In this document: positions 1 through 64,000 of the stretch, piece after piece | Layout of the letters: each line of letters opens with the position of its first letter | How positions within the stretch are numbered: the first letter of the stretch is position 1 | Source of the DNA: Calothrix sp. HK-06 | GTDB taxonomy: Bacteria > Cyanobacteriota > Cyanobacteriia > Cyanobacteriales > Nostocaceae | NCBI RefSeq assembly: GCF_001904745.1 | Contig: NZ_MRCD01000008.1 | Location: 1 to 64,000, forward strand | Direction of reading: 5' to 3' | Length of the DNA: 64,000 nt | Notes under the pieces: generated by a model | What the model saw: only the letters and a program-made list of their open reading frames with translations | What the model was told of the DNA's origin: nothing | Database searches by the model: none | Position numbers and translations under genes: made by a program

Positions 1-155
1 ACGAAAAATCAACGTTTTATAGCAAAGTTTTTGTCAAGAAGCCCGGTTTCTAGGCCTGGTGCAAGATGTGAGTTAAGTCAAAATTTTAGCTGGAATACAA
101 AATTTAAGTTCATAATGGCTGTAATATAAGCCCCGTAAACATTTTAAGCTCCTGA

Positions 156-525
156 TTCCAAACATTTAGCACGCTAATTACACAAGAACTGCAAAGCGGC
201 GCCGTGGTTACATCAGTAGAAAATGCAGTCCAAACTATACAAGCTTTTGAGCAAAGAAAGTTTGATATGCTTCTAAGCGATATTGGAATGCCTCAAATGG
301 ACGGTTACGCGCTGATGCGACACATTCGGGCAGTAACATATGGGCAAAACACAAAAATTGTAGCTGTAGCACTGACTGCCTATGCTGGAGAAATGAATCA
401 ACAGCAAGCACAAAGCAGCAGGATTTCAAAGACATGTTACCAAACCAGTTGACCCAGAGCATCTGGTAAACGTTATTGTTGATTTAAAAAATAAAAGTAG
501 AAATATTTCCAAAAGTGCATATTGA
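156..525 (+). pseudogene. Frameshifted response-regulator receiver (REC) domain remnant
   Basis: The reading frame before and after position 204 encodes the second half of a receiver domain: a typical phospho-acceptor strand (LLSDIGMPQMDGY, Asp in the SDIGMP motif) and the LTAYA strand. Near 412-414 a run of A appears to carry one extra base. The frame then changes, and the downstream frame gives GFQRHVTKPVDPEHL, with the conserved Lys of the KPVDP motif, ending with TGA at 523-525. The N-terminal acidic residues are missing because a stop lies at 153-155. The closest in-window relatives are the C-terminal receivers of the kinases at 16-18 kb. It is best read as the decayed 3' end of a hybrid histidine kinase, not an active regulator. 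Confidence 0.75.
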
Positions 526-649
526 CTCCAACCTCTACCCTATAGAGTAATTAAGCCCCAAAACCAATTAAGTATAAACACTGAAGCAAAAAATACTCGT
601 AATTGCGTATTAATGCTTAACTACTATTAAGGGATAAAGAGGTACTATT

Positions 650-2242
650 ATGTTGAATTTTACAAATTGGAAGAACATTCCAGCGCTACCTAAGCGTGAA
701 CACAATAATCAGAAATTTTTTACATACCTTATACTGAATAACCGAAAAGGATTCTCTTCGCTACAATGGAAAAATCAGCGGAATTTACAACGTAATATTA
801 AGTTGTATGAACAAATGCATCACAAATTTCGTGATTTATGTCATCTGCAAGATAAAGGGAATGCAATGGCGCAATTTTGGCGCGAAGTTGTGCTGAATGA
901 AGCAACCGCTAATTCTTGGGAACCGACTAATAAAACGCAGTTAGCATGGGAACACTTAGCAAGTTTTTTTGAAGAAAAGTGTTATTGGACTGCTAAGGAT
1001 TTGTGCAGGGACTCAAATTTAGAAACTTGGGAGGAATTTTTGTGTTTAGCAAGATTACTAATTTATAATCCTCTCAAATTAAGAGAAATTTTAGTTCGGT
1101 ATAATCCTTCTAGAAAGAATTTAGATGCTTATGTGTCTGAAGCTTTAAGTAATTATGTCAAAAGTGAAACGACCCAAAATAAATTCTCGCGATGGCGCCT
1201 TCTTTATAGTAAAAGTGATAAAGAATTGAAAGAAGCGTTACAAGTTTTTGGACGGAATGAACCAGAAATTTCACAACTTATCTTTGCAAGAAAATATTTT
1301 AAACAAGTTTATCTTATGAGTAAAGTTAAAAACCCTGCTAGAAAGGTTGGTCAGAAATGGCTTAATCCAGATGCACATGATTTTGAACAATCTGCAAAGT
1401 GTTATAATACCGAAAAATCAAGTAAATCGGCGCCATACGAAGTATCAGTTAATTCCATGAAAGTAACTGGTACAGAAATACAACAGTGGATGGAGATTTG
1501 TATTCAAGCGTTGGAACAGTATCCAAAATCAATTTTACCTCAGTTTTCATTAGAAGCACTACAATCTACAGGATTTGAAGCTAAATCTGAATCAATAAAA
1601 TCAATTGAAGAACTTGAATGGCAAAACGCATTAGTCGCAGAAGAAAGTGAACAATTGCACTCATCAGATACAATTAATTCAACTTTGTCTGAACATTTAA
1701 AAACGTTAAAGCTCGATGTTCAAAAAATTCTGTTTCTTTACTATGGCTTCAACTTCAATCAAAAGCAGCTAGCTGATATATTAAATATGAATCAAAGTAG
1801 TATTTCTCGCTGTTTAACAAAATCTATGTTAAATTTATCAACTGATATATTAAATATTTCGCAACCGCAAGTTTGGACATGTGATTATATACAAAGATGG
1901 TTAAAGCAAAGCTATCAGGCGCCTACCCATTCAGATATACTTCAAGCAAGTTTAGTTATGAGTGTGAAGAAGCTCTCAGATGAGGAACGAGAACTTTTAC
2001 AGGTTTATCGTAATCAACAACTCAATATGGATAAAGATAAAAGTAAATTTGATAATATAATAAATAAATTACAAGATAATTTCCTAAAAGATATTAATAA
2101 TTGGATGAAAAAATATATTGACAAATGGCTGAGTAAGTATTATAAATCTGTTTCTATATCCCTCTTAAAAAATGCAAATTATAAATACAATGAAAAATTA
2201 GATACACAAACAATAGTTTCTTTAGTAGAAACATATTTTTAA
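650..2242 (+). CDS. Sigma-70-like helix-turn-helix protein of the cyanobacterial DUF1822-associated type
   Basis: This 530-residue protein starts at an ATG preceded by AGAGGT. A central helical region (about residues 70-215) resembles the large cyanobacterial sigma-factor-like proteins. Around residues 347-395 there is a region-4-like helix-turn-helix with the pattern LFLYYGF, then NQKQLADIL, then NQSSISRCL, as in sigma factors that recognise the -35 box. No clear region 2 is visible, so whether it directs transcription as a true sigma factor is uncertain. It lies 63 bases upstream of a DUF1822 gene on the same strand, a pairing known in filamentous cyanobacteria and often found near TPS or CHAT genes. 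Here a truncated TPS gene follows, convergent. Its regulatory targets are unknown. Confidence 0.7.
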   Translation: MLNFTNWKNIPALPKREHNNQKFFTYLILNNRKGFSSLQWKNQRNLQRNIKLYEQMHHKFRDLCHLQDKGNAMAQFWREVVLNEATANSWEPTNKTQLAWEHLASFFEEKCYWTAKDLCRDSNLETWEEFLCLARLLIYNPLKLREILVRYNPSRKNLDAYVSEALSNYVKSETTQNKFSRWRLLYSKSDKELKEALQVFGRNEPEISQLIFARKYFKQVYLMSKVKNPARKVGQKWLNPDAHDFEQSAKCYNTEKSSKSAPYEVSVNSMKVTGTEIQQWMEICIQALEQYPKSILPQFSLEALQSTGFEAKSESIKSIEELEWQNALVAEESEQLHSSDTINSTLSEHLKTLKLDVQKILFLYYGFNFNQKQLADILNMNQSSISRCLTKSMLNLSTDILNISQPQVWTCDYIQRWLKQSYQAPTHSDILQASLVMSVKKLSDEERELLQVYRNQQLNMDKDKSKFDNIINKLQDNFLKDINNWMKKYIDKWLSKYYKSVSISLLKNANYKYNEKLDTQTIVSLVETYF

Positions 2243-2305
2243 TTTTATTTCATTAGCCACTGTTTAGTACTTGTGTTAAATACTTGAAATTGTGAGGAAA
2301 ATACC

Positions 2306-3538
2306 ATGTTGAGACTACCTGATTTTATGTCAATCGATACAGCAAATTTGTGGCTTAATGTTCCGCAATTAGAACAAGAAAAAGCACATAGACAAGCCCA
2401 AAGTTATTCTAACCCGACTGCTTGTTATAATGCTTATCTAAATAACATTTGTCTGTATCAATTTTTCAATTGGCTTGAAGATTGGTTACGCGAAGAATAT
2501 AATTTAAGTGCTTCCGTTTTTCCTTCTGAGCAAGGTCTTGCTTATATTTGGGAAGTTGTAAGTGGTGCAGCTATCCAATTTGGTGATACTCGACTGGTAT
2601 TAATTCCTACAGAAACGTTAGATTTGGATGTTTTGTGTGTACCTCAAGAGTGGGTGGATATTGGGAGTTGGAAAGCAGATTATTATATTGGTGTACAAGT
2701 AAATTTAGATGCTGATGATGATTGCTGGATGCGAGTATATGGTTTTACTACGCACCGTCAACTTAAAAATCAAGGCACTTATAACCAAGATTCTCGCTGT
2801 TACTCTTTACCTGTAGAAGCATTAGCAGATAATATTATTTCTTTATTTGCAACATTAGAATTAAATTTGCAGGTTGCAGTACCATCTGAAGTTACCTTAT
2901 CTGAAGTTGAAGCTACAGATTTATTACATATTTTAGGTGACGCATCAGTTTATAATCCAAGATTGTTTGATATCCCATTTACTCAATGGGCAGCGCTTAT
3001 TTCTAATGAACAATGGCGCCAACAACTTTACAATCGACGTTTAGGTATACTCAAAAATACTGCGTCTGTTTCTTTACTCAACCAGTCAACAGCTTTAGTC
3101 AATCTTAATCAATGGTTTGAACAGTTTTTTGAAGTCGGTTGGCAGTCTGTTGATGCACTTATCGATACACATTTACTCAATTTAGCGCTTGAGTGTAGAG
3201 GTTCCCACAGTAAGGAGTTGACACAAAAAGGCGCCAAAATAGTTGACCTAGGAATGCAAATTGATGGAAAATCGGTAGCGTTACTACTTGCTATTTCTAC
3301 TGAAGCTGAGGGAAAAACAGGAGTTATTGCACAAGTTCATCCTACTGGTAATGATGCCTACCTACCACTGAATTTAAAGCTGTCGCTGATAGAATCTGGT
3401 AATGTTTTACAAGAGATTCAATCGAGGAGTCGAGATTGCTATATTCAGTTAAATCGTTTTAAAGTATTACCTGGTGCTAATTTTAGTATTAGACTAGTCT
3501 TAGGGGAATTTAGTATCACCGAAGATTTTGTGATTTGA
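2306..3538 (+). CDS. DUF1822 family protein
   Basis: This protein of 410 residues starts at an ATG with GAGGAA upstream. It has the DUF1822 signature order: an N-terminal helical segment with paired tryptophans (FNWLEDWLREE), a middle beta-rich region, and a C-terminal half beginning near 'LNQWFEQFFEVGWQS' that ends in a beta-sandwich-like block. DUF1822 has no assigned biochemical function. In cyanobacteria it is typically encoded directly after a sigma-70-like gene, as here, which suggests the two act together. No signal peptide or membrane segment is visible, so it is probably cytoplasmic. The 3' end overlaps the truncated TPS reading frame on the opposite strand by 23 bases. Confidence 0.8.
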   Translation: MLRLPDFMSIDTANLWLNVPQLEQEKAHRQAQSYSNPTACYNAYLNNICLYQFFNWLEDWLREEYNLSASVFPSEQGLAYIWEVVSGAAIQFGDTRLVLIPTETLDLDVLCVPQEWVDIGSWKADYYIGVQVNLDADDDCWMRVYGFTTHRQLKNQGTYNQDSRCYSLPVEALADNIISLFATLELNLQVAVPSEVTLSEVEATDLLHILGDASVYNPRLFDIPFTQWAALISNEQWRQQLYNRRLGILKNTASVSLLNQSTALVNLNQWFEQFFEVGWQSVDALIDTHLLNLALECRGSHSKELTQKGAKIVDLGMQIDGKSVALLLAISTEAEGKTGVIAQVHPTGNDAYLPLNLKLSLIESGNVLQEIQSRSRDCYIQLNRFKVLPGANFSIRLVLGEFSITEDFVI

Positions 3539-4325
3539 TACAAAACTTAGTTAAACACAACAAGCACACGATGAGTAAGTTAGTCGTTATAACAATATTT
3601 ATATTTCCTGGAGCAGAAACACCTGCTAATTCAATTCTTCCACCATAAGCATTCAACTGTCCACCATCCATTATGACATTACCGCCAATGAGTAGTAAGC
3701 TTTTACCGTCAGGTACTCGCAAACCATATGTTTCAAAATTGGCTAAATGAAGTCCAGCAGGTGCGACTGAGTTATTTTGAATTGGTGCTGTAGAGATTTG
3801 GTTGTATAAAAAAGCGGAAGGGTTTATTGTTAGTACAGGTGTTGGCGCCTCTGGGTTTGTAGCACTGAATGTACCTAGATTACCAAATTGTAGAGCATTA
3901 GCAGTTGTAGCGACGAAAGAACCGCGAATATCTAGACTACCATTTTGCCCAAATACTATTCCATTCGGGTTAATTAAAAAAAGATTGGTGACAATACCGT
4001 CTGCCTTAATTAACCCGTTAATATCAGAGCGCGCGCTACCAGTCACCCTTGTTATGATATTTTGAACATCTGGAGAAGTATTAAAAAAAGCTGTACTATT
4101 ACCAGGCACAGAAAATTCCGAGAAACTATGGAATAAATTACTACCAGCGCGCGTTCCACCTTCAATAAATCGCGTATTATCGTGCAGTCTTACAGTTGAC
4201 TGATTAGGCAATGTCGCATCTGGAATTATTTGTGCGTGACATCTAACCTTATGAGATTGAATGGTAAAAAATGCGACACAAGAAGCAAATCCAGTTCGTT
4301 GTAACCATCTAAATCGCATAGGCAC
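3516..4325 (-). pseudogene. Truncated two-partner-secretion exoprotein (haemagglutination-activity N-terminal domain only)
   Basis: The first 240 or so residues form a recognisable TPS domain: IIPDATLPNQSTV, the GGTRAGSNLFHSF block, FFNTSPDVQNIITRVTG, and the NPNG motif of LFLINPNGIVFGQ. This domain normally directs export by a TpsB outer-membrane transporter. Homology stops abruptly near position 3600, after GVSAPGNI. The last 25-30 residues are random sequence running antisense into the DUF1822 gene. The intact relative in this window is 980 residues, against 269 here. The N-terminus is poorly signal-like (Cys and Phe rich). It is most likely a dead 5' fragment, although a short secreted product cannot be excluded. 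Confidence 0.7.
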
Positions 4326-4337
4326 CTCTTAACGTAG

Positions 4338-4362
4338 GTTGGGTGGAGGAACGGAACCCAAC
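4338..4362. repeat. GTTGGGT hairpin repeat, copy 1
   Basis: The 7-base arms GTTGGGT and ACCCAAC flank a short loop. The same arms recur at 20452-20480 and 32164-32191, and nearly so at 30417-30442, always between genes. They form an intergenic palindromic repeat family that may act as transcript ends. Confidence 0.55.
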
Positions 4363-4437
4363 AAAAGTTGATATTACCGTTCATTACATAATCTAGGGGT
4401 AGAAAACCTAAGTTATGCGGCGCCTATCGCGCAAAAA

Positions 4438-6555
4438 TTAATTTTCTGATAATAAATTATATGCTTCGTTAATTTGATGCATTTTTTCTTGTGCTTGTCG
4501 TTGTTGTGATTTATCTGTAAATAAGTCAGGGTGCCATTTTTTTACAAGTTTTCGGTATGCTTGTTTAATATCTGTAATCGAGGCGCCTTCTTCTAACCCT
4601 AACACACTTAGGCTGTGCGTTTGATTGATATTATTGGCAAGGGTGTTTGGTTTAGAATTACTTGGTACACCCATATTAGCTTTCATTTGTGCAATTTCTT
4701 CATCGAGTTCCCAATTGCGGAATTTTGCCTCAACTTCTGCTACATTTGTTTTTGGTAACGGTTGTTTTGGTAATGGTTGTTTTGGTAATGGTGCCTCAGA
4801 AACAGGTGTTTGATTTTGCTGAGGTATTCCTACAGTTTCTTTGGCGCCAACTCCTTGAGAACGATATACTGTTTGAGTATTTGTATTTTTAGTTACTTCG
4901 TTAGTTACTTCTACTTTGAATTGATTCGGTGTTGATATTCCTAAATTGTTTTCTAGTGCTTGGTTGAGTTGAAGTAAAGTATTTTGCCATTGTTGCAATT
5001 CTTGACGCTTCTGGATAATATTTGGTGTATCGGTAGGTTCGACAAAACGAATAATGAGGTTTGCTTTGCGTTCGTAGTCATTTAATATAGATAAGCTTTC
5101 ACGACTAAAGCTACTCAAATAATCATCGACTGCATCCAGACATAATGTTGCAACCTGTTGATGATATGATTGAGTAGATGATTCTTTTCCTTGTTCTTGA
5201 ATGGTTTTATTGGCTAAATAAGCAATACTACCTAAAACTGCGGCGCCTAATGGGCCACCAAGAACCCAACCTATACCGCTACCTACTGCCAATGAACCAG
5301 GTTCACTCAAGTCACTACTATTATTAGTACGGGGTGGTAAAGTAACTTTAGGATGTTTAGGTAAGGGTAATACTAAATCTCCTTTTTGCTGAGATGAGAA
5401 AAACTCGTAAGCTTGGTCTAACCATTTGGTGACTGCTAGCTGTAAATTCTTCAAATCTGATTTAAAGGTGTTTTCCCAAGTGGTAAAATTTTCTTGTGCT
5501 AAAGCAACTGCTGCATCACTTTGATATTTTTCCCGCAGCTTACTCAATTCTAAATGCGAACGTAGTTTATTCAGACTTTGAGAAAAACCTTGTTGTATCA
5601 ATCTTTCTGCACGTCTTTTAATTTCATTTGCAGCATTATTTTTATCGGTAATTTTTTTAATCTCATTCTCAAGGGGGGTTATTTTTGCTTGCAAAGCTTG
5701 CTGAAACTGTTGTGTTACTGCTACAACTCGCGGCGCCACAACTTCTTTTCGGTTACGCTTGAGTATAGTCGCGACATTTTGTAGCGCTGTTTCAAATTCC
5801 ACTAACCCGCTACTACTAGCTAAACTAGTATCACCTTTAATTCTCGCACGTAAAGCGGGTAATGCATCAACTCGATATAAGTTGCTAAAACCGGATGGAA
5901 TATCCGCACGAAAACTTTCGGCAACGAACCGCAAACGGTTTTGTACCTCTTTTTGTTCGTCGGGTTCGAGCAAGTTAATAAAGTTAGCGACAAAAATAAC
6001 TGTCTTAATACCCCTATCGAGTAACCAGTCGCGTAAATTCTCACGCTCACCCAAAGTCATTAACTTGCGAGCGTCTAATAACTGTACAACTAAGTCGGCG
6101 CCTAAAAGTTGCTCTTTAACTAAATTATCCTGTGCTTCGCGGTCATTTGTACCAGGTAAATCCAGAAATTCAATTCCTGTTTCTAAAAATGGATGGGGAT
6201 AAAACACTTCAACTGAAGTAACATCACCTCGCATCCGTCTATCACCATCTAAAACAGCAAACTCTTTTAATATATCTGTCCCGCTACGATATATTTCACT
6301 ACCGTTACTAAGTAAAATACGAGTTCGTATATTTGTACCATATTTTACTGTAATAGCGGCGCCTGTAGTTGGAATTAAATCGATGGGTAAAGTCTTGCTA
6401 CCCAACATCGCATTTAATAAAGTAGACTTGCCGTGGTTGAAGGGTCCAAATACCGCAATGCGAAAATTGGGATTATTAAGATAGTCACAGATAGCAGTTA
6501 CATCTTGGTTCAGTAACTTCGATACACTCTTAAGGATATTTATTAAATCTTGCAT
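4438..6555 (-). CDS. Dynamin-like GTPase with C-terminal DnaJ domain
   Basis: A 705-residue protein with an N-terminal GTPase domain: G1 GPFNHGKS at residues 37-44, G2 threonines near 63-64, G3 DLPG at 132-135, and an NFIN sequence near 191 in place of canonical N/TKxD. A helical region with a glycine-rich hydrophobic stretch (about 420-455) could be a membrane-inserting paddle. A proline linker made of QPLPK repeats follows, encoded by near-identical 15-base units. The last 58 residues form a J domain with HPD at about 675-677, so the protein could recruit an Hsp70. It is the third gene of a minus-strand operon, 87 bases after BDLP. Membrane remodelling with chaperone recruitment is inferred, not shown. 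Confidence 0.85.
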   Translation of the reverse strand: MQDLINILKSVSKLLNQDVTAICDYLNNPNFRIAVFGPFNHGKSTLLNAMLGSKTLPIDLIPTTGAAITVKYGTNIRTRILLSNGSEIYRSGTDILKEFAVLDGDRRMRGDVTSVEVFYPHPFLETGIEFLDLPGTNDREAQDNLVKEQLLGADLVVQLLDARKLMTLGERENLRDWLLDRGIKTVIFVANFINLLEPDEQKEVQNRLRFVAESFRADIPSGFSNLYRVDALPALRARIKGDTSLASSSGLVEFETALQNVATILKRNRKEVVAPRVVAVTQQFQQALQAKITPLENEIKKITDKNNAANEIKRRAERLIQQGFSQSLNKLRSHLELSKLREKYQSDAAVALAQENFTTWENTFKSDLKNLQLAVTKWLDQAYEFFSSQQKGDLVLPLPKHPKVTLPPRTNNSSDLSEPGSLAVGSGIGWVLGGPLGAAVLGSIAYLANKTIQEQGKESSTQSYHQQVATLCLDAVDDYLSSFSRESLSILNDYERKANLIIRFVEPTDTPNIIQKRQELQQWQNTLLQLNQALENNLGISTPNQFKVEVTNEVTKNTNTQTVYRSQGVGAKETVGIPQQNQTPVSEAPLPKQPLPKQPLPKTNVAEVEAKFRNWELDEEIAQMKANMGVPSNSKPNTLANNINQTHSLSVLGLEEGASITDIKQAYRKLVKKWHPDLFTDKSQQRQAQEKMHQINEAYNLLSEN

Positions 6556-6642
6556 AATTCTTTCTTTTCTTTCTTTGCCTTATGCAGCATCCTTTGCGGT
6601 TTGTTTATTAAACCGCAAAGTTCTCAAACTTCGCAAAGGTAA

Positions 6643-8697
6643 TTAACTGTAATATGTAAGGAGATTAGAGAAAGCTGATTCGATGTTGTTTAATTGGGTA
6701 AACACGTCTTCAGTGAGTTTGTTCAACCGTTTTAATTCAGCTTCGTTATTAATTTCGCGCGTTTCTTTCTGTTTGAGTAAGTTATCGAGTTCAGACTTTC
6801 GCGATAATATATCCTCGTTTATCCGTTTGCCAACTTCACGCTCATAAGCATCAAAACATTCTTTCACAGCATCGTATACTGTTTTAGATTGCTCCTGCGC
6901 TACTTGGGGTAAATACTTAACAAGTTCTTTCTTCGCAGTTTTGACTAATTCTTTACGTGCTTGGTCTGCTTGTAACATTCCTACACCTAAACCAAGTACT
7001 GCAAAACCTATGGGTCCCAAGAATATACCAGCAACAGTAGATAATAATCCACCGACACCTAATACTGTAAAATAATTTAATAATATATTCTTCCAATCAA
7101 ACCCGGCGCCTGCCATTGCAAAACCTGCTAAATTACCCCTAGATAACGATAAAAGTCCCATTGCCCATTTTGCCCAACCTGGTGCATCTTCTTCACTAGA
7201 TACATTTGTATTAAGTTTAACTTTTTCACCAGTGAGTTTTTCGGTAATTTGATTGGTAATTTGATTATATGAGTCACCGTATTTAGCTGCGCTTCTACCT
7301 AACTGTACAAACGCACTATTAATATCGCGTTCAGCAGTAAGACTCCATGCGGCAAGTTTATCTGTAATATATTGTTCAAATGCTTTTTGGAGTGCAGCAT
7401 TAAATGCTTCCCGTTTACCACTGCTGAGAAAGTCGAGTATATTTAACTCTGGTTGATAACGCAGAAAGTCTGTTTCAAAGGTATTACCCAAGTTTAAAAC
7501 GTAGCTGCGGAACGAGTCTGATATATTATGTGCTTGGGTATCACGGGTTTTGAGAATTTCTTTTTGGAAGTCGTCACGAATATTGGTAAGTTTATTAAAT
7601 TCGGGTTCAACGGAGTTTATTCGGTTCCGAAGTTCTTCAACACCCTGTTCAAGTAAAGGTATTCGTCGTTCGATACTTTCTTTGGTGTTGTTACTTGCAG
7701 TACGTGCAAGTGTACGAACTTGTCGGAGTTCTGAAACAGCACGTTCACGGGTGAGGAATGTATTTAAGGCGCCCATAAACTGTGGAAATCCTGTATCATC
7801 TAAATCAGCTTGAGGATTTTTTAAGCGTTTACGAAGCGCTTGGATAGAGGAAAGCTCGAATACTCGTTCATCATATATATTATGCCCATCGATATCGCAG
7901 TATTCTGCTAAGTTAGCGTGGAAAACTTTGCGTAACCGTTCTTCAGCTTCACGTAACTCATCTTCATCGTCGGGGTCAATAAGCGCTTCTTTTACTTGGT
8001 CCCAAGCATTTATCAGGAAAAATACAGAAAGACCACGATTTTTAATATAATTCTCTAAATATCGTCGTTCACCTAACGTACAAGGTTGTGACGCACGTAA
8101 AACGAATAAAATAGCGTGACAGTTATTAATGTAGCCCAATGATAACTCGTTACGTGCTTCGGTATCATTCAAACCGGGACTGTCAACAATTTCAATTCCG
8201 CGTTCGAGTAAAGGTAAAGGATATTCTACTATGGCATGAGTAACACCTGGGAAAGCTTGTTTATTATCTTGTTCTAACCTCTTGGCTTCAGCTGGGTCGA
8301 TGGTATATTTTACCTTGAAGGTTTCAAAGTCCATTGTTTGAGGTGGTTTGCCATCGTCAAAATGTACCGTAACCTTTTTTTCGGCGCCGTAGCGAAGTAC
8401 AGTTAAGATGGCAGTACAAGGATTAACGTCACTGGGTAAAATCCGCTCTCCAATCAAAGCGTTAAGAAAAGTACTCTTACCTCGCTTCATGTCACCCAAC
8501 ACCATCAAGCGAAATACTCCTGTACGGAGATTATTACTTGCCACACGTATATCATCAATATCGCGTGTACTATCCCCTACAGCTTGATTAATGGTATCAG
8601 CCATTTTATCAAGAGATGCAGCCACTTGCGCGCGTACCTGAATTACACGCTCTAAATCATTGAGAAAGTTATCAGTCCCATTTCCTGCCATCTTCAA
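6643..8697 (-). CDS. Bacterial dynamin-like protein, BDLP type
   Basis: At 684 residues, it has the length and sequence pattern of the Nostoc punctiforme BDLP, which tubulates membranes when bound to GTP. Visible features are G1 GDMKRGKS at 68-75, G2 NPCTA near 92-96, G3 DSPG at 172-175 and G4 NAWD at 230-233. Long helical neck and trunk regions and a hydrophobic paddle at about 541-575 follow (FTVLGVGG through GVGML), then a C-terminal helical region. It sits 17 bases after a small membrane protein gene and is followed by a second dynamin, so the three are probably co-transcribed. In known BDLPs the paddle inserts into the membrane and GTP drives polymerisation. The cellular role remains open. 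Confidence 0.92.
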   Translation of the reverse strand: MKMAGNGTDNFLNDLERVIQVRAQVAASLDKMADTINQAVGDSTRDIDDIRVASNNLRTGVFRLMVLGDMKRGKSTFLNALIGERILPSDVNPCTAILTVLRYGAEKKVTVHFDDGKPPQTMDFETFKVKYTIDPAEAKRLEQDNKQAFPGVTHAIVEYPLPLLERGIEIVDSPGLNDTEARNELSLGYINNCHAILFVLRASQPCTLGERRYLENYIKNRGLSVFFLINAWDQVKEALIDPDDEDELREAEERLRKVFHANLAEYCDIDGHNIYDERVFELSSIQALRKRLKNPQADLDDTGFPQFMGALNTFLTRERAVSELRQVRTLARTASNNTKESIERRIPLLEQGVEELRNRINSVEPEFNKLTNIRDDFQKEILKTRDTQAHNISDSFRSYVLNLGNTFETDFLRYQPELNILDFLSSGKREAFNAALQKAFEQYITDKLAAWSLTAERDINSAFVQLGRSAAKYGDSYNQITNQITEKLTGEKVKLNTNVSSEEDAPGWAKWAMGLLSLSRGNLAGFAMAGAGFDWKNILLNYFTVLGVGGLLSTVAGIFLGPIGFAVLGLGVGMLQADQARKELVKTAKKELVKYLPQVAQEQSKTVYDAVKECFDAYEREVGKRINEDILSRKSELDNLLKQKETREINNEAELKRLNKLTEDVFTQLNNIESAFSNLLTYYS

Positions 8698-8714
8698 ATA
8701 ATCCTTGCTATATA

Positions 8715-9041
8715 CTATTTCTTTTTATCGAAAAACAATTTATACCCTACAAATAATAGTGTTCCCACAATTAGCAAATTAGCAACAACCGCAGCAACTC
8801 TAACCAAAGCTATTGCCGCAACCCCAACACCAAATAACTTTAACCCTAGAATTACCTTGGGTTTCCATAATTTTCCCTTCGCTTGTTCGCTTTGGTTATG
8901 CGGAACTCTGGTAGTTTGATAAAATTGAATCTCTTGCTTATTAGACTTTGACTCTAAATCGCGTAAACGTGATTCAGTTTCACGCTGACGAATTTCGCGT
9001 TCGATACGTTCGAGTTCTTTACTGTGTTCCTCCGGTGTCAT
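8715..9041 (-). CDS. Small coiled-coil membrane protein of the dynamin operon
   Basis: The N-terminal half is strongly charged and predicted helical or coiled coil (MTPEEHSKELERIEREIRQR). A hydrophobic segment of about 35 residues follows (FGVGVAAIALV through LLFVGYKLFF), ending in a lysine tail, which suggests a tail-anchored or hairpin membrane protein. The ATG at 9041 is preferred because GGGGG lies about 8 bases upstream, while the in-frame ATG at 9056 lacks such a site. The gene opens a compact minus-strand operon, 17 bases before BDLP. It may tether or recruit the dynamins to a membrane. That is inference from position only, and I recognise no named family. Confidence 0.7.
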   Translation of the reverse strand: MTPEEHSKELERIEREIRQRETESRLRDLESKSNKQEIQFYQTTRVPHNQSEQAKGKLWKPKVILGLKLFGVGVAAIALVRVAAVVANLLIVGTLLFVGYKLFFDKKK

Positions 9042-9178
9042 TTTAGATACCCCCATTAGGTATTCAAAGCATTAATTGCAAAATAGCGCACATAGAAACT
9101 AAAAATCATCAGTGCAACCACTACTTAATAAATAAATATTTGGTGACTTTTGATTAAAGGTTAGACACAAAATTAGTT

Positions 9179-9206
9179 GTAGAGACGTTACATGTAAAGT
9201 CTCTAC
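9179..9206. repeat. GTAGAGAC inverted repeat
   Basis: Arms GTAGAGAC and GTCTCTAC flank a 12-base centre. It belongs to the TGTAGAGACG family also found at 24383, 26466 and 39591. Confidence 0.6.
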
Positions 9207-9229
9207 ATCAATGGTATATCAATGATGCG

Positions 9230-9665
9230 TCATTCTGCATATATTGCAATTTCGGCGCCGTTGTCAGAAATACCGATACAACCGATACCATCAGTGCTAC
9301 TAATACCGCAACGCATCGAAGAGTTCCAGTCAGAAACGATGCTGCTTCCTTGTTGCCATGACATTTGATAAACATAGAAGTCTCGTTGTGAAGCAACATT
9401 TGCGAGTTGAGAAGCAGTTAGTTCTAAAATTAAACAATATTGTTGTGAACATAGCTTTAAATTACCACTACCATCATTGAAAGGTCCTACAACTACATAA
9501 TCACAAAAGTATGTAGTTCCATTTAAAGTAAGTCTACAAGCTGACGGATAAAAGCTTTTATGTACAGTAAAATTCTCAGTTGGTCTAGAATCATGTTGGC
9601 GCCATATTAACACAAAATAGACCAACGGATGTAAGTGCGGCTGCTTTCTCAAGTTTCTTCAGCAT
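9230..9665 (-). pseudogene. Secreted protein gene with frameshift between signal peptide and mature domain
   Basis: The ATG at 9665 opens a clear signal peptide (MLKKLEKAAALTSVGLFCVN) that runs to TGA 24 codons later. The adjacent frame continues without a break into a mature domain (TENFTVHKSFYPSACRLTLNG onwards), with cysteine pairs and the end motif GISDNGAEIAIYAE, stopping at 9230. A small indel near 9590-9600 would fuse the two parts. The mature part is about 125 residues with six cysteines, suggesting a periplasmic or extracellular disulphide-bonded protein. I do not recognise a named family. It is either a recent pseudogene or a sequencing error; the only alternative start within the frame gives a product without a proper signal. 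Confidence 0.65.
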
Positions 9666-9836
9666 ATAAAAGTACCTGAATAATTAGTTTTAATTGCTTA
9701 TACTTTTATTGGTCTCTATCTAAGTGAATTTATGCAGGTTATATACATTGTTACAAAACTATATAACTTGCCTCTGGGAACTCTGTGTCTCTATGGTAAA
9801 TTGATACTAATAATATGATAAGAAAGGTTTATTTAG

Positions 9837-9992
9837 ATGAAATGGTGTGTAATTCTTGAGTAAGACCAAGAAACTGGTAACTGGACAATTTGGTGTTGGG
9901 AATTACCAGGTTATGTTTCAGCAGGTTAAACCGAACAAGAAGCGTTAGAAAATATCCGTGAAGCTATCCAGCTTTATTTAGAACCAATTTTA
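9837..9992 (+). pseudogene. HicB-like antitoxin remnant with two in-frame stops
   Basis: Reading from the ATG at 9837 gives MKWCVILE, stop, DQETGNWTIWCWELPGYVSAG, stop, TEQEALENIREAIQLYLEP. This is the HicB/UPF0150 pattern (the ILE strand, the ETGNW turn, ELPG, EALENIREAI helix). Both stops replace codons where the family has E/K and D. Homology fades after LEP, where the deacetylase gene begins on the other strand. No HicA toxin is visible beside it, so this is an orphan relic. It is too degraded to be expressed. Confidence 0.8.
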
Positions 9993-9997
9993 TTAAA

Positions 9998-10900
9998 TTA
10001 TTTTATTGCTGTTGTAGGTGTTTGTTCTTTGTTTTGCAATTCTAAAAGTTCTGGAACTGTCACGAATTTATAGCCTTGTTTTCTAAGTTTACTTATAATT
10101 TGTGGTAAGGCTGCTACTGTATGACTACGATTTCCTCCTCCATCGTGCATTAGTACTATACCACCCGGCACCACTTTCATGACTCGTTGAATTAATGTAG
10201 ATACAGAGGGTATACGATAGTCTTCGGAGTCAGCTGACCAGAGAATGATTGAGTGGTTTTGATTTTTCGCGTAGTCTACTAAACCATTGTTTAAAATTCC
10301 TCCGGGTGGACGAAATAGAGTTGTTTTGGCGCCTGTAGTTTTGTATATTATATCTGCTGTACTTTCGATTTCAGATGCTGCTAACTGCGGATTCATATGC
10401 ATGTACCAGTGATGCCATGTATGGTTGCCAATAACGTGACCGTCTGCGAGTACATTTGTTGCTTGAACAGGATAGGCTTTGACATTTTGTCCTATCATGA
10501 AGAAGGTGGCTTTGATATGGCTTTGACGCAGTATTTTTAATATTTGGTCTGTGGTATTGGGCCAAGGACCGTCATCAAACGTCAAAGCTACATATTTCTC
10601 TGTCTTGGGAAGTTTGGTGTCATGTACTACTGTTCCAGCAAAATTTGATGGTGCATTAAAAGATATACTATTTACAGGCATCTCTGTTTGAGAGTGCGAT
10701 GTTTTATTTAATACTTCGGATGATAAAGTGTCTGGTGGCATTTGAATAGGATATTGCGCTTGTCCAAATACTTCTTCTTGATTTCGTTTACTTAATAGTG
10801 TGTAAGTTAATATACTGCTAGCGATGATAAGCAATATTAGTATTAATCGGCGCCAAAAAAACTTTCTTTTAACTCTAATCTTTTTTATTCGAGTTTTCAT
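9998..10900 (-). CDS. Polysaccharide deacetylase (NodB homology domain), membrane-anchored
   Basis: A 300-residue protein with a basic N-terminus and one membrane segment (about residues 18-36), then a linker and a NodB domain from residue 103. The metal and catalytic residues are present: TFDDGP with D109 and D110, the HTWHH motif with H160 and H164, and RPPGG. A later strand carries LMHDGGG. The family removes N-acetyl groups from peptidoglycan or chitin-like polymers, and the anchor places the active site outside the cytoplasmic membrane. It stands alone, separated from the downstream cbiO by 64 bases on the same strand. Confidence 0.88.
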   Translation of the reverse strand: MKTRIKKIRVKRKFFWRRLILILLIIASSILTYTLLSKRNQEEVFGQAQYPIQMPPDTLSSEVLNKTSHSQTEMPVNSISFNAPSNFAGTVVHDTKLPKTEKYVALTFDDGPWPNTTDQILKILRQSHIKATFFMIGQNVKAYPVQATNVLADGHVIGNHTWHHWYMHMNPQLAASEIESTADIIYKTTGAKTTLFRPPGGILNNGLVDYAKNQNHSIILWSADSEDYRIPSVSTLIQRVMKVVPGGIVLMHDGGGNRSHTVAALPQIISKLRKQGYKFVTVPELLELQNKEQTPTTAIK

Positions 10901-10964
10901 ACATTTGTACCCAAAAAACTTCGCTCAATAGTATCACATTTAAGGTAATTTTTCTGTTGGCACC

Positions 10965-11786
10965 TTAAAGGGTATATTTGGATATTTGATATTTTAATTT
11001 TTCTAAGGTTTCTTCGTCGTTGATTTCGAGAGTGGATAATATATCATGGATGAGCGGCACTTCTAAATCTAAGCTTTCGATAATTTCACGCTGGTTGAAT
11101 ACTTTTTTTGGTTCTCCTTCTAATATTAATACTCCAGAATCCATGACAAATACCCAGTCTGCCCAACGATATATTAAGTCGAGGTCATGCGATGCCATCA
11201 GTATTGTTGTACCATTTTGATGAATGTTTTTTAGAGTTCTTATAAGTTTACGGGAATGTAATTTGTCTAGGTATGCGGTTGGTTCGTCGAGAAGAAGTAG
11301 TTGAGGTTGTAATACCATTACATCTGCTATAGAAACTCGTTTTTTTTGACCTAAGCTCATATGATGAACTGGTGTTTGTGCGAGTTCTATGAGGTCAAAC
11401 TCTTCTAATGCTTGTTCGACTCGTGTTTTAATTTCTAATTCTGGTAAATTTAAATTACACAAACCATAAGAAATATCTTCTTCGACGGTTGAGGCAACTA
11501 GCTGTTGTTCGGGGTCTTGAAAGATTAAGCCAACTTGTTGACGCAGTTGCATTAAGGATTTACGATTGTACTCTATTGGTTTACCTTGCCAAATTACAGA
11601 ACCTTTATTAGGTTTATATAATCCGTTTGCCAGTAAAAATAAAGTCGTCTTGCCACAACCGTTTTGTCCAATTAACGCGCACTTCTTACCTGTGGGTATT
11701 TTTAATGTTAATCCGTTTAAGGCGTTTTTCTTGGCGCCTATATATGTATAATATACCTGTTCAAGTTCAAGTAAATATTCATGCAT
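10965..11786 (-). CDS. cbiO: Cobalt ECF transporter ATP-binding protein CbiO
   Basis: A 273-residue ABC ATPase. Walker A is GQNGCGKT (40-47), the Q-loop lies in IFQDPEQQ, the signature is MSLGQKKRV, and Walker B is LLLLDEPTAYLD, followed by the switch histidine in MASHD. The FQDPEQQ and DEPTAYLD variants are usual for energy-coupling-factor cobalt and nickel importers. It is the last gene of the riboswitch-controlled cbiMNQO operon, two bases after cbiQ, so translational coupling is likely. It powers cobalt uptake for cobalamin synthesis. Confidence 0.92.
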   Translation of the reverse strand: MHEYLLELEQVYYTYIGAKKNALNGLTLKIPTGKKCALIGQNGCGKTTLFLLANGLYKPNKGSVIWQGKPIEYNRKSLMQLRQQVGLIFQDPEQQLVASTVEEDISYGLCNLNLPELEIKTRVEQALEEFDLIELAQTPVHHMSLGQKKRVSIADVMVLQPQLLLLDEPTAYLDKLHSRKLIRTLKNIHQNGTTILMASHDLDLIYRWADWVFVMDSGVLILEGEPKKVFNQREIIESLDLEVPLIHDILSTLEINDEETLEKLKYQISKYTL

Positions 11787-11788
11787 TG

Positions 11789-12592
11789 TTAAATATCTCT
11801 AAGAAAAATTTCCAATAGAATTAATAATGTACAGCCAAAAATAGATTCTATTAAATAACGCTTGGATGATTTATAGCGTTCTGGATACCAAACACGAAAA
11901 TCTCCATTAAAACCACGCGATTCTACACTTAATGACATTTGACGATAATTCTCAATAGTGCGTTGGAATAATTGCCCAATTAATAGTGCTAAACTTTTCA
12001 TGCCAGAATTAAAAGTGCGGTATCCAAACCTTGCTTGTTGTGCTGTCCATAATTCGCTTGCAGTGTTTAGTAAAACAAAAATAAAACGATACATTAGTAA
12101 TAATAGTTCTGCTAAAAGCTGGGGAAAGCCAAATTTACGTAAAGCTTGTAGCAATTCAACAAAAGGAACCGTTAACATGATAAAGTATAAACATGAAAGT
12201 GCAGCTAATGCCCGCGTTAATATTGTTAGTACTTGAATTATTCCGTGAAAACTTATATATATATAGTATGAGCCGATTGTGAAACCTGCTAATGAATCAA
12301 GTTGTATGCTAGTTAAATGAGTAATATGAACCGCGTTGACAGATAAAGCAGGTACACTCGTTAACCAGAATAATAAAGCAACGTAAATTAAATTAAAATA
12401 AGTGTTGATTGGAATACGTGCGTATCCAACTATCCAAATACTCATCCAGATAAAAATTAAGATTTGTACAGGGGGATGAGAAACATAAGTAATCACAAAA
12501 AGGGTAGTTGCCAATATTAATTTATGCTTAACTGGCAACCACCGCAAGTTATTAGTGTATGCCAGTGTGTCTATCTGTATTTTCATTTTCAT
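11789..12592 (-). CDS. cbiQ: Cobalt ECF transporter transmembrane protein CbiQ
   Basis: 267 residues with several membrane helices and the cytoplasmic coupling region of CbiQ: ALRKFGFPQLLAELL and a later arginine-containing stretch (SVESRGFNGDFR) that contacts the ATPase. The start overlaps the cbiN 3' end by 41 bases. cbiO follows two bases after its stop. It is the T-component that links the CbiMN substrate unit to ATP hydrolysis. Confidence 0.9.
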   Translation of the reverse strand: MKMKIQIDTLAYTNNLRWLPVKHKLILATTLFVITYVSHPPVQILIFIWMSIWIVGYARIPINTYFNLIYVALLFWLTSVPALSVNAVHITHLTSIQLDSLAGFTIGSYYIYISFHGIIQVLTILTRALAALSCLYFIMLTVPFVELLQALRKFGFPQLLAELLLLMYRFIFVLLNTASELWTAQQARFGYRTFNSGMKSLALLIGQLFQRTIENYRQMSLSVESRGFNGDFRVWYPERYKSSKRYLIESIFGCTLLILLEIFLRDI

Positions 12593-12875
12593 TACGCTGT
12601 TTGCTTTCAGTCCGTCCTTTATATAAACCTATTACGTAACCTATTACACCTGCACCACCTGCTGCTTGTACTGAAAATAACAAACTGGCAACTTCTGAGC
12701 TAGGTAACTCGAATACAGGTTGAAACCAAGGTTTGTATTGTGGGTGTAATTCGGTTATCGCTTTTTTAGCTTTGTCGTCTGAACCTCCATATTCTCCTTT
12801 TACGAATAGTAATGGCGCCACTGCTAGTGCTATTACTCCAAGGAATAGTAACCAGTTGTTGGTTTTGTTTGACAT
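12552..12875 (-). CDS. cbiN: Cobalt transport protein CbiN
   Basis: 107 residues with two membrane segments (about 8-25 and 63-83) around a periplasmic loop that includes FVKGEYGGSDDKA and the ELPSSEVASLLFS motif typical of CbiN. The C-terminus is charged (about 24 residues) and encoded in the overlap with cbiQ. CbiN is the small accessory subunit that works with CbiM in cobalt-specific ECF importers. Its presence, instead of NikL or NikN, supports cobalt over nickel as the substrate. Confidence 0.9.
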   Translation of the reverse strand: MSNKTNNWLLFLGVIALAVAPLLFVKGEYGGSDDKAKKAITELHPQYKPWFQPVFELPSSEVASLLFSVQAAGGAGVIGYVIGLYKGRTESKQRNENENTDRHTGIH

Positions 12876-12904
12876 AATAAATCCTTTTATATTGTAATGA
12901 ACCA

Positions 12905-12935
12905 GAGAAACCCGGTTTCTAGAAACCAGGTTTCT
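12905..12935. repeat. GAAACCCGGTTTC palindromic repeat between cbiM and cbiN
   Basis: GAAACCCGGTTTCTAGAAACC continues into a third copy AGGTTTCTTT. Related copies occur near 23150-23210, 34730-34850 and 14855-14931. It is a dispersed palindrome family, here inside an operon where it could form an mRNA hairpin. Confidence 0.6.
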
Positions 12936-13698
12936 TTATTAAATTCAGCATTTCTAATTCTTGGCGCCCATAATTAGTCAACCAGTTCCAGACTAAGACG
13001 GTTAGTAGTCCTTCGCTAATGGCTAGGGGTATTTGTGTAATTGCGAAAATACCTGCGAATTTTAGGAATGAAGCCATAAAACCACCTGTTGCGGCAGGGA
13101 ACGCTAAGGCTAATTGTATAGATGTGACTATATATGTAACTAAATCAGCTACAGCAGATGCTAAGAATATTGCTAACCTTTGTTTACCAGTTGACATTAT
13201 TAAACGATATATCCAAAAGGCTACGATTGGCCCAACTATTGCCATTGAAAATGCATTTGCCCCTAATGTCGTTAAACCACCGTGTGCTAATAATAATGCT
13301 TGGAATATTAATACTAGGGTTCCGAGTACTGACATTGTTAATGGACCGAATAATATGGCGCCTAGTCCTGTACCTGTTGGGTGCGAACAACTACCCGTAA
13401 CTGATGGTATTTTTAATGCTGACAGTACAAAAGTAAAGGCGCCTGATAATGCTAAGAGTAACTTTAACTCTGGTTTCTCGTTGGTGATGCGTGTGATGCT
13501 GCGTAAACCTAATACAAAAAACGGCAAGGCAACTACAAACCAGAATATTGCCCACTCTGGAGGTAAAAACCCTTCCATAATGTGCATTGCATGTGCTTTT
13601 GCTTCTGAACCGACAACTAAGTAAAAGCTTAAAAACGTCATTAAACTTAAATTGATTAGGCGCCACTTTCGTGGTGGTATGGAAATATTACTTAACAT
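12919..13698 (-). CDS. cbiM: Cobalt ECF transporter substrate-binding subunit CbiM
   Basis: 259 residues. A cleavable leader ends at KAHA, exposing MHIMEGFLP, the metal-binding N-terminus typical of CbiM. Further signatures are [20 protein letters not shown] and [16 protein letters not shown], both with conserved histidines, and about seven membrane helices. It is the first gene of cbiMNQO and lies 310 bases downstream of a cobalamin riboswitch on the same strand. Expression should therefore fall when cobalamin is plentiful. The leader-bearing form is common in cyanobacteria. Confidence 0.93.
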
Positions 13699-13791
13699 TC
13701 TTTACACCTTTGCTAAATAAAGGAAATTATTTTTTGGTAATAATCCGCAAAAAGTATACTCAAAGAGTATATGATATACCCCCGTTTCAAA

Positions 13792-13833
13792 ATATGCCAC
13801 TGAAATAAATTATCATTACCAATTTTGGCATAT
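13792..13833 (-). terminator. Candidate expression-platform hairpin of the cobalamin riboswitch
   Basis: On the minus strand the arms ATATGCCA and TGGCATAT flank a 26-base loop and are followed by TATTTTG. It lies between the aptamer and cbiM, so it could be an intrinsic terminator. The loop is long and the T-run short, so this is tentative. Confidence 0.3.
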
Positions 13834-14009
13834 GAAAAAGCAAATAGTAGTTTTACCAAATAAGTAACTATAACGATTTAAACAATTTGCTCAAAACTGC
13901 CAAATAAACTTGCTTTCTACTACCAACGCAAGAGCTACTCAAAAATATAAAATACTGCATTTTCACCTATACCTCGTAGATGAGCATTGTAAATATTTAT
14001 TACAAACAC

Positions 14010-14232
14010 AAATCGGCGGGCATTCTGACTTTCAAGGTTAAAAAGTAAATTTTACTTGATTACAGCTGCGGGACAGTGCCGGATTTTCACCAAACTTTCC
14101 CCGTTTCCTCTAATGGCTGACCCCACTAGAACCGATTTAATCACAATAACATGCATGGTTAGATGTGACCATATAAATTATTCACGCTTAAAAACTTTAG
14201 GAAGCGAGAAACTTTTAGGCACCTATTTTAGT
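14010..14232 (-). promoter_or_regulatory. Cobalamin (AdoCbl) riboswitch upstream of cbiMNQO
   Basis: Read on the minus strand, the conserved core GGTGAAAATCCGGCACTG is followed by CCCGCAGCTGTAA, the B12-box of cobalamin riboswitches. Upstream is the 5' element TAGGTGCCTAAAAG, and downstream the closing element AAGTCAGAATGCCCGCC. All three elements are in the expected order across about 220 bases. Its gene is cbiM, 310 bases downstream. Binding of the coenzyme should reduce cobalt transporter expression. Confidence 0.93.
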
Positions 14233-14323
14233 CAAGGACAGGTATTCTGTTAACTAATAGCTTGACCATGACATAAGTTATCGAATAACCTAGGCGGTCA
14301 TGCTTGTTTTTTTAAGGAAGGCT

Positions 14324-14707
14324 ATGAACAAGAAATTCATTCTCATTTTGCTTTCAACTTCTACAGTGTTTACCTCATTAATGTCAACACTTTCGTTAAT
14401 TAATCCTGCACACGCGGTAGAAAAGCGTCTAGAGCAGAAATTAATTCATACACGCGACAATAAAACATGTATCACGAATCCTCACGGACATCATAATTTT
14501 ATTTGTATTCGTGATTCTGAGAGAAGCCCAGGCGCCAAACCTGTAGTATCGCAGACTGTTGTTAATGGGGCAACAAATACAAATGTCGCAATGTTAGATT
14601 TTACAGAAGAAGAGAGCGATGCTGCAATTAAGCTATTTGGCTGTGACTGCCCGTATTGCGTTAATTCTTTACGTCAGTTAACAGGTACAGGTAACTTGGT
14701 ATATTAA
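14324..14707 (+). CDS. Small secreted protein with a cysteine cluster (CDCPYC)
   Basis: 127 residues when started at the ATG at 14324, which has AAGGAAGG directly upstream; the ATG 24 bases earlier has none. A signal peptide runs to NPAHA (about residue 31). The mature part is histidine-bearing (NPHGHHNFIC) and ends with FGCDCPYCVNSLRQL, a tight CxCxxC cluster that could bind metal or an iron-sulphur centre. I recognise no named family. It diverges from the cobalamin riboswitch operon with about 90 bases between aptamer and start. A metal-related role is possible but unproven. Confidence 0.75.
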   Translation: MNKKFILILLSTSTVFTSLMSTLSLINPAHAVEKRLEQKLIHTRDNKTCITNPHGHHNFICIRDSERSPGAKPVVSQTVVNGATNTNVAMLDFTEEESDAAIKLFGCDCPYCVNSLRQLTGTGNLVY

Positions 14708-14724
14708 AACGCATATCGTCAATT

Positions 14725-14749
14725 GGGTGCGTCACAGACACACCCTTTC
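14725..14749 (+). terminator. Hairpin terminator after the small secreted protein
   Basis: GGGTGCGT and ACACACCC form a stem with one mismatch and a 5-base loop, followed by TTTCT, 18 bases after the stop codon. Confidence 0.55.
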
Positions 14750-14854
14750 TAAAATTGGTGCCAGTAATTCTAGTTGTTTATTCTTCTTTTCTCAAAAATA
14801 TGTGCTAAATATTACAATTTTAGATTTAACAGGACTTACGCATGAAAACCTAAA

Positions 14855-14931
14855 AACCTGGAATATACGTTGATAGCATATAATAAAAATGACGATTTGT
14901 CTGCGACAATGAATGCGCTCGATTCCAGGTT
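14855..14931. repeat. Long inverted repeat (AACCTGGAAT / ATTCCAGGTT)
   Basis: Ten-base arms enclose 57 bases, in the gene-free stretch between 14708 and 15017. The right arm runs into TTTCTTATTATC, resembling the GAAACCTGG repeat family. Apart from this and the hairpin at 14725 I see nothing else in the stretch. Confidence 0.45.
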
Positions 14932-15017
14932 TCTTATTATCTTGGGGGGATGCACGCAACCGCAAATAAGATTTAGTTTAATTTCTTAGGAGATTTTGGT
15001 CTTACGTTTTAGCTTCT

Positions 15018-15767
15018 ATGACTTGCCCGATGCTTACACTACTGGTTGTCGAAAACTCTTTAGCGAACCGAGAGCTATATCGTCACTGTTTGCAAGAGAA
15101 TTCAAGTTGTGTCTATTGCTTTTTGGAAGTTAATAGTGTAATTGCTGGGTTAGAATTGTGCCGGAAGCAAGAAATAGACGCGATTATAGTCAATGATGCC
15201 CTACCGGATGCTGTGGGGTTTGAGTTTATAGAGGCGTTGCAGGGCCCAAGTAATGGCAATTGTCCCCCGGTAATTATTGTAAGTGATGAAGGCGCCAAGA
15301 CTACTTTGCAAAATGCCGTTCGAGCTATTAAGTTAGGGGCTTCTGATTACCTACTAAAGCATAATCTTACGTCCCAAGTGTTGCACTCAACAATACAAAG
15401 TGCTATTAAGGACGTGCGCGAAAAGTTTCAAATGCGGCAAAGTGACGAGCGTTTTCGGGTGTCGGTTGAAAATATGCTCGACTGCTTTGGTATTTACTCA
15501 GCAATTCGAGATAAATTTGGGCAAATTATCGATTTTCGCTTTGATTATTTGAATGCAGCAGCTTTGGAAAGCAACCAAATGGCGCCTGCTGACATTGGTA
15601 AAAGCTTGTGTGAGGTGTTTCCTGCTCATTATGAAACGGGTTTGTTTGCAGAATATTGCCGAGTTGTGGAGACGGGAGAACGTTTAATTAAAGAAGACAT
15701 GACGTATTCTGATGTCTTTGGTGGCAATCAACGACTGACTCGAGCCTACGATCTTCGCATCAGGTGA
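15018..15767 (+). pseudogene. Receiver-PAS fragment of a broken hybrid sensor kinase
   Basis: 249 residues. An N-terminal receiver-like domain (about 5-125) has LLVVENS in place of the usual acidic pair, NDALP near residue 59 with a candidate phospho-acceptor Asp, and KLGASDYLLK with the conserved Lys. A PAS region starts near 143 (SVENMLDCFGIYSAI) and runs to LTRAYDLRIR, where TGA interrupts it. The next frame continues with the C-terminal half of a different PAS domain. Without a kinase domain the product could only be a signalling adaptor. The abrupt end inside PAS argues for decay. Confidence 0.65.
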
Positions 15768-16074
15768 ACCAATATTGAACTTAGAAGTGAAGGGAACCAA
15801 CGGCGGCCAGCCAGGAGTCGAGCGTCACTGGCTAGTATCTTACTACCCGCAAAAGGATGGTTTAGACTGCGTGTTGGGGGTAAATGCGATGGTGCAGGAA
15901 ATTACCGAGCGTAAACAAGCAGAAAAAAAACTCCAAGAAAGCGAAGAGCGGTTCCAGCAACTAGTGCGTTATGTACCACATTTACTTTGGATTTCCGAAC
16001 CGATACAGCAGCGTTTACTTTATGCAAGTCCAGCTTACGAGCAAATTTGGGGTCGTCCTTTAGTAGAATGCTAA
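15739..16074 (+). pseudogene. PAS-PAS fragment of a broken sensor kinase
   Basis: This frame is open from about 15739, before the TTG at 15775, and reads IFASGEPILNLEVKGTN, then PGVERHWLVSYYPQKDG and VLGVNAMVQEITERKQAE. That is the C-terminal half of a PAS domain plus its PAC helix. The next PAS domain begins with ERFQQLVRYVPHLLWIS and is cut after YEQIWGRPLVEC by a TAA at 16072. The missing N-terminal half of the first PAS and the missing rest of the second show deletions on both sides. It is not expected to be functional. Confidence 0.65.
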
Positions 16075-16505
16075 AAGATTCTGTAAAAGAGTCTCCACAC
16101 AATGTAGTTGTTTCAGAAGAGGCTTGTTTGGCTGGAATTCGTGTTCTCGTGGTCGATGATGAAGTGGATATGCTTAACTTAATTACCTTTATTTTAAACG
16201 AAACTGGTGCCGAAGTACAATCAGCAACATCAGGTTTAGAGGCACTCCAACGCTTACCCCAGTTCAAACCTGATATTGTGGTAAGTGATATTGCGATGCC
16301 ACAAGGTGATGGGTATGAATTGGTACAAAAAATGAAGTCGCATCCAGAAGGGCAAATCCCGGCTATTGCACTGACTGCTTATGCTAGTACTACCCATCAA
16401 GAACGGTCGTTGCAGGCTGGGTTTGCACGACACCTGACTAAACCCGTAGAACCTGTTGACTTAGTTGCAGCAATTATTAATCTGGTACAAGGAAAAATAA
16501 AGTAA
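16068..16505 (+). CDS. Receiver domain, possibly a stand-alone remnant
   Basis: 146 residues from ATG 16068. This is a complete receiver domain: VLVVDDE with the acidic pair, VVSDIAMPQGDGYEL with the phospho-acceptor Asp, IALTAYAS, and HLTKPVEP with the conserved Lys. The first 20 or so residues resemble the linker before the receiver of a hybrid kinase, so this is probably the 3' end of a longer gene whose kinase part was deleted. The stop codon overlaps the ATG of the next kinase gene (TAATG), so the two may be translated together. A phosphorylatable single-domain regulator is possible. Confidence 0.6.
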   Translation: MLKDSVKESPHNVVVSEEACLAGIRVLVVDDEVDMLNLITFILNETGAEVQSATSGLEALQRLPQFKPDIVVSDIAMPQGDGYELVQKMKSHPEGQIPAIALTAYASTTHQERSLQAGFARHLTKPVEPVDLVAAIINLVQGKIK

Positions 16506-18154
16506 TGCCTGGGTTGTTGTTAATGTCAGTATTGCTCTTTCTAATTTCGCTTTTCCTAATTGGGCAAAGTATTATCATTCTCAATCTTGTGCAAAATGAT
16601 GTTCCTAGTGTTATCGGGGCTTATAAATTGTCAGACTTTGCTCTACCTAACCTAATCAAGCTGTACCACGCAGGTCAACCTGTTGTGGTAGCAGATGTTA
16701 CTACCCATCCGGATACGGCACCCTTCGCTGATAACTATATTCCCTATGGCATGAGCGCTTATGTCGCAGTTCCTTGTGTTGTCCAGGGAACTTGGGTGGC
16801 GATGCTGGTGGTTAATGCCAAAACAGCGCGGAATTGGCGCCAAGATGAAATTACCCTGCTTAAAGAAACCGTAGCTCGTCTTTGGACGCTAATGGAACAT
16901 ACACGAGTCGTAGAAGCACTGCGCGCGCAAACCGAAGAACTGAGCCACACAAACCGTCTCAAAGATGAATTTTTAGCAGCGCTTTCCCACGAACTGCGAA
17001 CACCGCTTAATCCCATCCTTGGCTGGACTCAATTAATGAAAGCGCAGAAACTAACACCAGCTAAAACTGCCCAAGTGTTAGAAACGATTGAGCGAAATGT
17101 ACAGCAGCAAATCAAGCTCGTAGATGATTTGTTAGATGTTTCGAGTGTAATTAAAGGCAAAGTAAAGTTAGAATTTGATAAAGTTGATATAGCCAACACA
17201 ATTAAATGTGCAATTGAAACACTGCATTTTGCTGCCCAAGCAAAAGATATCACAATTAAGTTTCACGGTTTACCTTCATTAACTACAATTGCAGATAGTA
17301 GTCGCTTAGAACAAATATTTTGGAATTTATTATCAAATGCAATCAAATTTACATTTTCAGGTGGGCGTGTTGATGTAGATTTATCGATTGTCAGTAATAG
17401 TAACACCACCCCAATAGCTCAAATTCGCGTTACAGACACTGGAATTGGGATGGCGCCTGAATTTCTCCCCCATGCCTTTGAACGTTTCCGACAAGCCGAC
17501 GGCAGTACAACACGCCAATATGGCGGCTTAGGATTAGGGCTTGCAATAGTAAATCATTTAGTCGAGTTGCATGGGGGCAAAGTTGAAGTAAAAAGTCCCG
17601 GTGTGGGGCAAGGGTCAACATTTACCGTTAAGTTGCCTTTGCTCGAAAACTTTGAAATATTGGGCGCCGATGCTTCGCAGCTTTCCTTATTGAGTAATAA
17701 TGCAACAACCTTAATTGGCTCAAAGTATCAAAACGCACTTTCGCTATTAGAACAACCTCTTACTGCTTGCTCTAATAAAGGGCTAATGGGAATTCATATT
17801 ATCTTAGTAGATGATGACCCAGATAATTTAGACTTGTTGCGCTTTTTACTTCAAGAAGATGGCGCCATCGTAACGGCTGTACCCTCACCGCTACAAGCGC
17901 TCGAACTCTTTAGCGCAAATCCTCCAAATGTAATTATTAGCGATATAGGAATGCCAGAAATCAGTGGTTACGAATTAATACGTCGAGTTAGAGCATTGCC
18001 ACAAGGTCAAAAAATTCCTGCCCTTGCTCTCACAGCTTTTGCTCAGAAAGAAGACCAAGAGGAAGCACTAAAAGCTGGCTTTTGGGCATACATTTCTAAA
18101 CCTGTTGACCCGCTCCAATTGTTGGCAACCCTCACGCAACTTATACAAACGTGA
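16505..18154 (+). CDS. Hybrid histidine kinase: partial GAF, HisKA, HATPase, receiver
   Basis: 549 residues. A truncated GAF domain (about 27-140: VVVADVTTHPDTAPFADNYI, then VAMLVVNAKTARNW) follows a hydrophobic N-terminus (LLLMSVLLFLISLFLIGQS) that does not look like GAF. HisKA has LSHELRTPLNPILGW with the phospho-acceptor His. HATPase shows the N-box NLLSNAIKFT, DTGIGM and GGLGLGLAIV. The C-terminal receiver has VDDDPDN, ISDIGMPEISGY and SKPVDP. The catalytic and phospho-relay residues are intact. The GAF beginning looks deleted and replaced, possibly by a spurious membrane segment. It starts by overlapping the upstream receiver gene. Confidence 0.85.
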   Translation: MPGLLLMSVLLFLISLFLIGQSIIILNLVQNDVPSVIGAYKLSDFALPNLIKLYHAGQPVVVADVTTHPDTAPFADNYIPYGMSAYVAVPCVVQGTWVAMLVVNAKTARNWRQDEITLLKETVARLWTLMEHTRVVEALRAQTEELSHTNRLKDEFLAALSHELRTPLNPILGWTQLMKAQKLTPAKTAQVLETIERNVQQQIKLVDDLLDVSSVIKGKVKLEFDKVDIANTIKCAIETLHFAAQAKDITIKFHGLPSLTTIADSSRLEQIFWNLLSNAIKFTFSGGRVDVDLSIVSNSNTTPIAQIRVTDTGIGMAPEFLPHAFERFRQADGSTTRQYGGLGLGLAIVNHLVELHGGKVEVKSPGVGQGSTFTVKLPLLENFEILGADASQLSLLSNNATTLIGSKYQNALSLLEQPLTACSNKGLMGIHIILVDDDPDNLDLLRFLLQEDGAIVTAVPSPLQALELFSANPPNVIISDIGMPEISGYELIRRVRALPQGQKIPALALTAFAQKEDQEEALKAGFWAYISKPVDPLQLLATLTQLIQT

Positions 18155-18156
18155 TA

Positions 18157-18543
18157 TTACATTATCAATTTTTCCACTCGTTCCTTTACCTGGTCGCGGA
18201 CAGTACGGAACTTTTCTATATCGTGTCCTTCTGGGTCATCGAGTTGCCAATCTTCAAATATTTCTCTAGTCACCCAAGCAGATGGTAGGTTAACACCACA
18301 CCCACATAGAGAAATTACGACATTGTAATCTTGAGGATTAAATTCACTTAATGGTTTTGATTTTTGATTACTAATATCAATTCCGATTTCTGCCATAACA
18401 TTAACAGAAATGGGGTCTACATGACTCGCTTCCAAACCAGAACTTGATACTTCTATTTTACCTTCACCCAATGTACGCGCAAACCCTTCTGCCATTTGTG
18501 AACGGCGAGAATTTTTCTTACAGACAAACATCACTTTTTTCAT
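18157..18543 (-). CDS. arsC: Arsenate reductase, glutaredoxin-dependent ArsC of the low-molecular-weight phosphatase fold
   Basis: 128 residues from the ATG at 18543; the frame extends to a TTG seven codons earlier, which is less likely. The P-loop is VCKKNSRRSQMAEGFA, a C-x5-R active site, and SLCGCG supplies the two resolving cysteines known from the Synechocystis enzyme. The end FRTVRDQVKERVEKLI fits the cyanobacterial family, which reduces arsenate to arsenite. It is the last gene of an arsR-aquaporin-arsC operon, 31 bases after the channel gene. Confidence 0.88.
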   Translation of the reverse strand: MKKVMFVCKKNSRRSQMAEGFARTLGEGKIEVSSSGLEASHVDPISVNVMAEIGIDISNQKSKPLSEFNPQDYNVVISLCGCGVNLPSAWVTREIFEDWQLDDPEGHDIEKFRTVRDQVKERVEKLIM

Positions 18544-18574
18544 AATCTTAGTAGGTATAAACAAACACGATTAA

Positions 18575-19306
18575 TTATTTAACGTCTTGAAACTGATTAG
18601 AAAGTACTTTATATACAATTACAGCTATTTGTGCCCCTAAAATCGGCGCGACCCAATAAATCCACTGATGCTGCCATATACTTGCTACTAACGCAGGTGC
18701 AAACGAGCGCGCGGGGTTCATACTGGCGCCTGTTATGGGCCCCATACACGCAGCTTCCATAAAAATTGTTAACCCAATAGCTACACCCGCAAACCCAGAA
18801 GGCGCCCGTTTATCTAGTCCAGAACCAAAAATTACAAACATTAAAATAAACGTTAACACCGTTTCTAACACAAGTGACTGTAACCAATTGCCATTCAATG
18901 GTAAAGTTGCTCCCAAATTTCCCACCTTCCCAAAACTCATCAGCAATAACTCAGAAGCTATTACTGCTCCAATTAACTGCCCAATTATATATGGTAATAC
19001 GCGCCGTCTCGGAAAAAATCCGCTCGTCCAAAACGCTAACGTCACCGCAGGATTAAAATGGGCACCACTAATATGTCCTACCGAATAAATTAACGCGGCA
19101 ACAACTGCACCAAATACAAAACTTACACCTATATGCGTAATCACACCCTGACTTATCTCATTTACTATCACGGCACCCGTTCCCGCAAAAACTAAAACAA
19201 ATGTTCCAATTGCTTCTGCAATTACGACACTTCTGCTTTTAAGGAATTCTTGTAAAAATAACTTTACTACACTGTGCTTGTCATAACGACGTATCAATTC
19301 AGCCAC
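18575..19306 (-). CDS. Aquaporin-family channel of the arsenic operon (AqpS-like)
   Basis: 243 residues with six membrane helices and two half-helices bearing FNPAVT and MNPARS, the NPA boxes of major intrinsic proteins. It lies between arsR and arsC, in the same order as the known arsR-aqpS-arsC operon of Sinorhizobium meliloti, where the channel replaces an ArsB pump and lets arsenite leave down its gradient. No ArsB or ACR3 gene is seen nearby. Channel identity is solid; arsenite transport is inferred from context. Confidence 0.85.
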   Translation of the reverse strand: MAELIRRYDKHSVVKLFLQEFLKSRSVVIAEAIGTFVLVFAGTGAVIVNEISQGVITHIGVSFVFGAVVAALIYSVGHISGAHFNPAVTLAFWTSGFFPRRRVLPYIIGQLIGAVIASELLLMSFGKVGNLGATLPLNGNWLQSLVLETVLTFILMFVIFGSGLDKRAPSGFAGVAIGLTIFMEAACMGPITGASMNPARSFAPALVASIWQHQWIYWVAPILGAQIAVIVYKVLSNQFQDVK

Positions 19307-19341
19307 AACACTCCCCGCAATTAATTTTATACCTTTATCAT

Positions 19342-19357
19342 TTCAAAAAAAATTGAT
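19342..19357. promoter_or_regulatory. ArsR-type operator-like site 2 (one mismatch)
   Basis: TTCAA-N6-TTGAT differs by one base from the ATCAA-N6-TTGAT operator described for cyanobacterial SmtB/ArsR repressors. It lies 36 bases upstream of the aquaporin start. Confidence 0.45.
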
Positions 19358-19393
19358 ATGTCAAGGTATTTTAGCCTACAATAATAAAAATTA

Positions 19394-19409
19394 ATCAAAA
19401 AAAGTTGAT
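19394..19409. promoter_or_regulatory. ArsR-type operator, perfect ATCAA-N6-TTGAT
   Basis: ATCAA, six bases, TTGAT matches the cyanobacterial arsenic and metal repressor operator exactly. It lies between the 3' end of arsR and the aquaporin gene, so the channel and arsC may have their own repressed promoter in addition to any arsR promoter. Confidence 0.6.
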
Positions 19410-19412
19410 GTA

Positions 19413-19736
19413 TTAGCTCTCATTACAGGGAGAAGCACGTACATGACAACAGGAGCGAAAATCGGTGAGATAAGATTCTAAAAGAGTAAATTGGGGCAAG
19501 TTGATACTGTAATACATCCAGCGTCCTTGTTGACGAGAGTTCACAAGACCAGCTTCTTTAAGAATTTTAAGATGAAATGATAATTTTGACTGTGTGGCGC
19601 CAAGGACGGTACATAAATCGCACACACACTGTTCCTGATGTCGTAAAAGTTCCAAAACACGAATCCGTAACGGGTCTGAAAGTGCATGAAAAGTAGCAGC
19701 GATATTTTCGGGGGTAGCGGCAATGGGAGTTGGCAT
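19413..19736 (-). CDS. arsR: ArsR-family arsenite-responsive repressor
   Basis: 107 residues with the winged-helix order of ArsR: FHALSDPLRIRVLELLR, then CVCDLC (metalloid-binding cysteines of the classic ELCVCDL motif), then the recognition helix SKLSFHLKILKEAGLV, and the wing RQQGRWMYYSI. The C-terminus has an extra CCHVRASPC cluster that could add thiol ligands. It is the first gene of the arsR-aquaporin-arsC operon. Arsenite binding should release it from DNA. Confidence 0.9.
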   Translation of the reverse strand: MPTPIAATPENIAATFHALSDPLRIRVLELLRHQEQCVCDLCTVLGATQSKLSFHLKILKEAGLVNSRQQGRWMYYSINLPQFTLLESYLTDFRSCCHVRASPCNES

Positions 19737-19931
19737 TGGTTGCTTTTACAGCTAATGTTCTTTTTGATTATGAACTGGGGTTTAAAAAAATAACATATAA
19801 AAAATAAAGTTACTTAACATAAGTTTTATTTTATACATTTAATTTAGTTTAGGAATATGCGTAAACATAAATATAAGCAATTGTATATATGTTTAGCCCT
19901 TACATAATTAACTAAGACCGACATAAAAATA

Positions 19932-20344
19932 GTACATGAGAATGAAGATGTAATTGCAGAGAAATATCGGATTATAGATATTTTGGGACAAGGTGGAAGC
20001 GGTACGACATACGCTGTACAACACTTGGAAATAAATGAAACCTTTGCCCTGAAATGTTTATCGTTGAATTGGGTCAATGACTGGAAGGTAGTAGAGTTAT
20101 TTGAGCGCGAAGCCAAAATATTGTCGCAGTTAAATCATCCAGCGATTTCACGTTACCATGAGTACTTTTATATAGATACATCAAATCGTAGCTTTTATAT
20201 TGCCCAACAGCAGGCACCAGGAAAATCTTTAGCAGCGATGATGGAAACATTTGTTTAGTAGACTTCGGCGCTGTGCAGCAAACTTACCACGACACATTTA
20301 TGCGTGGAAGTACACTAGAATGGAAAATAAATAGTTTTTGCTAA
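19932..20344 (+). pseudogene. Serine/threonine kinase remnant with internal deletion
   Basis: The first part reads AEKYRIIDILGQGGSGTTY, the glycine-rich loop, then FALKCL with the ATP-binding Lys and EREAKILSQLNHP, ending at a stop after APGKSLAAMMETFV. In another frame directly after comes LVDFGAVQQTYHDTFMRGST, the DFG segment and activation loop. The catalytic HRD loop between them is missing, and so is everything after the activation loop. No good ATG opens the frame. This is a deleted, frameshifted protein kinase, not functional. Confidence 0.8.
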
Positions 20345-20451
20345 AAAAATAATTGGAAATGCAACAGTCCAAAGCTGTGGTGCTGACAATATTACATTTG
20401 AACTTCGGGACGTTGGGCATCAAAGATGAAAATAATTGCAAGTTGGTGTAT

Positions 20452-20480
20452 GTTGGGTTACGCCTGTGGCTTCACCCAAC
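20452..20480. repeat. GTTGGGT hairpin repeat, copy 2
   Basis: The arms GTTGGGT and ACCCAAC flank TACGCCTGTGGCTTC, nearly the same loop as the copy at 32164. It lies just after the 3' end of the FKBP gene on the minus strand and may end its transcript. Confidence 0.6.
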
Positions 20481-20497
20481 CTACGATATTACGGAAC

Positions 20498-20929
20498 TTA
20501 GGCGCCAATGCCAACTAGTTGAATATCAAAGACCAAATCTTCGCCAGCGAGAGGATGATTTGCGTCTAGAGTGATGGTAGAGTCTGATATTTCGGTGATA
20601 ACGACGGGTATAACTTGACCTGTGGGTTGCTGGAGTTGTAACTGTTGACCAATTTCTGGTTCTAGTTCGGGTGGCATTTGTTCACGGTCTACCTCAATAA
20701 CCATGTCATCACGATATGTACCATATGCTTGGTCTACGGGGATATGAGTAGTTTTTGAGTCACCAGCGTTCATCCCTACAACTGCATCCTCAAATCCAGG
20801 TATTAATTGTCCTGTACCAATTGTAAACTCTAACGGGTCGCCCCCTGACGAAGAGTCAAAAACTGTGCCATCAGTCAATTTACCTGTGTAGTGTACTGTT
20901 ACTGTGTCACCTACTTTTGCTTGTCCCAT
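20498..20929 (-). CDS. FKBP-type peptidyl-prolyl isomerase, SlyD-like
   Basis: 143 residues. The FKBP half begins AKVGDTVTVHYTGKLTDGT and has FDSS and LIPGFEDAVVGM. An inserted flap domain follows (about 65-120), then LDANHPLAGEDLVFDIQLV, the closing FKBP strand with the conserved NHPLAG motif of SlyD. The histidine-rich metal-binding tail of E. coli SlyD is missing. It catalyses proline cis-trans isomerisation and assists folding in the cytoplasm. It stands alone on the minus strand. Confidence 0.9.
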   Translation of the reverse strand: MGQAKVGDTVTVHYTGKLTDGTVFDSSSGGDPLEFTIGTGQLIPGFEDAVVGMNAGDSKTTHIPVDQAYGTYRDDMVIEVDREQMPPELEPEIGQQLQLQQPTGQVIPVVITEISDSTITLDANHPLAGEDLVFDIQLVGIGA

Positions 20930-21221
20930 TGATGTTTCTCCAAAACTTTTGTAATCATGTCAACCTTGAGGTACAGGCTTGCATACGATCTGACCAACTT
21001 TAGGAAGCTATTGACATCCCTCTTTAGTCGGGTATTTGCTACTACTGCACTCAAGTGATTTAAAGGTGTAATTTAATAATGAGCGTGAGTAAATTAAATT
21101 AACTCTCGAACCACATTACCCTAGAAATATAGCAGGGTTTGCAGACTCAACAAAAATTTAAGACATTAATTCATATGTAGCTATATGGCAGTACAGTAAT
21201 TTATGAATTTACATGCTTGAA

Positions 21222-22310
21222 CTAGCTAATTGCTGTTGCTGTAATAATTGCTTGAATTTCTTCTGGAGTTAAATAAGGATTCGCGCTTAACATCAGTGTT
21301 GCAACTCCTGAAACATAAGGCGCCGCCATTGAGGTACCGTTTTCAAATTTATAGTTGTTGTCTGGAACTGTTGAGTATATATCAACACCAGGAGCTACCA
21401 CATAGTTTAGATAACTATTAGAACCTGCTCTATTAGAAAAGTCCGCCATATAATTATTGCTGTCAACTGCACCTACTGCTATTCCCCAATTTGTTGCTAA
21501 TGCTGCTGGGTATATTGGTTCACTGGCGCCTTGATTTCCTGCTGCCATAACTACAATACTGCCACGCTCAGTTGCGTATTGAATTGCATTTGCTAGTACT
21601 TCTGTATATGCTCCGCCGAGACTGAGGTTTATGACATTGGCGCCATTATCTACAGCATAAATAACGCCCTTGGCAATATTTTCATTAAAACCATCACCAT
21701 ATGCATTAAATACTTTGACAGGCATGATTTTAGCATTATATGCAACACCAACTGTACCGTAATTATTATTTTCAGCAGCGATAATTCCAGCAACGTGGGT
21801 ACCATGCCCATTATTATCGTATGGATTGTTAGTATTATCAACGAAATTCCATCCCATTACATCATCAATATAACCATTACTATCATTATCAATTCCATCG
21901 CCATAAACTTCAGCATAGTTGTACCAAATATTATTACTCAAATTTTCATGGGTATAATCAACCCCTGAATCTATAACTGCGACTACAATATCTTGACCTG
22001 AGTATCCTTGTTGCCATACCTCTGGTACATTAATTGCATTCAATCCCCAATCATAGTCATCATAATTAGGTACATCAGCAAAACGTTGTGCCCCTATTGA
22101 GTATGCAACGGCGCCTGCAGCATCCACTATTCCATAACCGTTATTTTCATCATATTGGTACGATTGCGTACTATATGTCAAGCTGGAAGCGCTATAAGGA
22201 TGTGACGAATAGTAAGAAGCGTTTAATTGATGAGTATCATCACTAAATAGTTGTGCTACGATAGATGTTGATAATGGTTCACTTGGATTGCTGACTGTAG
22301 TGTTATACAT
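21222..22310 (-). CDS. Subtilisin-like serine protease (S8 family)
   Basis: 362 residues. The catalytic triad is visible: D114 in AVIDSGVD, H169 in NGHGTHVAG and S327 in NGTSMAAP, plus the oxyanion N259 in AAGN. An acidic, asparagine-rich insert after the Asp motif (YGDGIDNDSNGYIDD) looks like a calcium site. No signal peptide is evident. The first 80 residues are serine- and tyrosine-rich and may be a propeptide. A short segment at 58-82 (GYGIVDAAGAVAYSIGAQRF) is typical of cyanobacterial S8 enzymes. The cellular target is unknown. Confidence 0.9.
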   Translation of the reverse strand: MYNTTVSNPSEPLSTSIVAQLFSDDTHQLNASYYSSHPYSASSLTYSTQSYQYDENNGYGIVDAAGAVAYSIGAQRFADVPNYDDYDWGLNAINVPEVWQQGYSGQDIVVAVIDSGVDYTHENLSNNIWYNYAEVYGDGIDNDSNGYIDDVMGWNFVDNTNNPYDNNGHGTHVAGIIAAENNNYGTVGVAYNAKIMPVKVFNAYGDGFNENIAKGVIYAVDNGANVINLSLGGAYTEVLANAIQYATERGSIVVMAAGNQGASEPIYPAALATNWGIAVGAVDSNNYMADFSNRAGSNSYLNYVVAPGVDIYSTVPDNNYKFENGTSMAAPYVSGVATLMLSANPYLTPEEIQAIITATAIS

Positions 22311-22531
22311 GCGGTTGATTATTAATCACTTAAGTTACTAATAACCAATATGGATAAAAAGATTTTACTTATGCATTTTTAAAACACAGGCGCCTACAAG
22401 TAGTTTCAAGAGAAGGCAGCGGGTTTGGGGGTGAAGTATTTACCAACACTTATAAACGTTGTTTTCCTGCATGTTGTGTACTATTGGTAAATCGGTGCCT
22501 ACCCCCTAAAATTAAGGACGTAGAATACAAC

Positions 22532-23053
22532 TTATAAAAAAGAGGTGCCTTCTTCAAGTTCAGCTGCTCTTATTGCGCGCGAGCATACCCAGTCTGATGC
22601 AACAACGGCTGGCCATCCTTTGCGTACTGCTTCGGGACATATTGTGTAAATAGTTAGTTGACAGTCGATTAGTTCTAAGCCTGATTTTTCAACTTGTTTT
22701 GTTGCTTGTTTGAGAATAGAAGTATTTTCAAATTCTATTGTCATGTTACACTGGGCACACACCATGTGATGATGATGATTAGGTGATGATGTGTTAAGTT
22801 CGTAGTGTTTGTGTACTTCTGCTAACTCTAGTTCCCGCAATATCCCCATCCGTGTCATGAGTTTTAAGGTACGGTAAATAGTAGACAGACTAATTCCTTC
22901 TTGACGTTTTTCTAGCAGAGCGAATAGTTCCTCTGCACTTAGGTGTTTTCCTTGTGGCAGATTTTGAAACACTTCTAATATTACTTCCCGTTGGGGTGTC
23001 AATCGCCACCCTTTGGAGTTTAGTTCGGCTTTGAGAGAATTTGCTGTATACAT
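22532..23053 (-). CDS. Fur-family transcriptional regulator (FurA-like), paralogue 1
   Basis: 173 residues. The winged helix (SLKAELNSKGWRLTPQREVI through LSTIYRTLKLMTRMGI) and the metal region HHHHMVCAQC fit the FurA subgroup. The second CxxC pair found in many Fur proteins is absent: the sequence reads CPEAVRKGWP. A C-terminal tail of about 25 residues (DWVCSRAI) goes beyond the usual Fur end. The protein at 59909 shares all these peculiarities and much of its sequence, so the two are paralogues. It probably senses iron or redox state. It is monocistronic. Confidence 0.85.
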   Translation of the reverse strand: MYTANSLKAELNSKGWRLTPQREVILEVFQNLPQGKHLSAEELFALLEKRQEGISLSTIYRTLKLMTRMGILRELELAEVHKHYELNTSSPNHHHHMVCAQCNMTIEFENTSILKQATKQVEKSGLELIDCQLTIYTICPEAVRKGWPAVVASDWVCSRAIRAAELEEGTSFL

Positions 23054-23137
23054 AAATTACAACTCATGGGCTGGGTACATCAATTTATCATACGATACAT
23101 AGGTGCCGAGTTGCAATAAACATTGGCTATTGAGAAA

Positions 23138-23212
23138 AAGAAACCTGAAGAAACCCGGTTTCTTTGTTGAGATATTGTAATAATAACTATTTCGCGTAAA
23201 AACCGGGTTTCT
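23138..23212. repeat. Pair of GAAACCCGG palindromic repeats
   Basis: GAAACCCGGTTTCTTTG is followed 50 bases later by AAAACCGGGTTTCTG. Both are copies of the dispersed GAAACCCGG family, in the gap between the Fur gene and the hydrolase. Confidence 0.6.
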
Positions 23213-23333
23213 GTTAAATAGAATTCTTGACAATATAAATATTGTTAAATACGATGGTTTCTCGATTGCATTTTTTGGAGGCACGCTTTTTTCATTGCGT
23301 GTTACATCTCTGTGTTCCTGACACAATATACAC

Positions 23334-24368
23334 ATGAAATCTAATTTTTTATTACTTACTTGTTTAAGTGTTATCCTGTTTCCATTGACAGTAAAAGCGG
23401 AGCAAACAATAAAGGTAAACGAGCTAGCTAGTTCATTTAGCACAAATACGATACCATTACCAGGACTTCGATTCATTCCCCCAAAGGAGCGAAATAACTC
23501 TGTTCCTATCTCGGTTCCAGAAGTAAATAGAAATAATTCTAAATTTGCTGGTGTTATTAGTTTAAGACAAGAAATGTCATTGTTAGAAACTCAAATCAAA
23601 ACATTGATGAATCGCTACAAGTCGCTGACACCAGGAATCTTTTTTTTAGATTCACAAACAGGTGATTATTTAAATATTAATGGAGAAAAAATATTTCCTG
23701 CTGCTAGTACAATAAAATATCCAGTTTTGATTGCATTGTTTGAAGAAGTTGATGCAGGTAGAATTCGATTGAATGAAACAATGGTAATGCAGCGCAGACA
23801 TTTAGCAGGTGGTTCGGGGAATATGCGCTTTCGTCCTGCTGGAACTAAATTTAGTTTGCTAGAGACGGCAACTCGGATGATGACTATTAGCGATAATACT
23901 GCAACCAATATGGTCATCGAACGTTTAGGAGGTATTGCAAAATTAAATAAACGTTTTCGCACGTGGGGACTTGAGCAGACAGCAATGCGAAATATGTTAG
24001 GAGACTTTGGGGGAACGAATAGAACAAGTGCAAAAGACTTGGTACGTTTATCAGCTTTAGTGACAAATAGCAATTTACTTAGTGATGCGAGTCGCAATCA
24101 AGTTTTAAATATAATGTATCGATGCCAAAACCGTAGATTATTACCTTCTGGTTTAGGGAAAGGCGCCAATATTGCTCACAAAACTGGTACTTTAAGATTT
24201 GTGCTGGGAGATGCGGGTATTATCCAAACAGCTTCGGGTAGAAAATATTTGGCTGGTATTTTAGTGAGAAGACCTCATCATAGTCCGCAAGCTAGAGATT
24301 TTATTCGTCAAGTTTCTCAATTGGTGTATAACCATCTCGATCAACCGACCATAACACGTTTGCCGTAA
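23334..24368 (+). CDS. Secreted serine hydrolase of the class A beta-lactamase fold
   Basis: 344 residues with a signal peptide (cleavage near VKA, residue 21). A low-complexity stretch of about 60 residues follows, then the catalytic domain: SxxK as S125-TIK, SDN at 186-188 in MTISDNTATN, and KTG at 283-285. These are the three active-site boxes of penicillin-recognising enzymes. The glutamate-bearing omega loop motif ExxLN is not obvious, so strong beta-lactam hydrolysis is doubtful. A periplasmic peptidoglycan-related or esterase role is possible. It stands alone, divergent from fur. Confidence 0.85.
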   Translation: MKSNFLLLTCLSVILFPLTVKAEQTIKVNELASSFSTNTIPLPGLRFIPPKERNNSVPISVPEVNRNNSKFAGVISLRQEMSLLETQIKTLMNRYKSLTPGIFFLDSQTGDYLNINGEKIFPAASTIKYPVLIALFEEVDAGRIRLNETMVMQRRHLAGGSGNMRFRPAGTKFSLLETATRMMTISDNTATNMVIERLGGIAKLNKRFRTWGLEQTAMRNMLGDFGGTNRTSAKDLVRLSALVTNSNLLSDASRNQVLNIMYRCQNRRLLPSGLGKGANIAHKTGTLRFVLGDAGIIQTASGRKYLAGILVRRPHHSPQARDFIRQVSQLVYNHLDQPTITRLP

Positions 24369-24382
24369 TTACGCTGTAAATG

Positions 24383-24408
24383 TAGAGACGTGATTAATCA
24401 CGTCTCTA
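24383..24408. repeat. Perfect 26-base palindrome of the TAGAGACG family
   Basis: TAGAGACGTGATT is followed by its exact reverse complement, 14 bases after the hydrolase stop. It shares its ends with the elements at 9179, 26466 and 39591. Confidence 0.7.
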
Positions 24409-24930
24409 GGTCATTCCACAATAACGTTTTTCCGTCAAGTCTCTATACCCCAATAGAAGTACTACTTTAGATAGAGATACATATACACCGAGATATACCT
24501 TTGGAGCGAAGATATACTTGCGAATTATGCGTAGTCTAGTAATTGTCAATTCACGCTATAGCCACTTCACGCATAGTTATGAGTTATGAATGTCATGACT
24601 CATAGCTGTTTTTTTGTTTATAACAGTATTTTTAATATTTTTATTTTAGACTAAGTTTTGTAAAATTTGATTTTTTTTTAGATATTATATTTCGGACGGT
24701 AAAAAATTAGTATATCTCTCTTTAGAGCGAAGCTTTGAAATTATTTGATAGATAGCATAATAAGTATCAAAAATCGTCAACTAGCTCCTTGATATTTATG
24801 GGCTATAAGTAAGGATAATTAATATATATTATATTGTTTATTTAGACTTGTAGCTCATATATTTCTTCTCGAAGCGAGTTGTATATGTAGATTTGTAATG
24901 CACTAGAAATATATATCCTTAACCAAGATT
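24409..24930. other. AT-rich gene-free stretch before the stress-type cluster
   Basis: About 520 bases without a plausible gene. It holds ATGCGTAG and ACGCATAG sequences that could pair (24527-24575), a terminator-like hairpin (24575-24615) and then a strongly AT-rich tract leading to the DUF2267 gene. A small RNA ending at that hairpin, or a long 5' leader, is possible but not demonstrable here. Confidence 0.4.
24575..24615 (+). terminator. Intrinsic terminator
   Basis: AGTTATGAGT pairs with ACTCATAGCT (one G-T pair), with seven T residues almost directly after. It could end the hydrolase transcript or an unannotated small RNA. Confidence 0.6.
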
Positions 24931-25329
24931 ATGAAGTACGACGAGTTTATTAAGAATGTTCAGAACGCAGCTGGGTTAAACTCCCGTGAGGAAGCGATAA
25001 ATGTTACTCGTGCAACATTAGAAACTATTCGCGAACGTATTGTTGGTGATGAGGCAAAAGATTTAGCTTCACAACTACCTAAAGAGTTAGGTGACTTTTT
25101 ACATGGACGTGAAGGTCAAAACGGGAATTACTTCAAGTGTGATGAATTTATCAAAATGGTGAGCGAAAAAGAAGGTGTTTCTACGGAAGTAGCTACCAGT
25201 CACGCTCGTGCGGTATTTAGTGTTGTAGAAAGTGCAGTATCCGCAGGTGAGTTTGAAGATGTACGTTTAAATTTCTCTGATGATTACAGTGAAATATTAC
25301 CTGCTGTAAAAAATGAAGTTAAAGCATAG
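24931..25329 (+). CDS. DUF2267 family protein
   Basis: 132 residues made of two similar helical repeats, each opening with a YDEFI or CDEFI motif: KYDEFIKNVQNAAGLNSREE and FKCDEFIKMVSEKEGVSTE. The first ends in the QLPKELGDFLHG signature of DUF2267. Function is unknown, but the family is common near stress proteins. It opens a run of co-directional genes to 32004, the next starting 31 bases later. It has no signal peptide. The ATG has no strong ribosome-binding site, which hints at a structured leader. Confidence 0.85.
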   Translation: MKYDEFIKNVQNAAGLNSREEAINVTRATLETIRERIVGDEAKDLASQLPKELGDFLHGREGQNGNYFKCDEFIKMVSEKEGVSTEVATSHARAVFSVVESAVSAGEFEDVRLNFSDDYSEILPAVKNEVKA

Positions 25330-25360
25330 TTGATATTGTAGAGCAACAATTGGAGACAAT

Positions 25361-26452
25361 ATGTCAAGTAATGGTCATCATAAGAAAAAAGTAGCTATTC
25401 TCATTGAAGCAAATGTAGAAGATGCAGAGTTTGAGGTACCTTATAATGCTTTAAAGCAAGCAGGAATGGATGTCGTTGTTCTCGGTTCTCGAATGAGCGA
25501 GACTTATAAAGGTAAACGTGGCAAAGTCTCTGTAAAACCCGATGCTACGACAAGCGAAGCTATTGCTGCTGAATTTGATGCAGTGATTATACCTGGTGGT
25601 ATGGCGCCTGATAAAATGCGTTGTAACCGTAATACAGTAAGATTTGTGCAGGAAGCGATGGCACAAAATAAGATAGTCGCTGCTGTTTGTCACGGGCCTC
25701 AGTTATTGATAGAAGGTGACTTGCTTAAGGGTAAGAAAGCCACTGGATATATGGCTATCCGTAAGGATATGATTAACGCAGGCGCCAATTATTTGGATGA
25801 AGCATTAGTAGTTGATGGTAATTTAATTACATCACGTCAACCTGGCGACTTAGCTGTATTTAGTACAGCAATTTTGAGTCGCTTAGGCTACGGTGGTAAG
25901 GATGTAGCTTTACCTTCGGAACGTGATAAAGACGCGGAATGGTGGAAATTAGCTGATGCTTGGGGTGGTTCAACCAAGGGTGAAATAGTTAAAGCACTCA
26001 ATACAGCTTTAGCAGGTGAAAAATATTCGCTCGAAGCACTCGAACAATATTCGCAAAAAGAATCTGATTCTCAAATCAAATCACTCTTTGGAGAGATGAT
26101 TCAAAATAAAGGGCGCCATATTCAATATTTAGAAGCGCGATTAAATCAACTGGGTGAAAAACCTTCGTTGACTGCGAATATTGCTAACCAGTATGCAAAA
26201 GTAAAAACTGCGCTAACTGGTAGTGATGATATATTCCAGCTACGTTCAGCATTAGGTGACGTACAAACGGGTATTGGCGACCTTAGCAATTTAATGCCTT
26301 CTACTACTGACCCAATATCAACTGCTATTTTTGCAGAAATTGTCAAAGACTTAATGATGTCCGAGCAGCGTTTAGTTGAATTATATCGTGCCAAAGTTGG
26401 CGCAGATACCAAATCAGCTAACCCAACAACAGGCGCCGCTGTTACTATGTAA
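25361..26452 (+). CDS. DJ-1/PfpI-domain protein fused to a C-terminal helical domain
   Basis: 363 residues, preceded by GGAG. Residues 9-180 form a PfpI/DJ-1 domain: KVAILIEANVEDAEFEVP, IIPGGMAPDKMR and AAVCHGPQLLIEG with the nucleophile-elbow Cys followed by His. After a linker, residues about 210-345 are helical (LNTALAGEKYSLEALEQYSQ, IQYLEARLNQLGE), resembling ferritin-like or DUF2383-type bundles, though metal ligands are not convincingly complete. DJ-1/PfpI proteins act as glyoxalase, deglycase or protease-like stress enzymes. The fusion with a four-helix-type domain is unusual. Confidence 0.8.
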   Translation: MSSNGHHKKKVAILIEANVEDAEFEVPYNALKQAGMDVVVLGSRMSETYKGKRGKVSVKPDATTSEAIAAEFDAVIIPGGMAPDKMRCNRNTVRFVQEAMAQNKIVAAVCHGPQLLIEGDLLKGKKATGYMAIRKDMINAGANYLDEALVVDGNLITSRQPGDLAVFSTAILSRLGYGGKDVALPSERDKDAEWWKLADAWGGSTKGEIVKALNTALAGEKYSLEALEQYSQKESDSQIKSLFGEMIQNKGRHIQYLEARLNQLGEKPSLTANIANQYAKVKTALTGSDDIFQLRSALGDVQTGIGDLSNLMPSTTDPISTAIFAEIVKDLMMSEQRLVELYRAKVGADTKSANPTTGAAVTM

Positions 26453-26465
26453 ACCCTTTCATCTG

Positions 26466-26525
26466 TGTAGAGACGCGATTAATCCCTACCCTTCGGGAAA
26501 ACCTTCGGTTTACGTGTCTCTACAT
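26466..26525. repeat. Composite TGTAGAGACG repeat with nested CTACCCTTCGGG
   Basis: It begins TGTAGAGACGCG, contains CTACCCTTCGGGAAAAC and CTTCGG, and ends ACGTGTCTCTACA. It is the same architecture as the larger element at 39591-39733. It lies inside the gene cluster, between the PfpI and SRPBCC genes. Confidence 0.65.
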
Positions 26526-26559
26526 ACAGCAATATTATCAATATGTATGGAGTAGGAAA

Positions 26560-27252
26560 GTGGCATCAACATCAGAAAATATTAGTACTAATCAAAACGA
26601 AGCAGGCGATACTGAACGCTGGGCTTCATTAATTAGTGGTGGTGCAATGGTATTATTGGGCTTAAAGCAGCGTTCACTAAGAGGAGCATTAACTGCTATA
26701 GCCGGAGGTGGGTTAGTTTACCAAGGCGTAAAGAAAAAAAGTACTATTCAACAAGCACAAGAAGCTATAGGAATAGGACAAGTTATTAAAGTTGAAAAAA
26801 CGGTAACTATCAACAAACCTGCTGATGAGTTATACCGTTTTTGGCGTAACTTGGAGAACTTGCCTAATTTTATGAAGCATCTCAAAGAAGTTAAAGAACT
26901 AGATAATAAACGTTCACACTGGGTTGCAACGGCGCCATTAGGTACAAGCATTGAATGGGATGCTGAAATTCTTGAAGACCGTGAGAATGAGTTTATTTCT
27001 TGGGCTTCGGTAGAAGATGCAGATGTGGATAATTCTGGTTTTGTCAGGTTTACAAAAGCACCTGGAAACAGAGGTACTGAAGTGAAAGTTGTGATGGAAT
27101 ATACTCCACCAGGAGGTGCCTTAACAGCAGCTTTTGCAAAACTCTTTGGCGAAGAGCCAGAACAGCAAATAGGTGATGAGCTACGTCGCTTCAAGATGTT
27201 AATGGAAGCTGGCGAAATAGCCACAACCGAAGGACAACCACGCGGTAAGTAA
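26560..27252 (+). CDS. SRPBCC-fold (polyketide cyclase/dehydrase-like) protein with membrane-spanning N-terminus
   Basis: 230 residues with a GTG start, supported by GGAGTAGGAAA directly upstream. Residues about 22-62 form a glycine-rich hydrophobic pair of segments (SLISGGAMVLLGL, LTAIAGGGLVYQGV) of the DUF2892 type. The SRPBCC domain follows: VEKTVTINKPADELYRFW, NLPNFMKHLKEV, FISWASVEDADV and EVKVVMEYTPPGG. This fold binds lipids or hydrophobic ligands. The next gene starts 9 bases later, so the dehydrogenase is co-transcribed. Confidence 0.85.
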   Translation: MASTSENISTNQNEAGDTERWASLISGGAMVLLGLKQRSLRGALTAIAGGGLVYQGVKKKSTIQQAQEAIGIGQVIKVEKTVTINKPADELYRFWRNLENLPNFMKHLKEVKELDNKRSHWVATAPLGTSIEWDAEILEDRENEFISWASVEDADVDNSGFVRFTKAPGNRGTEVKVVMEYTPPGGALTAAFAKLFGEEPEQQIGDELRRFKMLMEAGEIATTEGQPRGK

Positions 27253-27261
27253 GGTAAAAAT

Positions 27262-28431
27262 ATGAAAGCTGTTTGTTGGCACGGAGCAAATGACGTGCGG
27301 GTTGAAACTGTAGATGACCCAAAGATTCTTAACCCGCGCGATATTATTCTCAAAATTACATCTACTGCCATATGTGGTTCGGACTTACATATATATGGTG
27401 GTTATATTCCTACCGTTCAGCCTGGTGATATCATCGGTCATGAATTCATGGGAGAAGTAGTTGATGTTGGTAGTAATATCAGTAATCTTAAAGTCGGTGA
27501 TAGAGTAGTAGTACCTTCGATGATTGGTTGCGGTCACTGTCACTACTGTTCGCATGATATGTGGTCGCTATGTGATAACTCCAACCATAAGGGTTGGATG
27601 GAAGAGAAACTATTTGGTAGTATCACTTCAGCTATTTATGGATATTCTCATACTTTTGGTGGATATGCAGGCGCCCAAGCTGAGTATGTAAGAGTTCCAT
27701 ATGCGGATGTTGGCACTCTTAAAGTTCCTAAAGATATACCAGATGAAAAATTACTATTTATCTCAGATGCTATCCCAACCGGATATATGGGTGCCGAGTT
27801 ATGTGATATTCAACCTGGTGATACTGTAGCCGTATGGGGATGTGGTTCAGTCGGTCAATTTGCGATGATCAGTGCTTATATGATGGGCGCAGAAAAAGTT
27901 ATTGGTATTGACCGCTTTCCAGAACGGTTAGAGTTAGCCAAGAAATATGCTAAAGCTGAAGTAATTAACTACGAAGAAATAGACGCAGGTGAAGCGTTGA
28001 AAGAAATGACGGGTGGTCGTGGGCCTGATGCTTGTATTGATGCTGTAGGTTTAGAAGCGCATGGTGTAGGGTTTGAAGACTTTTACGACCAAACAAAGCA
28101 AAAATTGCGTTTAGAAACTGACCGTCCTCATGTTTTACGACAAATGATGTTAGCTTGTCGTAAAGGTGGCACCCTCTCCATTATGGGTGTATATGGAGGC
28201 TTCATTGATAAAATGCCTCTCGGCGCCGCTTTCAATAAAGGTCTAACCTTCCGCATGGGACAAATGCACGGTCAAAAGTACATGCATAAGCTTCTCGAAT
28301 TGATATTAGAAGGTAAATTTGACCCCTCACAAGTAGTTACACATCAACTTCCATTAGATCAGGCGCCATACGGTTACGAAATATTTCAGCAAAAGAAAGA
28401 TAACTGTATTAAAGTAGTCTTAAAGCCGTAA
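27262..28431 (+). CDS. Zinc-dependent alcohol dehydrogenase, formaldehyde-dehydrogenase-like, paralogue 1
   Basis: 389 residues of the medium-chain dehydrogenase family. The catalytic zinc site is CGSDLH and GHEFMGE. The structural zinc has four Cys (GCGHCHYCSHDMWSLC), and the Rossmann motif is VWGCGSVGQFA. The length and the FGYSHTFGGYAG-type loop fit the glutathione-independent formaldehyde dehydrogenase-like group. It oxidises an alcohol or aldehyde using NAD(P); the substrate is unknown. It has a close paralogue at 29238, with one secreted-protein gene between, suggesting local duplication. Confidence 0.9.
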   Translation: MKAVCWHGANDVRVETVDDPKILNPRDIILKITSTAICGSDLHIYGGYIPTVQPGDIIGHEFMGEVVDVGSNISNLKVGDRVVVPSMIGCGHCHYCSHDMWSLCDNSNHKGWMEEKLFGSITSAIYGYSHTFGGYAGAQAEYVRVPYADVGTLKVPKDIPDEKLLFISDAIPTGYMGAELCDIQPGDTVAVWGCGSVGQFAMISAYMMGAEKVIGIDRFPERLELAKKYAKAEVINYEEIDAGEALKEMTGGRGPDACIDAVGLEAHGVGFEDFYDQTKQKLRLETDRPHVLRQMMLACRKGGTLSIMGVYGGFIDKMPLGAAFNKGLTFRMGQMHGQKYMHKLLELILEGKFDPSQVVTHQLPLDQAPYGYEIFQQKKDNCIKVVLKP

Positions 28432-28505
28432 AAAACAATTTTTTTGGCTATTTTTGCGGAATTAACTTCAAATTTTCAACATCTATCCAATGGAGGAACT
28501 TTTCA

Positions 28506-29141
28506 ATGAATATATTACGTAGAGCATTGACTCTATTAATAGCAGCATTTACATTCTTCACAATTCAATTTGGTAACACCAGCATCCAACCAGCATTTGC
28601 TGACAACACAGTAGTATCACCCGAAGGCGTATACTACAAAGGTACGCCAAATGATGATATCCACAGAAATCTCGGACAAAATAACTACGGTAGCGACAGC
28701 AACAAAAACAAACAAAACAACAACGGTATTAAAGGCGAAAATTACAAAAATAACGCTGAAGAGACCGAGTTTTACAGAACCAAAGTTGATGACGGTACTG
28801 TTGGCTCACAAGCTAAAAACAGAACCCAAGCAAGCGGTGCAACAGTAACATCACCTGAAGGCGTATATTACAAAGGTGTGCCAGATGATGATGTTCATAA
28901 AAATCTAAAACAGAATAACTATCCTAGCGATACTAAGAACTACAATACTAGCAGCGGCAACATCATAGAAGAAGCTAAAAACAAACTCCAAGAAACCGCT
29001 GAAACAGTAACAGAAAAACTCAACCTGAACGAAGAAACACCCCGTGCGACTAAAGAGTTCTTACGTTCTAGTGAAAAGCAAGTAGAAAAAACTGTTGAAC
29101 CTGTAACCGGAACTCGTAGCGGTTACTATCAACTTCCTTAA
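28506..29141 (+). CDS. Secreted protein with duplicated SPEGVYYKG repeats
   Basis: 211 residues with a strong ribosome site (GGAGG). The signal peptide ends near QPAFA (residue 33). Two repeats of about 35 residues begin VVSPEGVYYKGTPNDDIHRN and VTSPEGVYYKGVPDDDVHKN. Both are hydrophilic, Asn-, Lys- and Asp-rich, and probably disordered. The C-terminal third is a charged helix (KLQETAETVTEKLNL). The pattern resembles stress-protective secreted proteins of cyanobacteria, but I know no function. It lies between the two dehydrogenase paralogues. Confidence 0.8.
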   Translation: MNILRRALTLLIAAFTFFTIQFGNTSIQPAFADNTVVSPEGVYYKGTPNDDIHRNLGQNNYGSDSNKNKQNNNGIKGENYKNNAEETEFYRTKVDDGTVGSQAKNRTQASGATVTSPEGVYYKGVPDDDVHKNLKQNNYPSDTKNYNTSSGNIIEEAKNKLQETAETVTEKLNLNEETPRATKEFLRSSEKQVEKTVEPVTGTRSGYYQLP

Positions 29142-29237
29142 CTCTTACTTTGTGACCTTTGTGGTTAAAAAATATTAAGCCACAAAGGCACAAAGAAAAG
29201 AAAGAAATTATTTACATTATTAATTAGGAATATAATT

Positions 29238-30407
29238 ATGAGAGCATTATGCTGGCACGGCGCCAATAAAGTGCAAGTAGATACAGTGCCAGACCCGAAA
29301 ATATTAAACCCGCGCGATGCAATAATAAAAATCACTTCAACAGCAATCTGCGGTTCAGACTTACACTTATTCAATGGCTATATTCCCACAGTGCAAAAAG
29401 GGGATATATTAGGTCATGAATTCATGGGAGAAGTCGTTGAAGTTGGAAGCGCTGTCAAAAACATTAAAATTGGTGACAGAGTAGTTGTTCCGTTTACTAT
29501 TGCTTGCGGAAACTGTTACTTTTGTCAAAAAGACTTATGGTCATTATGCGATAACTCTAACCCCAATGGATGGTTAGCAGAGAAGGTAATGGGTCATTCA
29601 CCTTCGGGTTTATTCGGATACTCACACATCTTCGGAGGATACGCTGGTGGACAAGCAGAATACGCGCGTGTACCATTTGCGGACACAGGTTTACTCAAAA
29701 TACCTGATGGAATGACTGATGAGCAAGTTTTATTTTTAACAGATATTTTCCCAACTGGATACATGGCAGCAGAGAACTGTCATATCAAACCAGGTGACAT
29801 CGTCGCTGTATGGGGATGTGGACCCGTTGGACAGTTTGCCATAAAAAGCGCGTTTATGTTAGGCGCCGAAAGAGTTATCGCTATTGACCGTATTCCTGAA
29901 CGTTTACAAATGGCGAAAGACATATGTAAAGCAGAGGTTCTTAATTACGAAGAACTAGACGTAGGTGAAGCGCTCAAAGAAATGACAGGTGGTCGTGGTC
30001 CAGATGCAGTCATTGACGCAGTGGGACTTGAGGCGCATGGTACTGATTTTATGGCATTGCACGACCAAGTTTTACAAGCTGTCAAATTAGAACCCGACCG
30101 TCCTACAGCATTACGTCAAGTTATTGTTTCTTGTGCCAAAGGTGGTCACGTTTCAATAGCAGGTGCCTATGGTGGATTTGTTGATAAACTGCCAATGGGC
30201 GCCGCAATGAACAAAGGTCTAACCTTTAAAATGGGACAAACACACGTTCATAAATATTTGAAACCTTTACTCGAACGTATTCAAAACGGTGATATTGACC
30301 CAACTTTTGTAATTACACACACATTACCACTCGAACAGGCGCCGCACGGTTACGACATATTCAAACACAAAAAAGACAACTGCATCAAGATTGTACTAAA
30401 ACCCTAG
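29238..30407 (+). CDS. Zinc-dependent alcohol dehydrogenase, paralogue 2
   Basis: 389 residues, exactly as long as the gene at 27262 and similar throughout. The same zinc sites are present ([29 protein letters not shown]), as is the nucleotide motif [11 protein letters not shown]. Differences lie mainly in the substrate loops ([20 protein letters not shown]), so the two may have split their substrates. It is preceded by AGGA and follows the repeat-bearing secreted protein by 96 bases. A hairpin of the GTTGGGG type lies directly after the stop. Confidence 0.9.
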
Positions 30408-30416
30408 TAAACTTAG

Positions 30417-30442
30417 GTTGGGGTCTCGTGCCTCGACCCAAC
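30417..30442. repeat. GTTGGGGTC / GACCCAAC hairpin
   Basis: A stem with one bulged G and a 9-base loop, 10 bases after the dehydrogenase stop. It is a variant of the GTTGGGT family and may mark a transcript end inside the cluster. Confidence 0.5.
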
Positions 30443-30477
30443 ATCTTCCTATCTCTACTTATCCCCAACCACCCTAA

Positions 30478-31632
30478 ATGAATAGAGAATTATCACGTCG
30501 TACACTTTTACACAAAGCTGGTTTGGGATTAATTGCAGTCGGCGCCACATCTATTAGTACAATAATTAAACCTGCTAGCACCTTTGCTCAAGCTAAAGAA
30601 CCGCCAATGCCACCGACTAAAAGATTAGGCTGGGCAATTGTAGGTTTAGGAAAATTTGCAACTGAACAAATCATTCCATCATTTGCAGAATGTAAAAGCT
30701 CAAAATTAGTAGCCTTTGTTAGCGGAGATAAAGCCAAAGCTGAAAAATACGCTCTTTCATATGGCGTTAATCCTAAAAATATCTATAACTATCAGAACTA
30801 CGATTCTATCCGTAATAACCCGGAGATAGACGTAATATATATAATATTACCAAACGGACTACATGCCGAATACACAATTCGTGGTTTGCAAGCAGGCAAG
30901 CATTTAATGTGTGAAAAACCAATGGCAAACACTGTCCAAGAATGTCAAGCAATGATTGATGCTGCTAAAAAAGCTACACGTAAGTTAATGATAGCTTACC
31001 GCGCGCAGTATGAACCATTCAACTTAGCAGCAATTAAATATGCTCGTAGTGGTCAACTAGGTAAATTAAAATTAGTTACTTCAGACCACGGACGTAACCT
31101 CGACCCGAAAGACCCAGCAGACCGTTGGCGAATGAATAAAAAGTTAGCTGGAGGTGGTTCATTATATGATATTGGTATATATAGTTTACAAGCAGCTAGA
31201 TATATTACAGGTGAAGAACCAATAGAAATCAATGCGATGATTTATAGCACTCCAGGTGACGCGCGCTTTCGTGAAGTCGAAGAAAATGTAAACTTTGGAC
31301 TACGTTTTCCTGGTGGCACCTTAGCTAATTGTAGTTGCAGTTACGGTCATTCTGATGTTAAACGTTTTCAAGTATTTGGTTCAGATGCAACATTAGAACT
31401 TGACCCAGCTACCGACTACTACCGTCATCGTTTAATAATCAAACGTAAAAGTGGTATGGAAGAACCACAAATTCAAGAGCAAAATCAATTCGCTTTAGAA
31501 ATAGACCATTTCTCACAAAGCATCATGGAGAATAAACAACCAAAAACTCCAGGAGAAGAAGGTTTACAAGACGTGCGGTTAATGAACTTAATTTATGAAG
31601 CTGCACGTACAGGTAGCACAATCAAAGTTTAA
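30478..31632 (+). CDS. Gfo/Idh/MocA-family oxidoreductase with Tat signal
   Basis: 384 residues. The N-terminus carries a twin-arginine signal (LSRRTLLHKAGLGLIAVGA) ending near TFAQA, so the enzyme is exported folded, with its cofactor. The mature domain has the Rossmann strand LGWAIVGLGKFATEQ, the catalytic-lysine EKP motif in MCEKPMANT and the downstream AGGGSLYDIGIYSLQ block of glucose-fructose oxidoreductase relatives. It probably oxidises or reduces a sugar in the periplasm. It follows the dehydrogenase by 70 bases and precedes a cupin gene by 31. Confidence 0.88.
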   Translation: MNRELSRRTLLHKAGLGLIAVGATSISTIIKPASTFAQAKEPPMPPTKRLGWAIVGLGKFATEQIIPSFAECKSSKLVAFVSGDKAKAEKYALSYGVNPKNIYNYQNYDSIRNNPEIDVIYIILPNGLHAEYTIRGLQAGKHLMCEKPMANTVQECQAMIDAAKKATRKLMIAYRAQYEPFNLAAIKYARSGQLGKLKLVTSDHGRNLDPKDPADRWRMNKKLAGGGSLYDIGIYSLQAARYITGEEPIEINAMIYSTPGDARFREVEENVNFGLRFPGGTLANCSCSYGHSDVKRFQVFGSDATLELDPATDYYRHRLIIKRKSGMEEPQIQEQNQFALEIDHFSQSIMENKQPKTPGEEGLQDVRLMNLIYEAARTGSTIKV

Positions 31633-31662
31633 TCACGACTATAACAGTAGGAGAAAATAATC

Positions 31663-32004
31663 ATGGCTGACACAAGCGTTAAAAAAGTAGACTCTGCTTA
31701 CTCACCCACAGGTCAACTCGGACAAAAATATTTAGCATCTGGAAAAACCGTTTCAATGCGACTTTGGGAAGACGAGCAACCAAATGAACCCAAAGAACCA
31801 ACAACGCGCGAATATGAAACAGTAGGTTACGTCATCAAAGGTACAGCAGAATTACACCTTGAAGGTCAAGTAGTAAAACTCGAACCAGGTAATTCATGGG
31901 TAGTTCCAAAAGGAGCATCCCACACCTACAAAATCTTAGAATCATTTACCGCAGTCGAAGCAACAAGTCCACCAGCACAAGTACACGGACGCGACGAAAA
32001 TTAA
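31663..32004 (+). CDS. Cupin domain protein
   Basis: 113 residues with AGGAGA upstream. It is a single conserved beta-barrel: VGYVIKGTAELHLEGQ, a hydrophobic strand, then GNSWVVPKGASHTYKIL, matching the two cupin motifs. In motif 1 the metal-binding histidines are largely replaced, while motif 2 keeps one His. It may bind a small ligand or isomerise a sugar, in keeping with the oxidoreductase gene before it. It is the last gene of the run starting at 24931. Confidence 0.85.
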   Translation: MADTSVKKVDSAYSPTGQLGQKYLASGKTVSMRLWEDEQPNEPKEPTTREYETVGYVIKGTAELHLEGQVVKLEPGNSWVVPKGASHTYKILESFTAVEATSPPAQVHGRDEN

Positions 32005-32163
32005 ATTGTTACTCTTTTCTAAATAAAAACAATCAAAATCTCTTGTGAGGTGGGCATTCTGCCTGCCTCAAAATTCCCTCCATTCGCTCTACTGAGCCAT
32101 CAATTCTTTGCCTTAAATGCATGATACTCATTAAATCGGTAATAAAAATTAAATGTTGATTGT

Positions 32164-32191
32164 GTTGGGTTACGCTGTCGCTACACCCAAC
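32164..32191. repeat. GTTGGGT hairpin repeat, copy 3
   Basis: Arms GTTGGGT and ACCCAAC flank TACGCTGTCGCTAC. It lies between the convergent cupin and SDR genes, where it could end either transcript. Confidence 0.6.
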
Positions 32192-32205
32192 CTATAATTG
32201 TAATA

Positions 32206-32988
32206 TTATCCTTTTAATAAAGATTCTCCACCGTCAATCCAAACTTCTGTTCCTGTAATTAAATTGGATGCATCTGATGCTAGGAAAAGTACGAGTTGTG
32301 CTACTTGGTCTGAACTTCCTGGTTCTCCATCGGTTAAGGGAATTTTGCCTTCTGGAAATACGACTGGTTCTTGTGCTTTTTCTAAGTTTCTTTGTTGTGT
32401 ATTTTCAGATATATTAGTATCTATGGCGCCAGGACATATGACATTGACGCGAATTTTATGTTTGGCAAGTTCTAATGCTGTCATTTTTGCAAATGCTACT
32501 TGTGCCGCTTTAGAACATCCATATGCAGTGGCACCTGATTTACTAAAGGTGCGTGTACCATTAATGGATGAGGTAATAATAATTGAGCCACCCTGTTTTT
32601 TTAAGTAAGGTACTGTATATTTAACCGTTAAAAAAGTTCCTTTAAGGTTAACTTCGATAGTTTTATCCCATTCTTCGGGTTCTAATTCATCAATCGGTGC
32701 CCAAACTCCATTAATACCAGCATTTGCAAATATTATATCTAATCTTCCCCATTTATTAATAACTTCTTGAGTCGCTTGCTGCATATCCTCAACTTTAGAA
32801 ATATCAGCAATTACTGCAATAGCTTCTCCGTTGGCTTGATTTATTTCTGCAACTGCTGCTTCAAGCTCGTCTTTTGTACGTCCTAACGCTGCAACTTTTG
32901 CCCCTTCTTTGGCAAATAATATTGCTGCCGCTTTGGCTATTCCTGAACCTGCACCCGTTATTAATGCGACTTTATTAGCTAATTGCAT
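32206..32988 (-). CDS. Short-chain dehydrogenase/reductase
   Basis: 260 residues. The cofactor motif is ALITGAGSGIAKAAA (TGxxxGxG), followed by FANAGI. The catalytic Ser is in IIITSSING and the YxxxK motif in AYGCSKAAQ. The end, LASDASNLITGTEVWIDGG, is the standard closure of classical SDR enzymes. It is probably NAD(P)-dependent. The substrate is unknown. It is convergent with the stress-type cluster and has no evident operon partner. Confidence 0.9.
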   Translation of the reverse strand: MQLANKVALITGAGSGIAKAAAILFAKEGAKVAALGRTKDELEAAVAEINQANGEAIAVIADISKVEDMQQATQEVINKWGRLDIIFANAGINGVWAPIDELEPEEWDKTIEVNLKGTFLTVKYTVPYLKKQGGSIIITSSINGTRTFSKSGATAYGCSKAAQVAFAKMTALELAKHKIRVNVICPGAIDTNISENTQQRNLEKAQEPVVFPEGKIPLTDGEPGSSDQVAQLVLFLASDASNLITGTEVWIDGGESLLKG

Positions 32989-33198
32989 AAAATTTTAGTG
33001 ACTTTTTGCATAAATTAGCAAATATAAGAGTCATAAATCATACTGCTATTGGTAGAAATTAGAAATATCTGTATACCTTTAGTCGTAGATTAACTATATC
33101 TACTATAAGAGAAACAGTTGTATATTATGCCGTTAGCACGATGACTTGGGATAAAAATAGTTGGATATTGTTTAATGATGCGGCGCAGGTAACAATAC

Positions 33199-34257
33199 AT
33201 GGTAGTGAATCAACTTTTGTTTAAACAGCATATTGAACGCATTGCAATAGTGCGCGCGTTGCCTGGTTTGGAAAATTTGATGTGTATTATTCCAGCTTTG
33301 CGAGCATTACGTGCAGCATTTCCTTATGCTCATATAACTTTAATAGGATTATTCTCTCCAGAGATTATAAGACAGCGATGGCGCCACTTAATTGACGATT
33401 TTATCGAATTTCCGGGATATCCAGGAATTCCAGAATCATCATCAGTTCACAAAATTCCAGAATTTTTAGCCAAAGTTCAGGCTTTACACTTTGACTTAGC
33501 GTTACAAATGCACGATAACGGTACTATTATAAATAGCTTTACTTCTTTACTCGGTGCCCGTATTAATGCCGGATTTTATATGAGCGGTTATTATTGTCCA
33601 GACCCCACCTACTTTACACACTATCCTGAGAATGAACCGGAAATATGGCGCCATCTACAATTGATGAAATTTTTAGGTATCCCAGTTCAAGACGACGAAT
33701 TAGAATTTCCACTTTTACAAACAGATTTTATTGAGTTGAGCAAAATTGAAGGTGCAAATTACCTACCACCAGATAAATATGTCTGCATTCATTTAGATGA
33801 TTTTCAACGGCATTTGTCTGCTGAAGACTTAGCGAAAATTGCCGACGCAATTACAGAACGCAGTTATCAAGTAGTATTAACAGGTTCAGCAGAACAAACT
33901 AATTTAGCGGCCACAGTTGCTTCTCATTCCTCAATTTCATCAGTTAATTTAGTAGGAAAAATCAGCATTGGAGCATTATCAGCGCTTTTCGTAAATACTT
34001 CACTTTTAATTTGTAATAATATTTTTGTATCATATTTAGCTGATGCACTACACACTAAAAGTATCGTAATACTTGATAGTGAAGTCGAACGGTGGGCGCC
34101 ACAAGACCGTCAACTTCATCGTATATTGAGTTCAGATTACAAAATTATAACCGAATGGATTGGTTTTAACAGTGAGGGTAATCTTCGTCAGATGTCTGCT
34201 AAATTAGCGGTGACTCCAGCAATGGTCATGACGCAAGTTGACGCACTACTGTCATAA
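33199..34257 (+). CDS. Glycosyltransferase family 9 (heptosyltransferase-like) protein
   Basis: 352 residues. The N-terminal domain opens with IAIVRALPGLENLMCIIPAL and FPYAHITLIG, the usual GT9 start. The middle has LALQMHDNGTIINS, and the C-terminal nucleotide-binding domain has VVLTGSAEQTNLA and LVGKISIGALSALF. The normally conserved downstream glycine-proline motif reads CNNIFVSYLADAL. It transfers a sugar, classically a heptose, to lipopolysaccharide or a related glycan at the inner membrane face. It stands alone; the acceptor is unknown. Confidence 0.85.
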   Translation: MVVNQLLFKQHIERIAIVRALPGLENLMCIIPALRALRAAFPYAHITLIGLFSPEIIRQRWRHLIDDFIEFPGYPGIPESSSVHKIPEFLAKVQALHFDLALQMHDNGTIINSFTSLLGARINAGFYMSGYYCPDPTYFTHYPENEPEIWRHLQLMKFLGIPVQDDELEFPLLQTDFIELSKIEGANYLPPDKYVCIHLDDFQRHLSAEDLAKIADAITERSYQVVLTGSAEQTNLAATVASHSSISSVNLVGKISIGALSALFVNTSLLICNNIFVSYLADALHTKSIVILDSEVERWAPQDRQLHRILSSDYKIITEWIGFNSEGNLRQMSAKLAVTPAMVMTQVDALLS

Positions 34258-34262
34258 AAATT

Positions 34263-34493
34263 TTAGCTATTTTGCTTTAACACCCAATCTAAATAAGCCA
34301 AAATATCACGGTCTTCACGCTGTTGAAGCATTTTTTGCACTCTGTCTTCTAACTGAGTATCTTTTGCTTTTGAAGACTGGTCATTGTTTTGTGAGTTATC
34401 TTTGAGCAAATTATACAATCTCTCAAGATATGGCTTAGGTATGGTTACGGTAATCTCGTTTGTGTTGAAAAATTCTAAGTTAGCTGTGTTCAT
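34263..34493 (-). CDS. Small hypothetical protein, possibly antitoxin-like
   Basis: 76 residues from the ATG at 34493. That start is chosen because GAGGG inside the upstream in-frame ATG (34505) gives it a good ribosome site 6 bases away. The N-terminal strand FNTNEITVTIPKPYLERLY resembles ribbon-helix-helix or AbrB-type beginnings, then an Asn/Gln-rich linker and a charged helix (QLEDRVQKMLQQREDRDILA). No toxin lies beside it. I do not recognise a family. Convergent with the GT9 gene, 5 bases from its stop. Confidence 0.5.
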   Translation of the reverse strand: MNTANLEFFNTNEITVTIPKPYLERLYNLLKDNSQNNDQSSKAKDTQLEDRVQKMLQQREDRDILAYLDWVLKQNS

Positions 34494-34505
34494 TATTTCC
34501 CTCAT

Positions 34506-34965
34506 ATTTTTACGTTTTGTTTTTTATCTTACAAACCTTTGTTATTGAGCAATTTCTGACTTACATCTATAGATATTGCCTTGATTGTGATTACTTAATA
34601 AACCGAGAAAATGCGGACTTCCGCATTACACGTTGATACAACGGTATGGATTACAACTCTGGAAAGCGCTTTTTTGCGTCATTACAATATATACAGTAGT
34701 CAAAAAATGTTTTGCTAACTTATATAAGTTAGAAACCCGGTTTATTTGTTAAATCTTGTTATAAAAATTACAATCTCCTACAGAAACCGGGTTTCTTTAT
34801 TGAATCTTGTTATAAAAATCAAGAACTCCCTATAAACCAGGTTTCTCTATCATTTATTTCTTTTGACTACAATGAGAAGTGTCTGTAGAAGGATGCTTAC
34901 CTCAGTAAGTGTCGAGTATTAATAGAATTCAGTGGAGTTGATGCTAGGCAGTAAAGGAGAGTCGC
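34506..34965. other. Repeat-rich intergenic region before yihY-like gene
   Basis: A 460-base stretch without a gene. It contains a short hairpin (AATGCGGACTTCCGCATT near 34613-34632) and then the tandem GAAACC repeats described separately at 34730-34850. The last 100 bases lead to the TTG start with its ribosome site, and I see no further feature there. Confidence 0.6.
34730..34850. repeat. Tandem copies of the GAAACCCGG repeat with linked spacer
   Basis: A unit of about 56 bases recurs: GAAACC(C/G)GG-type palindrome, then TTATTTGTTAAATCTTG or TTATTGAATCTTG followed by TTATAAAAAT. Two full units and a third palindrome (AAACCAGGTTTCT) are present. The shared spacer shows tandem duplication, not independent insertion. 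Confidence 0.6.
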
Positions 34966-35970
34966 TTGATATTTAATAAGGTTGTAAGTTTGTTTAAGGA
35001 GACGTTAGAAGAGTGGTCAAAGGATAAAGCCTCACGGTTAGCAGCCGCATTATCTTATTACACGATATTTTCCATCGCTCCTTTGTTAATCATTATCATT
35101 GCTGTTGTCGGCGCCATATTTGGTGAAGAGGCAGCAAGAGGTGCTATTGAAGTACAACTCCAAGGTTTAGTAGGTTCAGAAAGTGCTGCACTTATTCAAG
35201 GCGCCATTCAAAGTGCAAGTCAACCACGACAAGGAACGATTGCATCAGCAATTAGTGTTCTAGTACTATTATTTGGTGCTACTGGTCTATTTACAGAATT
35301 ACAAGATTCACTCAATACAATTTGGGAAGTACAGCCCAAACCTGGACGTGCAGTAAAAAACATGATTCGCCAAAGGTTTCTATCGTTTACGATGATTTTG
35401 GGAATCGGGTTTTTATTATTAGTCTCACTTGTGATGAGTACTGCTTTATCTGCTACAGTCGCTTATTTTCAAAATATATTACCAGGTATTGATGGTATTT
35501 GGCAGTTAGTCAGCTTTTTTGTATCTTTTGCCGTCACGGCTATACTATTCGGATTAATCTTTAAAGTTCTTCCAGATGTTAAAATTGCTTGGAGTGATGT
35601 TTTAATCGGTGCCTCGTTAACATCGTTATTATTTTCAATTGGTAGATATTTACTAGGTTTTTACTTAGCAAGAGCCACATTTAACTCTACTTATGGTGCC
35701 GCTGGTTCAATAGTAGTGATTTTATTTTGGGTTAACTACGCTGCTCAAATTTTATTTTTTGGTGCCGAATTTACACAGGTATATGCACGTAGATACGGAA
35801 CACAAATAGTTCCCGATAAAAATGCAGTACCAATAACAGAAGAAGCGCGTTTACAACAGGGAATGAAACCGAATAATCCTAAGCGTACATCCCGTAAGAA
35901 TAATAATTGGTTAAATCGTTTGTGGCGGCAGTTGAAACTGTCTAAAAATAATCGCAGAAAAAATTATTAA
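34966..35970 (+). CDS. YihY/BrkB family membrane protein
   Basis: 334 residues from a TTG start, decided by AAAGGAGAG located 5-6 bases upstream; there is no nearby ATG. About six membrane helices are visible, with the family's SRLAAALSYYTIFSIAPLL near the N-terminus, then FGATGLFTELQDSLNTIWEV, and FNSTYGAAGSIVVILFWVNY towards the end. A basic C-terminal tail of about 50 residues follows. The family was once called ribonuclease BN, which it is not. It is probably a transporter or structural membrane protein of unknown function. A good terminator follows. Confidence 0.9.
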   Translation: MIFNKVVSLFKETLEEWSKDKASRLAAALSYYTIFSIAPLLIIIIAVVGAIFGEEAARGAIEVQLQGLVGSESAALIQGAIQSASQPRQGTIASAISVLVLLFGATGLFTELQDSLNTIWEVQPKPGRAVKNMIRQRFLSFTMILGIGFLLLVSLVMSTALSATVAYFQNILPGIDGIWQLVSFFVSFAVTAILFGLIFKVLPDVKIAWSDVLIGASLTSLLFSIGRYLLGFYLARATFNSTYGAAGSIVVILFWVNYAAQILFFGAEFTQVYARRYGTQIVPDKNAVPITEEARLQQGMKPNNPKRTSRKNNNWLNRLWRQLKLSKNNRRKNY

Positions 35971-36018
35971 CAAAATCCTTGTTAAGACTTTACATATAAT
36001 ATCCAGTTAGTTAAATTA

Positions 36019-36047
36019 CCTCTGTGAAGGCTCACAGGGGCATTTTT
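36019..36047 (+). terminator. Intrinsic terminator after the YihY-like gene
   Basis: CCTCTGTGA pairs with TCACAGGGG (one G-T pair) around a 4-base loop, followed by CATTTTTATG. Confidence 0.75.
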
Positions 36048-36187
36048 ATGATTTTGTTAAATTTGTTACGGGTTTTGAATTAATGTATCCAAGCAAAATA
36101 TAATTAACAGGGTTAGGCGCCCCGTCTGACCTAAAACACAGACAGGGTGAATAATACACAGAATACACAGGCAAGATGCCTGTGCTA

Positions 36188-37411
36188 CTAGTTAATATTA
36201 GTTTTCCATTCAGGGCCAGCATTAATTACGGTACTTTCCGAAGCAGTGGTACCATTCATGAACCATAATTTATTGTCACCGCTTGTGGTGTCACGCCAGA
36301 AAATATCAGTCTTACCATCATCATCGAAATCACCGATAGTATATTTCAACGATGGGTCAGTTTTAGCCAAGAATGCTGAAGTAGAAACTGATGAGCCATC
36401 CATTAGCCAAGCTGTATTTTCTCCAGTTCTTTGATTACGCCAAAAAATATCGGTTTTACCATCTCCATTAAAATCACCAATATCAGCTTTCCAATCTGAA
36501 TTGACTTTCTCAAGGTCACTGCTGAAAAGTAAGGTTCCATTCATTAACCACATTGATGTATCACCTGTGGCTTTATTTTGCCATAGAACATCATTTCGGT
36601 TGTCTCCGTTAAAATCTCCTATCTTATAATCCCAATTAGCATCCATTTTTTGCAAGAAGGAACCAGAAAAATCGGTGCCATTCATCAACCAAACTGCCGT
36701 CTCAGTAGTATTTTTATTACGCCAAAATAAATCTGTTCTGCCGTCACCATTGAAATCAACCATAGTTGGTTGCCAACCTAAATCCTCTGTTCGAGTCAAA
36801 TAAGCTGCGGTTTTAACGTTATTATTATCCATCAACCAAGTTGCATTTTCACCAGTTGCGGTATTATGCCAAAATGCATCACTTTTACCATCACCATCAA
36901 AATCAGCAATATCTAGTTTCCAATTAGAGTCTATGGTTTGTAGTTGAGTGGAGCTAGCAACATTACCACCATCCATTATCCACAAGCTATTTTCACCTGT
37001 TTTTTTATTGCGCCAAAAAATATCACTTTTAGCATCGCGGTTAAAATCACCTAGTTTGTACTCCCAGTCTGAACTCATACTTGGCACAAACTTACCTTCA
37101 GATATATTTTTGCCATCCATTATCCAAATAGCTGTTTCACCCGTCTTATCATCACGCCACAATAAATCTTTTCTGCCATCTCCATTAAAATCGGCGTATG
37201 TACCAGGATTACTAAAAATAGAATTAGGATTAGGATTCGACCTGGGTATATTATATTGTTGATTCGATATTTTCCCTAAAGATGAATTAGAAGACTTACT
37301 AAAATCAAAAGTAAAACCTGGGTTATCTATCAGGTCATTCTTTGGTATAAAAGCGCTAACTGAATCTATATTCCCAAAAGGGGTATTTGCTGATAATTTA
37401 GAAGAGTCCAT
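36188..37411 (-). CDS. FG-GAP/VCBS repeat protein, seven-bladed propeller candidate
   Basis: 407 residues. An N-terminal segment of about 65 residues (Ser/Asn-rich, no signal peptide) is followed by seven repeats of 46-50 residues, each with a DFNGDGKTDIFW-type calcium loop, a TGE(N/T) turn and a W(L/I)MDG strand. The second repeat has a degenerate loop (DFNRDAKSDIFW). The number of repeats equals one beta-propeller. Such proteins are usually extracellular adhesins or lectin-like, often exported by type I systems. The encoded end is the repeat itself, without an RTX tail. It is 184 bases downstream of the small double-glycine peptide gene, on the same strand. Confidence 0.85.
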   Translation of the reverse strand: MDSSKLSANTPFGNIDSVSAFIPKNDLIDNPGFTFDFSKSSNSSLGKISNQQYNIPRSNPNPNSIFSNPGTYADFNGDGRKDLLWRDDKTGETAIWIMDGKNISEGKFVPSMSSDWEYKLGDFNRDAKSDIFWRNKKTGENSLWIMDGGNVASSTQLQTIDSNWKLDIADFDGDGKSDAFWHNTATGENATWLMDNNNVKTAAYLTRTEDLGWQPTMVDFNGDGRTDLFWRNKNTTETAVWLMNGTDFSGSFLQKMDANWDYKIGDFNGDNRNDVLWQNKATGDTSMWLMNGTLLFSSDLEKVNSDWKADIGDFNGDGKTDIFWRNQRTGENTAWLMDGSSVSTSAFLAKTDPSLKYTIGDFDDDGKTDIFWRDTTSGDNKLWFMNGTTASESTVINAGPEWKTNIN

Positions 37412-37553
37412 GATACGATTATTGAGTAATTTTCAATAATTCTTAATGTTTTTTACTCAATAATCTGTAAAATAGTAACATACTTTATTTTTGAGAAAGT
37501 AGCGTAAATATCAAAAAAATTTATCACGCATAAATATTATAATTATTTCTTAG

Positions 37554-37580
37554 GGTGCGTGGTGCTTGAAGTCACGCACC
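37554..37580. repeat. GGTGCGTG / CACGCACC hairpin
   Basis: Perfect 8-base arms and an 11-base loop, 15 bases after the small peptide's stop codon (minus strand). It probably acts as its terminator and belongs to the GGTGCGTGAC family seen at 56091-56251. Confidence 0.6.
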
Positions 37581-37595
37581 AACATATCGTAAGAC

Positions 37596-37832
37596 CTAGC
37601 TAATAACAATATTTTGCCCAGCACTAGACGCTACTTCACTAAAATTGAATAATGAACCAGTGTAGCTTCCATTGGGGCCTGCATAGGTTTGTTGAGCAAC
37701 ATTCAAAGTTTTTTGGTAAAAACTATTGTTGGCACTCGACGCAAACCCACCAATATCACCTAGAATAAGAGATAAACCACCTGCAACATTATCAAGTTCA
37801 TCCAGTGATAGTTCGATTGCTTCATTAGACAT
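37596..37832 (-). CDS. Small peptide with double-glycine leader (bacteriocin-precursor-like)
   Basis: 78 residues with AGGAGA upstream of ATG 37832. The first 19 residues form a leader of the LSLDELDNVAGG type: acidic helix ending in GG, the signal cleaved by C39-peptidase ABC exporters. The rest (LSLILGDIGGFASSANNSF onwards) has no cysteine, is rich in Ser, Asn and Gly, and shows a little resemblance to CTB-type cyanobacterial bacteriocins. No exporter or modification enzyme is encoded in this window. The FG-GAP gene lies next downstream. Role as bacteriocin, signal or surface peptide is open. Confidence 0.7.
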   Translation of the reverse strand: MSNEAIELSLDELDNVAGGLSLILGDIGGFASSANNSFYQKTLNVAQQTYAGPNGSYTGSLFNFSEVASSAGQNIVIS

Positions 37833-38097
37833 TTTTCTAATCTCCTTTATGATTATTTGAATACGTCTGTTTGCTTTCTTGTGTACATACTATAAATTTT
37901 GCTTTCGCTTTGGTATCGGGAAAAAGTTGGGATAAAAGGCGCCTCATCTCCATCAAAAATAGTCATCCTTTAGTTTGATAAATTTTACAAAACGATACGT
38001 TGCGAAAATTAATGTAAAAATACTTTGCTCTAAAGTACATATTGCATATATTTTAGAAGATGGATAAGATTAATTTTTATTAACCGGGGGGTTAAAA

Positions 38098-39579
38098 ATG
38101 TACATTGTACAAATAGCCTCAGAGTGTGCGCCTGTAATAAAAGCAGGTGGCTTGGGCGATGTCGTGTACGGACTAAGTAGGGAGTTAGAGAGCAAGGGGC
38201 ATTGTGTCGAATTGATTCTTCCCATGTACGATTGTATGCGCTATGACCATATATGGGGATTACATGATGCGTACCGTGAACTCTGGGTACCCTGGTATGG
38301 TGGACGAATTCATTGCTCTGTATATTGCGGTTGGGTGCATGGTCGAGTTTGCTTCTTTATTGAGCCGCATTCAGAAGACAACTTTTTTCATCGTGGGTGT
38401 TATTACGGGTGCAATGACGACAATATGCGTTTTGCTTTCTTTAGTAAAGCAGCATTGCAGTTCTTGCAGCAAAGTAATAAATGCCCAGATATTATTCATT
38501 GTCATGACTGGCAAACTGGTTTAATACCTGTAATGTTATACGAGATATATAAGTATAACGGTATGGAATTCCAGCGCGTCTGCTATACTATCCACAATTT
38601 TAAACACCAAGGTATATGTGGAAACGAGGTTTTAGAAGCAACTGGTTTGAACCGTCCTGAATATTATTATCAGTACGAGAAGTTACAGGATAACTTTAAT
38701 CCCTTTGCACTGAATATGATGAAGGCGGGTATTGTATACTCAAATGCTGTTACTACAGTATCACCGCATCATGCTTGGGAAGCCGAACATACTGATATTA
38801 GCTGCGGCTTAGGACATACTTTATACTTACATCGCGATAAATTCCAAGGAGTTCTCAACGGTATTGACTTTGAATTTTGGAATCCCAAAGTTGATAAATA
38901 CATTCCTTTCAATTACACGACAGAAGATTTTGAACAGAAGCAATATAATAAAAAGGCTTTACGCGAACGGTTAAAGTTAGGCGATAGTGATAAACCCCTA
39001 ATTGCTTATATCGGGCGCCTTGATGCTCAGAAGGGTGTACACTTAGTTCACCATGCAATTTATCATGCCCTGGAACGCGGTGCCCAATTTGTTTTACTTG
39101 GTGCTGCCACTGAACCCAGTATCAACAGTTGGTTTGTTCACGAACAATCTTTCTTAGCAGAGAACCCAGATGTACATATTGAATTAGGATTCAACGAGGA
39201 ATTATCGCACCTAATATATGCAGGTGCCGATATGATAATTGTACCAAGTAACTATGAACCATGTGGACTCACACAAATAATTGGTTTAAAATATGGCACA
39301 GTGCCGATAGTGCGAGGTGTTGGTGGGTTAGTAAACACAGTATTTGACTGGGACTATGACCAAATGCACTCCAAAGAAACACGTAACGGGTTTGTGTTCT
39401 TTGACCTCGATAACTACGCTTTAGAATCAGCAATGGGACGAGCGATAGATTTATATAATATCAGTCCTGAACTGTTCCGTCAGTTAGCGATTCAAGGAAT
39501 GGAGTACGATTACTCCTGGAACAATCCCGGTGATAAGTATATAGAAATATACGATAGTATTCGCCACAAATGGGAATAA
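38098..39579 (+). CDS. glgA: Glycogen synthase (GlgA)
   Basis: 493 residues of GT5. The ADP-glucose-binding motif KAGGLGDV lies at residues 16-23, and the C-terminal domain has YIGRLDAQKGVHLV and the donor-binding PSNYEPCGLTQIIGLKYG (catalytic Glu). It elongates glycogen from ADP-glucose. The ribosome site is a run of six G bases (CCGGGGGGTTAAAA) before ATG. Cyanobacteria often have two GlgA enzymes. The cysteine-rich middle and the short WNNPGDKY ending look more like the GlgA2 group, but I cannot place it firmly. Monocistronic. Confidence 0.93.
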   Translation: MYIVQIASECAPVIKAGGLGDVVYGLSRELESKGHCVELILPMYDCMRYDHIWGLHDAYRELWVPWYGGRIHCSVYCGWVHGRVCFFIEPHSEDNFFHRGCYYGCNDDNMRFAFFSKAALQFLQQSNKCPDIIHCHDWQTGLIPVMLYEIYKYNGMEFQRVCYTIHNFKHQGICGNEVLEATGLNRPEYYYQYEKLQDNFNPFALNMMKAGIVYSNAVTTVSPHHAWEAEHTDISCGLGHTLYLHRDKFQGVLNGIDFEFWNPKVDKYIPFNYTTEDFEQKQYNKKALRERLKLGDSDKPLIAYIGRLDAQKGVHLVHHAIYHALERGAQFVLLGAATEPSINSWFVHEQSFLAENPDVHIELGFNEELSHLIYAGADMIIVPSNYEPCGLTQIIGLKYGTVPIVRGVGGLVNTVFDWDYDQMHSKETRNGFVFFDLDNYALESAMGRAIDLYNISPELFRQLAIQGMEYDYSWNNPGDKYIEIYDSIRHKWE

Positions 39580-39590
39580 AATTCGCATGT

Positions 39591-39733
39591 TGTAGAGACG
39601 CATTCACGTTCACGTAGTGTTCCGCAGGAAAGTGTCCCAAAGGGAAAATTTTCCTACCCTTCGGGATATCCTACCCTTCGGGAAAACTTCGTTAACGGAT
39701 AACGGAGAAGCTTCACTTACGTGTCTCTACACT
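39591..39733. repeat. Composite TGTAGAGACG element with nested repeats, 143 bases
   Basis: Ends TGTAGAGACG and ACGTGTCTCTACA. Inside are CACGTAGTGTTCCGC, CCAAAGGG, two CTACCCTTCGGG copies, TTAACGGATAACGG and GCTTCACTTACG. The construct looks like a stack of smaller palindromes inside one outer inverted repeat. No coding capacity. It separates glgA from the convergent Uma2 gene. Confidence 0.7.
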
Positions 39734-39744
39734 TTTTCCAGTGT

Positions 39745-40284
39745 TTAAAATAACCTACTAACTAAAACCTGAATATTTGGAAAAGCCAATGGTGTAATAA
39801 CACCTTGTCGAATTATAGTTTCGCTCGTATATTCTCCATTTTGCGGATTCTGCATAACTATTAATTCATTTGCAGACAAATTTAAAACCCAATATTCTCG
39901 AATATTAGCGGTAGCATAAATTGATGCTTTTATTTCTAAATCTTTTTTTAAACTTGTTTTAGAAACTTCTATAAGCCAAAAAATATCTTCTGGTTCAGGG
40001 TGACGGTTATCGTAGTTTGATTCAGGCAAGCGTACAATTGCAATATCTGGCTCAGGCTCTGAATCTTTTAGTGTAATTGGCCCATTAAAGCGTACTTCTG
40101 CTAAACCTGCAAGCAATGATTCTAAATACTTTGTATCTCGTTTTGCAGTACTATAATGAATCGGAGTTTCTGGACTCATTTCTACAATTTCACCTGTAAG
40201 CAATTCGACTTTGCGATTCTGTAAAATCCCCGCTTCTATCATGCGGTGATATTCATCAACAGACCATGTAGCTAGCGTCTTCAT
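39745..40284 (-). CDS. Uma2 family protein (DUF820, PD-(D/E)xK nuclease fold)
   Basis: 179 residues. The typical order is TWSVDEYHRMIEAGIL, RKVELLTGEIVEMSP, then the metal-binding DSEPEPDIAIV, FWLIEVSKTSLKKD with the Glu-Lys pair, and IREYWVLNLSANELIV. These are the residues of a restriction-type nuclease fold. Uma2 proteins are numerous in cyanobacteria and their substrate is unknown. It stands alone, minus strand, between a repeat element and the TPS gene. Confidence 0.9.
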   Translation of the reverse strand: MKTLATWSVDEYHRMIEAGILQNRKVELLTGEIVEMSPETPIHYSTAKRDTKYLESLLAGLAEVRFNGPITLKDSEPEPDIAIVRLPESNYDNRHPEPEDIFWLIEVSKTSLKKDLEIKASIYATANIREYWVLNLSANELIVMQNPQNGEYTSETIIRQGVITPLAFPNIQVLVSRLF

Positions 40285-40376
40285 AGTAAAGTCGTGAGTA
40301 TTAACTCAAAGAAACTACTTAATTGTACTTTATTATTATGAAAATAACAACTTATAACGTATAACAGGGTCTATGT

Positions 40377-43319
40377 TTACTGTTGGCATAAATTTATAGA
40401 TGCAGTATTAATAGTTTGGATACTTGGTGTAGGTGTAGATGCTACTAACATGACTTCTCCAAGTTTATTTTTAACCCAGCTAGTTACTTCGATGATTTTA
40501 GTTGTAGTTTTCGGCTTTAGGTTTCGATAATTAGTTACTTTTTCAGGTTTGGTTTTAGGAAAATTTGGCGCCACCCAATCAATAGTTTCAGTTAGGTTAG
40601 TGCGAATTGTATCAGATGGGTTAGCTGGTAAACCCGAACGTCCAGTTATTGTAAAATAATTACCTCGTAATGCTGGACAAACTTGAGCTATTAGATTGGA
40701 GCGGTCGGAAAAATTATTTGGAAGTTCTATTAATCCTGCTTCCGGATTAACATCTGGTGTGTTAATTTGGATATTGCCGTTAATTCCTCGTTGAGAACTA
40801 GCTGTAATAGAGCTATTGGGAGAAAGAAGTAAACCAGAAGCAGATATTTGAATGTTTCCACCACGTCCTTGAAAAGCATTGGCATTAATACTGCTGTTTT
40901 CTAAAGCTGTTAATACGTTGGCATTTATTCTAATATTACCTCCGTCTCCACCACCACTAGATAAAGTACCTGCTCGTGTTGAAATTGTACTTTGATTACG
41001 CAATATAGATGTCTCTGCTATTTGTAAATTAATGTTGCCACCTTGACCAAAAAGACTGGAGGATGCAATGTCCGCAGCATTCATAAATAAATCAGAAGCC
41101 GTAATTTTAATGTCACCTGTAGAACCTTGTCCAAAGGCACTAGTATTAACTATGGCGCCATCGGTAATTGTAAAGCGGCGTGTGGTAACGTTAATGTTAC
41201 CGCCTTTTCCTGTAGATTTTTCATCGGTGTTAGCGTACAAACCACTTCCAGCACCTTCGTTGCGTACTATTGGTCTACCTATACGTGCTAATCTTTGAGA
41301 AAAATTTGGGTCGTTGCCAGAAAAATTAATACTTTCAGTTGCGTTTACAGTAATATTACCTGCATTTCCACTACTGCGACTAGTACTGAGTATTTCTCCG
41401 CCTGCTTGTGCTTCTAAACGATTAACTTTAATATTGATATTACCACCGTCACCTTTACCGCGTGTAGTAGTACCAATAACAGCTCCATTGTTAACATTCA
41501 AGGTATTTGCTCTAATATTTATCTCTTTGCCATCACCGCTAGATTTTTCTTCTACAGTACTGAACGCATTACTTGAACGACCATTGGCGCCAACTCCATC
41601 AAAAATTACATTATATGACGCATTAATGGTTATACTGCCAGCATTGCCTTGTCCGAAAGTCGCAACAAATAATGAAGCACTATCGGTTACAGACAAAGAA
41701 TTGGTATTAATAACAATTTCTCCAGCGTTTCCCTTAGCGTTTCCAAAAACAGCACTACCTATACCGCTAGATTCACCATTACTTGCCAAGCCATCTAGAA
41801 ATACTTTTTGAGCATTAATTTCAATGTTACCAGCGTTTCCCTGCCCAAAAGTATGAGCCACTACATTGGCGCCTTCTGATAAAGTTGCTATTGGAGCATT
41901 TAAGACTATTTTACCACCATTTCCCACAGCTTCGGGGAAAACCTGACTACCAATACCCGAAGTAAATCCGTTACTACCTAAACCACTGATATTGATGTTG
42001 TTGCTAGCATTCACTTCAATATTACCAGCGTTCCCCTCTCCAAAAGTATGAGCAACAATTGTGGCGCCTTTCGTTAGAGATAAATTTGCAGTATTCACAG
42101 TAATTTCACCTCCATTGCCTTTGGCTCCAAATAAATTTGCACCTATGACTGTAGAAGAACCATTGGCACCAACTCCCGATAGCGAAATAGTATCTGTAGC
42201 GTTAATATTAATGTTTCCAGCATTACCTTCACCAAAATTATTTGCAGTAATTTCGGCGCCATTATTAAGAACAAGCGATTGTGCCGTCAAGTTGATATTA
42301 CCAGCATCTCCAATACCATCAACTCTATTCGTAATTACTCCAGCATCAACCGTGGTGTTTCCTTGGGAATTAAGAGCAATATCTCCAGGTTGATTATTTA
42401 ATTGTAATCCTGAATTAATACCAGCTTGAATACGACTAGATAAAATATCAATATTATTACCTGTAATTGTAATATTACCTCTACCATTAAAATTACTTGC
42501 AAGAGTAGCATTATTAATTACACCAATATCTTGGAAACTACTTACCTTTTCATAGCCTAGTTTCCAACCAAAACTTGTAGGTACAAGATTAACGGTATTA
42601 TTGCCACTAATGGCGCCTAACTCTATATTGCCTCCAGGCGCCGTTAAAGTTCCACCATCAATTGTAACTTGTCCACCGATTAAAGCTAAAGTTGCTCCTG
42701 ATAGTACAGATAAACCGATAATCTCACCGTTTTGGCTAATGGCACGAGAAAAGTTAGTAATATTTCCAGGATTGGCGCCAAACTGTAAACCAATGGGAGT
42801 ACTTACTGTTAATAAAGGTGTTGATTCGGAATTAGTAGCTTTAAACTCAAAACCATCATTAAATTTCATACTATTGGCAGATGTGCCAATAAACGAACCA
42901 CCAATATCTAACTTTGCATTTTGCCCAAATATAATCCCATTGGGATTTAATAAAAATAAATTAGCACTACCATTCGCGCGAATCAATCCATCTATATTAG
43001 AAACAGATGTACCCGTTACTCGGCTGATAATATTTTGAATATTTAAGGAATTATTAAAATAAGCTGTATTTCCAGAAAATATAGAAAAATCATTAAAACT
43101 ATGAAATAAATTTGTACCTTTAATAGTACCTTCTTCAATCAGGCTAGTATTTCCCTGTTGTATTACTTTAGAATTCGTTGGCAGCGTACCATCTGGAATA
43201 ATTCCTGCTGTTGCTGGCTTGACAAGTAATAAAAAGAACATCAGTAAAGATGATTTTATCAATGATGCACGCATTTTTGGGCAAGAGTTTTTTATAAGTG
43301 TCTGTTGCCAATTTAGCAC
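40377..43319 (-). CDS. Two-partner-secretion exoprotein (filamentous haemagglutinin-like)
   Basis: 980 residues. The likely start is an internal Met at residue 16 (MRASLIKSS), giving a signal peptide that ends KPATA. The TPS domain follows: IIPDGTLPTNSKVIQQGN, TNLFHSFNDFSIF, the NPNG motif in LLNPNGIIFGQN. From about residue 330 there are five or more imperfect repeats of 65-70 residues with GxGNAGNI(N/E)INA strands, forming a long beta-helix. The C-terminus has conserved tryptophans (WVKNKLGEVML). It is expected to be secreted by a TpsB transporter, none of which is in the window. A truncated relative lies at 3516. Confidence 0.9.
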   Translation of the reverse strand: MLNWQQTLIKNSCPKMRASLIKSSLLMFFLLLVKPATAGIIPDGTLPTNSKVIQQGNTSLIEEGTIKGTNLFHSFNDFSIFSGNTAYFNNSLNIQNIISRVTGTSVSNIDGLIRANGSANLFLLNPNGIIFGQNAKLDIGGSFIGTSANSMKFNDGFEFKATNSESTPLLTVSTPIGLQFGANPGNITNFSRAISQNGEIIGLSVLSGATLALIGGQVTIDGGTLTAPGGNIELGAISGNNTVNLVPTSFGWKLGYEKVSSFQDIGVINNATLASNFNGRGNITITGNNIDILSSRIQAGINSGLQLNNQPGDIALNSQGNTTVDAGVITNRVDGIGDAGNINLTAQSLVLNNGAEITANNFGEGNAGNININATDTISLSGVGANGSSTVIGANLFGAKGNGGEITVNTANLSLTKGATIVAHTFGEGNAGNIEVNASNNINISGLGSNGFTSGIGSQVFPEAVGNGGKIVLNAPIATLSEGANVVAHTFGQGNAGNIEINAQKVFLDGLASNGESSGIGSAVFGNAKGNAGEIVINTNSLSVTDSASLFVATFGQGNAGSITINASYNVIFDGVGANGRSSNAFSTVEEKSSGDGKEINIRANTLNVNNGAVIGTTTRGKGDGGNINIKVNRLEAQAGGEILSTSRSSGNAGNITVNATESINFSGNDPNFSQRLARIGRPIVRNEGAGSGLYANTDEKSTGKGGNINVTTRRFTITDGAIVNTSAFGQGSTGDIKITASDLFMNAADIASSSLFGQGGNINLQIAETSILRNQSTISTRAGTLSSGGGDGGNIRINANVLTALENSSINANAFQGRGGNIQISASGLLLSPNSSITASSQRGINGNIQINTPDVNPEAGLIELPNNFSDRSNLIAQVCPALRGNYFTITGRSGLPANPSDTIRTNLTETIDWVAPNFPKTKPEKVTNYRNLKPKTTTKIIEVTSWVKNKLGEVMLVASTPTPSIQTINTASINLCQQ

Positions 43320-43485
43320 TTACACATAAAGTAATATCAAGTACCAGTTAAGTATCTGTCATATTAGATTTAATAGTACATATAGAGATCATCGTATTTT
43401 ACTACCATCTCATGCGGTGGTAACTTACCGCATCTACCGTTAAACTGAGGATAATTACCTCATGCCAAGCTGGAGGTGCTGCAAT

Positions 43486-44118
43486 ATGGTACGACAAGTC
43501 ACATATAAAGATAAAGATGCCGCTGATGATTTCGTTATCTACCCAGAAAGCGACGGTCAACCAATGGCAGACAATACAGTACAATTTCGTTGGATTGTTT
43601 TAATTAAAGAAGGTTTAGAAATATTATTTGCAGCAATTCAAGATATATTTATTGCTGGAGATTTATTATGGTATCCAGTTCAAGGGCAAGATAAAAGCGT
43701 AGCTCCCGATATAATGGTGGTATTTGGTGTACCAAAGGGTGACAGAGGTCGTTATTTACAGTGGGAAGAAGCAAATATTGCGCCACAGGTGGTATTTGAA
43801 ATTTTATCACCAAGTAACACCAAAGCAGAAATGGATAAAAAAGGCGATTTCTATGAGAAACACGGTGTAGAAGAATATTACCTTTATGACCCACAGAAAA
43901 ACAGCTTACAAGGTTGGTTACGGTCGAAAAAGAGTTTAAAACAAATCACTAATATTAATGGGTGGACAAGTCCACGGTTAGGAATAAGGTTTGTATTAAC
44001 AACAACGCTCGAAATTTATCGTCCTGACGGATTAAAGTTTGTGACACCTATTGAGTTAGACCAACAGCGTCAGCAAGCAGAACAACGCGCTTTGCTTGAA
44101 CAACAACAGCGTCAGTAA
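43486..44118 (+). CDS. Uma2 family protein with premature stop in its coiled-coil tail
   Basis: 210 residues from ATG 43486, which has GGAGGT 8 bases upstream; the earlier ATG (43462) has no ribosome site. The nuclease-fold core is complete: APDIMVVFGVPKGDRG, PQVVFEILSPSNTK with Glu, and YLYDP. The tail begins a glutamine-rich coiled coil (QQRQQAEQRALLEQQQRQ) and stops at TAA 44116. The same frame continues with AEQRAETERLNKEAAQ up to TAA 44239, so a CAA codon of a repeated unit has become TAA. The core probably still works; loss of the tail may affect assembly. Confidence 0.8.
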   Translation: MVRQVTYKDKDAADDFVIYPESDGQPMADNTVQFRWIVLIKEGLEILFAAIQDIFIAGDLLWYPVQGQDKSVAPDIMVVFGVPKGDRGRYLQWEEANIAPQVVFEILSPSNTKAEMDKKGDFYEKHGVEEYYLYDPQKNSLQGWLRSKKSLKQITNINGWTSPRLGIRFVLTTTLEIYRPDGLKFVTPIELDQQRQQAEQRALLEQQQRQ

Positions 44119-44241
44119 GCAGAACAACGTGCTGAAACGGAACGACTTAATAAGGAAGCAGCGCAAAACGAACTTGCTCAAGAACGTCAGCGTTATCAAG
44201 AATTATTAAAGCAGCTACAAGATAGAGGAATTGATTTGTAA
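44116..44241 (+). pseudogene. Detached coiled-coil tail of the Uma2 gene
   Basis: In frame with the upstream Uma2 gene after its TAA: AEQRAETERLNKEA continues to YQELLKQLQDRGIDL, the standard ending of long Uma2 proteins. It confirms a nonsense mutation, not a natural end. Confidence 0.75.
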
Positions 44242-44333
44242 ATTTACATCTTGCACCTTACGAAATAAGGCGCCTTTTAATGGAACAGGCAATCTTAAGC
44301 CCATTCCACAAGATATCCACTAGATAAGGAATA

Positions 44334-45338
44334 TTAAATTTGATCTTTAGGAAGCAAGCCGAAAATGGTGGCAACTCCTACAGCAGCAGCAAGTCCCCAT
44401 TTCAGGGTTGGGTTCTTGTCAAGGTTATCTAGAAAAGTTGGTATTGTTAACTTGCCAAAATCACCCTCTATTTTGTCATACCCTTCAATCGGTTCATATA
44501 AGTTATCGGGTGCAGCTTCAGATTTTAGTTCGGTTGTACGCTGTCCAACAAAACCTATTGTTGCTAATATTATATCTATTAAACCTGGTGAGAGTCTTTG
44601 AAGTACATCTAACACTCTGCCAACATCTCCAGCAATAAAATCGCGCGTTGGATTTTCTGCTGCGTAAAGAATTGCTTCAGCAACAACGTTTGGTTGATAA
44701 TAAGGTGGTATTCCTGTTGGTTTGACGCCCAACTTGGTACGAATTTTATTGTAATAAGGTGTGTTTATAACTGATGGAAGTATGGATGTGACACTAACGG
44801 GTATCTTATCGTGCATTAACTCAACACGCACAGCTTCTAAAAATCCTTCTAAACCATGCTTTGCTGTTGAGTATGCACTTTGCAATGGCAGACTTCTCCT
44901 ACCTTCCATTGAGGAAACACAAATAATTGCTCCTCCTTGTTGCTTGAGGTAAGGTAAAGCTGCTGTTACACCATTGACTTGACCCATCAATGTTACATCA
45001 ATTACACGCTGAAATTCTTCAACTGTTACATCTTCAAAGCGACCCATTACACCTGTAGCTGCTGCGTTCACCCATGTATCTAGGCGCCCATATCGTGCTA
45101 CTGTTTTCTCAATAAATGCTTTAACTTGTTCAATATTGCTGACATCAGCAACAACGTAATCTACTTCACCACCGAATAAATGAATTTCATCTACTAACGC
45201 TTTTAATCCCGCTTCCGAACGAGCGGATACCATAACTTTGGCGCCTTTTTGCGCGAACATAAACGCTGTTAACCGACCGATGCCACTGGAGGCACCCATT
45301 ATAGCAACTACTTGCTGATTAATTGGTTTAAGAAGCAT
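44334..45338 (-). CDS. Short-chain dehydrogenase/reductase with C-terminal extension
   Basis: 334 residues. The cofactor motif is AIMGASSGIGRLTA, with VNAAATGV, catalytic Ser in ICVSSMEGRR and YxxxK in AYSTAKHGLEGF. Classical SDRs are about 250 residues; the extra 80 at the C-terminus contain PIEGYDKIEGDFGKLTI and a hydrophobic end (WGLAAAVGVATIFGLL), which might anchor it to a membrane. The substrate is unknown. Monocistronic, minus strand. Confidence 0.88.
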   Translation of the reverse strand: MLLKPINQQVVAIMGASSGIGRLTAFMFAQKGAKVMVSARSEAGLKALVDEIHLFGGEVDYVVADVSNIEQVKAFIEKTVARYGRLDTWVNAAATGVMGRFEDVTVEEFQRVIDVTLMGQVNGVTAALPYLKQQGGAIICVSSMEGRRSLPLQSAYSTAKHGLEGFLEAVRVELMHDKIPVSVTSILPSVINTPYYNKIRTKLGVKPTGIPPYYQPNVVAEAILYAAENPTRDFIAGDVGRVLDVLQRLSPGLIDIILATIGFVGQRTTELKSEAAPDNLYEPIEGYDKIEGDFGKLTIPTFLDNLDKNPTLKWGLAAAVGVATIFGLLPKDQI

Positions 45339-45502
45339 AACTCAGTTTATAATAATTTTTCCCTACCCTTATGTGATAAGTTTTATTACAGATTATTACA
45401 TCATTCGACAGATTGAGGGTTAACTCTATCTAAAGATATTAAAAAGGGAGCAAAAAGAAGTAAAATACTTTGTTTTTACAGCAACCATACTGAAAAATTC
45501 AG

Positions 45503-46033
45503 TTAATATTTGAATAAATTAACGATTTTTTCAACTATAATAAATTTTGTACCACGTTTGATTATTGTTGGAATTGATGAGAAATGAATGTCCCAAATGT
45601 TTAAAGGTATCCAACGGTTAGCTTTTAAATTATTTTTATGATTATTTGAATTTAATTGCTGTTGATGATAATTTTTATTGACCTCGACGGCAACACTTTT
45701 AAAGTTGTGCATTTCGGTTTCGAGTTGAGCCGCTAAATAATTAATTCTTTCGGCTATTTGCTCTAACTCTTGTACACCAAATTCGATTTTTGATTCAAGA
45801 GTATGCTGTTCATTTTGATATTTAGCTTGTGCTAGTTGATTGCTCATAATTTCTAAGTCGGCTATATCCGCTTCTAATTTGGCAATAGTATCCTGTGGTA
45901 ATGATGTCACTTCAATTTCGGTATATTTACTAGGGTAAAAACCAAAGTCGTTATATACATACCCGTGAGGGCGAACCTTGATATTGAAGTCTAACACCAT
46001 CGTTTTAAAATCTAGAATGCAGGATACTACCAA
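45503..46033 (-). CDS. Hypothetical coiled-coil protein
   Basis: 176 residues; the ATG 11 codons inside (about 46000, MVLDFNIKV) may be the true start. A short beta-rich beginning (VRPHGYVYNDFGFYPSK) is followed by a long coiled coil (about 45-120: TIAKLEADIADLEIMSNQLA and similar heptads). The C-terminal part has no clear motif (WIPLNIWDIHFSSIPTI). No signal peptide or membrane helix. I do not recognise a family. The gene stands apart from its neighbours. Confidence 0.55.
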   Translation of the reverse strand: MVVSCILDFKTMVLDFNIKVRPHGYVYNDFGFYPSKYTEIEVTSLPQDTIAKLEADIADLEIMSNQLAQAKYQNEQHTLESKIEFGVQELEQIAERINYLAAQLETEMHNFKSVAVEVNKNYHQQQLNSNNHKNNLKANRWIPLNIWDIHFSSIPTIIKRGTKFIIVEKIVNLFKY

Positions 46034-46115
46034 CTATGGACAATATCCTAGCTATAAAGTTCCACATCAGGAAGTATTTTGCACAAATATAAATCTAAAT
46101 ACAGTTTATGATATT

Positions 46116-46532
46116 TTAATAGTCTGTGACGTTTCCTCGATTTGACTTGGTTTGGGCACGTTTCTTTTTACTATCAAGGCGCCGTAACTGTGAAGAACGA
46201 GTTGGTACAGATTCTTTTCGTTTTAATTTGATAACGGTAACACTTTTTATAAGTTCTTGAAGTCTTTTTAAAGCTTCTTCACGATTTTGAAGTTGAGTGC
46301 GGTGTTCTTGAGATTTGATAACTATGATGCCATCTTGGGTAATTCGTTTGTCTTTGAGGTTTAATAAGCGCTCTTTGTAGAACTCTGGTAAGGAAGATGC
46401 TTTAATGTCAAAGCGTAAATGGATAGCAGTTGCAACTTTGTTTACGTTTTGACCTCCGGCACCTCCTGAGCGTACTGCGCTAATTTCGATTTCGTTTTCT
46501 GGTATAATTACCTTGCTGGAGATTTCTAGCAT
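46116..46532 (-). CDS. arfB: ArfB/YaeJ-type peptidyl-tRNA hydrolase
   Basis: 138 residues from ATG 46532. The release-factor motif is SGGAGGQNVNKVAT with the catalytic GGQ, then LRFDIKASSLP and a basic tail (LDSKKKRAQTKSN) that in ArfB enters the mRNA channel of stalled ribosomes. It releases peptides from non-stop ribosomes. The frame extends 31 codons upstream through a 9-base tandem repeat (YIRYIRYIR), which is not plausible as protein, so the shorter start is used. The gene lies just after glcD, separated by a MITE-like element. Confidence 0.85.
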   Translation of the reverse strand: MLEISSKVIIPENEIEISAVRSGGAGGQNVNKVATAIHLRFDIKASSLPEFYKERLLNLKDKRITQDGIIVIKSQEHRTQLQNREEALKRLQELIKSVTVIKLKRKESVPTRSSQLRRLDSKKKRAQTKSNRGNVTDY

Positions 46533-46544
46533 AGTGAGTTCTTT

Positions 46545-46652
46545 GCAACGGATGTAACGGATGTAACGGATGTAATAGGTAAGATTTTTATTATAAGTAA
46601 AGTTTTGTTCGATAAAATCAACCATCCGTTACATCCGTTCATAATCCGTTGC
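46545..46652. mobile_element. MITE-like inverted-repeat element (108 bases)
   Basis: Ends GCAACGGAT and ATCCGTTGC are exact reverse complements. The left half carries three GGATGTAAC tandem units, and the right half inverted copies (ATCCGTTACATCCGTT). The transcript could fold into one long hairpin. It sits between glcD and arfB, 2 bases from the glcD stop. No obvious target duplication. It could also be a non-mobile palindromic repeat. Confidence 0.5.
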
Positions 46653-46654
46653 CA

Positions 46655-48142
46655 TTAGTATCTTTCGACTCCAGAGGTTTCAAATTTTTTGGCGCCATTA
46701 CCCATAGCTCTTGCTGCTTCTCCACAGGTGCGGGGGGTGGGGAAGATTTTGGTGGGGTTGGCTAAACCTTTGGGGTTAAATACTTGTCGGACAAACTGCA
46801 TTGTTTCTAGGTCGCAGTCTGAGAACATTTCGGACATGTAGCAGCGTTTTTCGGCGCCGATTCCATGTTCTCCAGATATGCTACCACCAACGCGGACACA
46901 TAATTTTAGGATTTCGCCGCCGACTTCTTCAACTTTTTCTAATTCACCAGGTATGGAATTGTTGTAAAGTATGAGCGGGTGTAAGTTTCCGTCTCCTGCA
47001 TGGAAGACGTTGGCTATTCTATATCCTGATTTTTGGCTTAATTCTTCAATCTCTTTTAATACGTATGGTAGTTGTGTACGTGGAATGACTCCATCTTGTA
47101 CATAATAATCTGGGCTGACATGTCCTGCTGCTGCAAATGCTGCTTTTCTGCCCTTCCATAATTTTAAACGGGTTTCGGGGTCACTTGCTGAGGTAACGTT
47201 ACGGGCGCCGTTATTGCGACAAATTTCTGCGACTAGCTTTTTACTATGAGCAACTTCAACTTCTAAACCGTCAATTTCAATAAGTAATATAGCTGTGGCA
47301 TCTCGTGGATAACAGTTTGTCTTAACGACATCCTCAACTGCATTGATGCTGAGATTATCCATTATTTCCATACCACCAGGAATAATCCCTGCACTAATAA
47401 TATCGGCAACACTGGCGCCAGCAGCTTCAACATTAGTAAAATCAGCAAGCAGTACGCATATAGACTCAGCAGCTTTGAGAATACGCAATGTTACTTCACA
47501 CGCAATACCCAAAGTACCTTCAGAACCAACGAATATACCTGTTAAATCATAACCAGGCATTTCTGGAAGCATTCCGCCCAAATCAACAATATCACCAGTC
47601 GCAGTAACTATTTTGAGTCCCAACACATGATTTGTTGTCACACCGTATTTAAGACAATGTACCCCACCTGAATTTTCAGCGACATTCCCACCTATTGAAC
47701 AAATAATTTGACTCGAAGGGTCAGGAGCATAGTAAAAACCAGCACCACTCACAGTCTGTGTAACCCAACTGTTTATAACTCCTGGTTGCACTACTACACG
47801 TTGATTCTCTAAATCTACATTCAATATTTGCCGCATCATTGAAGTAACAATTAGCACACATTCTTCGACGGGTAAGGCGCCTCCCGATAATCCAGTACCA
47901 GAACCGCGTGCAATAAAAGGTATATTATACTTATTACAAATTTTAACAGCCGCTGCAACTTGCTCAGTAGTTCGAGGTAACACGACCAAAGCCGGGCGCT
48001 CACGATAACTAGCTAAACCATCACACTCATAAGTAATAAGCTCTTCACGACGCTGCACAACATTTTTGTATCCTAGTACAGCTTCAAGTTCCTTAATTAT
48101 TGGTTTCCAATTGCGCTGCTGCGGTTTTTCTTGAATAAGCAT
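46655..48142 (-). CDS. glcD: Glycolate dehydrogenase FAD subunit (GlcD)
   Basis: 495 residues. The FAD-binding type 4 domain opens with ELEAVLGYKNV and has ARGSGTGLSGGALP, CSIGGNVAENSGG and VGSEGTLGIACEVTL. The C-terminal domain has VFHAGDGNLHPLI with the metal-binding histidines and SGEHGIGAEKR. It oxidises glycolate to glyoxylate in the photorespiratory pathway. No glcE or glcF lies beside it. The start follows a short region with no strong ribosome site. It is followed by arfB on the same strand. Confidence 0.93.
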   Translation of the reverse strand: MLIQEKPQQRNWKPIIKELEAVLGYKNVVQRREELITYECDGLASYRERPALVVLPRTTEQVAAAVKICNKYNIPFIARGSGTGLSGGALPVEECVLIVTSMMRQILNVDLENQRVVVQPGVINSWVTQTVSGAGFYYAPDPSSQIICSIGGNVAENSGGVHCLKYGVTTNHVLGLKIVTATGDIVDLGGMLPEMPGYDLTGIFVGSEGTLGIACEVTLRILKAAESICVLLADFTNVEAAGASVADIISAGIIPGGMEIMDNLSINAVEDVVKTNCYPRDATAILLIEIDGLEVEVAHSKKLVAEICRNNGARNVTSASDPETRLKLWKGRKAAFAAAGHVSPDYYVQDGVIPRTQLPYVLKEIEELSQKSGYRIANVFHAGDGNLHPLILYNNSIPGELEKVEEVGGEILKLCVRVGGSISGEHGIGAEKRCYMSEMFSDCDLETMQFVRQVFNPKGLANPTKIFPTPRTCGEAARAMGNGAKKFETSGVERY

Positions 48143-48204
48143 AGATTTTTATTTATGAGTGTGATGCTTTGTAAAGTTCGTTTATATATCTATATTAATC
48201 CCTA

Positions 48205-48612
48205 TTAATCCCTAGTATGAGCTGTATCAATAAACTCTCCACCGATATCAGCATAAATTCCAGTACCACCTACGTTATGAGCATTATATATTCTGCCACC
48301 AACACGGTTCCTTACTTCAATAATATCTACAGGTACTCCAGCTTGTTTTAAACGATAACCAGCAGTTAATCCGGCAATTCCTGCACCTACTATCAAAACT
48401 TTAGGAACTGCTGCGATTTGGTTATTTCCATCATGCCATGTTGGGGCAGCTACTGCACTTACAATTCCCAATCCAGAGTAAATAAAACGGCGCCGAGTCG
48501 TTTTATGCTTAAACATATCAACCAACTCTGTAACCGGAATTTTTGTTTCGATGGATGTTTGAGCGATTCTGTAACTTCGCTGCAACATCGATATTAGTGT
48601 AGATTTTCCCAT
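48205..48612 (-). pseudogene. 5' fragment of a Tat-exported FAD amine oxidase
   Basis: 135 residues. A twin-arginine signal (TTRRRFIYSGLGIVSAVAA) and the FAD dinucleotide fold KVLIVGAGIAGLTAGYRL, then VIIEVRNR-type ending GGRI and the IYADIGGEFIDTAHT block of flavin monoamine oxidases. It stops there (HTRD), although the family runs to about 450-550 residues. The substrate domain is missing, so it is not active. Downstream the region has glcD; a possible C-terminal scrap of another gene is at 48711. Confidence 0.8.
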
Positions 48613-48662
48613 ATATTACTGTAATGGCGCCAATCGTATACAGATTTTCTTAAAACATTAAA

Positions 48663-48689
48663 AAGGTCAGAGTTATTATTTCTGACCTT
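48663..48689 (-). terminator. Hairpin terminator, minus strand
   Basis: AAGGTCAGA and TCTGACCTT form a perfect 9-base stem with a 9-base loop. On the minus strand it is followed by TTTAAT, giving a five-T run with the last stem bases. It sits just behind the gene scrap ending at 48711. Confidence 0.6.
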
Positions 48690-48710
48690 ATAGATATATT
48701 AAACTAACTT

Positions 48711-48794
48711 TTACTGCTGATTTAACCACGCTTCTAAATCCGACATGTAGCGAAAATAACATTTATTATCAATCAATTTTAAAGATTTAGTTAA
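48711..48794 (-). pseudogene. C-terminal scrap of an unidentified gene
   Basis: 27 codons open from a TAG at 48797 to TAA at 48711, ending CYFRYMSDLEAWLNQQ. A good terminator follows at 48663. The combination looks like the last codons of a vanished gene. I do not recognise the family; it could be chance. Confidence 0.3.
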
Positions 48795-48884
48795 CTAAGA
48801 ATATTTTTTGATTAAAGCATATTGTGTAAATTTACTGAATTAGTTAAGTTAATTGCATCTTCAATATTATTTATATTAAATTGA

Positions 48885-49739
48885 ATGAAATTCACTTCAT
48901 TGTTTGCAGTCGCAGGAATATCTGCTTTTATGATACAAGCGCAAGTAGCTGTAGCGCAGACCGAAAGTCAGGTAGATGAAATGACACAAAAGTTTACAGT
49001 TTTAATCGATAGTATAGATAATTCTTCCGGGTCTGGAGTTATTGTCAAAAAGCAAGGTAATGTTTATTCTGTACTGACTAACTGGCATGTTGTTGATGAA
49101 ACTATTTCTAATTATAAAATTATTACTTCAGATGGTGAGAGTTACGCGATAAATGAAGGTTCTGTAAGTCAATTGCCAGGAGTTGATGCTGCAATAGTTC
49201 AATTTACTAGTAATATTAATTACCCTGTTGCCAAATTAGGCAGTTCGCAGTCGTTACAGCGTAATCAAAAAGTTTATTCTGCGGGTTTCCCTGGACGTTC
49301 CTTTGCTATTAAAAGTCCCATTTATCATTTTGTCCCTGGTAAAGTGATTTTTAATGCTTCGTATTTAAAGCCAATTTCTGTAAAAGGTTATGGTTTAGTT
49401 TATAATAACCCTGTGTTACCAGGGATGAGTGGTGGTCCAATCTTAAATGAGAAGGGTGAGTTGGTTGGTATCAATGGTAAGGTGGAAATTTTTAGCTATG
49501 ATACTCCAAAGTTAAATCCAGAGTTTTATCGTATTCGCACTGGTAGAAGTCTTGGTATTCCTATTCAAACTTATATTCTTTGGGCAGATAAGTCTAAACC
49601 TAATCATACTGTTACCCAGGCGCCATTTATTTTAACTTTACCGTTCCAAACAAACATCAGCGATAAATTTATACCCGTTGAAAATTATTACTTAAATGAC
49701 AATGCAAAATTTCATACTAATAATTTTACATTAAAGTAA
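48885..49739 (+). CDS. Secreted trypsin-like serine protease
   Basis: 284 residues. The signal peptide ends near VAVAQ (residue 25). The protease domain has VLTNWHVVDE with the catalytic His, LPGVDAAIVQF with Asp, and GMSGGPIL with the nucleophile Ser, the order of the HtrA/V8-type family. No PDZ domain follows, so this is a short periplasmic or extracellular protease. The C-terminal 50 residues have no motif. It stands alone on the plus strand. Confidence 0.88.
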   Translation: MKFTSLFAVAGISAFMIQAQVAVAQTESQVDEMTQKFTVLIDSIDNSSGSGVIVKKQGNVYSVLTNWHVVDETISNYKIITSDGESYAINEGSVSQLPGVDAAIVQFTSNINYPVAKLGSSQSLQRNQKVYSAGFPGRSFAIKSPIYHFVPGKVIFNASYLKPISVKGYGLVYNNPVLPGMSGGPILNEKGELVGINGKVEIFSYDTPKLNPEFYRIRTGRSLGIPIQTYILWADKSKPNHTVTQAPFILTLPFQTNISDKFIPVENYYLNDNAKFHTNNFTLK

Positions 49740-49805
49740 TGCAAGAAATGGCTAATTGTCGTTTACAATTAGCCAGGAGCAACCAGGAACGTTTAAATGA
49801 GGTAA

Positions 49806-50231
49806 TTAACAGCAGTCATCATCGACTCGTTCGCACTGATAATTACCTCTAATTTCATGGTTAAAATATTTACCAATAGAATCTGTTTCTTGCAACTCAT
49901 CCCAAATTTCTAACTCGACTCCTGTATATTGGTAAACTGCACCATTATTAAATTCGACTTGCAATATATGGTTTTCTGCATCATAACCAAGAGCATTTGC
50001 CATCGATGAGTTTACAGGCAGCATCTGTACCCTTTCTGGCACCGAAGGTAAAGCATTACTAGAAATAGATGCAATTATATTATTAAGTTGCTGCAACCCA
50101 TTATACGCGGCAACAGGCGCCTCTATTTCTATCAACTCAAGTTCATCTTGAGTTTGTAGCAATAACTGTAAGTGTCCTTTATCATGACCAACAGCTACTA
50201 CACTGCCTAAGTTTAATCTCGATAGCTTCAT
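49806..50231 (-). CDS. KTSC-domain protein
   Basis: 141 residues from ATG 50231, with AGGAG 8 bases upstream; the in-frame GTG at 50240 would be too close to that site. Residues about 80-135 form the KTSC domain: VNSSMANALGYD, LQVEFNNGAVYQYTGV, then W and DSIGKYFNHEIRGNY. The first 75 residues are a separate beta/helical part (LGSVVAVGHDKGHLQLLLQ). The protein ends ERVDDDCC, an acidic tail with two terminal cysteines. KTSC domains are linked to RNA or lysyl-tRNA-type proteins and phage genes; its function here is unknown. Confidence 0.8.
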   Translation of the reverse strand: MKLSRLNLGSVVAVGHDKGHLQLLLQTQDELELIEIEAPVAAYNGLQQLNNIIASISSNALPSVPERVQMLPVNSSMANALGYDAENHILQVEFNNGAVYQYTGVELEIWDELQETDSIGKYFNHEIRGNYQCERVDDDCC

Positions 50232-50454
50232 CAACTCCACTCCTGTTTATTTAAATTATTTGGGTTGAATCGTTTATAATGCTCTTATCACAAAATTTTT
50301 ACTTAATACATAAATACTATAAAGTAGAGATTAAGTCAAGGGTTTGACGAAAAATAATTAGAACTTATAGAACGTAAAGTTTTTAAGTTTAGTTTCGAGC
50401 TTTGTGTTTTCCCAGAGATTTGGTACAATTCATGCAGCTAAGAAATGATAAACA

Positions 50455-51660
50455 ATGCTGCAAATTCGCGGGTTGGTAAAAGCTGCTCAGAAAGCGCAGG
50501 AACAATTGAAGATAGGAGTTAGGGATGCGGATGTCCCAACGTTCGCGCATTTTGTCCTCACTTCGGTTGAGACAGTGGAACGTTTATGTGCTGATGCGAG
50601 AGTAACACCGCATCAATTACCAGCACGTTCGCGTCAAGCGTATTATTTTCTTAAGAATATTGATTTGCAGAACTTACCATCTACAGGTACTCATCTACGT
50701 TCGATGGTGCAAACGATAGGAATTAAGAACATTAAAACGCAACAGCGAGCGATTTCGTGGAAAATATCGCAGTTAGCTCAAAATTCACATCTTGACTGTA
50801 AGCAAATACACGAAGTTAGCGACTGTATACATCAAGTTGTGCAAGCAATAGAAAAGATATGTTTTACTCAGCAAGTCACACCAGCTAACCTTACTAGTTC
50901 ATCGCGACAAATTTATGCTTGGTTAAAGTACTTGGCACCACATGAAAATGTAAAGTTACATATAGAAGCAACTCAGCGTGTTTACACAATAGCAAAAGAA
51001 TTATGCAGAAAATATGGACACGAATCAGTGAATTTTGTAGTAGAAATTACAAATTTGGCTGGACTGTATCGAAGTCGCTGGGTTGGGAACGATATAAATT
51101 TGGTAATGAGCGAAGGATTTATAAATGCAGGAGAAGAAGTACTAACAGCATTAGTTCAAACATCATTACGAGGAAAAAGTCCTGCAAATACGCGAGTAAT
51201 TCGTGAATACGCGAGTTTAGACGAATTTAGCGACATTTTATTAGAATTAGATTTAATTGTTGAGACAGTCACCGAAGACGGTAAAGGTTCGCATTACAAC
51301 TTAGAAACATTATTTGACAAAATCAACAGCGAGTACTTCAGTAACGCATTAACCAAACCGCGTTTAATTTGGAGTCAAATGCAAACTTACCGTAAATTTG
51401 GACATTACGAACCAGCACGTGACAGAATAGTCATCAGCCTAACACTAGACGAACCAATAATACCTCAATACGTAGTAGAATTCGTCATCTACCATGAGAT
51501 GCTGCACAAATATTATGGTGAAAAATGGGTAAACGGTAGACGCATGGTACACACAACAGAATTTAGAGCATCAGAAGCACAATTCAAATATTACAACGAA
51601 GCCGAAGCTTGGTTAAGCAAATTGGCACGTAGGGTCTGTCACAGCAATAATAACCACTAA
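50455..51660 (+). CDS. Putative zinc metallopeptidase with SprT/YgjP-like C-terminus
   Basis: 401 residues. The first 250 are helical and I do not recognise them. The C-terminal domain has LFDKINSEYFSNALTKPRL, then IVISLTLDEP and FVIYHEMLHKYYG, a HExxH zinc motif (HEMLH), and a later HTTEFRASEAQF that may give the third ligand. This pattern is typical of SprT- or YgjP-like metallopeptidases. It has no signal peptide. The N-terminal module may select substrates. It stands alone. Confidence 0.7.
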   Translation: MLQIRGLVKAAQKAQEQLKIGVRDADVPTFAHFVLTSVETVERLCADARVTPHQLPARSRQAYYFLKNIDLQNLPSTGTHLRSMVQTIGIKNIKTQQRAISWKISQLAQNSHLDCKQIHEVSDCIHQVVQAIEKICFTQQVTPANLTSSSRQIYAWLKYLAPHENVKLHIEATQRVYTIAKELCRKYGHESVNFVVEITNLAGLYRSRWVGNDINLVMSEGFINAGEEVLTALVQTSLRGKSPANTRVIREYASLDEFSDILLELDLIVETVTEDGKGSHYNLETLFDKINSEYFSNALTKPRLIWSQMQTYRKFGHYEPARDRIVISLTLDEPIIPQYVVEFVIYHEMLHKYYGEKWVNGRRMVHTTEFRASEAQFKYYNEAEAWLSKLARRVCHSNNNH

Positions 51661-51737
51661 ACGAAGCGTAAATTCAACTAGCTGTGACGCACTATACCAA
51701 GTTAAGCTGTGACGCAGGATCTTTGTAAATTCGGGAT

Positions 51738-52952
51738 TTATTTGAACTTAAAACCAGGCGCCTCTACTATATAATAAGTCAACGTCGCCAGCACAGACGA
51801 AAGAAATATCGTGCCAACTAAAGTTGAATAAAACTGCTCAATCGGAACCTTAGACACAAAATTGGCGCCAACCCGATTTATAATCGGCATATGCCATACG
51901 TATATACCATACGATAACACCCCAAGTATTTCCAACGCACGTACTGGGTTTCTAAGAATTGCAGTAAAGGTTAATTTCGCATTCTGAGTATATAAGTTAT
52001 ACACTTTCTTCTCAAATGCGTATATAAAAATACTAGTAATTAATGCAGTTAAAGGTTGTAATATAAAGATTGTAGTTGATGTGCGAAAACCTTTGGTGCC
52101 TCTAGAAGGTAGTCCCCATAGTTCTTGGGCATAGAAGTGATGTGCTGTATACAAGTAAAGTATAATTAGCAAGATAACAGCAAGAATTTTAAACTTTGGT
52201 TTTAATGACTGCGTTTTTGAATGTTGAATCAACGGGTTGATTAAAAAACCACACAGGAATACATCTAAATTTGTCAGCAATGGTGTATACCAATAAGTAA
52301 ATGTGTACTGCATTTGATTAGTAATTTGTGAGTAAAGACTTAAATATATTACTAATTTGATAAGTGCGGCTGTGAGAATAATTACTATTATAACGAGAAA
52401 AGCACGTTTTTGATTGGATATGAGTTTTGAGAATAACGCATATGCAAAAGGAACAATTAAATAAAACTGTATTTCAGTTGATATTGACCATAATGCATCA
52501 TTAAATGGTACACTTCGCACGTACATGTGAGGTTGATATGTAAAAGTTAGCAACCTGATGAGATGTCCCCAATTGTCGGTTTGAAGTATAGAAGGATAAA
52601 CAAAGAGGGCGCAGATGAACACGGTGAAGTAGTATAATGGACATATCCGAATGATGCGGTTTTTCCAAAATTTGATAATTCCTTCAATATCTAAAGTATA
52701 GCGGTGAGTATAAAAAGCTTTTCCCATTAGATATCCTGAAAGGCAAAAGAATATCCATACAGCTACTAAACCGTTGCTAAATGTCAACCAAGATATGTCA
52801 TAATTTTGGTATATTATGGCGTTGCGAGGAGGAGAACAGTGAATTATCACTACCATCAAACAGGCTAATCCTCGTAGTATGAGTAAAGCATCTGGTTTAT
52901 TAGATGTTACGTTGATTGGTTGATTAGTAAAAGATATATTTTCGACTTTCAC
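51738..52952 (-). CDS. Acyltransferase 3 family membrane protein
   Basis: 404 residues with about ten membrane helices. The family motifs are present: LRGLACLMVVIIHCSPP with the catalytic His, and NDALWSISTEIQFYLIVP. The C-terminus ends YYIVEAPGFKFK. Such enzymes acetylate or succinylate polysaccharides or lipids at the membrane. No glycan genes adjoin it directly. Its 3' end is 77 bases from the preceding gene on the opposite strand. Confidence 0.88.
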   Translation of the reverse strand: MKVENISFTNQPINVTSNKPDALLILRGLACLMVVIIHCSPPRNAIIYQNYDISWLTFSNGLVAVWIFFCLSGYLMGKAFYTHRYTLDIEGIIKFWKNRIIRICPLYYFTVFICALFVYPSILQTDNWGHLIRLLTFTYQPHMYVRSVPFNDALWSISTEIQFYLIVPFAYALFSKLISNQKRAFLVIIVIILTAALIKLVIYLSLYSQITNQMQYTFTYWYTPLLTNLDVFLCGFLINPLIQHSKTQSLKPKFKILAVILLIILYLYTAHHFYAQELWGLPSRGTKGFRTSTTIFILQPLTALITSIFIYAFEKKVYNLYTQNAKLTFTAILRNPVRALEILGVLSYGIYVWHMPIINRVGANFVSKVPIEQFYSTLVGTIFLSSVLATLTYYIVEAPGFKFK

Positions 52953-53036
52953 GCACGCTCGTTGTTTTTGCTTGCAATGAGATTATCATAGCAGTAGGAT
53001 TAACAAACCTATGGGGAATTGAGAAGTTAGACAGTT

Positions 53037-54356
53037 ATGTATAATGAGTATCAGCAGCGTCGCGAGCAATTAATGGCTAAGATTGGTGATGGAACTGCAA
53101 TTTTTTGCAGTGCGCCTAACGCGGTAATGCATAATGATGTTGAGTATAATTATCGTCAAGATAGTGATTTCTTCTATTTGACGGGTTTTAATGAACCGCA
53201 AGCTGTTGCTGTGTTAGCACCACATCACAATGAACATAAGTTTGTGTTGTTTGTTCGACCCAAAGATAGAGATGCAGAAATTTGGAGTGGTTATCGTTGT
53301 GGTGTTGATGCTGCTAAACAAATTTATGGCGCCGACGAAGTATACTCAATTGCAGAGCTTGACGAGAAATTGCCATCATATTTAGAAAAAGCGAGTCGTA
53401 TATACTATCACCTTGGACGTGAGCGCGCTTTTAATGATAAGGTAATCATGCATTGGCAACGTTTAATGCGAACTTATCCAAAACGAGGAACAGGGCCAAT
53501 AGCTATAGAAGATACTGCTCCTGTTTTACATAGTTTACGTTTAGTCAAGAGCGAATCAGAGTTAGAATTGATGCGAAAAGCTGCTGATATTGCAGTTGAA
53601 GCGCATATTACTGCAATGAAGTCTGTTGAACCTGGACGTTATGAATATGAAGTGCAGGCAGAAATTGAGCATATTTTTCGTTTACGAGGAGGGATGGGGC
53701 CAGCTTATCCTTCTATAGTCGCAAGTGGCGCCAACGCATGTGTACTGCACTATATCGAGAACCATAGTCAAATGCAAGATGGACAGTTACTGTTAATCGA
53801 TGCAGGATGCGCTTACGGTTATTATAATTCTGATATTACCCGCACCTTTCCAGTTGGGAAGAAATTCACGTCAGAGCAGAAAATATTATATGAGATAGTA
53901 CTTGAAGCACAGAAAAAAGCCATAGCTCAAGTGCAACCAGGCAACCCTTACAACCTTATTCACAACGTTGCTGTTCGTACTATTACCGAAGGACTTGTAG
54001 AGATAGGTTTACTCAAAGGTGAGATTGATATTCTGATTCAAGAAGAGAAATATAAACCTTTCTATATGCACCGCACCGGACATTGGTTAGGTTTAGATGT
54101 ACATGACGTGGGTGTATATCAACATGGAGAAGATAAACCCCAAATATTACAATCCGGTCAAATTACAACAGTGGAACCAGGTATATATATAGTACCAGGT
54201 ACACAACCTGCTGAAGGGCAACCTGAAATAGACCCTCGTTGGGTTGGTATTGGAATACGCATTGAAGATGATGTATTGGTTACACCTACGGGTAATGATG
54301 TACTAACCGCAGGAGTTCCCAAGGAAATTAATGACCTGGAAAATAAGAAGGTTTAA
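53037..54356 (+). CDS. pepP: Xaa-Pro aminopeptidase (M24B)
   Basis: 439 residues. The N-terminal domain opens with YNEYQQRREQLMAKIG and SDFFYLTGFNEPQAV, as in PepP. The pita-bread domain supplies the dinuclear metal ligands: IDAGCAYGYYNSDITRTF (two Asp), HRTGHWLGLDVHDVG (His), TTVEPGIYI (Glu) and IGIRIEDDVLV (Glu). It removes the first residue from peptides with proline in position two. Cytoplasmic. It is convergent with the aldo/keto reductase, with a hairpin between. Confidence 0.93.
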   Translation: MYNEYQQRREQLMAKIGDGTAIFCSAPNAVMHNDVEYNYRQDSDFFYLTGFNEPQAVAVLAPHHNEHKFVLFVRPKDRDAEIWSGYRCGVDAAKQIYGADEVYSIAELDEKLPSYLEKASRIYYHLGRERAFNDKVIMHWQRLMRTYPKRGTGPIAIEDTAPVLHSLRLVKSESELELMRKAADIAVEAHITAMKSVEPGRYEYEVQAEIEHIFRLRGGMGPAYPSIVASGANACVLHYIENHSQMQDGQLLLIDAGCAYGYYNSDITRTFPVGKKFTSEQKILYEIVLEAQKKAIAQVQPGNPYNLIHNVAVRTITEGLVEIGLLKGEIDILIQEEKYKPFYMHRTGHWLGLDVHDVGVYQHGEDKPQILQSGQITTVEPGIYIVPGTQPAEGQPEIDPRWVGIGIRIEDDVLVTPTGNDVLTAGVPKEINDLENKKV

Positions 54357-54360
54357 ATTT

Positions 54361-54381
54361 TTGTGCGCCAATGGCGCACAA
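54361..54381. terminator. Palindromic hairpin between convergent genes
   Basis: TTGTGCGCC and GGCGCACAA form a perfect 9-base stem around AAT, with AATTTT before and AATTAC after. It could end both pepP and the aldo/keto reductase transcripts. Confidence 0.6.
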
Positions 54382-54400
54382 AATTACATGTAGTAGCATA

Positions 54401-55396
54401 TTACTTGGTTTGAAAGATATTTTGCACCATCTTTTTATCTAAGCTCGCGGCAATTTTATCTAATTCTTCAACTTCTGCACCCGAAAGTAACCAACCAATG
54501 GCGCCTATATTTTGTTGTGCTTGTTGTGGAGATTTGGCGCCTGGTATTGGTATAGTACCTTTAGCGATGCACCAATTGATAGCAATTTGAGCTAAAGTTT
54601 TATTTCTAGCTTGGGAAATTTCCTGCATACAGTCTAATAAAGGTTTCATCCCCGGTAAGATTTGTCTACAAGCTAAACCCCGAATACCTTTGGGATATGA
54701 ACTTTCAGAATATTTTCCGGTAAGTAACCCCAAAGCTAATGGACTATAAGCAATTATTTTTATACCAAGCTCATCACAAACTTCTTTCAACCCTAACTCA
54801 GTCACAGGATAAGTTGATAATAAAGAGTACTGAACTTGGAGCGTAGTAATTGGTACTCCTCGCTCAGTGAATAATAATTTATGCGCCCATTTTAAACGCT
54901 TTGTTCCATAATTAGATAATCCTACACCTCTGACTAATCCTTGCTCATATAAATCTGCCAACCCGTTGAGAAGTGCAGGTTCTTGCCAAGGTGCATAATT
55001 TGCAGTTGACCAATGCATTTGCACTAAATCAATATTTCTACCAAGACGTTTTGCACTTATCTTACCAGCAGCGACCATCGACTGACGGGTCAACCTCCAA
55101 GGATAAGCAGCAAGTTTAGTTGCTATACAGATATTTTCTTGATTGGCACCGTTTGAGTTTGTAGAATATGCTTGAGAGAACTGTCCTAAAAGTTGTTCGC
55201 TGCGACCATTAAGTTTACCAGTTCCGTAAGAATCACCTGTATCGAATAAAGTAACACCGTTTGAGACACACAAGTTAAAAACGGCTTGTAAATCATTGTC
55301 CATAGAAGTATCATATCCCCAGAGCAAGCGGTTTCCCCATGCCCAAGTTCCGCACCCCATTATTGGCAAAGTAATTTGGCGTCGTAACATTGCCAA
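54401..55396 (-). CDS. Aldo/keto reductase
   Basis: 331 residues. The barrel has the catalytic set FDTGDSYGTG (Asp, Tyr), ICIATKLAAYPW (Lys) and VQMHWSTAN (His). Cofactor binding is by IPIPGAKSPQQAQQN, the NADP-binding loop. It reduces an aldehyde or ketone; the substrate is unknown. The end is truncated-looking but normal for the family. It is followed at 34 bases by the tsaB gene upstream on the same strand, so the two could be co-transcribed. Confidence 0.9.
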   Translation of the reverse strand: MAMLRRQITLPIMGCGTWAWGNRLLWGYDTSMDNDLQAVFNLCVSNGVTLFDTGDSYGTGKLNGRSEQLLGQFSQAYSTNSNGANQENICIATKLAAYPWRLTRQSMVAAGKISAKRLGRNIDLVQMHWSTANYAPWQEPALLNGLADLYEQGLVRGVGLSNYGTKRLKWAHKLLFTERGVPITTLQVQYSLLSTYPVTELGLKEVCDELGIKIIAYSPLALGLLTGKYSESSYPKGIRGLACRQILPGMKPLLDCMQEISQARNKTLAQIAINWCIAKGTIPIPGAKSPQQAQQNIGAIGWLLSGAEVEELDKIAASLDKKMVQNIFQTK

Positions 55397-55430
55397 AACC
55401 AGTAATTATAGAACAAATAACATTTTACCT

Positions 55431-56060
55431 TTAATTATCCACAGGATGTTGTCCATAAAATGGTAAAGCTTCTGACCAAATAGGGCGCCGACCTTGTTGC
55501 CAATCAGAATAAGCAAGTTGTAAAATACTCGTTACCGTTGCTGCTAACCCAGATTTTGCTTCTACTAAGTTATAAGAATCAAAGCTAGCTAATTTAGACT
55601 GCCAAGCTTCAGGTGTAAATACGGTATCGTTCAGCAATGTATTTATTCCTGCTTTATCAGATATGTTTTTATATACTGCTCCAAATAGCTGTCCTCGTTG
55701 TGCGGGCATTTGTACTGCAATAATATCTGTATCTGATTTCTCATTTCTCTTCATCTTCGCAACTGCTGCCAAAGTAGAAATAGCAAACACAGGTATATTC
55801 AACTGTTGTCCTAAAGTACGTGCAGCAACCATACCGATGCGTGTCCCTGTGAAACCACCAGGACCTTTGGCAACAGCGATAAATGCGATATCATTCCAAG
55901 TTTGTGGTTTGATAAACTCCATTAAATAAGCGTGTAAATGACTTGATAACTCACGTTCTAAGTTCCAAACCTGAGAACGTGTATCAATAGAATTACTTAT
56001 CGCTAAACCTAATTCGGGTGTAGTAGTATGTAGTGCTATGCCGTATTTGTTTGCTTCCAT
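55431..56060 (-). CDS. tsaB: tRNA threonylcarbamoyladenosine biosynthesis protein TsaB
   Basis: 209 residues from ATG 56060; the frame continues to a TTG five codons earlier. The ASKHA-type fold opens with YGIALHTTTPELGLAI and has AKGPGGFTGTRIGMVAARTL, the TsaB signature (Gly replaces the usual Ser in GPGSFTG), and FAISTLAAVA. TsaB scaffolds TsaD in making t6A37 in ANN-decoding tRNAs. It lies upstream of the aldo/keto reductase. Essential in most bacteria. Confidence 0.9.
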   Translation of the reverse strand: MEANKYGIALHTTTPELGLAISNSIDTRSQVWNLERELSSHLHAYLMEFIKPQTWNDIAFIAVAKGPGGFTGTRIGMVAARTLGQQLNIPVFAISTLAAVAKMKRNEKSDTDIIAVQMPAQRGQLFGAVYKNISDKAGINTLLNDTVFTPEAWQSKLASFDSYNLVEAKSGLAATVTSILQLAYSDWQQGRRPIWSEALPFYGQHPVDN

Positions 56061-56090
56061 CGAGTTACACGCCAAATTTTGATAACGTAG

Positions 56091-56251
56091 GGTGCGTGAC
56101 GCTACTAAAAAACTTCAACGTAGCTACAAAACGTGTGGTGTCACGCACCAGTTCATTATTTTAACAAATATTTATGATGTCATAAATATTTAATGATGCG
56201 TAACGCTACTAAATTATTTGCTTCATTTAAGTATTTTCATGGCGTTACGCA
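56091..56251. repeat. Two nested palindromic repeats of the GGTGCGTGAC family
   Basis: GGTGCGTGAC (56091-56100) pairs with GTCACGCACC (56140-56149). TGCGTAACGC (56197-56206) pairs with GCGTTACGCA (56242-56251). Both occupy the gap between tsaB and the IF-3 gene. I see no gene in 56061-56483. Confidence 0.6.
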
Positions 56252-56483
56252 CCCTACTTATACCTACAATAAAATGAAACCCCGATTATTTTGCGAATAA
56301 TACTTAGAAAAAGCGTAAATTTCAAAATAATGATACAAAAATCTCAAATTAGGCGCCGCTCATATCTAAAATTGTAATAATATCTTTACATACTTCTATT
56401 TGCCGAATTCCTAAAAAGTATAAATAGCAAGGTAGGATAACCCACCTTACTATTAAATTAGACGATTTTGGATTTATATTAAT

Positions 56484-56972
56484 TTAAGCGGGAATAACTT
56501 GAACAATCAAAGAACGCTTATCGAGAGATTGAACTTTTCCGACTTGGGTGAGGTCACTAACGATACGGTCAAGCATTTTTCCTGCTAGTTCACGGTGCTG
56601 ATTTTCGCGACCTCGTAAACGGATAGCAAATTTTACGGAATCACCTTTACTCAACCACTCAGCAGCTTGCTTGATGCGTAATTCGTAATCCGCTGCACCG
56701 ACATTTGGACGGAAGCGAACTTCCTTTACCGTTGGTCTGGAACTGTTGCCTTGACGTTTTTTCTTTTGATACTGAAGCTTGCCGTAGTTTATAATTTTCG
56801 CAATTGGAGCTTCTGCTCCTTCCGAGACTATAACTAAGTCTAATTCTAGACTTTCGGCCAACTCTAAAGCTTCGCGAGTATCCATAAGACCACGGTTATT
56901 ATTTTCGTGGTCAATCAAGAAGACTTTAGGCGCCCTGATTTGCGAATTAATTTGTTGTTTTTGAACTACGAT
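56484..56972 (-). CDS. infC: IF-3 family translation factor, apparent ATC start
   Basis: About 162 residues. The family order is INSQIRAPKVFLIDHENNNR, TREALELAESLELDLVIVSE, AKIINYGKLQYQKKKRQ, VKEVRFRPNVGAADYELRIK, IRLRGRENQHRELAGKML. There is no ATG or GTG; a TTG at 56993 has no ribosome site. AGAGAGGT ends 7 bases before an in-frame ATC at 56972, the likely start. infC genes elsewhere use AUU or AUC starts, which IF-3 itself controls. The sequence looks divergent from the usual cyanobacterial IF-3, so this could be a second copy. Confidence 0.8.
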   Translation of the reverse strand: MVVQKQQINSQIRAPKVFLIDHENNNRGLMDTREALELAESLELDLVIVSEGAEAPIAKIINYGKLQYQKKKRQGNSSRPTVKEVRFRPNVGAADYELRIKQAAEWLSKGDSVKFAIRLRGRENQHRELAGKMLDRIVSDLTQVGKVQSLDKRSLIVQVIPA

Positions 56973-57204
56973 AACGATTACCTCTCTGTTCAACTAAGTA
57001 AAAATAAGTAATACCAACATAGCACATGCTTATTATACCTTTCATCCGACTTGGGGCTGAAACGTTGATTTTTCGTAGCTTACCCACTAAAAAAATCATT
57101 AATTATTATGTAGGGTGGGTAAAAGCCTTTATTATCCACCAATAGAACCCTTTACTCATCTGCTTTCACGCACCATTTAGTAGAGTTCACTATTAGAAGA
57201 TTAG

Positions 57205-58215
57205 ATGATGAAAATTTTAGTTACGGGTGGTACAGGTTTTCTGGGTAGAAGACTGGCAGAAAGATTAAATTCTGTTAACCCCAGTGTAGAGGTAACAGTG
57301 CTTGGTCGCAACCGAGAAGTTGGGAGACAGTTAGAGACGCAAGGGATAAAGTTTTTAGCTGCTGACATTCGTGATGCGGATGCGGTGTTAGCTGCTTGTA
57401 AACGTCAAGAATATGTATTTCACTGTGCAGCGTTATCTTCTACCTGGGGTAAATATAAAGATTTCTATAATATAAATGTAGTTGGAACCCGAAATGTAAT
57501 CAGGGGATGTGAAATTTATGAAATTCAGCGACTAATCAATGTATCTACGTCAAGTGTGTATTTCAAGTACTCTCATCGTGTTAATTTGACTGAGACTTCG
57601 GTTGTATCCCCAATAAATACTTATGCGCTGACCAAGTTCATGGCAGAAAACCTTATTAATAAAGTTTTTCATCGGGGTTTGTCGGTGATAACGATTCGAC
57701 CGAGCGCTATTTTTGGTTGTGGTGATACTATATTATCCAGGCTTATTGGCGCCAGTCAAAAAGGCATACCGTTAATTAACGATGGTAAAGCTTTGATTGA
57801 CATGACTTATATAGATAACGTTGTTGATGCACTATTATTATGTCAAACGGCGCCCAAAACGTTATCTGGTAAAATTTTTAATATTAGCAATCATCAACCA
57901 ATATCTTTAATTAACTTATTAAAAGTACTTTCGGAAAAAATCGGGTACGAGTTAAAATTAAGGCCAGTACCTTACTTACTAGCGGATAAAATCGCACAAG
58001 CTTTAGAATTTACATCAAACAGAGTTTTATTCGGGAAAAAACCGATATTAACTCGATATGAGCTATTAGTAATAGCTTTTAGTCAAACCCTTGATATCAC
58101 CCCAGCTATCGAAGAATTGAAATATCAACCTCGTATTAGTTTTGAAGAAGGATTAGAGATTTTTTGCCAAAACTTTAAATTTAAGCATGAGAATAATCTA
58201 AATTCCAAAACCTAG
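57205..58215 (+). CDS. NAD-dependent epimerase/3-beta-hydroxysteroid dehydrogenase-like protein
   Basis: 336 residues. The extended SDR fold begins ILVTGGTGFLGRRLAERL (TGGTGFLG cofactor motif). The catalytic set is NVSTSSVYF (Ser) and TYALTKFMAEN (YxxxK). It has a substrate domain with VVDALLLCQTAPKTLSGKIF. Likely substrates are nucleotide sugars or sterol-like lipids. Its last 35 bases overlap the 3' end of the alpha/beta hydrolase gene on the opposite strand. Confidence 0.9.
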   Translation: MMKILVTGGTGFLGRRLAERLNSVNPSVEVTVLGRNREVGRQLETQGIKFLAADIRDADAVLAACKRQEYVFHCAALSSTWGKYKDFYNINVVGTRNVIRGCEIYEIQRLINVSTSSVYFKYSHRVNLTETSVVSPINTYALTKFMAENLINKVFHRGLSVITIRPSAIFGCGDTILSRLIGASQKGIPLINDGKALIDMTYIDNVVDALLLCQTAPKTLSGKIFNISNHQPISLINLLKVLSEKIGYELKLRPVPYLLADKIAQALEFTSNRVLFGKKPILTRYELLVIAFSQTLDITPAIEELKYQPRISFEEGLEIFCQNFKFKHENNLNSKT

Positions 58216-58918
58216 TTATTTCTTTAGCTACTGTGTCTGGGTAAAAGTGGTGGAAGAAGTGACCTCCTTGTGGACATTGCCACAAACGTATGGTTGGAGA
58301 AGCTTGTTTTGTAGTGTCGTCGGATGAAAATAAATTTTGCCAACCTTGAATTTGTTGTAGGTCTACAATTACATCATCCTGGCAACCACAAACTAACAAA
58401 GGTACTGATACGGGTATTGGTGGAATACTAGCGTGGCCGTAAAGCGAATGAGGTGATGCAGAATTATTTAAATCTCTATCGAGCATCGTAATTAGTTTTT
58501 GACAAGCACATTCGTTTTGATAGCCAAATAAAGTCTGAACCATATGTTTTAATATAAATTCACGACTACAGGGTAAGAGTTTACGTTGAACGTAGTAATG
58601 CGAATGCCAATCAATACCTGGATTGACTCCTACAGATAGCAGCGTTAATGATTTTACTCTTTCTTTATGTTCTCGTGCGTAGAGTAATCCTAGCAATCCA
58701 CCGATACTATGACCAATCAAATTAACAGGCTTTTTACGTGTTTTTAAATAATCATGTAATAGGGTGACAGCAACAGCAAGTGAATTAGGGTCATCTGGTT
58801 TTTGATGATATTCCCATTGATCAATGGATGTTTGACGAGATAAATGACGTAACAATGCATTATTGAAATATTTTAGCTCTGGACTTGTCGTTAACCACAA
58901 TGTATCTGGTGTAGTCAT
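58181..58918 (-). CDS. Alpha/beta hydrolase
   Basis: 245 residues. The nucleophile elbow is NLIGHSIGGLLGLL with Ser, the acid is probably Asp in LLVCGCQDDVIV, and the catalytic His is in QGGHFFHHFY. The start SPELKYFNNALLRHLSRQ looks like the beginning of the hydrolase core, and the length fits small esterases. The substrate is unknown. Its end overlaps the convergent epimerase. Confidence 0.85.
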   Translation of the reverse strand: MTTPDTLWLTTSPELKYFNNALLRHLSRQTSIDQWEYHQKPDDPNSLAVAVTLLHDYLKTRKKPVNLIGHSIGGLLGLLYAREHKERVKSLTLLSVGVNPGIDWHSHYYVQRKLLPCSREFILKHMVQTLFGYQNECACQKLITMLDRDLNNSASPHSLYGHASIPPIPVSVPLLVCGCQDDVIVDLQQIQGWQNLFSSDDTTKQASPTIRLWQCPQGGHFFHHFYPDTVAKEITRFWNLDYSHA

Positions 58919-59007
58919 TATAATTATGTTTAATAACTTGTTTTTATCAAGTAAGGTAGGCAGTGTCCACCATACGTATTATACTCCAAACTCTTTTTTG
59001 AGTTGAG

Positions 59008-59619
59008 CTACCCATTGTAAAATCCAAACCTCTCTTTGATTTGAGCTACCCAAACTCTGATACGCTCGATACTAAGCTCAGGTTGATTATCTTCATCAAT
59101 GGCAAGTCCAACAAAATCTCCTTGAATAGAAGCTCTAACCCCATTACTAACGTGAATGACTTGAGACTCTACCAAAGCTATGGAACCATTACTCAATTCA
59201 ACAGGTTTAAAATTAATTAAAGCTTTCGATTCTTCAAACTGATAACCTTCAGTAGACCAAGAACCAACTCGTATACCTCCCAAGGAAGTAATTTTGGCAG
59301 CTAATATACCCATTGCGTCAACAAAGTTACGTGGATATTCTACTTGATCCCCTAAACCAAAATAAGCAACCTTTTTGCCTCTAAAGTTTATATCATCAAG
59401 TTTTGGAAAGAATATTTCCCAATCATGCTGCAATTTCCCAAAACCCCAAGTTGGAGAACCGATAATCAAATTATCGTAGTCTGCAAAATCTTGCTCGGTA
59501 GCTTCTGCCATGCAATGCAAATCGATTAAACCTTTGCCAAATTCGTTCCGAATAAGTTCAGCGATGGCATCAGTGTTACCCGTTGTACTGCCGTAAAACA
59601 GTCCAATTTTTGCAGACAT
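59008..59619 (-). CDS. isiB: Flavodoxin, long-chain with 30-residue insertion (IsiB-like)
   Basis: 203 residues from ATG 59619 (GGGAG upstream). The FMN phosphate loop is GSTTGNT at 10-16. Further signatures are SPTWGFGKLQHDW, AYFGLGDQVEYP and FVGLAIDEDNQPE. Cyanobacterial flavodoxins are usually about 170 residues; here an extra segment lies at about 136-165 (FKPVELSNGSIALVESQ region) before FVGLA. It replaces ferredoxin when iron is scarce. It is divergent from a Fur-family gene, with an AT-rich palindrome between that may bind Fur. Confidence 0.9.
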   Translation of the reverse strand: MSAKIGLFYGSTTGNTDAIAELIRNEFGKGLIDLHCMAEATEQDFADYDNLIIGSPTWGFGKLQHDWEIFFPKLDDINFRGKKVAYFGLGDQVEYPRNFVDAMGILAAKITSLGGIRVGSWSTEGYQFEESKALINFKPVELSNGSIALVESQVIHVSNGVRASIQGDFVGLAIDEDNQPELSIERIRVWVAQIKERFGFYNG

Positions 59620-59754
59620 TGTATCTCCCAATTGTGACTTAGATTTACTGCTATTTGTTGCAAATAATAATCAACTAGTATTGAGATTACACCAAAATTG
59701 AAATTATTGCAAAAAATTGCAAATTTACTCTATTAGTTATTTAGCATATCTCTT

Positions 59755-59777
59755 TTATTGAAAATATATTTCAATAA
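59755..59777. promoter_or_regulatory. Candidate Fur box between flavodoxin and fur
   Basis: TTATTGAAA, ATATA, TTTCAATAA is a perfect inverted repeat, AT-rich like iron-responsive Fur operators. It lies between the divergent flavodoxin and Fur genes, 135 bases from either start, so it could serve both. The match to the 19-base Fur consensus is loose. Confidence 0.45.
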
Positions 59778-59908
59778 TTTTGTAACAAAACTTAAAATCA
59801 TTTGTCAATAAAACTTTTTATTGCAAATCGAAGTAATAGGGAATAGCATGATAAATGTAGAGATGCAACAGGTTTGGTGCCTAAGTACCATATATACAAG
59901 TAGTGACT

Positions 59909-60427
59909 ATGAACACATCAGGTTCTCTCAAATCGGAACTAAATGCAAAAGGCTGGCGTTTTACTTCTCAGCGCGAAGTAATACTACAGGTTTTTGAGAA
60001 TCTTCCTCAAGGAAGCCATTTAAGTGCAGAGGAAGTACATGAATTATTAGCAAAGCGCGAAGAAAGAATAAGTCTATCAACAATTTACCGGACTCTAAAG
60101 CTAATGACTCGGATGAAAATTTTACGCGAGTTAGAGCTAGCAGAAGTACATAAGCACTACGAGTTAAATACCAATTCTCAAATGAATCATCACCACACGG
60201 TGTGTATTCAATGCAACATGACTATTGAGTTTGAAGATAGCTCAGTAATGAAACAAGCACTAAAGCAGGTACAAAAAGCTGGTTTGGATATGCTTGACTG
60301 TCAGTTAACAATTCATACAGTATGTCCAGAAGCGATAAGAAAAGGATGGCCTGCGATGCTCCCGAATGATTGGGTTTGTGCGCGTGCTATTCAGCAGAAC
60401 GAGAAAGCTAAATCAGAAATCAAGTAA
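59909..60427 (+). CDS. Fur-family transcriptional regulator (FurA-like), paralogue 2
   Basis: 172 residues from ATG 59909; a GTG two codons earlier is possible. It resembles the gene at 22532 throughout: SLKSELNAKGWRFTSQREVI, LSTIYRTLKLMTRMKI, HHHTVCIQC. It too has CPEAIRKGWPAM and an extra NDWVCARAI tail in place of a second CxxC. Located beside flavodoxin, a classic FurA target, it probably controls iron starvation genes, perhaps its own divergent partner. It is followed by an ACP-phosphodiesterase-like gene at 50 bases. Confidence 0.87.
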   Translation: MNTSGSLKSELNAKGWRFTSQREVILQVFENLPQGSHLSAEEVHELLAKREERISLSTIYRTLKLMTRMKILRELELAEVHKHYELNTNSQMNHHHTVCIQCNMTIEFEDSSVMKQALKQVQKAGLDMLDCQLTIHTVCPEAIRKGWPAMLPNDWVCARAIQQNEKAKSEIK

Positions 60428-60477
60428 AATATACTAAGATGTTTATAGTTCAACATAGTTCAGCATAAATAATAAAA

Positions 60478-61059
60478 ATGAACTGGTTAGCGCATCTACT
60501 ATTGTCCAAACCGGACATTGAAAGCCGCTTAGGTAACTTACTAGCCGATTTGGTTAAAGGAGTAGAGCGCGAAAAACTAAATGACCAAATTAAACTAGGT
60601 ATAAAACATCATCAAATTATTGATGCTTTTACTGACTCACATTTAATAGTTCATCGTAGTAAACAACGAATAAGTTCAGTATACAGACGTTTTGCTGGCA
60701 TATTAATAGATGGATTTTATGACCATTTTTTAGCCAAAAACTGGTGCATATACTCAAGCCAGCCTTTAGATAATTTTACAACAGAAATATACGAATCATT
60801 TTTAGCTTATCCTGAACCATTACCAAACTACGCCAATCAAGTTATTACACAAATGGCAAAAGAAGATTGGTTAGGAAGGTATCGTAATTTGGAAGGTATT
60901 GAGTATTTATTAATTAGATTATCTAATAGACTATCACAAAGATTAAAAAATAAAACTGAAATTAGACTAGAACCAGCAATAAAAGAACTTACAAATAATT
61001 ACGTCGAACTAGAAAACGATTTTTTAGAATTTTTCCCTCTCTTAATAGATATTCATTAA
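60478..61059 (+). CDS. ACP phosphodiesterase-like protein (AcpH family)
   Basis: 193 residues. It opens MNWLAHLLLSKPDIESRLGN, then LLADLVKGVE and HHQIIDAFTDSH, the metal-binding His/Asp pattern, and ILIDGFYDHFLAKNW with the second Asp/His set. These are the features of acyl-carrier-protein phosphodiesterases, which remove phosphopantetheine from ACP. The name is from homology only, as many such proteins are untested. It could be co-transcribed with the Fur gene before it. Confidence 0.85.
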   Translation: MNWLAHLLLSKPDIESRLGNLLADLVKGVEREKLNDQIKLGIKHHQIIDAFTDSHLIVHRSKQRISSVYRRFAGILIDGFYDHFLAKNWCIYSSQPLDNFTTEIYESFLAYPEPLPNYANQVITQMAKEDWLGRYRNLEGIEYLLIRLSNRLSQRLKNKTEIRLEPAIKELTNNYVELENDFLEFFPLLIDIH

Positions 61060-61144
61060 TAAATTTAAAATCGCTCATTGTAGAGATGCAATACACCCTT
61101 TTGAGAAACTACAAATCTTTAGGCATATCTAAGGGAATTATATA

Positions 61145-61600
61145 CTATACTAAATTATTAACAATCTCCTCAAAATCTTTTACTTTTATACCTTGTGCTT
61201 CAAACTGCGAGATATGATTAAGATTAGTTGTAACTATCATGACTTCATCAAACTTATTTAATTGCATAATAGCTTGTGCAGCAATTATTACATCCCCATC
61301 TAGACTATCATTACTTGCTGTGGGGCGCCCTTGTTTTCTAATTATTGACCAAAGTTCTGCTGCTTTTTTCATTGTCGGTGAGTCTAAAGGTATTAGGCAA
61401 TTGTCAATTAAATTATTTAATCGATTAATACTTTTTGTTTTTCCTGCTCTTAATAGCTCACGTCGCAATTCATAATCAGCAATCTCTGGTACAAGCAATT
61501 CAACTTGTAGTCTTAGCACCCATTCGGTAACTTTTGGGTCTGGTTTAGGATGTGTAACTCGTCCCAAAGGACTTGTATCTAATAGGATAACCTTTGCCAT
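61145..61600 (-). CDS. PIN-domain nuclease (VapC-like toxin)
   Basis: 151 residues. Acidic metal residues are visible: VILLDTSPLG (first Asp), the E of IADYELRREL, SNDSLDGDVIIAAQA (third) and VTTNLNHIS towards the end, the order of VapC-type RNases. It lies third in a minus-strand operon, 9 bases after a 77-residue gene that itself overlaps a 39-residue gene. Toxin action by RNA cleavage is inferred. No usual VapB is recognised, so one of the small proteins may be the antitoxin. Confidence 0.85.
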   Translation of the reverse strand: MAKVILLDTSPLGRVTHPKPDPKVTEWVLRLQVELLVPEIADYELRRELLRAGKTKSINRLNNLIDNCLIPLDSPTMKKAAELWSIIRKQGRPTASNDSLDGDVIIAAQAIMQLNKFDEVMIVTTNLNHISQFEAQGIKVKDFEEIVNNLV

Positions 61601-61609
61601 TTAGGTTGT

Positions 61610-61843
61610 TTAAATAGAAAAACGATTATTTTTTAAACCTTCCTTAATTAAAGGATATGTTTCTTTATCATAGTCTGAATCATCTTTAGACCATTGTTCA
61701 ACTAAACTTTTTATTCGTTCTAAAGAATTAGTTTTACTGTTTTTTTCAATATTCTTTTGCCTCATTAGTTGAACGTATATTGCAGCAAATAATGGACTTA
61801 TTTCATTGCTGAGATGAGATATTACATCTTGATTGCCATTCAC
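61610..61843 (-). CDS. Small acidic protein of the PIN module, antitoxin candidate
   Basis: 77 residues from GTG 61843, whose start overlaps the stop of the preceding small gene by four bases (GTGA). The N-terminal half is helical (ISHLSNEISPLFAAIYVQLM), the C-terminal half charged (LVEQWSKDDSDYDKETYPLI). No DNA-binding motif is obvious. It could neutralise the PIN protein by binding its active site. I do not recognise a family. Confidence 0.65.
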   Translation of the reverse strand: MNGNQDVISHLSNEISPLFAAIYVQLMRQKNIEKNSKTNSLERIKSLVEQWSKDDSDYDKETYPLIKEGLKNNRFSI

Positions 61844-61959
61844 GTCACATATTTTTTTTCAATCAATTCATCAACCTTAACACTGACTTCCAGTAATTGT
61901 TCTAAAGTTAATGTATTTAGTTGTTGACTAAGGTTTTCTGAGGATGATGTTTCTAGCAT
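61840..61959 (-). CDS. Very short protein of the PIN module (39 residues)
   Basis: The ATG at 61959 opens a 39-codon frame: MLETSSSENLSQQLNTL onwards, LEQLLEVSVKVDELIEKKY, ending TGA within the next gene's GTGA start. The overlap shows translational coupling. It is likely helical and amphipathic. It may be an antitoxin piece or an assembly partner of the 77-residue protein. It was too short for automated tools and I know no relative. Confidence 0.5.
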   Translation of the reverse strand: MLETSSSENLSQQLNTLTLEQLLEVSVKVDELIEKKYVT

Positions 61960-62147
61960 AATATCATAATATATAAGTTTACTCTATTAATTATTTTAAG
62001 TGATTTACCACGGATACGGCGCCTTCTTCTCTCCTATTCATAGGCTTTTCCCGAAAATAGTACAAATTTGATTGAATTTAGATTAAGTTAAGTAAAGTAT
62101 CGTATGTCGTGAAAGGTTCAGTTTGGTCAAGAAGTGAGAATCTCGCA

Positions 62148-63353
62148 ATGTTTGAACAAGTAAAACCTAGCTATTCAGTCGCTTGGACTAACAAAATTGC
62201 CGAAGTACCGCAAGCTGCTTGGGATGCTTTAGCAATGCCATTAAAGACTCCGTTTTTGGAGTGGGAATGGCTAAACAACTTAGAAGTGTCGGGTAGTGCA
62301 ACGGGACGTAACGGTTGGTTGCCAAATCATTTGACTATTTGGCGTAACAAAACTTTAATCGGCGCCGCTGCATTATACCTCAAAGGGCATAGTCAAGGTG
62401 AATTTGTATTTGACCATCAATGGGCTGATTTAGCACAGCGCATTGGTGTAGAGTATTATCCAAAACTATTGGGGATGACACCATTTACACCAGCAGAGGG
62501 ATATCGATTTTTAATAGACAGGGGTGAAGATGAAGAAGAAATCACAGCTATAATGCTGCATGAAATCGATAAGTACTGTACCAAGCACCGTATCGCAACA
62601 TGCAATTTTCTTTACGTTGACCCCGAATGGCAATCGATTGTGGAACGTCAAGGTTTCACTCCCTGGTTACATCATAGTTTTATTTGGCAAAATTTAGGTT
62701 TTAACACTTTTGATGATTATTTAGGGGTATTTAACGCAAACCAGCGTCGCAACATTAAACGCGAACGTAAAGCTGTAGAAAAAGTTGGTTTACGCTTACA
62801 ACCTCTAACAGGGGATGATATTCCTAAATCATTATTCCCGTTAATGTACGAGTTTTATGCTGACACCTGCGATAAGTTTGGCTGGTGGGGTAGTAAGTAT
62901 TTGACGAAGCGCTTCTTTGAGTCGTTACATGCACACTATCGTCATCGTGTTTTGTTTATGGCAGCTTACAGCGAACAAAATGACCGTATACCTGTGGGAA
63001 TGTCGTTTTGTTTATATAAAGGTGATAGGATGTATGGTCGTTATTGGGGGAGTTTTCAGGAAATAGACTCTTTACATTTTGACGCTTGTTATTATTCACC
63101 AATCGAATGGGGAATTTCTCAGGGTATCCAACTGTTTGACCCTGGTGCTGGTGGACGCCATAAAAAGCGTCGTGGTTTTCCGGCAATGCCTAATTATAGC
63201 CTACATCGCTTCTACAACGCGCGCTTACAGCAAATTTTACGTCCTTATATTAGCGAGGTTAACCAATTAGAACAGCGCGAAATAGACGCAATTAATGCTG
63301 AGTTACCTTTTAGTCAAAAAAATTCGCCCGGTGAATCGGAACAAAAAGTATAA
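62148..63353 (+). CDS. FemAB-like/DUF482 peptidyl or N-acyltransferase
   Basis: 401 residues from ATG 62148; the frame runs back to a GTG at 62109 without a ribosome site. The PF04339-type order is PFLEWEWLNNLEVSGSA, LPNHLTIWRNKTLIGAAA, DPEWQSIVERQGF, NFNANQRRNIKRERK-type FNANQRRNIKRE and FDPGAGGRHKKRRGF. It is a double GNAT-fold protein that may add an amino acid or acyl group to a cell-wall or small molecule. It stands alone on the plus strand. Confidence 0.85.
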   Translation: MFEQVKPSYSVAWTNKIAEVPQAAWDALAMPLKTPFLEWEWLNNLEVSGSATGRNGWLPNHLTIWRNKTLIGAAALYLKGHSQGEFVFDHQWADLAQRIGVEYYPKLLGMTPFTPAEGYRFLIDRGEDEEEITAIMLHEIDKYCTKHRIATCNFLYVDPEWQSIVERQGFTPWLHHSFIWQNLGFNTFDDYLGVFNANQRRNIKRERKAVEKVGLRLQPLTGDDIPKSLFPLMYEFYADTCDKFGWWGSKYLTKRFFESLHAHYRHRVLFMAAYSEQNDRIPVGMSFCLYKGDRMYGRYWGSFQEIDSLHFDACYYSPIEWGISQGIQLFDPGAGGRHKKRRGFPAMPNYSLHRFYNARLQQILRPYISEVNQLEQREIDAINAELPFSQKNSPGESEQKV

Positions 63354-63428
63354 TATATAGTTCTGTAATTGCACGTATTATTTACATAACGTGTAAATTA
63401 AGAAAGCAAGTATTGTTTTATCTATTGG

Positions 63429-63463
63429 ATTCTAGATTTGCGTTTATTCATCAAATCTAGAAT
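63429..63463. repeat. Perfect 12-base inverted repeat
   Basis: ATTCTAGATTTG and CAAATCTAGAAT flank an 11-base loop, 75 bases after the FemAB-like gene. Without a T-run on either side it is not a clear terminator. Confidence 0.5.
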
Positions 63464-63535
63464 TCAACTAAAACAAACAATCGGTGTCCAAAGCCAAATA
63501 TAACCAGGAACAGGATTTTTTGTTGAAGGGAGTTT

Positions 63536-63922
63536 ATGAACTTGACATTAGAACAAAATTTAGCAGCAATCGATGACAAACTCTCACAACGGCACATCGA
63601 CTTAGACCCAGCAGGTTATTTTATTATTTACCTTGACCGTGATGCTGGGCTAATTTGCGCTAAACATTACACAAACGTTATTGATGAACGCGGTTTAGCT
63701 GTAGACCCTGAAACCGGAAAGGTAATTCCCGCACGTGGCAAAGTCGAGCGCACTCACACAGTTCTTTACACTGGCAGAACCGCTAAGGAACTTTGTGTCA
63801 AGCTTTTAGAAGAAACAGAACCTTGTCCAGTAACCATGTTCGACCATGCTGCATACCTCGGTCGCGAATTTGTCCGCGCAGAAAATGCCTTACTTACAGG
63901 CGCCGAGTATGTGCAAGACTAA
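63536..63922 (+). CDS. DUF4346 family protein
   Basis: 128 residues with GAAGGGAG upstream. The features are LDPAGYFIIYLDRDAGLICA, DPETGKVIPARGKVERT, TVLYTGRTAKELCVKLLEE and FDHAAYLGREFVRAENAL, the pattern of DUF4346, a family kept in most cyanobacteria and sometimes fused to dihydropteroate-synthase-like domains. Function is unknown; no signal peptide. It is the last gene of the window. Confidence 0.88.
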   Translation: MNLTLEQNLAAIDDKLSQRHIDLDPAGYFIIYLDRDAGLICAKHYTNVIDERGLAVDPETGKVIPARGKVERTHTVLYTGRTAKELCVKLLEETEPCPVTMFDHAAYLGREFVRAENALLTGAEYVQD

Positions 63923-63935
63923 AAAAGTTACAAGA

Positions 63936-63995
63936 GGGTGAGAGAGTGAGAGGGTGAGAAAATACACTCCCATACTCGCACACTCCCACACTCTA
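63936..63995. repeat. GAGAGGGTGAGA simple repeat with opposing CTCCCACACTC
   Basis: The left part is GAGGGTGAGAGAGTGAGAG; the right part repeats ACTCCCA and CACTC. The two halves are imperfect reverse complements and could form a hairpin at the end of the DUF4346 transcript. Confidence 0.4.
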
Positions 63996-64000
63996 ACTAT

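Follow-up and report, generated by a model that had tools for sequence, protein, structure and literature searches.

The highly iterated palindrome (HIP) of the group of large filamentous cyanobacteria, a genus, to which Calothrix sp. HK-06 belongs is GGCGCC, which has replaced HIP1 (GCGATCGC) in all seven genomes (7/7). In the window, a stretch of 64,000 nucleotides of the HK-06 genome, 103 copies were counted where 2.8 are expected from 37.6% GC, in agreement with the about 100 and three given by the sequence-only reading of this DNA.

198..63904, no strand: GGCGCC palindromes (alternate HIP), dispersed set of 103, about one per 620 bases, in genes and gaps
198..203, no strand: first GGCGCC of the window, from the position count
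63899..63904, no strand: last GGCGCC of the window, from the position count
Starts (excerpt of 103): 198, 1194, 1429, 1918, 3015 ... 62018, 62361, 63899

Among the palindromic hexamers of the window, GGCGCC has the largest excess by far, 36-fold against 6-fold for CGCGCG. A maximal-order Markov model expects as many as 57.8 copies, since the 5-mers on which it is built are for the most part fragments of GGCGCC. The whole-genome count that had been proposed as a check shows the excess to hold, with 15,449 copies in 9,990,453 bases, i.e. one in 647 or 1,546 per Mb, against 6 copies of the reversed control CCGCGG; the density of about one in 640 estimated by eye fits both the window and the genome. 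In a genome sample of 541,586 bases the 856 copies are 30.6 times the number expected from composition and about 19 times that of a first-order Markov model, while the runner-up palindromic hexamer reaches 7.1 times. HIP1 is absent from the window (0 copies), as had been noted, and its 88 copies genome-wide compare with 66 for its reversed control; the genome therefore holds no hidden HIP1 excess, the observation that had been named as speaking against a swap, and HIP1 is not over-represented.

The copies are found in genes, in gaps and in all frames, as originally described. In the sample, open reading frames (ORFs) of at least 150 amino acids contain 710 copies (1.75 per kb) and the remaining sequence 146 (1.07 per kb), with coding copies distributed 393/133/184 over the three reading frames; in the window, 80 of 103 lie within such ORFs. 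That the excess is a by-product of codon usage or of a preference for certain amino acids (Gly-Ala, Ala-Pro) can practically be dismissed. Frame 0, which encodes Gly-Ala, indeed holds more sites than either other frame (393 of 710 in coding sequence), but the excess extends outside genes and to all frames, and GGCGCC is rare in most relatives. Strongest against this explanation is that GGC GCC encodes 393 of the 742 Gly-Ala pairs, compared with 15.9 expected from codon use in the same genes and with 0/191 and 1/148 in two relatives. A role in DNA uptake or segregation, in the manner of DUS or chi tags, would agree with sites that are dense and dispersed, but is very improbable, as the palindrome has no extended consensus and the spacing is close to random (CV 1.06 in the sample); a palindrome, moreover, cannot reveal strand or replication bias. 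The flanks are variable, as the first reading held, in that all four letters occur on the 5' side (T 80, A 66, C 43, G 17, both strands), but G is rare there.

Each genus member carries 7,475-20,380 copies of GGCGCC, at about 1,150-1,711 per Mb in the congeners, versus 0-1,053 copies in the 210 family genomes outside the genus. HIP1 has 31-163 copies per genome across the genus and thousands in most relatives, so that the suggested swap of the HIP sequence in this lineage is confirmed. All genomes with the swap belong to one clade and hence represent one evolutionary event. The features of an alternate HIP are found together: a GC-rich palindrome far above all others, a density in the range of 1000-2000 per Mb (here 1,546), HIP1 low or nearly absent, and an encoded methyltransferase able to act on GGCGCC, its gene being found in 7/7 genomes and its specificity predicted by homology. 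Like HIP1 of most cyanobacteria, GGCGCC is a dispersed GC-rich palindrome of about one per kb with a link to solitary methyltransferases, but the sequence and the methyltransferase are different ones, and HIP1 stands at background here (88 sites). A 2018 paper reportedly concerns selection on HIP1.

A class-wide draw covered 388 genomes. Several of family f16 (G331, G502, G511, G555 and G578) have about 1,500-1,900 GGCGCC per Mb, and were rejected as a like case because their counts of the reversed control are high as well (ratio about 2). In G448 and G561 the ratio to the control is high, but the pieces sampled from them (64 and 27 kb) show ordinary HIP1 genomes. G512 and G519 hold 671 and 560 copies, at ratios to the control of about 15 and 17. 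G435, from another family, has 55% GC, no HIP1 excess and a distant homologue (55%) of the methyltransferase described below; its excess is of the RGCGCC type (GGCGCC 4.8-fold, AGCGCC 6.6-fold in 45 kb), a different motif, and it was discarded as a second case.

That GGCGCC can serve as an alternate HIP is already known. Passages in Elhai 2015 (Life 5:921, PMC4390886) describe it for Calothrix PCC 7103 (G061), a congener of the window genome and one of the seven, with the same hexamer, the same density class, depletion of HIP1 and GATC, and GRCGYC methyltransferases. There it is documented in one genome and, for Calothrix D253, in a fragment of 19 kb, and alternate HIPs are argued to be sporadic, not persisting in clades (PMC4390886); here it is found in 7/7 genomes of one genus, which spans down to about 82% nucleotide identity. 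Literature searches returned no later work on a GGCGCC HIP. New here are the genus-wide spread, observed in 7/7 genomes, a likely candidate enzyme of the BsaHI type at a fixed locus, with no restriction endonuclease (REase) found in the genus loci searched, and a mutation pattern that suggests constant decay and restoration of the sites.

The candidate enzyme, the C5 methyltransferase (MTase) L003 of BsaHI/HindV type, has a match in 7/7 genus genomes and in 56 of the 210 other family genomes. It has a length of 313-331 residues, contains the domain PF00145, matches the PADLOC MTase_II model PDLC03270 with 470.6 bits over residues 10-309, and has the TI motif with R and then G or A at the spacing described for M.BsaHI, as counted by eye in an alignment; NCBIfam and PDB sequence searches with the MTases gave general C5-methyltransferase matches. 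Judged from its sequence, it is likely a BsaHI/HindV-type C5 methyltransferase, with the degenerate GRCGYC rather than GGCGCC alone as the expected target. M.BsaHI methylates the central C of its target according to passages in PMC2413257, whereas a statement in Elhai's text has the methylated base known for no GRCGYC enzyme (PMC4390886); for Haemophilus influenzae Rd, a list in PMC8565308 includes GRCGYC among the m5C motifs. The MTase locus is fixed, flanked by a RuBisCO-like gene and a GHL10/SLH gene in 6/6 readable congeners; in G064 it holds a short ORF only, and in the window genome the copy at this locus is divided between two contig ends.

By sequence, the MTase belongs to the same family as those of the BsaHI/HgiDI/HindVP restriction-modification systems (GRCGYC), and its relatives often have an adjoining REase. 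Of 23 fetched family relatives (loci L110-L132, out of the 56 carriers), 17 have a match to a BsaHI-type REase no more than 1.5 kb from the MTase, partial matches included, and 52 loci altogether have one at this distance. Two of the neighbouring REases were scanned, and both are PF09519 RE_HindVP proteins with the three published motifs of BsaHI homologues, WGKNQF, (Q/K)(T/N)DKAF(A/S) and SPERRFD. Unlike these systems, the genus gave no tblastn hit (E 1e-5) for a BsaHI-type REase in 2.03 Mb of loci (overlaps counted), the MTase loci of all seven genomes included, and its GGCGCC shows a huge excess rather than avoidance.

The matching methyltransferase postulated by the sequence-only reading is thus present as a gene in 7/7 genomes, but its expected target is wider and its presence insufficient. 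The 56 carriers outside the genus, some with partial or broken matches, have only 0-277 GGCGCC each, so the MTase alone does not account for the abundance. Four HIP1-rich genomes of genus g26 possess the MTase without a nearby REase, yet only 144-277 GGCGCC; G189 and G142, also without a nearby REase, hold 3 and 14 copies, and G165, with a REase-linked MTase, 166. A 370-residue C5 MTase (L004) found in 7/7 genus members was rejected as the cause, as it has a match in 180 of 217 family genomes (E 1e-25). Since C5 methyltransferases were surveyed genus-wide and N4/N6 types in the window genome alone, an enzyme other than the BsaHI-type MTase could be the relevant one. By eye, GACGTC counts did not split MTase carriers from non-carriers, because whole clades avoid GACGTC, and no relation was apparent between the number of MTase copies in a genome and its proportion of decayed sites.

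One-mismatch forms had been described as frequent. This holds for GGTGCC/GGCACC, the sole enriched form (1.85-fold in the sample; 20 and 17 copies, 37 in total, in the window), but not for the other 16, which occur at 0.29-0.74 times expectation. Of the 20 GGTGCC/GGCACC in the window that could be aligned, 16 read GGCGCC in one or more of six congeners; when the whole aligned DNA of the window genome is taken, 52/64 do so in one or more relatives, compared with 30/117 for the other 16 forms. These sites therefore mostly look like decayed GGCGCC:

22494..39228, no strand: GGTGCC/GGCACC interpreted as decayed GGCGCC, with the central C of one strand changed to T, from the congener alignment
Examples: 22494, 22544, 23102, 27790, 30162, 32530, 32696, 33553, 39079, 39223

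GGTGCC is at 1.1-2.6 times expectation in the seven genus samples versus 0-0.52 in the family relatives G192, G003, G045 and G194; it is also at 1.28 in the distant GC-rich genome G448.

Between G000 and G062, 143 of 183 GGCGCC are retained, compared with 224 of 466 other all-G/C hexamers (p = 2e-12). Of the 88 GGCGCC losses in single lineages, 61 are to GGTGCC/GGCACC. Single-lineage gains number 8, and a net decay on the tips, with gains far below losses, has to be allowed for. On the tips, which separate genomes about 5% apart, C-to-T changes at the central C affect 35 of 162 GGCGCC columns and 118 of 3,589 control columns, about 2-7 times the rate of control CpG hexamers, with an excess of 1.9-4.7-fold in individual lineages. 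On the stem the T forms are never found: the tip:stem ratio of C-to-T is 35:0 at GGCGCC and 118:214 at other NNCGNN (p = 4e-15), or 13:0 and 41:35 where both outgroups agree (p = 0.001). The other changes also lie towards the tips, with ratios of 12:5 versus 240:692 in controls (p = 1.6e-4) and 7:1 versus 60:93 when polarised (p = 0.009). T is common to two to four close species in 8 of 162 columns, and 24 are mixed; in five columns all close species keep T, and the two columns in which both outgroups carry T have it everywhere. T and C forms flicker among species in patterns that no single tree accommodates.

A three-state likelihood fit gave a return rate from T to GGCGCC of 16.8 per unit branch length, which is better than a rate of 1 by 20 log units; controls gave 0.28, a 60-fold contrast that is rough, as the control fit pooled 135 words and used a simple optimiser. 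For loss (H to T), the fitted rate is just 1.3 times that of the control (3.9 vs 3.0). Direct returns to GGCGCC are few, 3 in 30 lineage-columns versus 268 in 38,677.

We consider it fairly probable that a solitary methylase marks the sites, that deamination erodes them, and that biased repair, or else selection, restores them. The MTase, at its fixed chromosomal locus and with no partner REase beside it, would methylate GRCGYC throughout the genus, GGCGCC being one of the four sequences this would cover, and, like M.BsaHI, would modify the cytosine at the centre (GG-mC-GCC). Through deamination of the methylated cytosines, GGCGCC would decay continually to GGTGCC/GGCACC. These forms would be short-lived on an evolutionary scale and revert to GGCGCC, most likely because the methylated strand guides mismatch repair (the GmeC ratchet of Elhai), or alternatively through a similar repair biased from T to C. 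From the sequence data we infer that the MTase is active and methylates GGCGCC; for methylation in the cell the one, indirect, indication is the raised C-to-T at the central C.

The restoring process is presumably methyl-directed repair rather than weak selection. Retention could nevertheless reflect weak purifying selection, with the T forms as young variants. If GGCGCC were kept for a function of its own, such as a methylation mark, a nucleoid or repair signal, or a recombination or uptake tag, mutations would strike freely and be purged over time. The high retention (143/183 vs 224/466), the occurrence in genes, gaps and all frames, and the fading of both T and other changes from tips to stem agree with this explanation; it appears rather unlikely to us, as central-C loss on the tips is raised and not suppressed, though the tips are about 5% apart, and a fixed strength of selection matching the fitted return rate should nearly abolish tip losses. 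Deamination of m5C produces the lesion repaired in E. coli by Vsr beside Dcm, and a Vsr-like very short patch repair, or biased recombination, might restore the T forms in place of methyl-directed mismatch repair. The prevalence of losses of the m5C-deamination type (61/88) and the flickering of T and C forms would fit, but a Pfam scan of 10 proteins near two MTase loci detected no Vsr, and such repair would act before replication fixes T:A, giving fewer losses instead of more returns. We regard this explanation as improbable.

Why cyanobacteria hold thousands of HIP copies is a long-standing question. The genus-wide presence of GGCGCC contradicts Elhai's argument against the persistence of alternate HIPs in clades. 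With HIP1 replaced in a whole genus, and close and distant species sequenced, the loss and retention of individual sites can be followed, and the methylation-type mutation signature together with the fast vanishing of the mutant form turns Elhai's repair ratchet into a measurable prediction. As a tentative possibility, the methylase of a restriction-modification system may have lost its REase, become a fixed gene of the genus and made one form of its target, formerly among the palindromes avoided most, the most abundant of all; the sites would then be self-restoring methylation marks, repeatedly struck by deamination and rewritten by methylation-directed repair, and HIPs in general may arise because biased repair replenishes methylated sites, and not through selection for their letters.

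In agreement with the sequence-only reading, in which GGCGCC was a highly iterated palindrome in genes and gaps and in every frame, with HIP1 missing, the window holds 103 GGCGCC sites against 2.8 expected from composition and no GCGATCGC (HIP1). Counts over the whole genome (9,990,453 bases in 243 contigs, the window being positions 1-64000 of contig C222) uphold the excess: GGCGCC occurs 15,449 times, or once per 647 bases, and its reversed pattern 6 times; GCGATCGC occurs 88 times and its own reversed pattern 66 times. A 541,586-base genome sample contained 856 GGCGCC sites (30.6-fold), 710 within ORFs of at least 150 aa and 146 outside, with all three frames used and a nearly random spacing. 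GGC GCC encodes 393 of 742 Gly-Ala pairs, where the codon use of the same genes predicts 15.9, and 0 of 191 and 1 of 148 such pairs in two relatives; the word is thus favoured at the DNA level.

Other words also deviate. GATC occurs 10 times in the window and at 7% of the composition value in the sample (4-19% in samples of six congeners), GGCC is at 18% in the window-genome sample, and TTCGAA, GTGCAC, GAGCTC, CGTACG, CGGCCG and CCATGG were not found in the 541,586 bases. CGCGCG (with GCGCGC) is at 4.4- to 14.4-fold in samples of the seven genus members and 0- to 0.6-fold in seven other genomes; it has 17 sites in the window, and 27 of 42 sites are retained against G062 (NIES-4105), mainly changing by central C-to-T. 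This word could be a second, weaker HIP served by a methylase of its own. The window further contains:

13998-14151, minus strand: cobalamin riboswitch (RF00174, 56.9 bits)
~23139-23215, 37654-37820 and 39653-39731: three brief segments, each partially matching many places across the congener genomes; probably families of dispersed repeats
40380-43319, minus strand: two-partner-secretion (TPS) domain protein of 980 aa

The use of GGCGCC as an alternate HIP is already known, since Elhai (PMC4390886) reported the same word in Calothrix PCC 7103. According to that article, GATC reaches 16% of the expected value in this strain, which has two GRCGYC methyltransferases and a CGATCG methyltransferase that is damaged. 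The suggested swap of the HIP by this lineage is confirmed and extends to the genus: all seven genomes carry 7,475-20,380 GGCGCC and 31-163 HIP1 copies. The other 210 family genomes have 0-1,053 GGCGCC, the highest count (G084) standing beside a reversed control of 1,270, and hundreds to thousands of HIP1 copies, except G182 (30). Statements in Elhai's article that alternate HIPs are sporadic rather than clade-wide, and that only HIP1 persists, are not upheld for GGCGCC. Among 388 genomes drawn from across the class, several of family f16 match the genus in GGCGCC per Mb, but their reversed control reaches about half that count. G448 and G561, considered as further cases, are HIP1 genomes in the pieces sampled, and G435 (9,489 GGCGCC) was set aside as its motif differs, being of RGCGCC type. 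In 45 kb of this genome, which belongs to another family (L213, L228-L230), HIP1 occurs once, GGCGCC is at 4.8-fold and AGCGCC at 6.6-fold, and the top octamers include CGGCGCCG and CCAGCGCC; the motif may be a further alternate HIP. Three of its congeners carry 304-343 GGCGCC each, and the methyltransferase has no match in them.

A survey of C5 methyltransferases in the genus found two families common to all seven members; N4/N6 enzymes were surveyed in the window genome alone. The 370-aa L004 is matched in 180 of the family's 217 genomes, while L003 (313-331 aa) matches in all seven members and in 56 of the 210 others, some partial or broken. The matching methyltransferase suggested earlier is supported by this gene, present throughout the genus, though its homology points to a GRCGYC-type rather than a GGCGCC-specific enzyme. 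The central C of GRCGYC is the base methylated by M.BsaHI (PMC2413257). Relatives of L003 are frequently accompanied by a Pfam RE_HindVP protein (350-366 aa when whole), two of which, on examination, contain all three BsaHI-homologue motifs. A restriction endonuclease match lay within 1.5 kb in 17 of 23 family loci fetched, partial matches counted, and the same search found none in the genus loci; the genus enzyme seems to have lost its companion endonuclease. The gene is flanked in six congeners by a RuBisCO-like gene on one side and a GHL10/SLH gene on the other; in G064 (MAG FI2-JRJ7) the second of these is no more than a short ORF. In the window genome this copy is split over the starts of contigs C29 (L075:3-305, diverging from the family sequence past GPP) and C207 (L008), either interrupted by an insertion or mis-assembled. 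Nearby, a 435-aa protein (L075:1740-3044, and relatives) adjoins a 658-aa C5 methyltransferase; it has no Pfam or PADLOC match and is possibly an unrecognised restriction partner. An intact copy lies among mobilisation, DnaB and integrase-like genes on contig C60 (L074, 16.8 kb; 16 GGCGCC, 1 GATC), probably a mobile element, with:

Mob_Pre, DnaB, three integrase-like genes and a DpdA-like gene (deoxypurine-in-DNA family)
the intact GRCGYC-type methyltransferase gene, plus a related but shorter 202-aa ORF

Among the 17 endonuclease-linked carriers, 16 have 0-10 GGCGCC and G165 has 166; the comparison covers 23 of the 56 non-genus carriers. In genus g26, four genomes combine a methyltransferase lacking a nearby endonuclease with HIP1 in thousands and 144-277 GGCGCC; two further carriers with no endonuclease match within 1.5 kb, G189 and G142, have 3 and 14. 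G194 has low HIP1 (535), no methyltransferase match and 326 GGCGCC. Over the 217 genomes the excess is limited to the genus, which has both a solitary methyltransferase and no HIP1 excess. This agrees with the two conditions for an alternate HIP in Elhai's article, though the genus is a single clade.

Site histories were read from window-genome DNA in alignment with five congeners (~106-128 kb each) and with G063 (MAG C42_A2020_038; 71 kb), 7-19 kb of it from the window, at identities of 94-95% (four congeners), 87% (G062) and 82% (G063). GGCGCC is better retained in all six comparisons (p = 3e-4 to 2e-12), for instance 143 of 183 against 224 of 466 other all-G/C hexamers versus G062. Single-lineage losses gave the T forms GGTGCC/GGCACC in 61 of 88 cases; single-lineage gains numbered 8. 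With G062 as reference, the central C-to-T change was confined to a single tip in 35 of 162 GGCGCC columns and fell on the stem in none, was common to two to four species in 8 and mixed in 24, versus 118 tip and 214 stem changes in 3,589 columns of other NNCGNN words (p = 4e-15), whose unpolarised stem class takes in changes in G062 too. Requiring agreement of G063 left 13:0 (70 columns) against 41:35 (744; p = 0.001), and other changes at GGCGCC fade as well (7:1 against 60:93, p = 0.009). Since tip counts exceed controls 3.4- to 6.6-fold by columns and 1.9- to 4.7-fold per lineage, the central C changes more often on tips, as would be expected of m5C; the T form nonetheless appears short-lived.

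A three-state model on the tree (120-kb set, rough fit) gave rates of 3.9 for H to T (site to T form) and 16.8 for T to H, where the pooled controls gave 3.0 and 0.28, so that by this fit loss is raised only 1.3-fold; forcing T to H to 1 worsened the fit by 20 log units. GGCGCC stood in 3 of 30 lineages where at least three other close species had T and none differed (controls 268 of 38,677), and many sites flicker between both forms, with species patterns that no single tree explains. Constant selection powerful enough to produce these returns would be expected to hold losses down, yet losses are not suppressed. A mutational or repair bias that restores GGCGCC is therefore favoured, though weak selection acting on young variants may instead account for the vanishing T forms. 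Elhai proposed that G-mC-directed mismatch repair creates and refills such sites (PMC4390886); through the mutational history recorded at the sites, the most useful new element here, this repair-ratchet model becomes testable.
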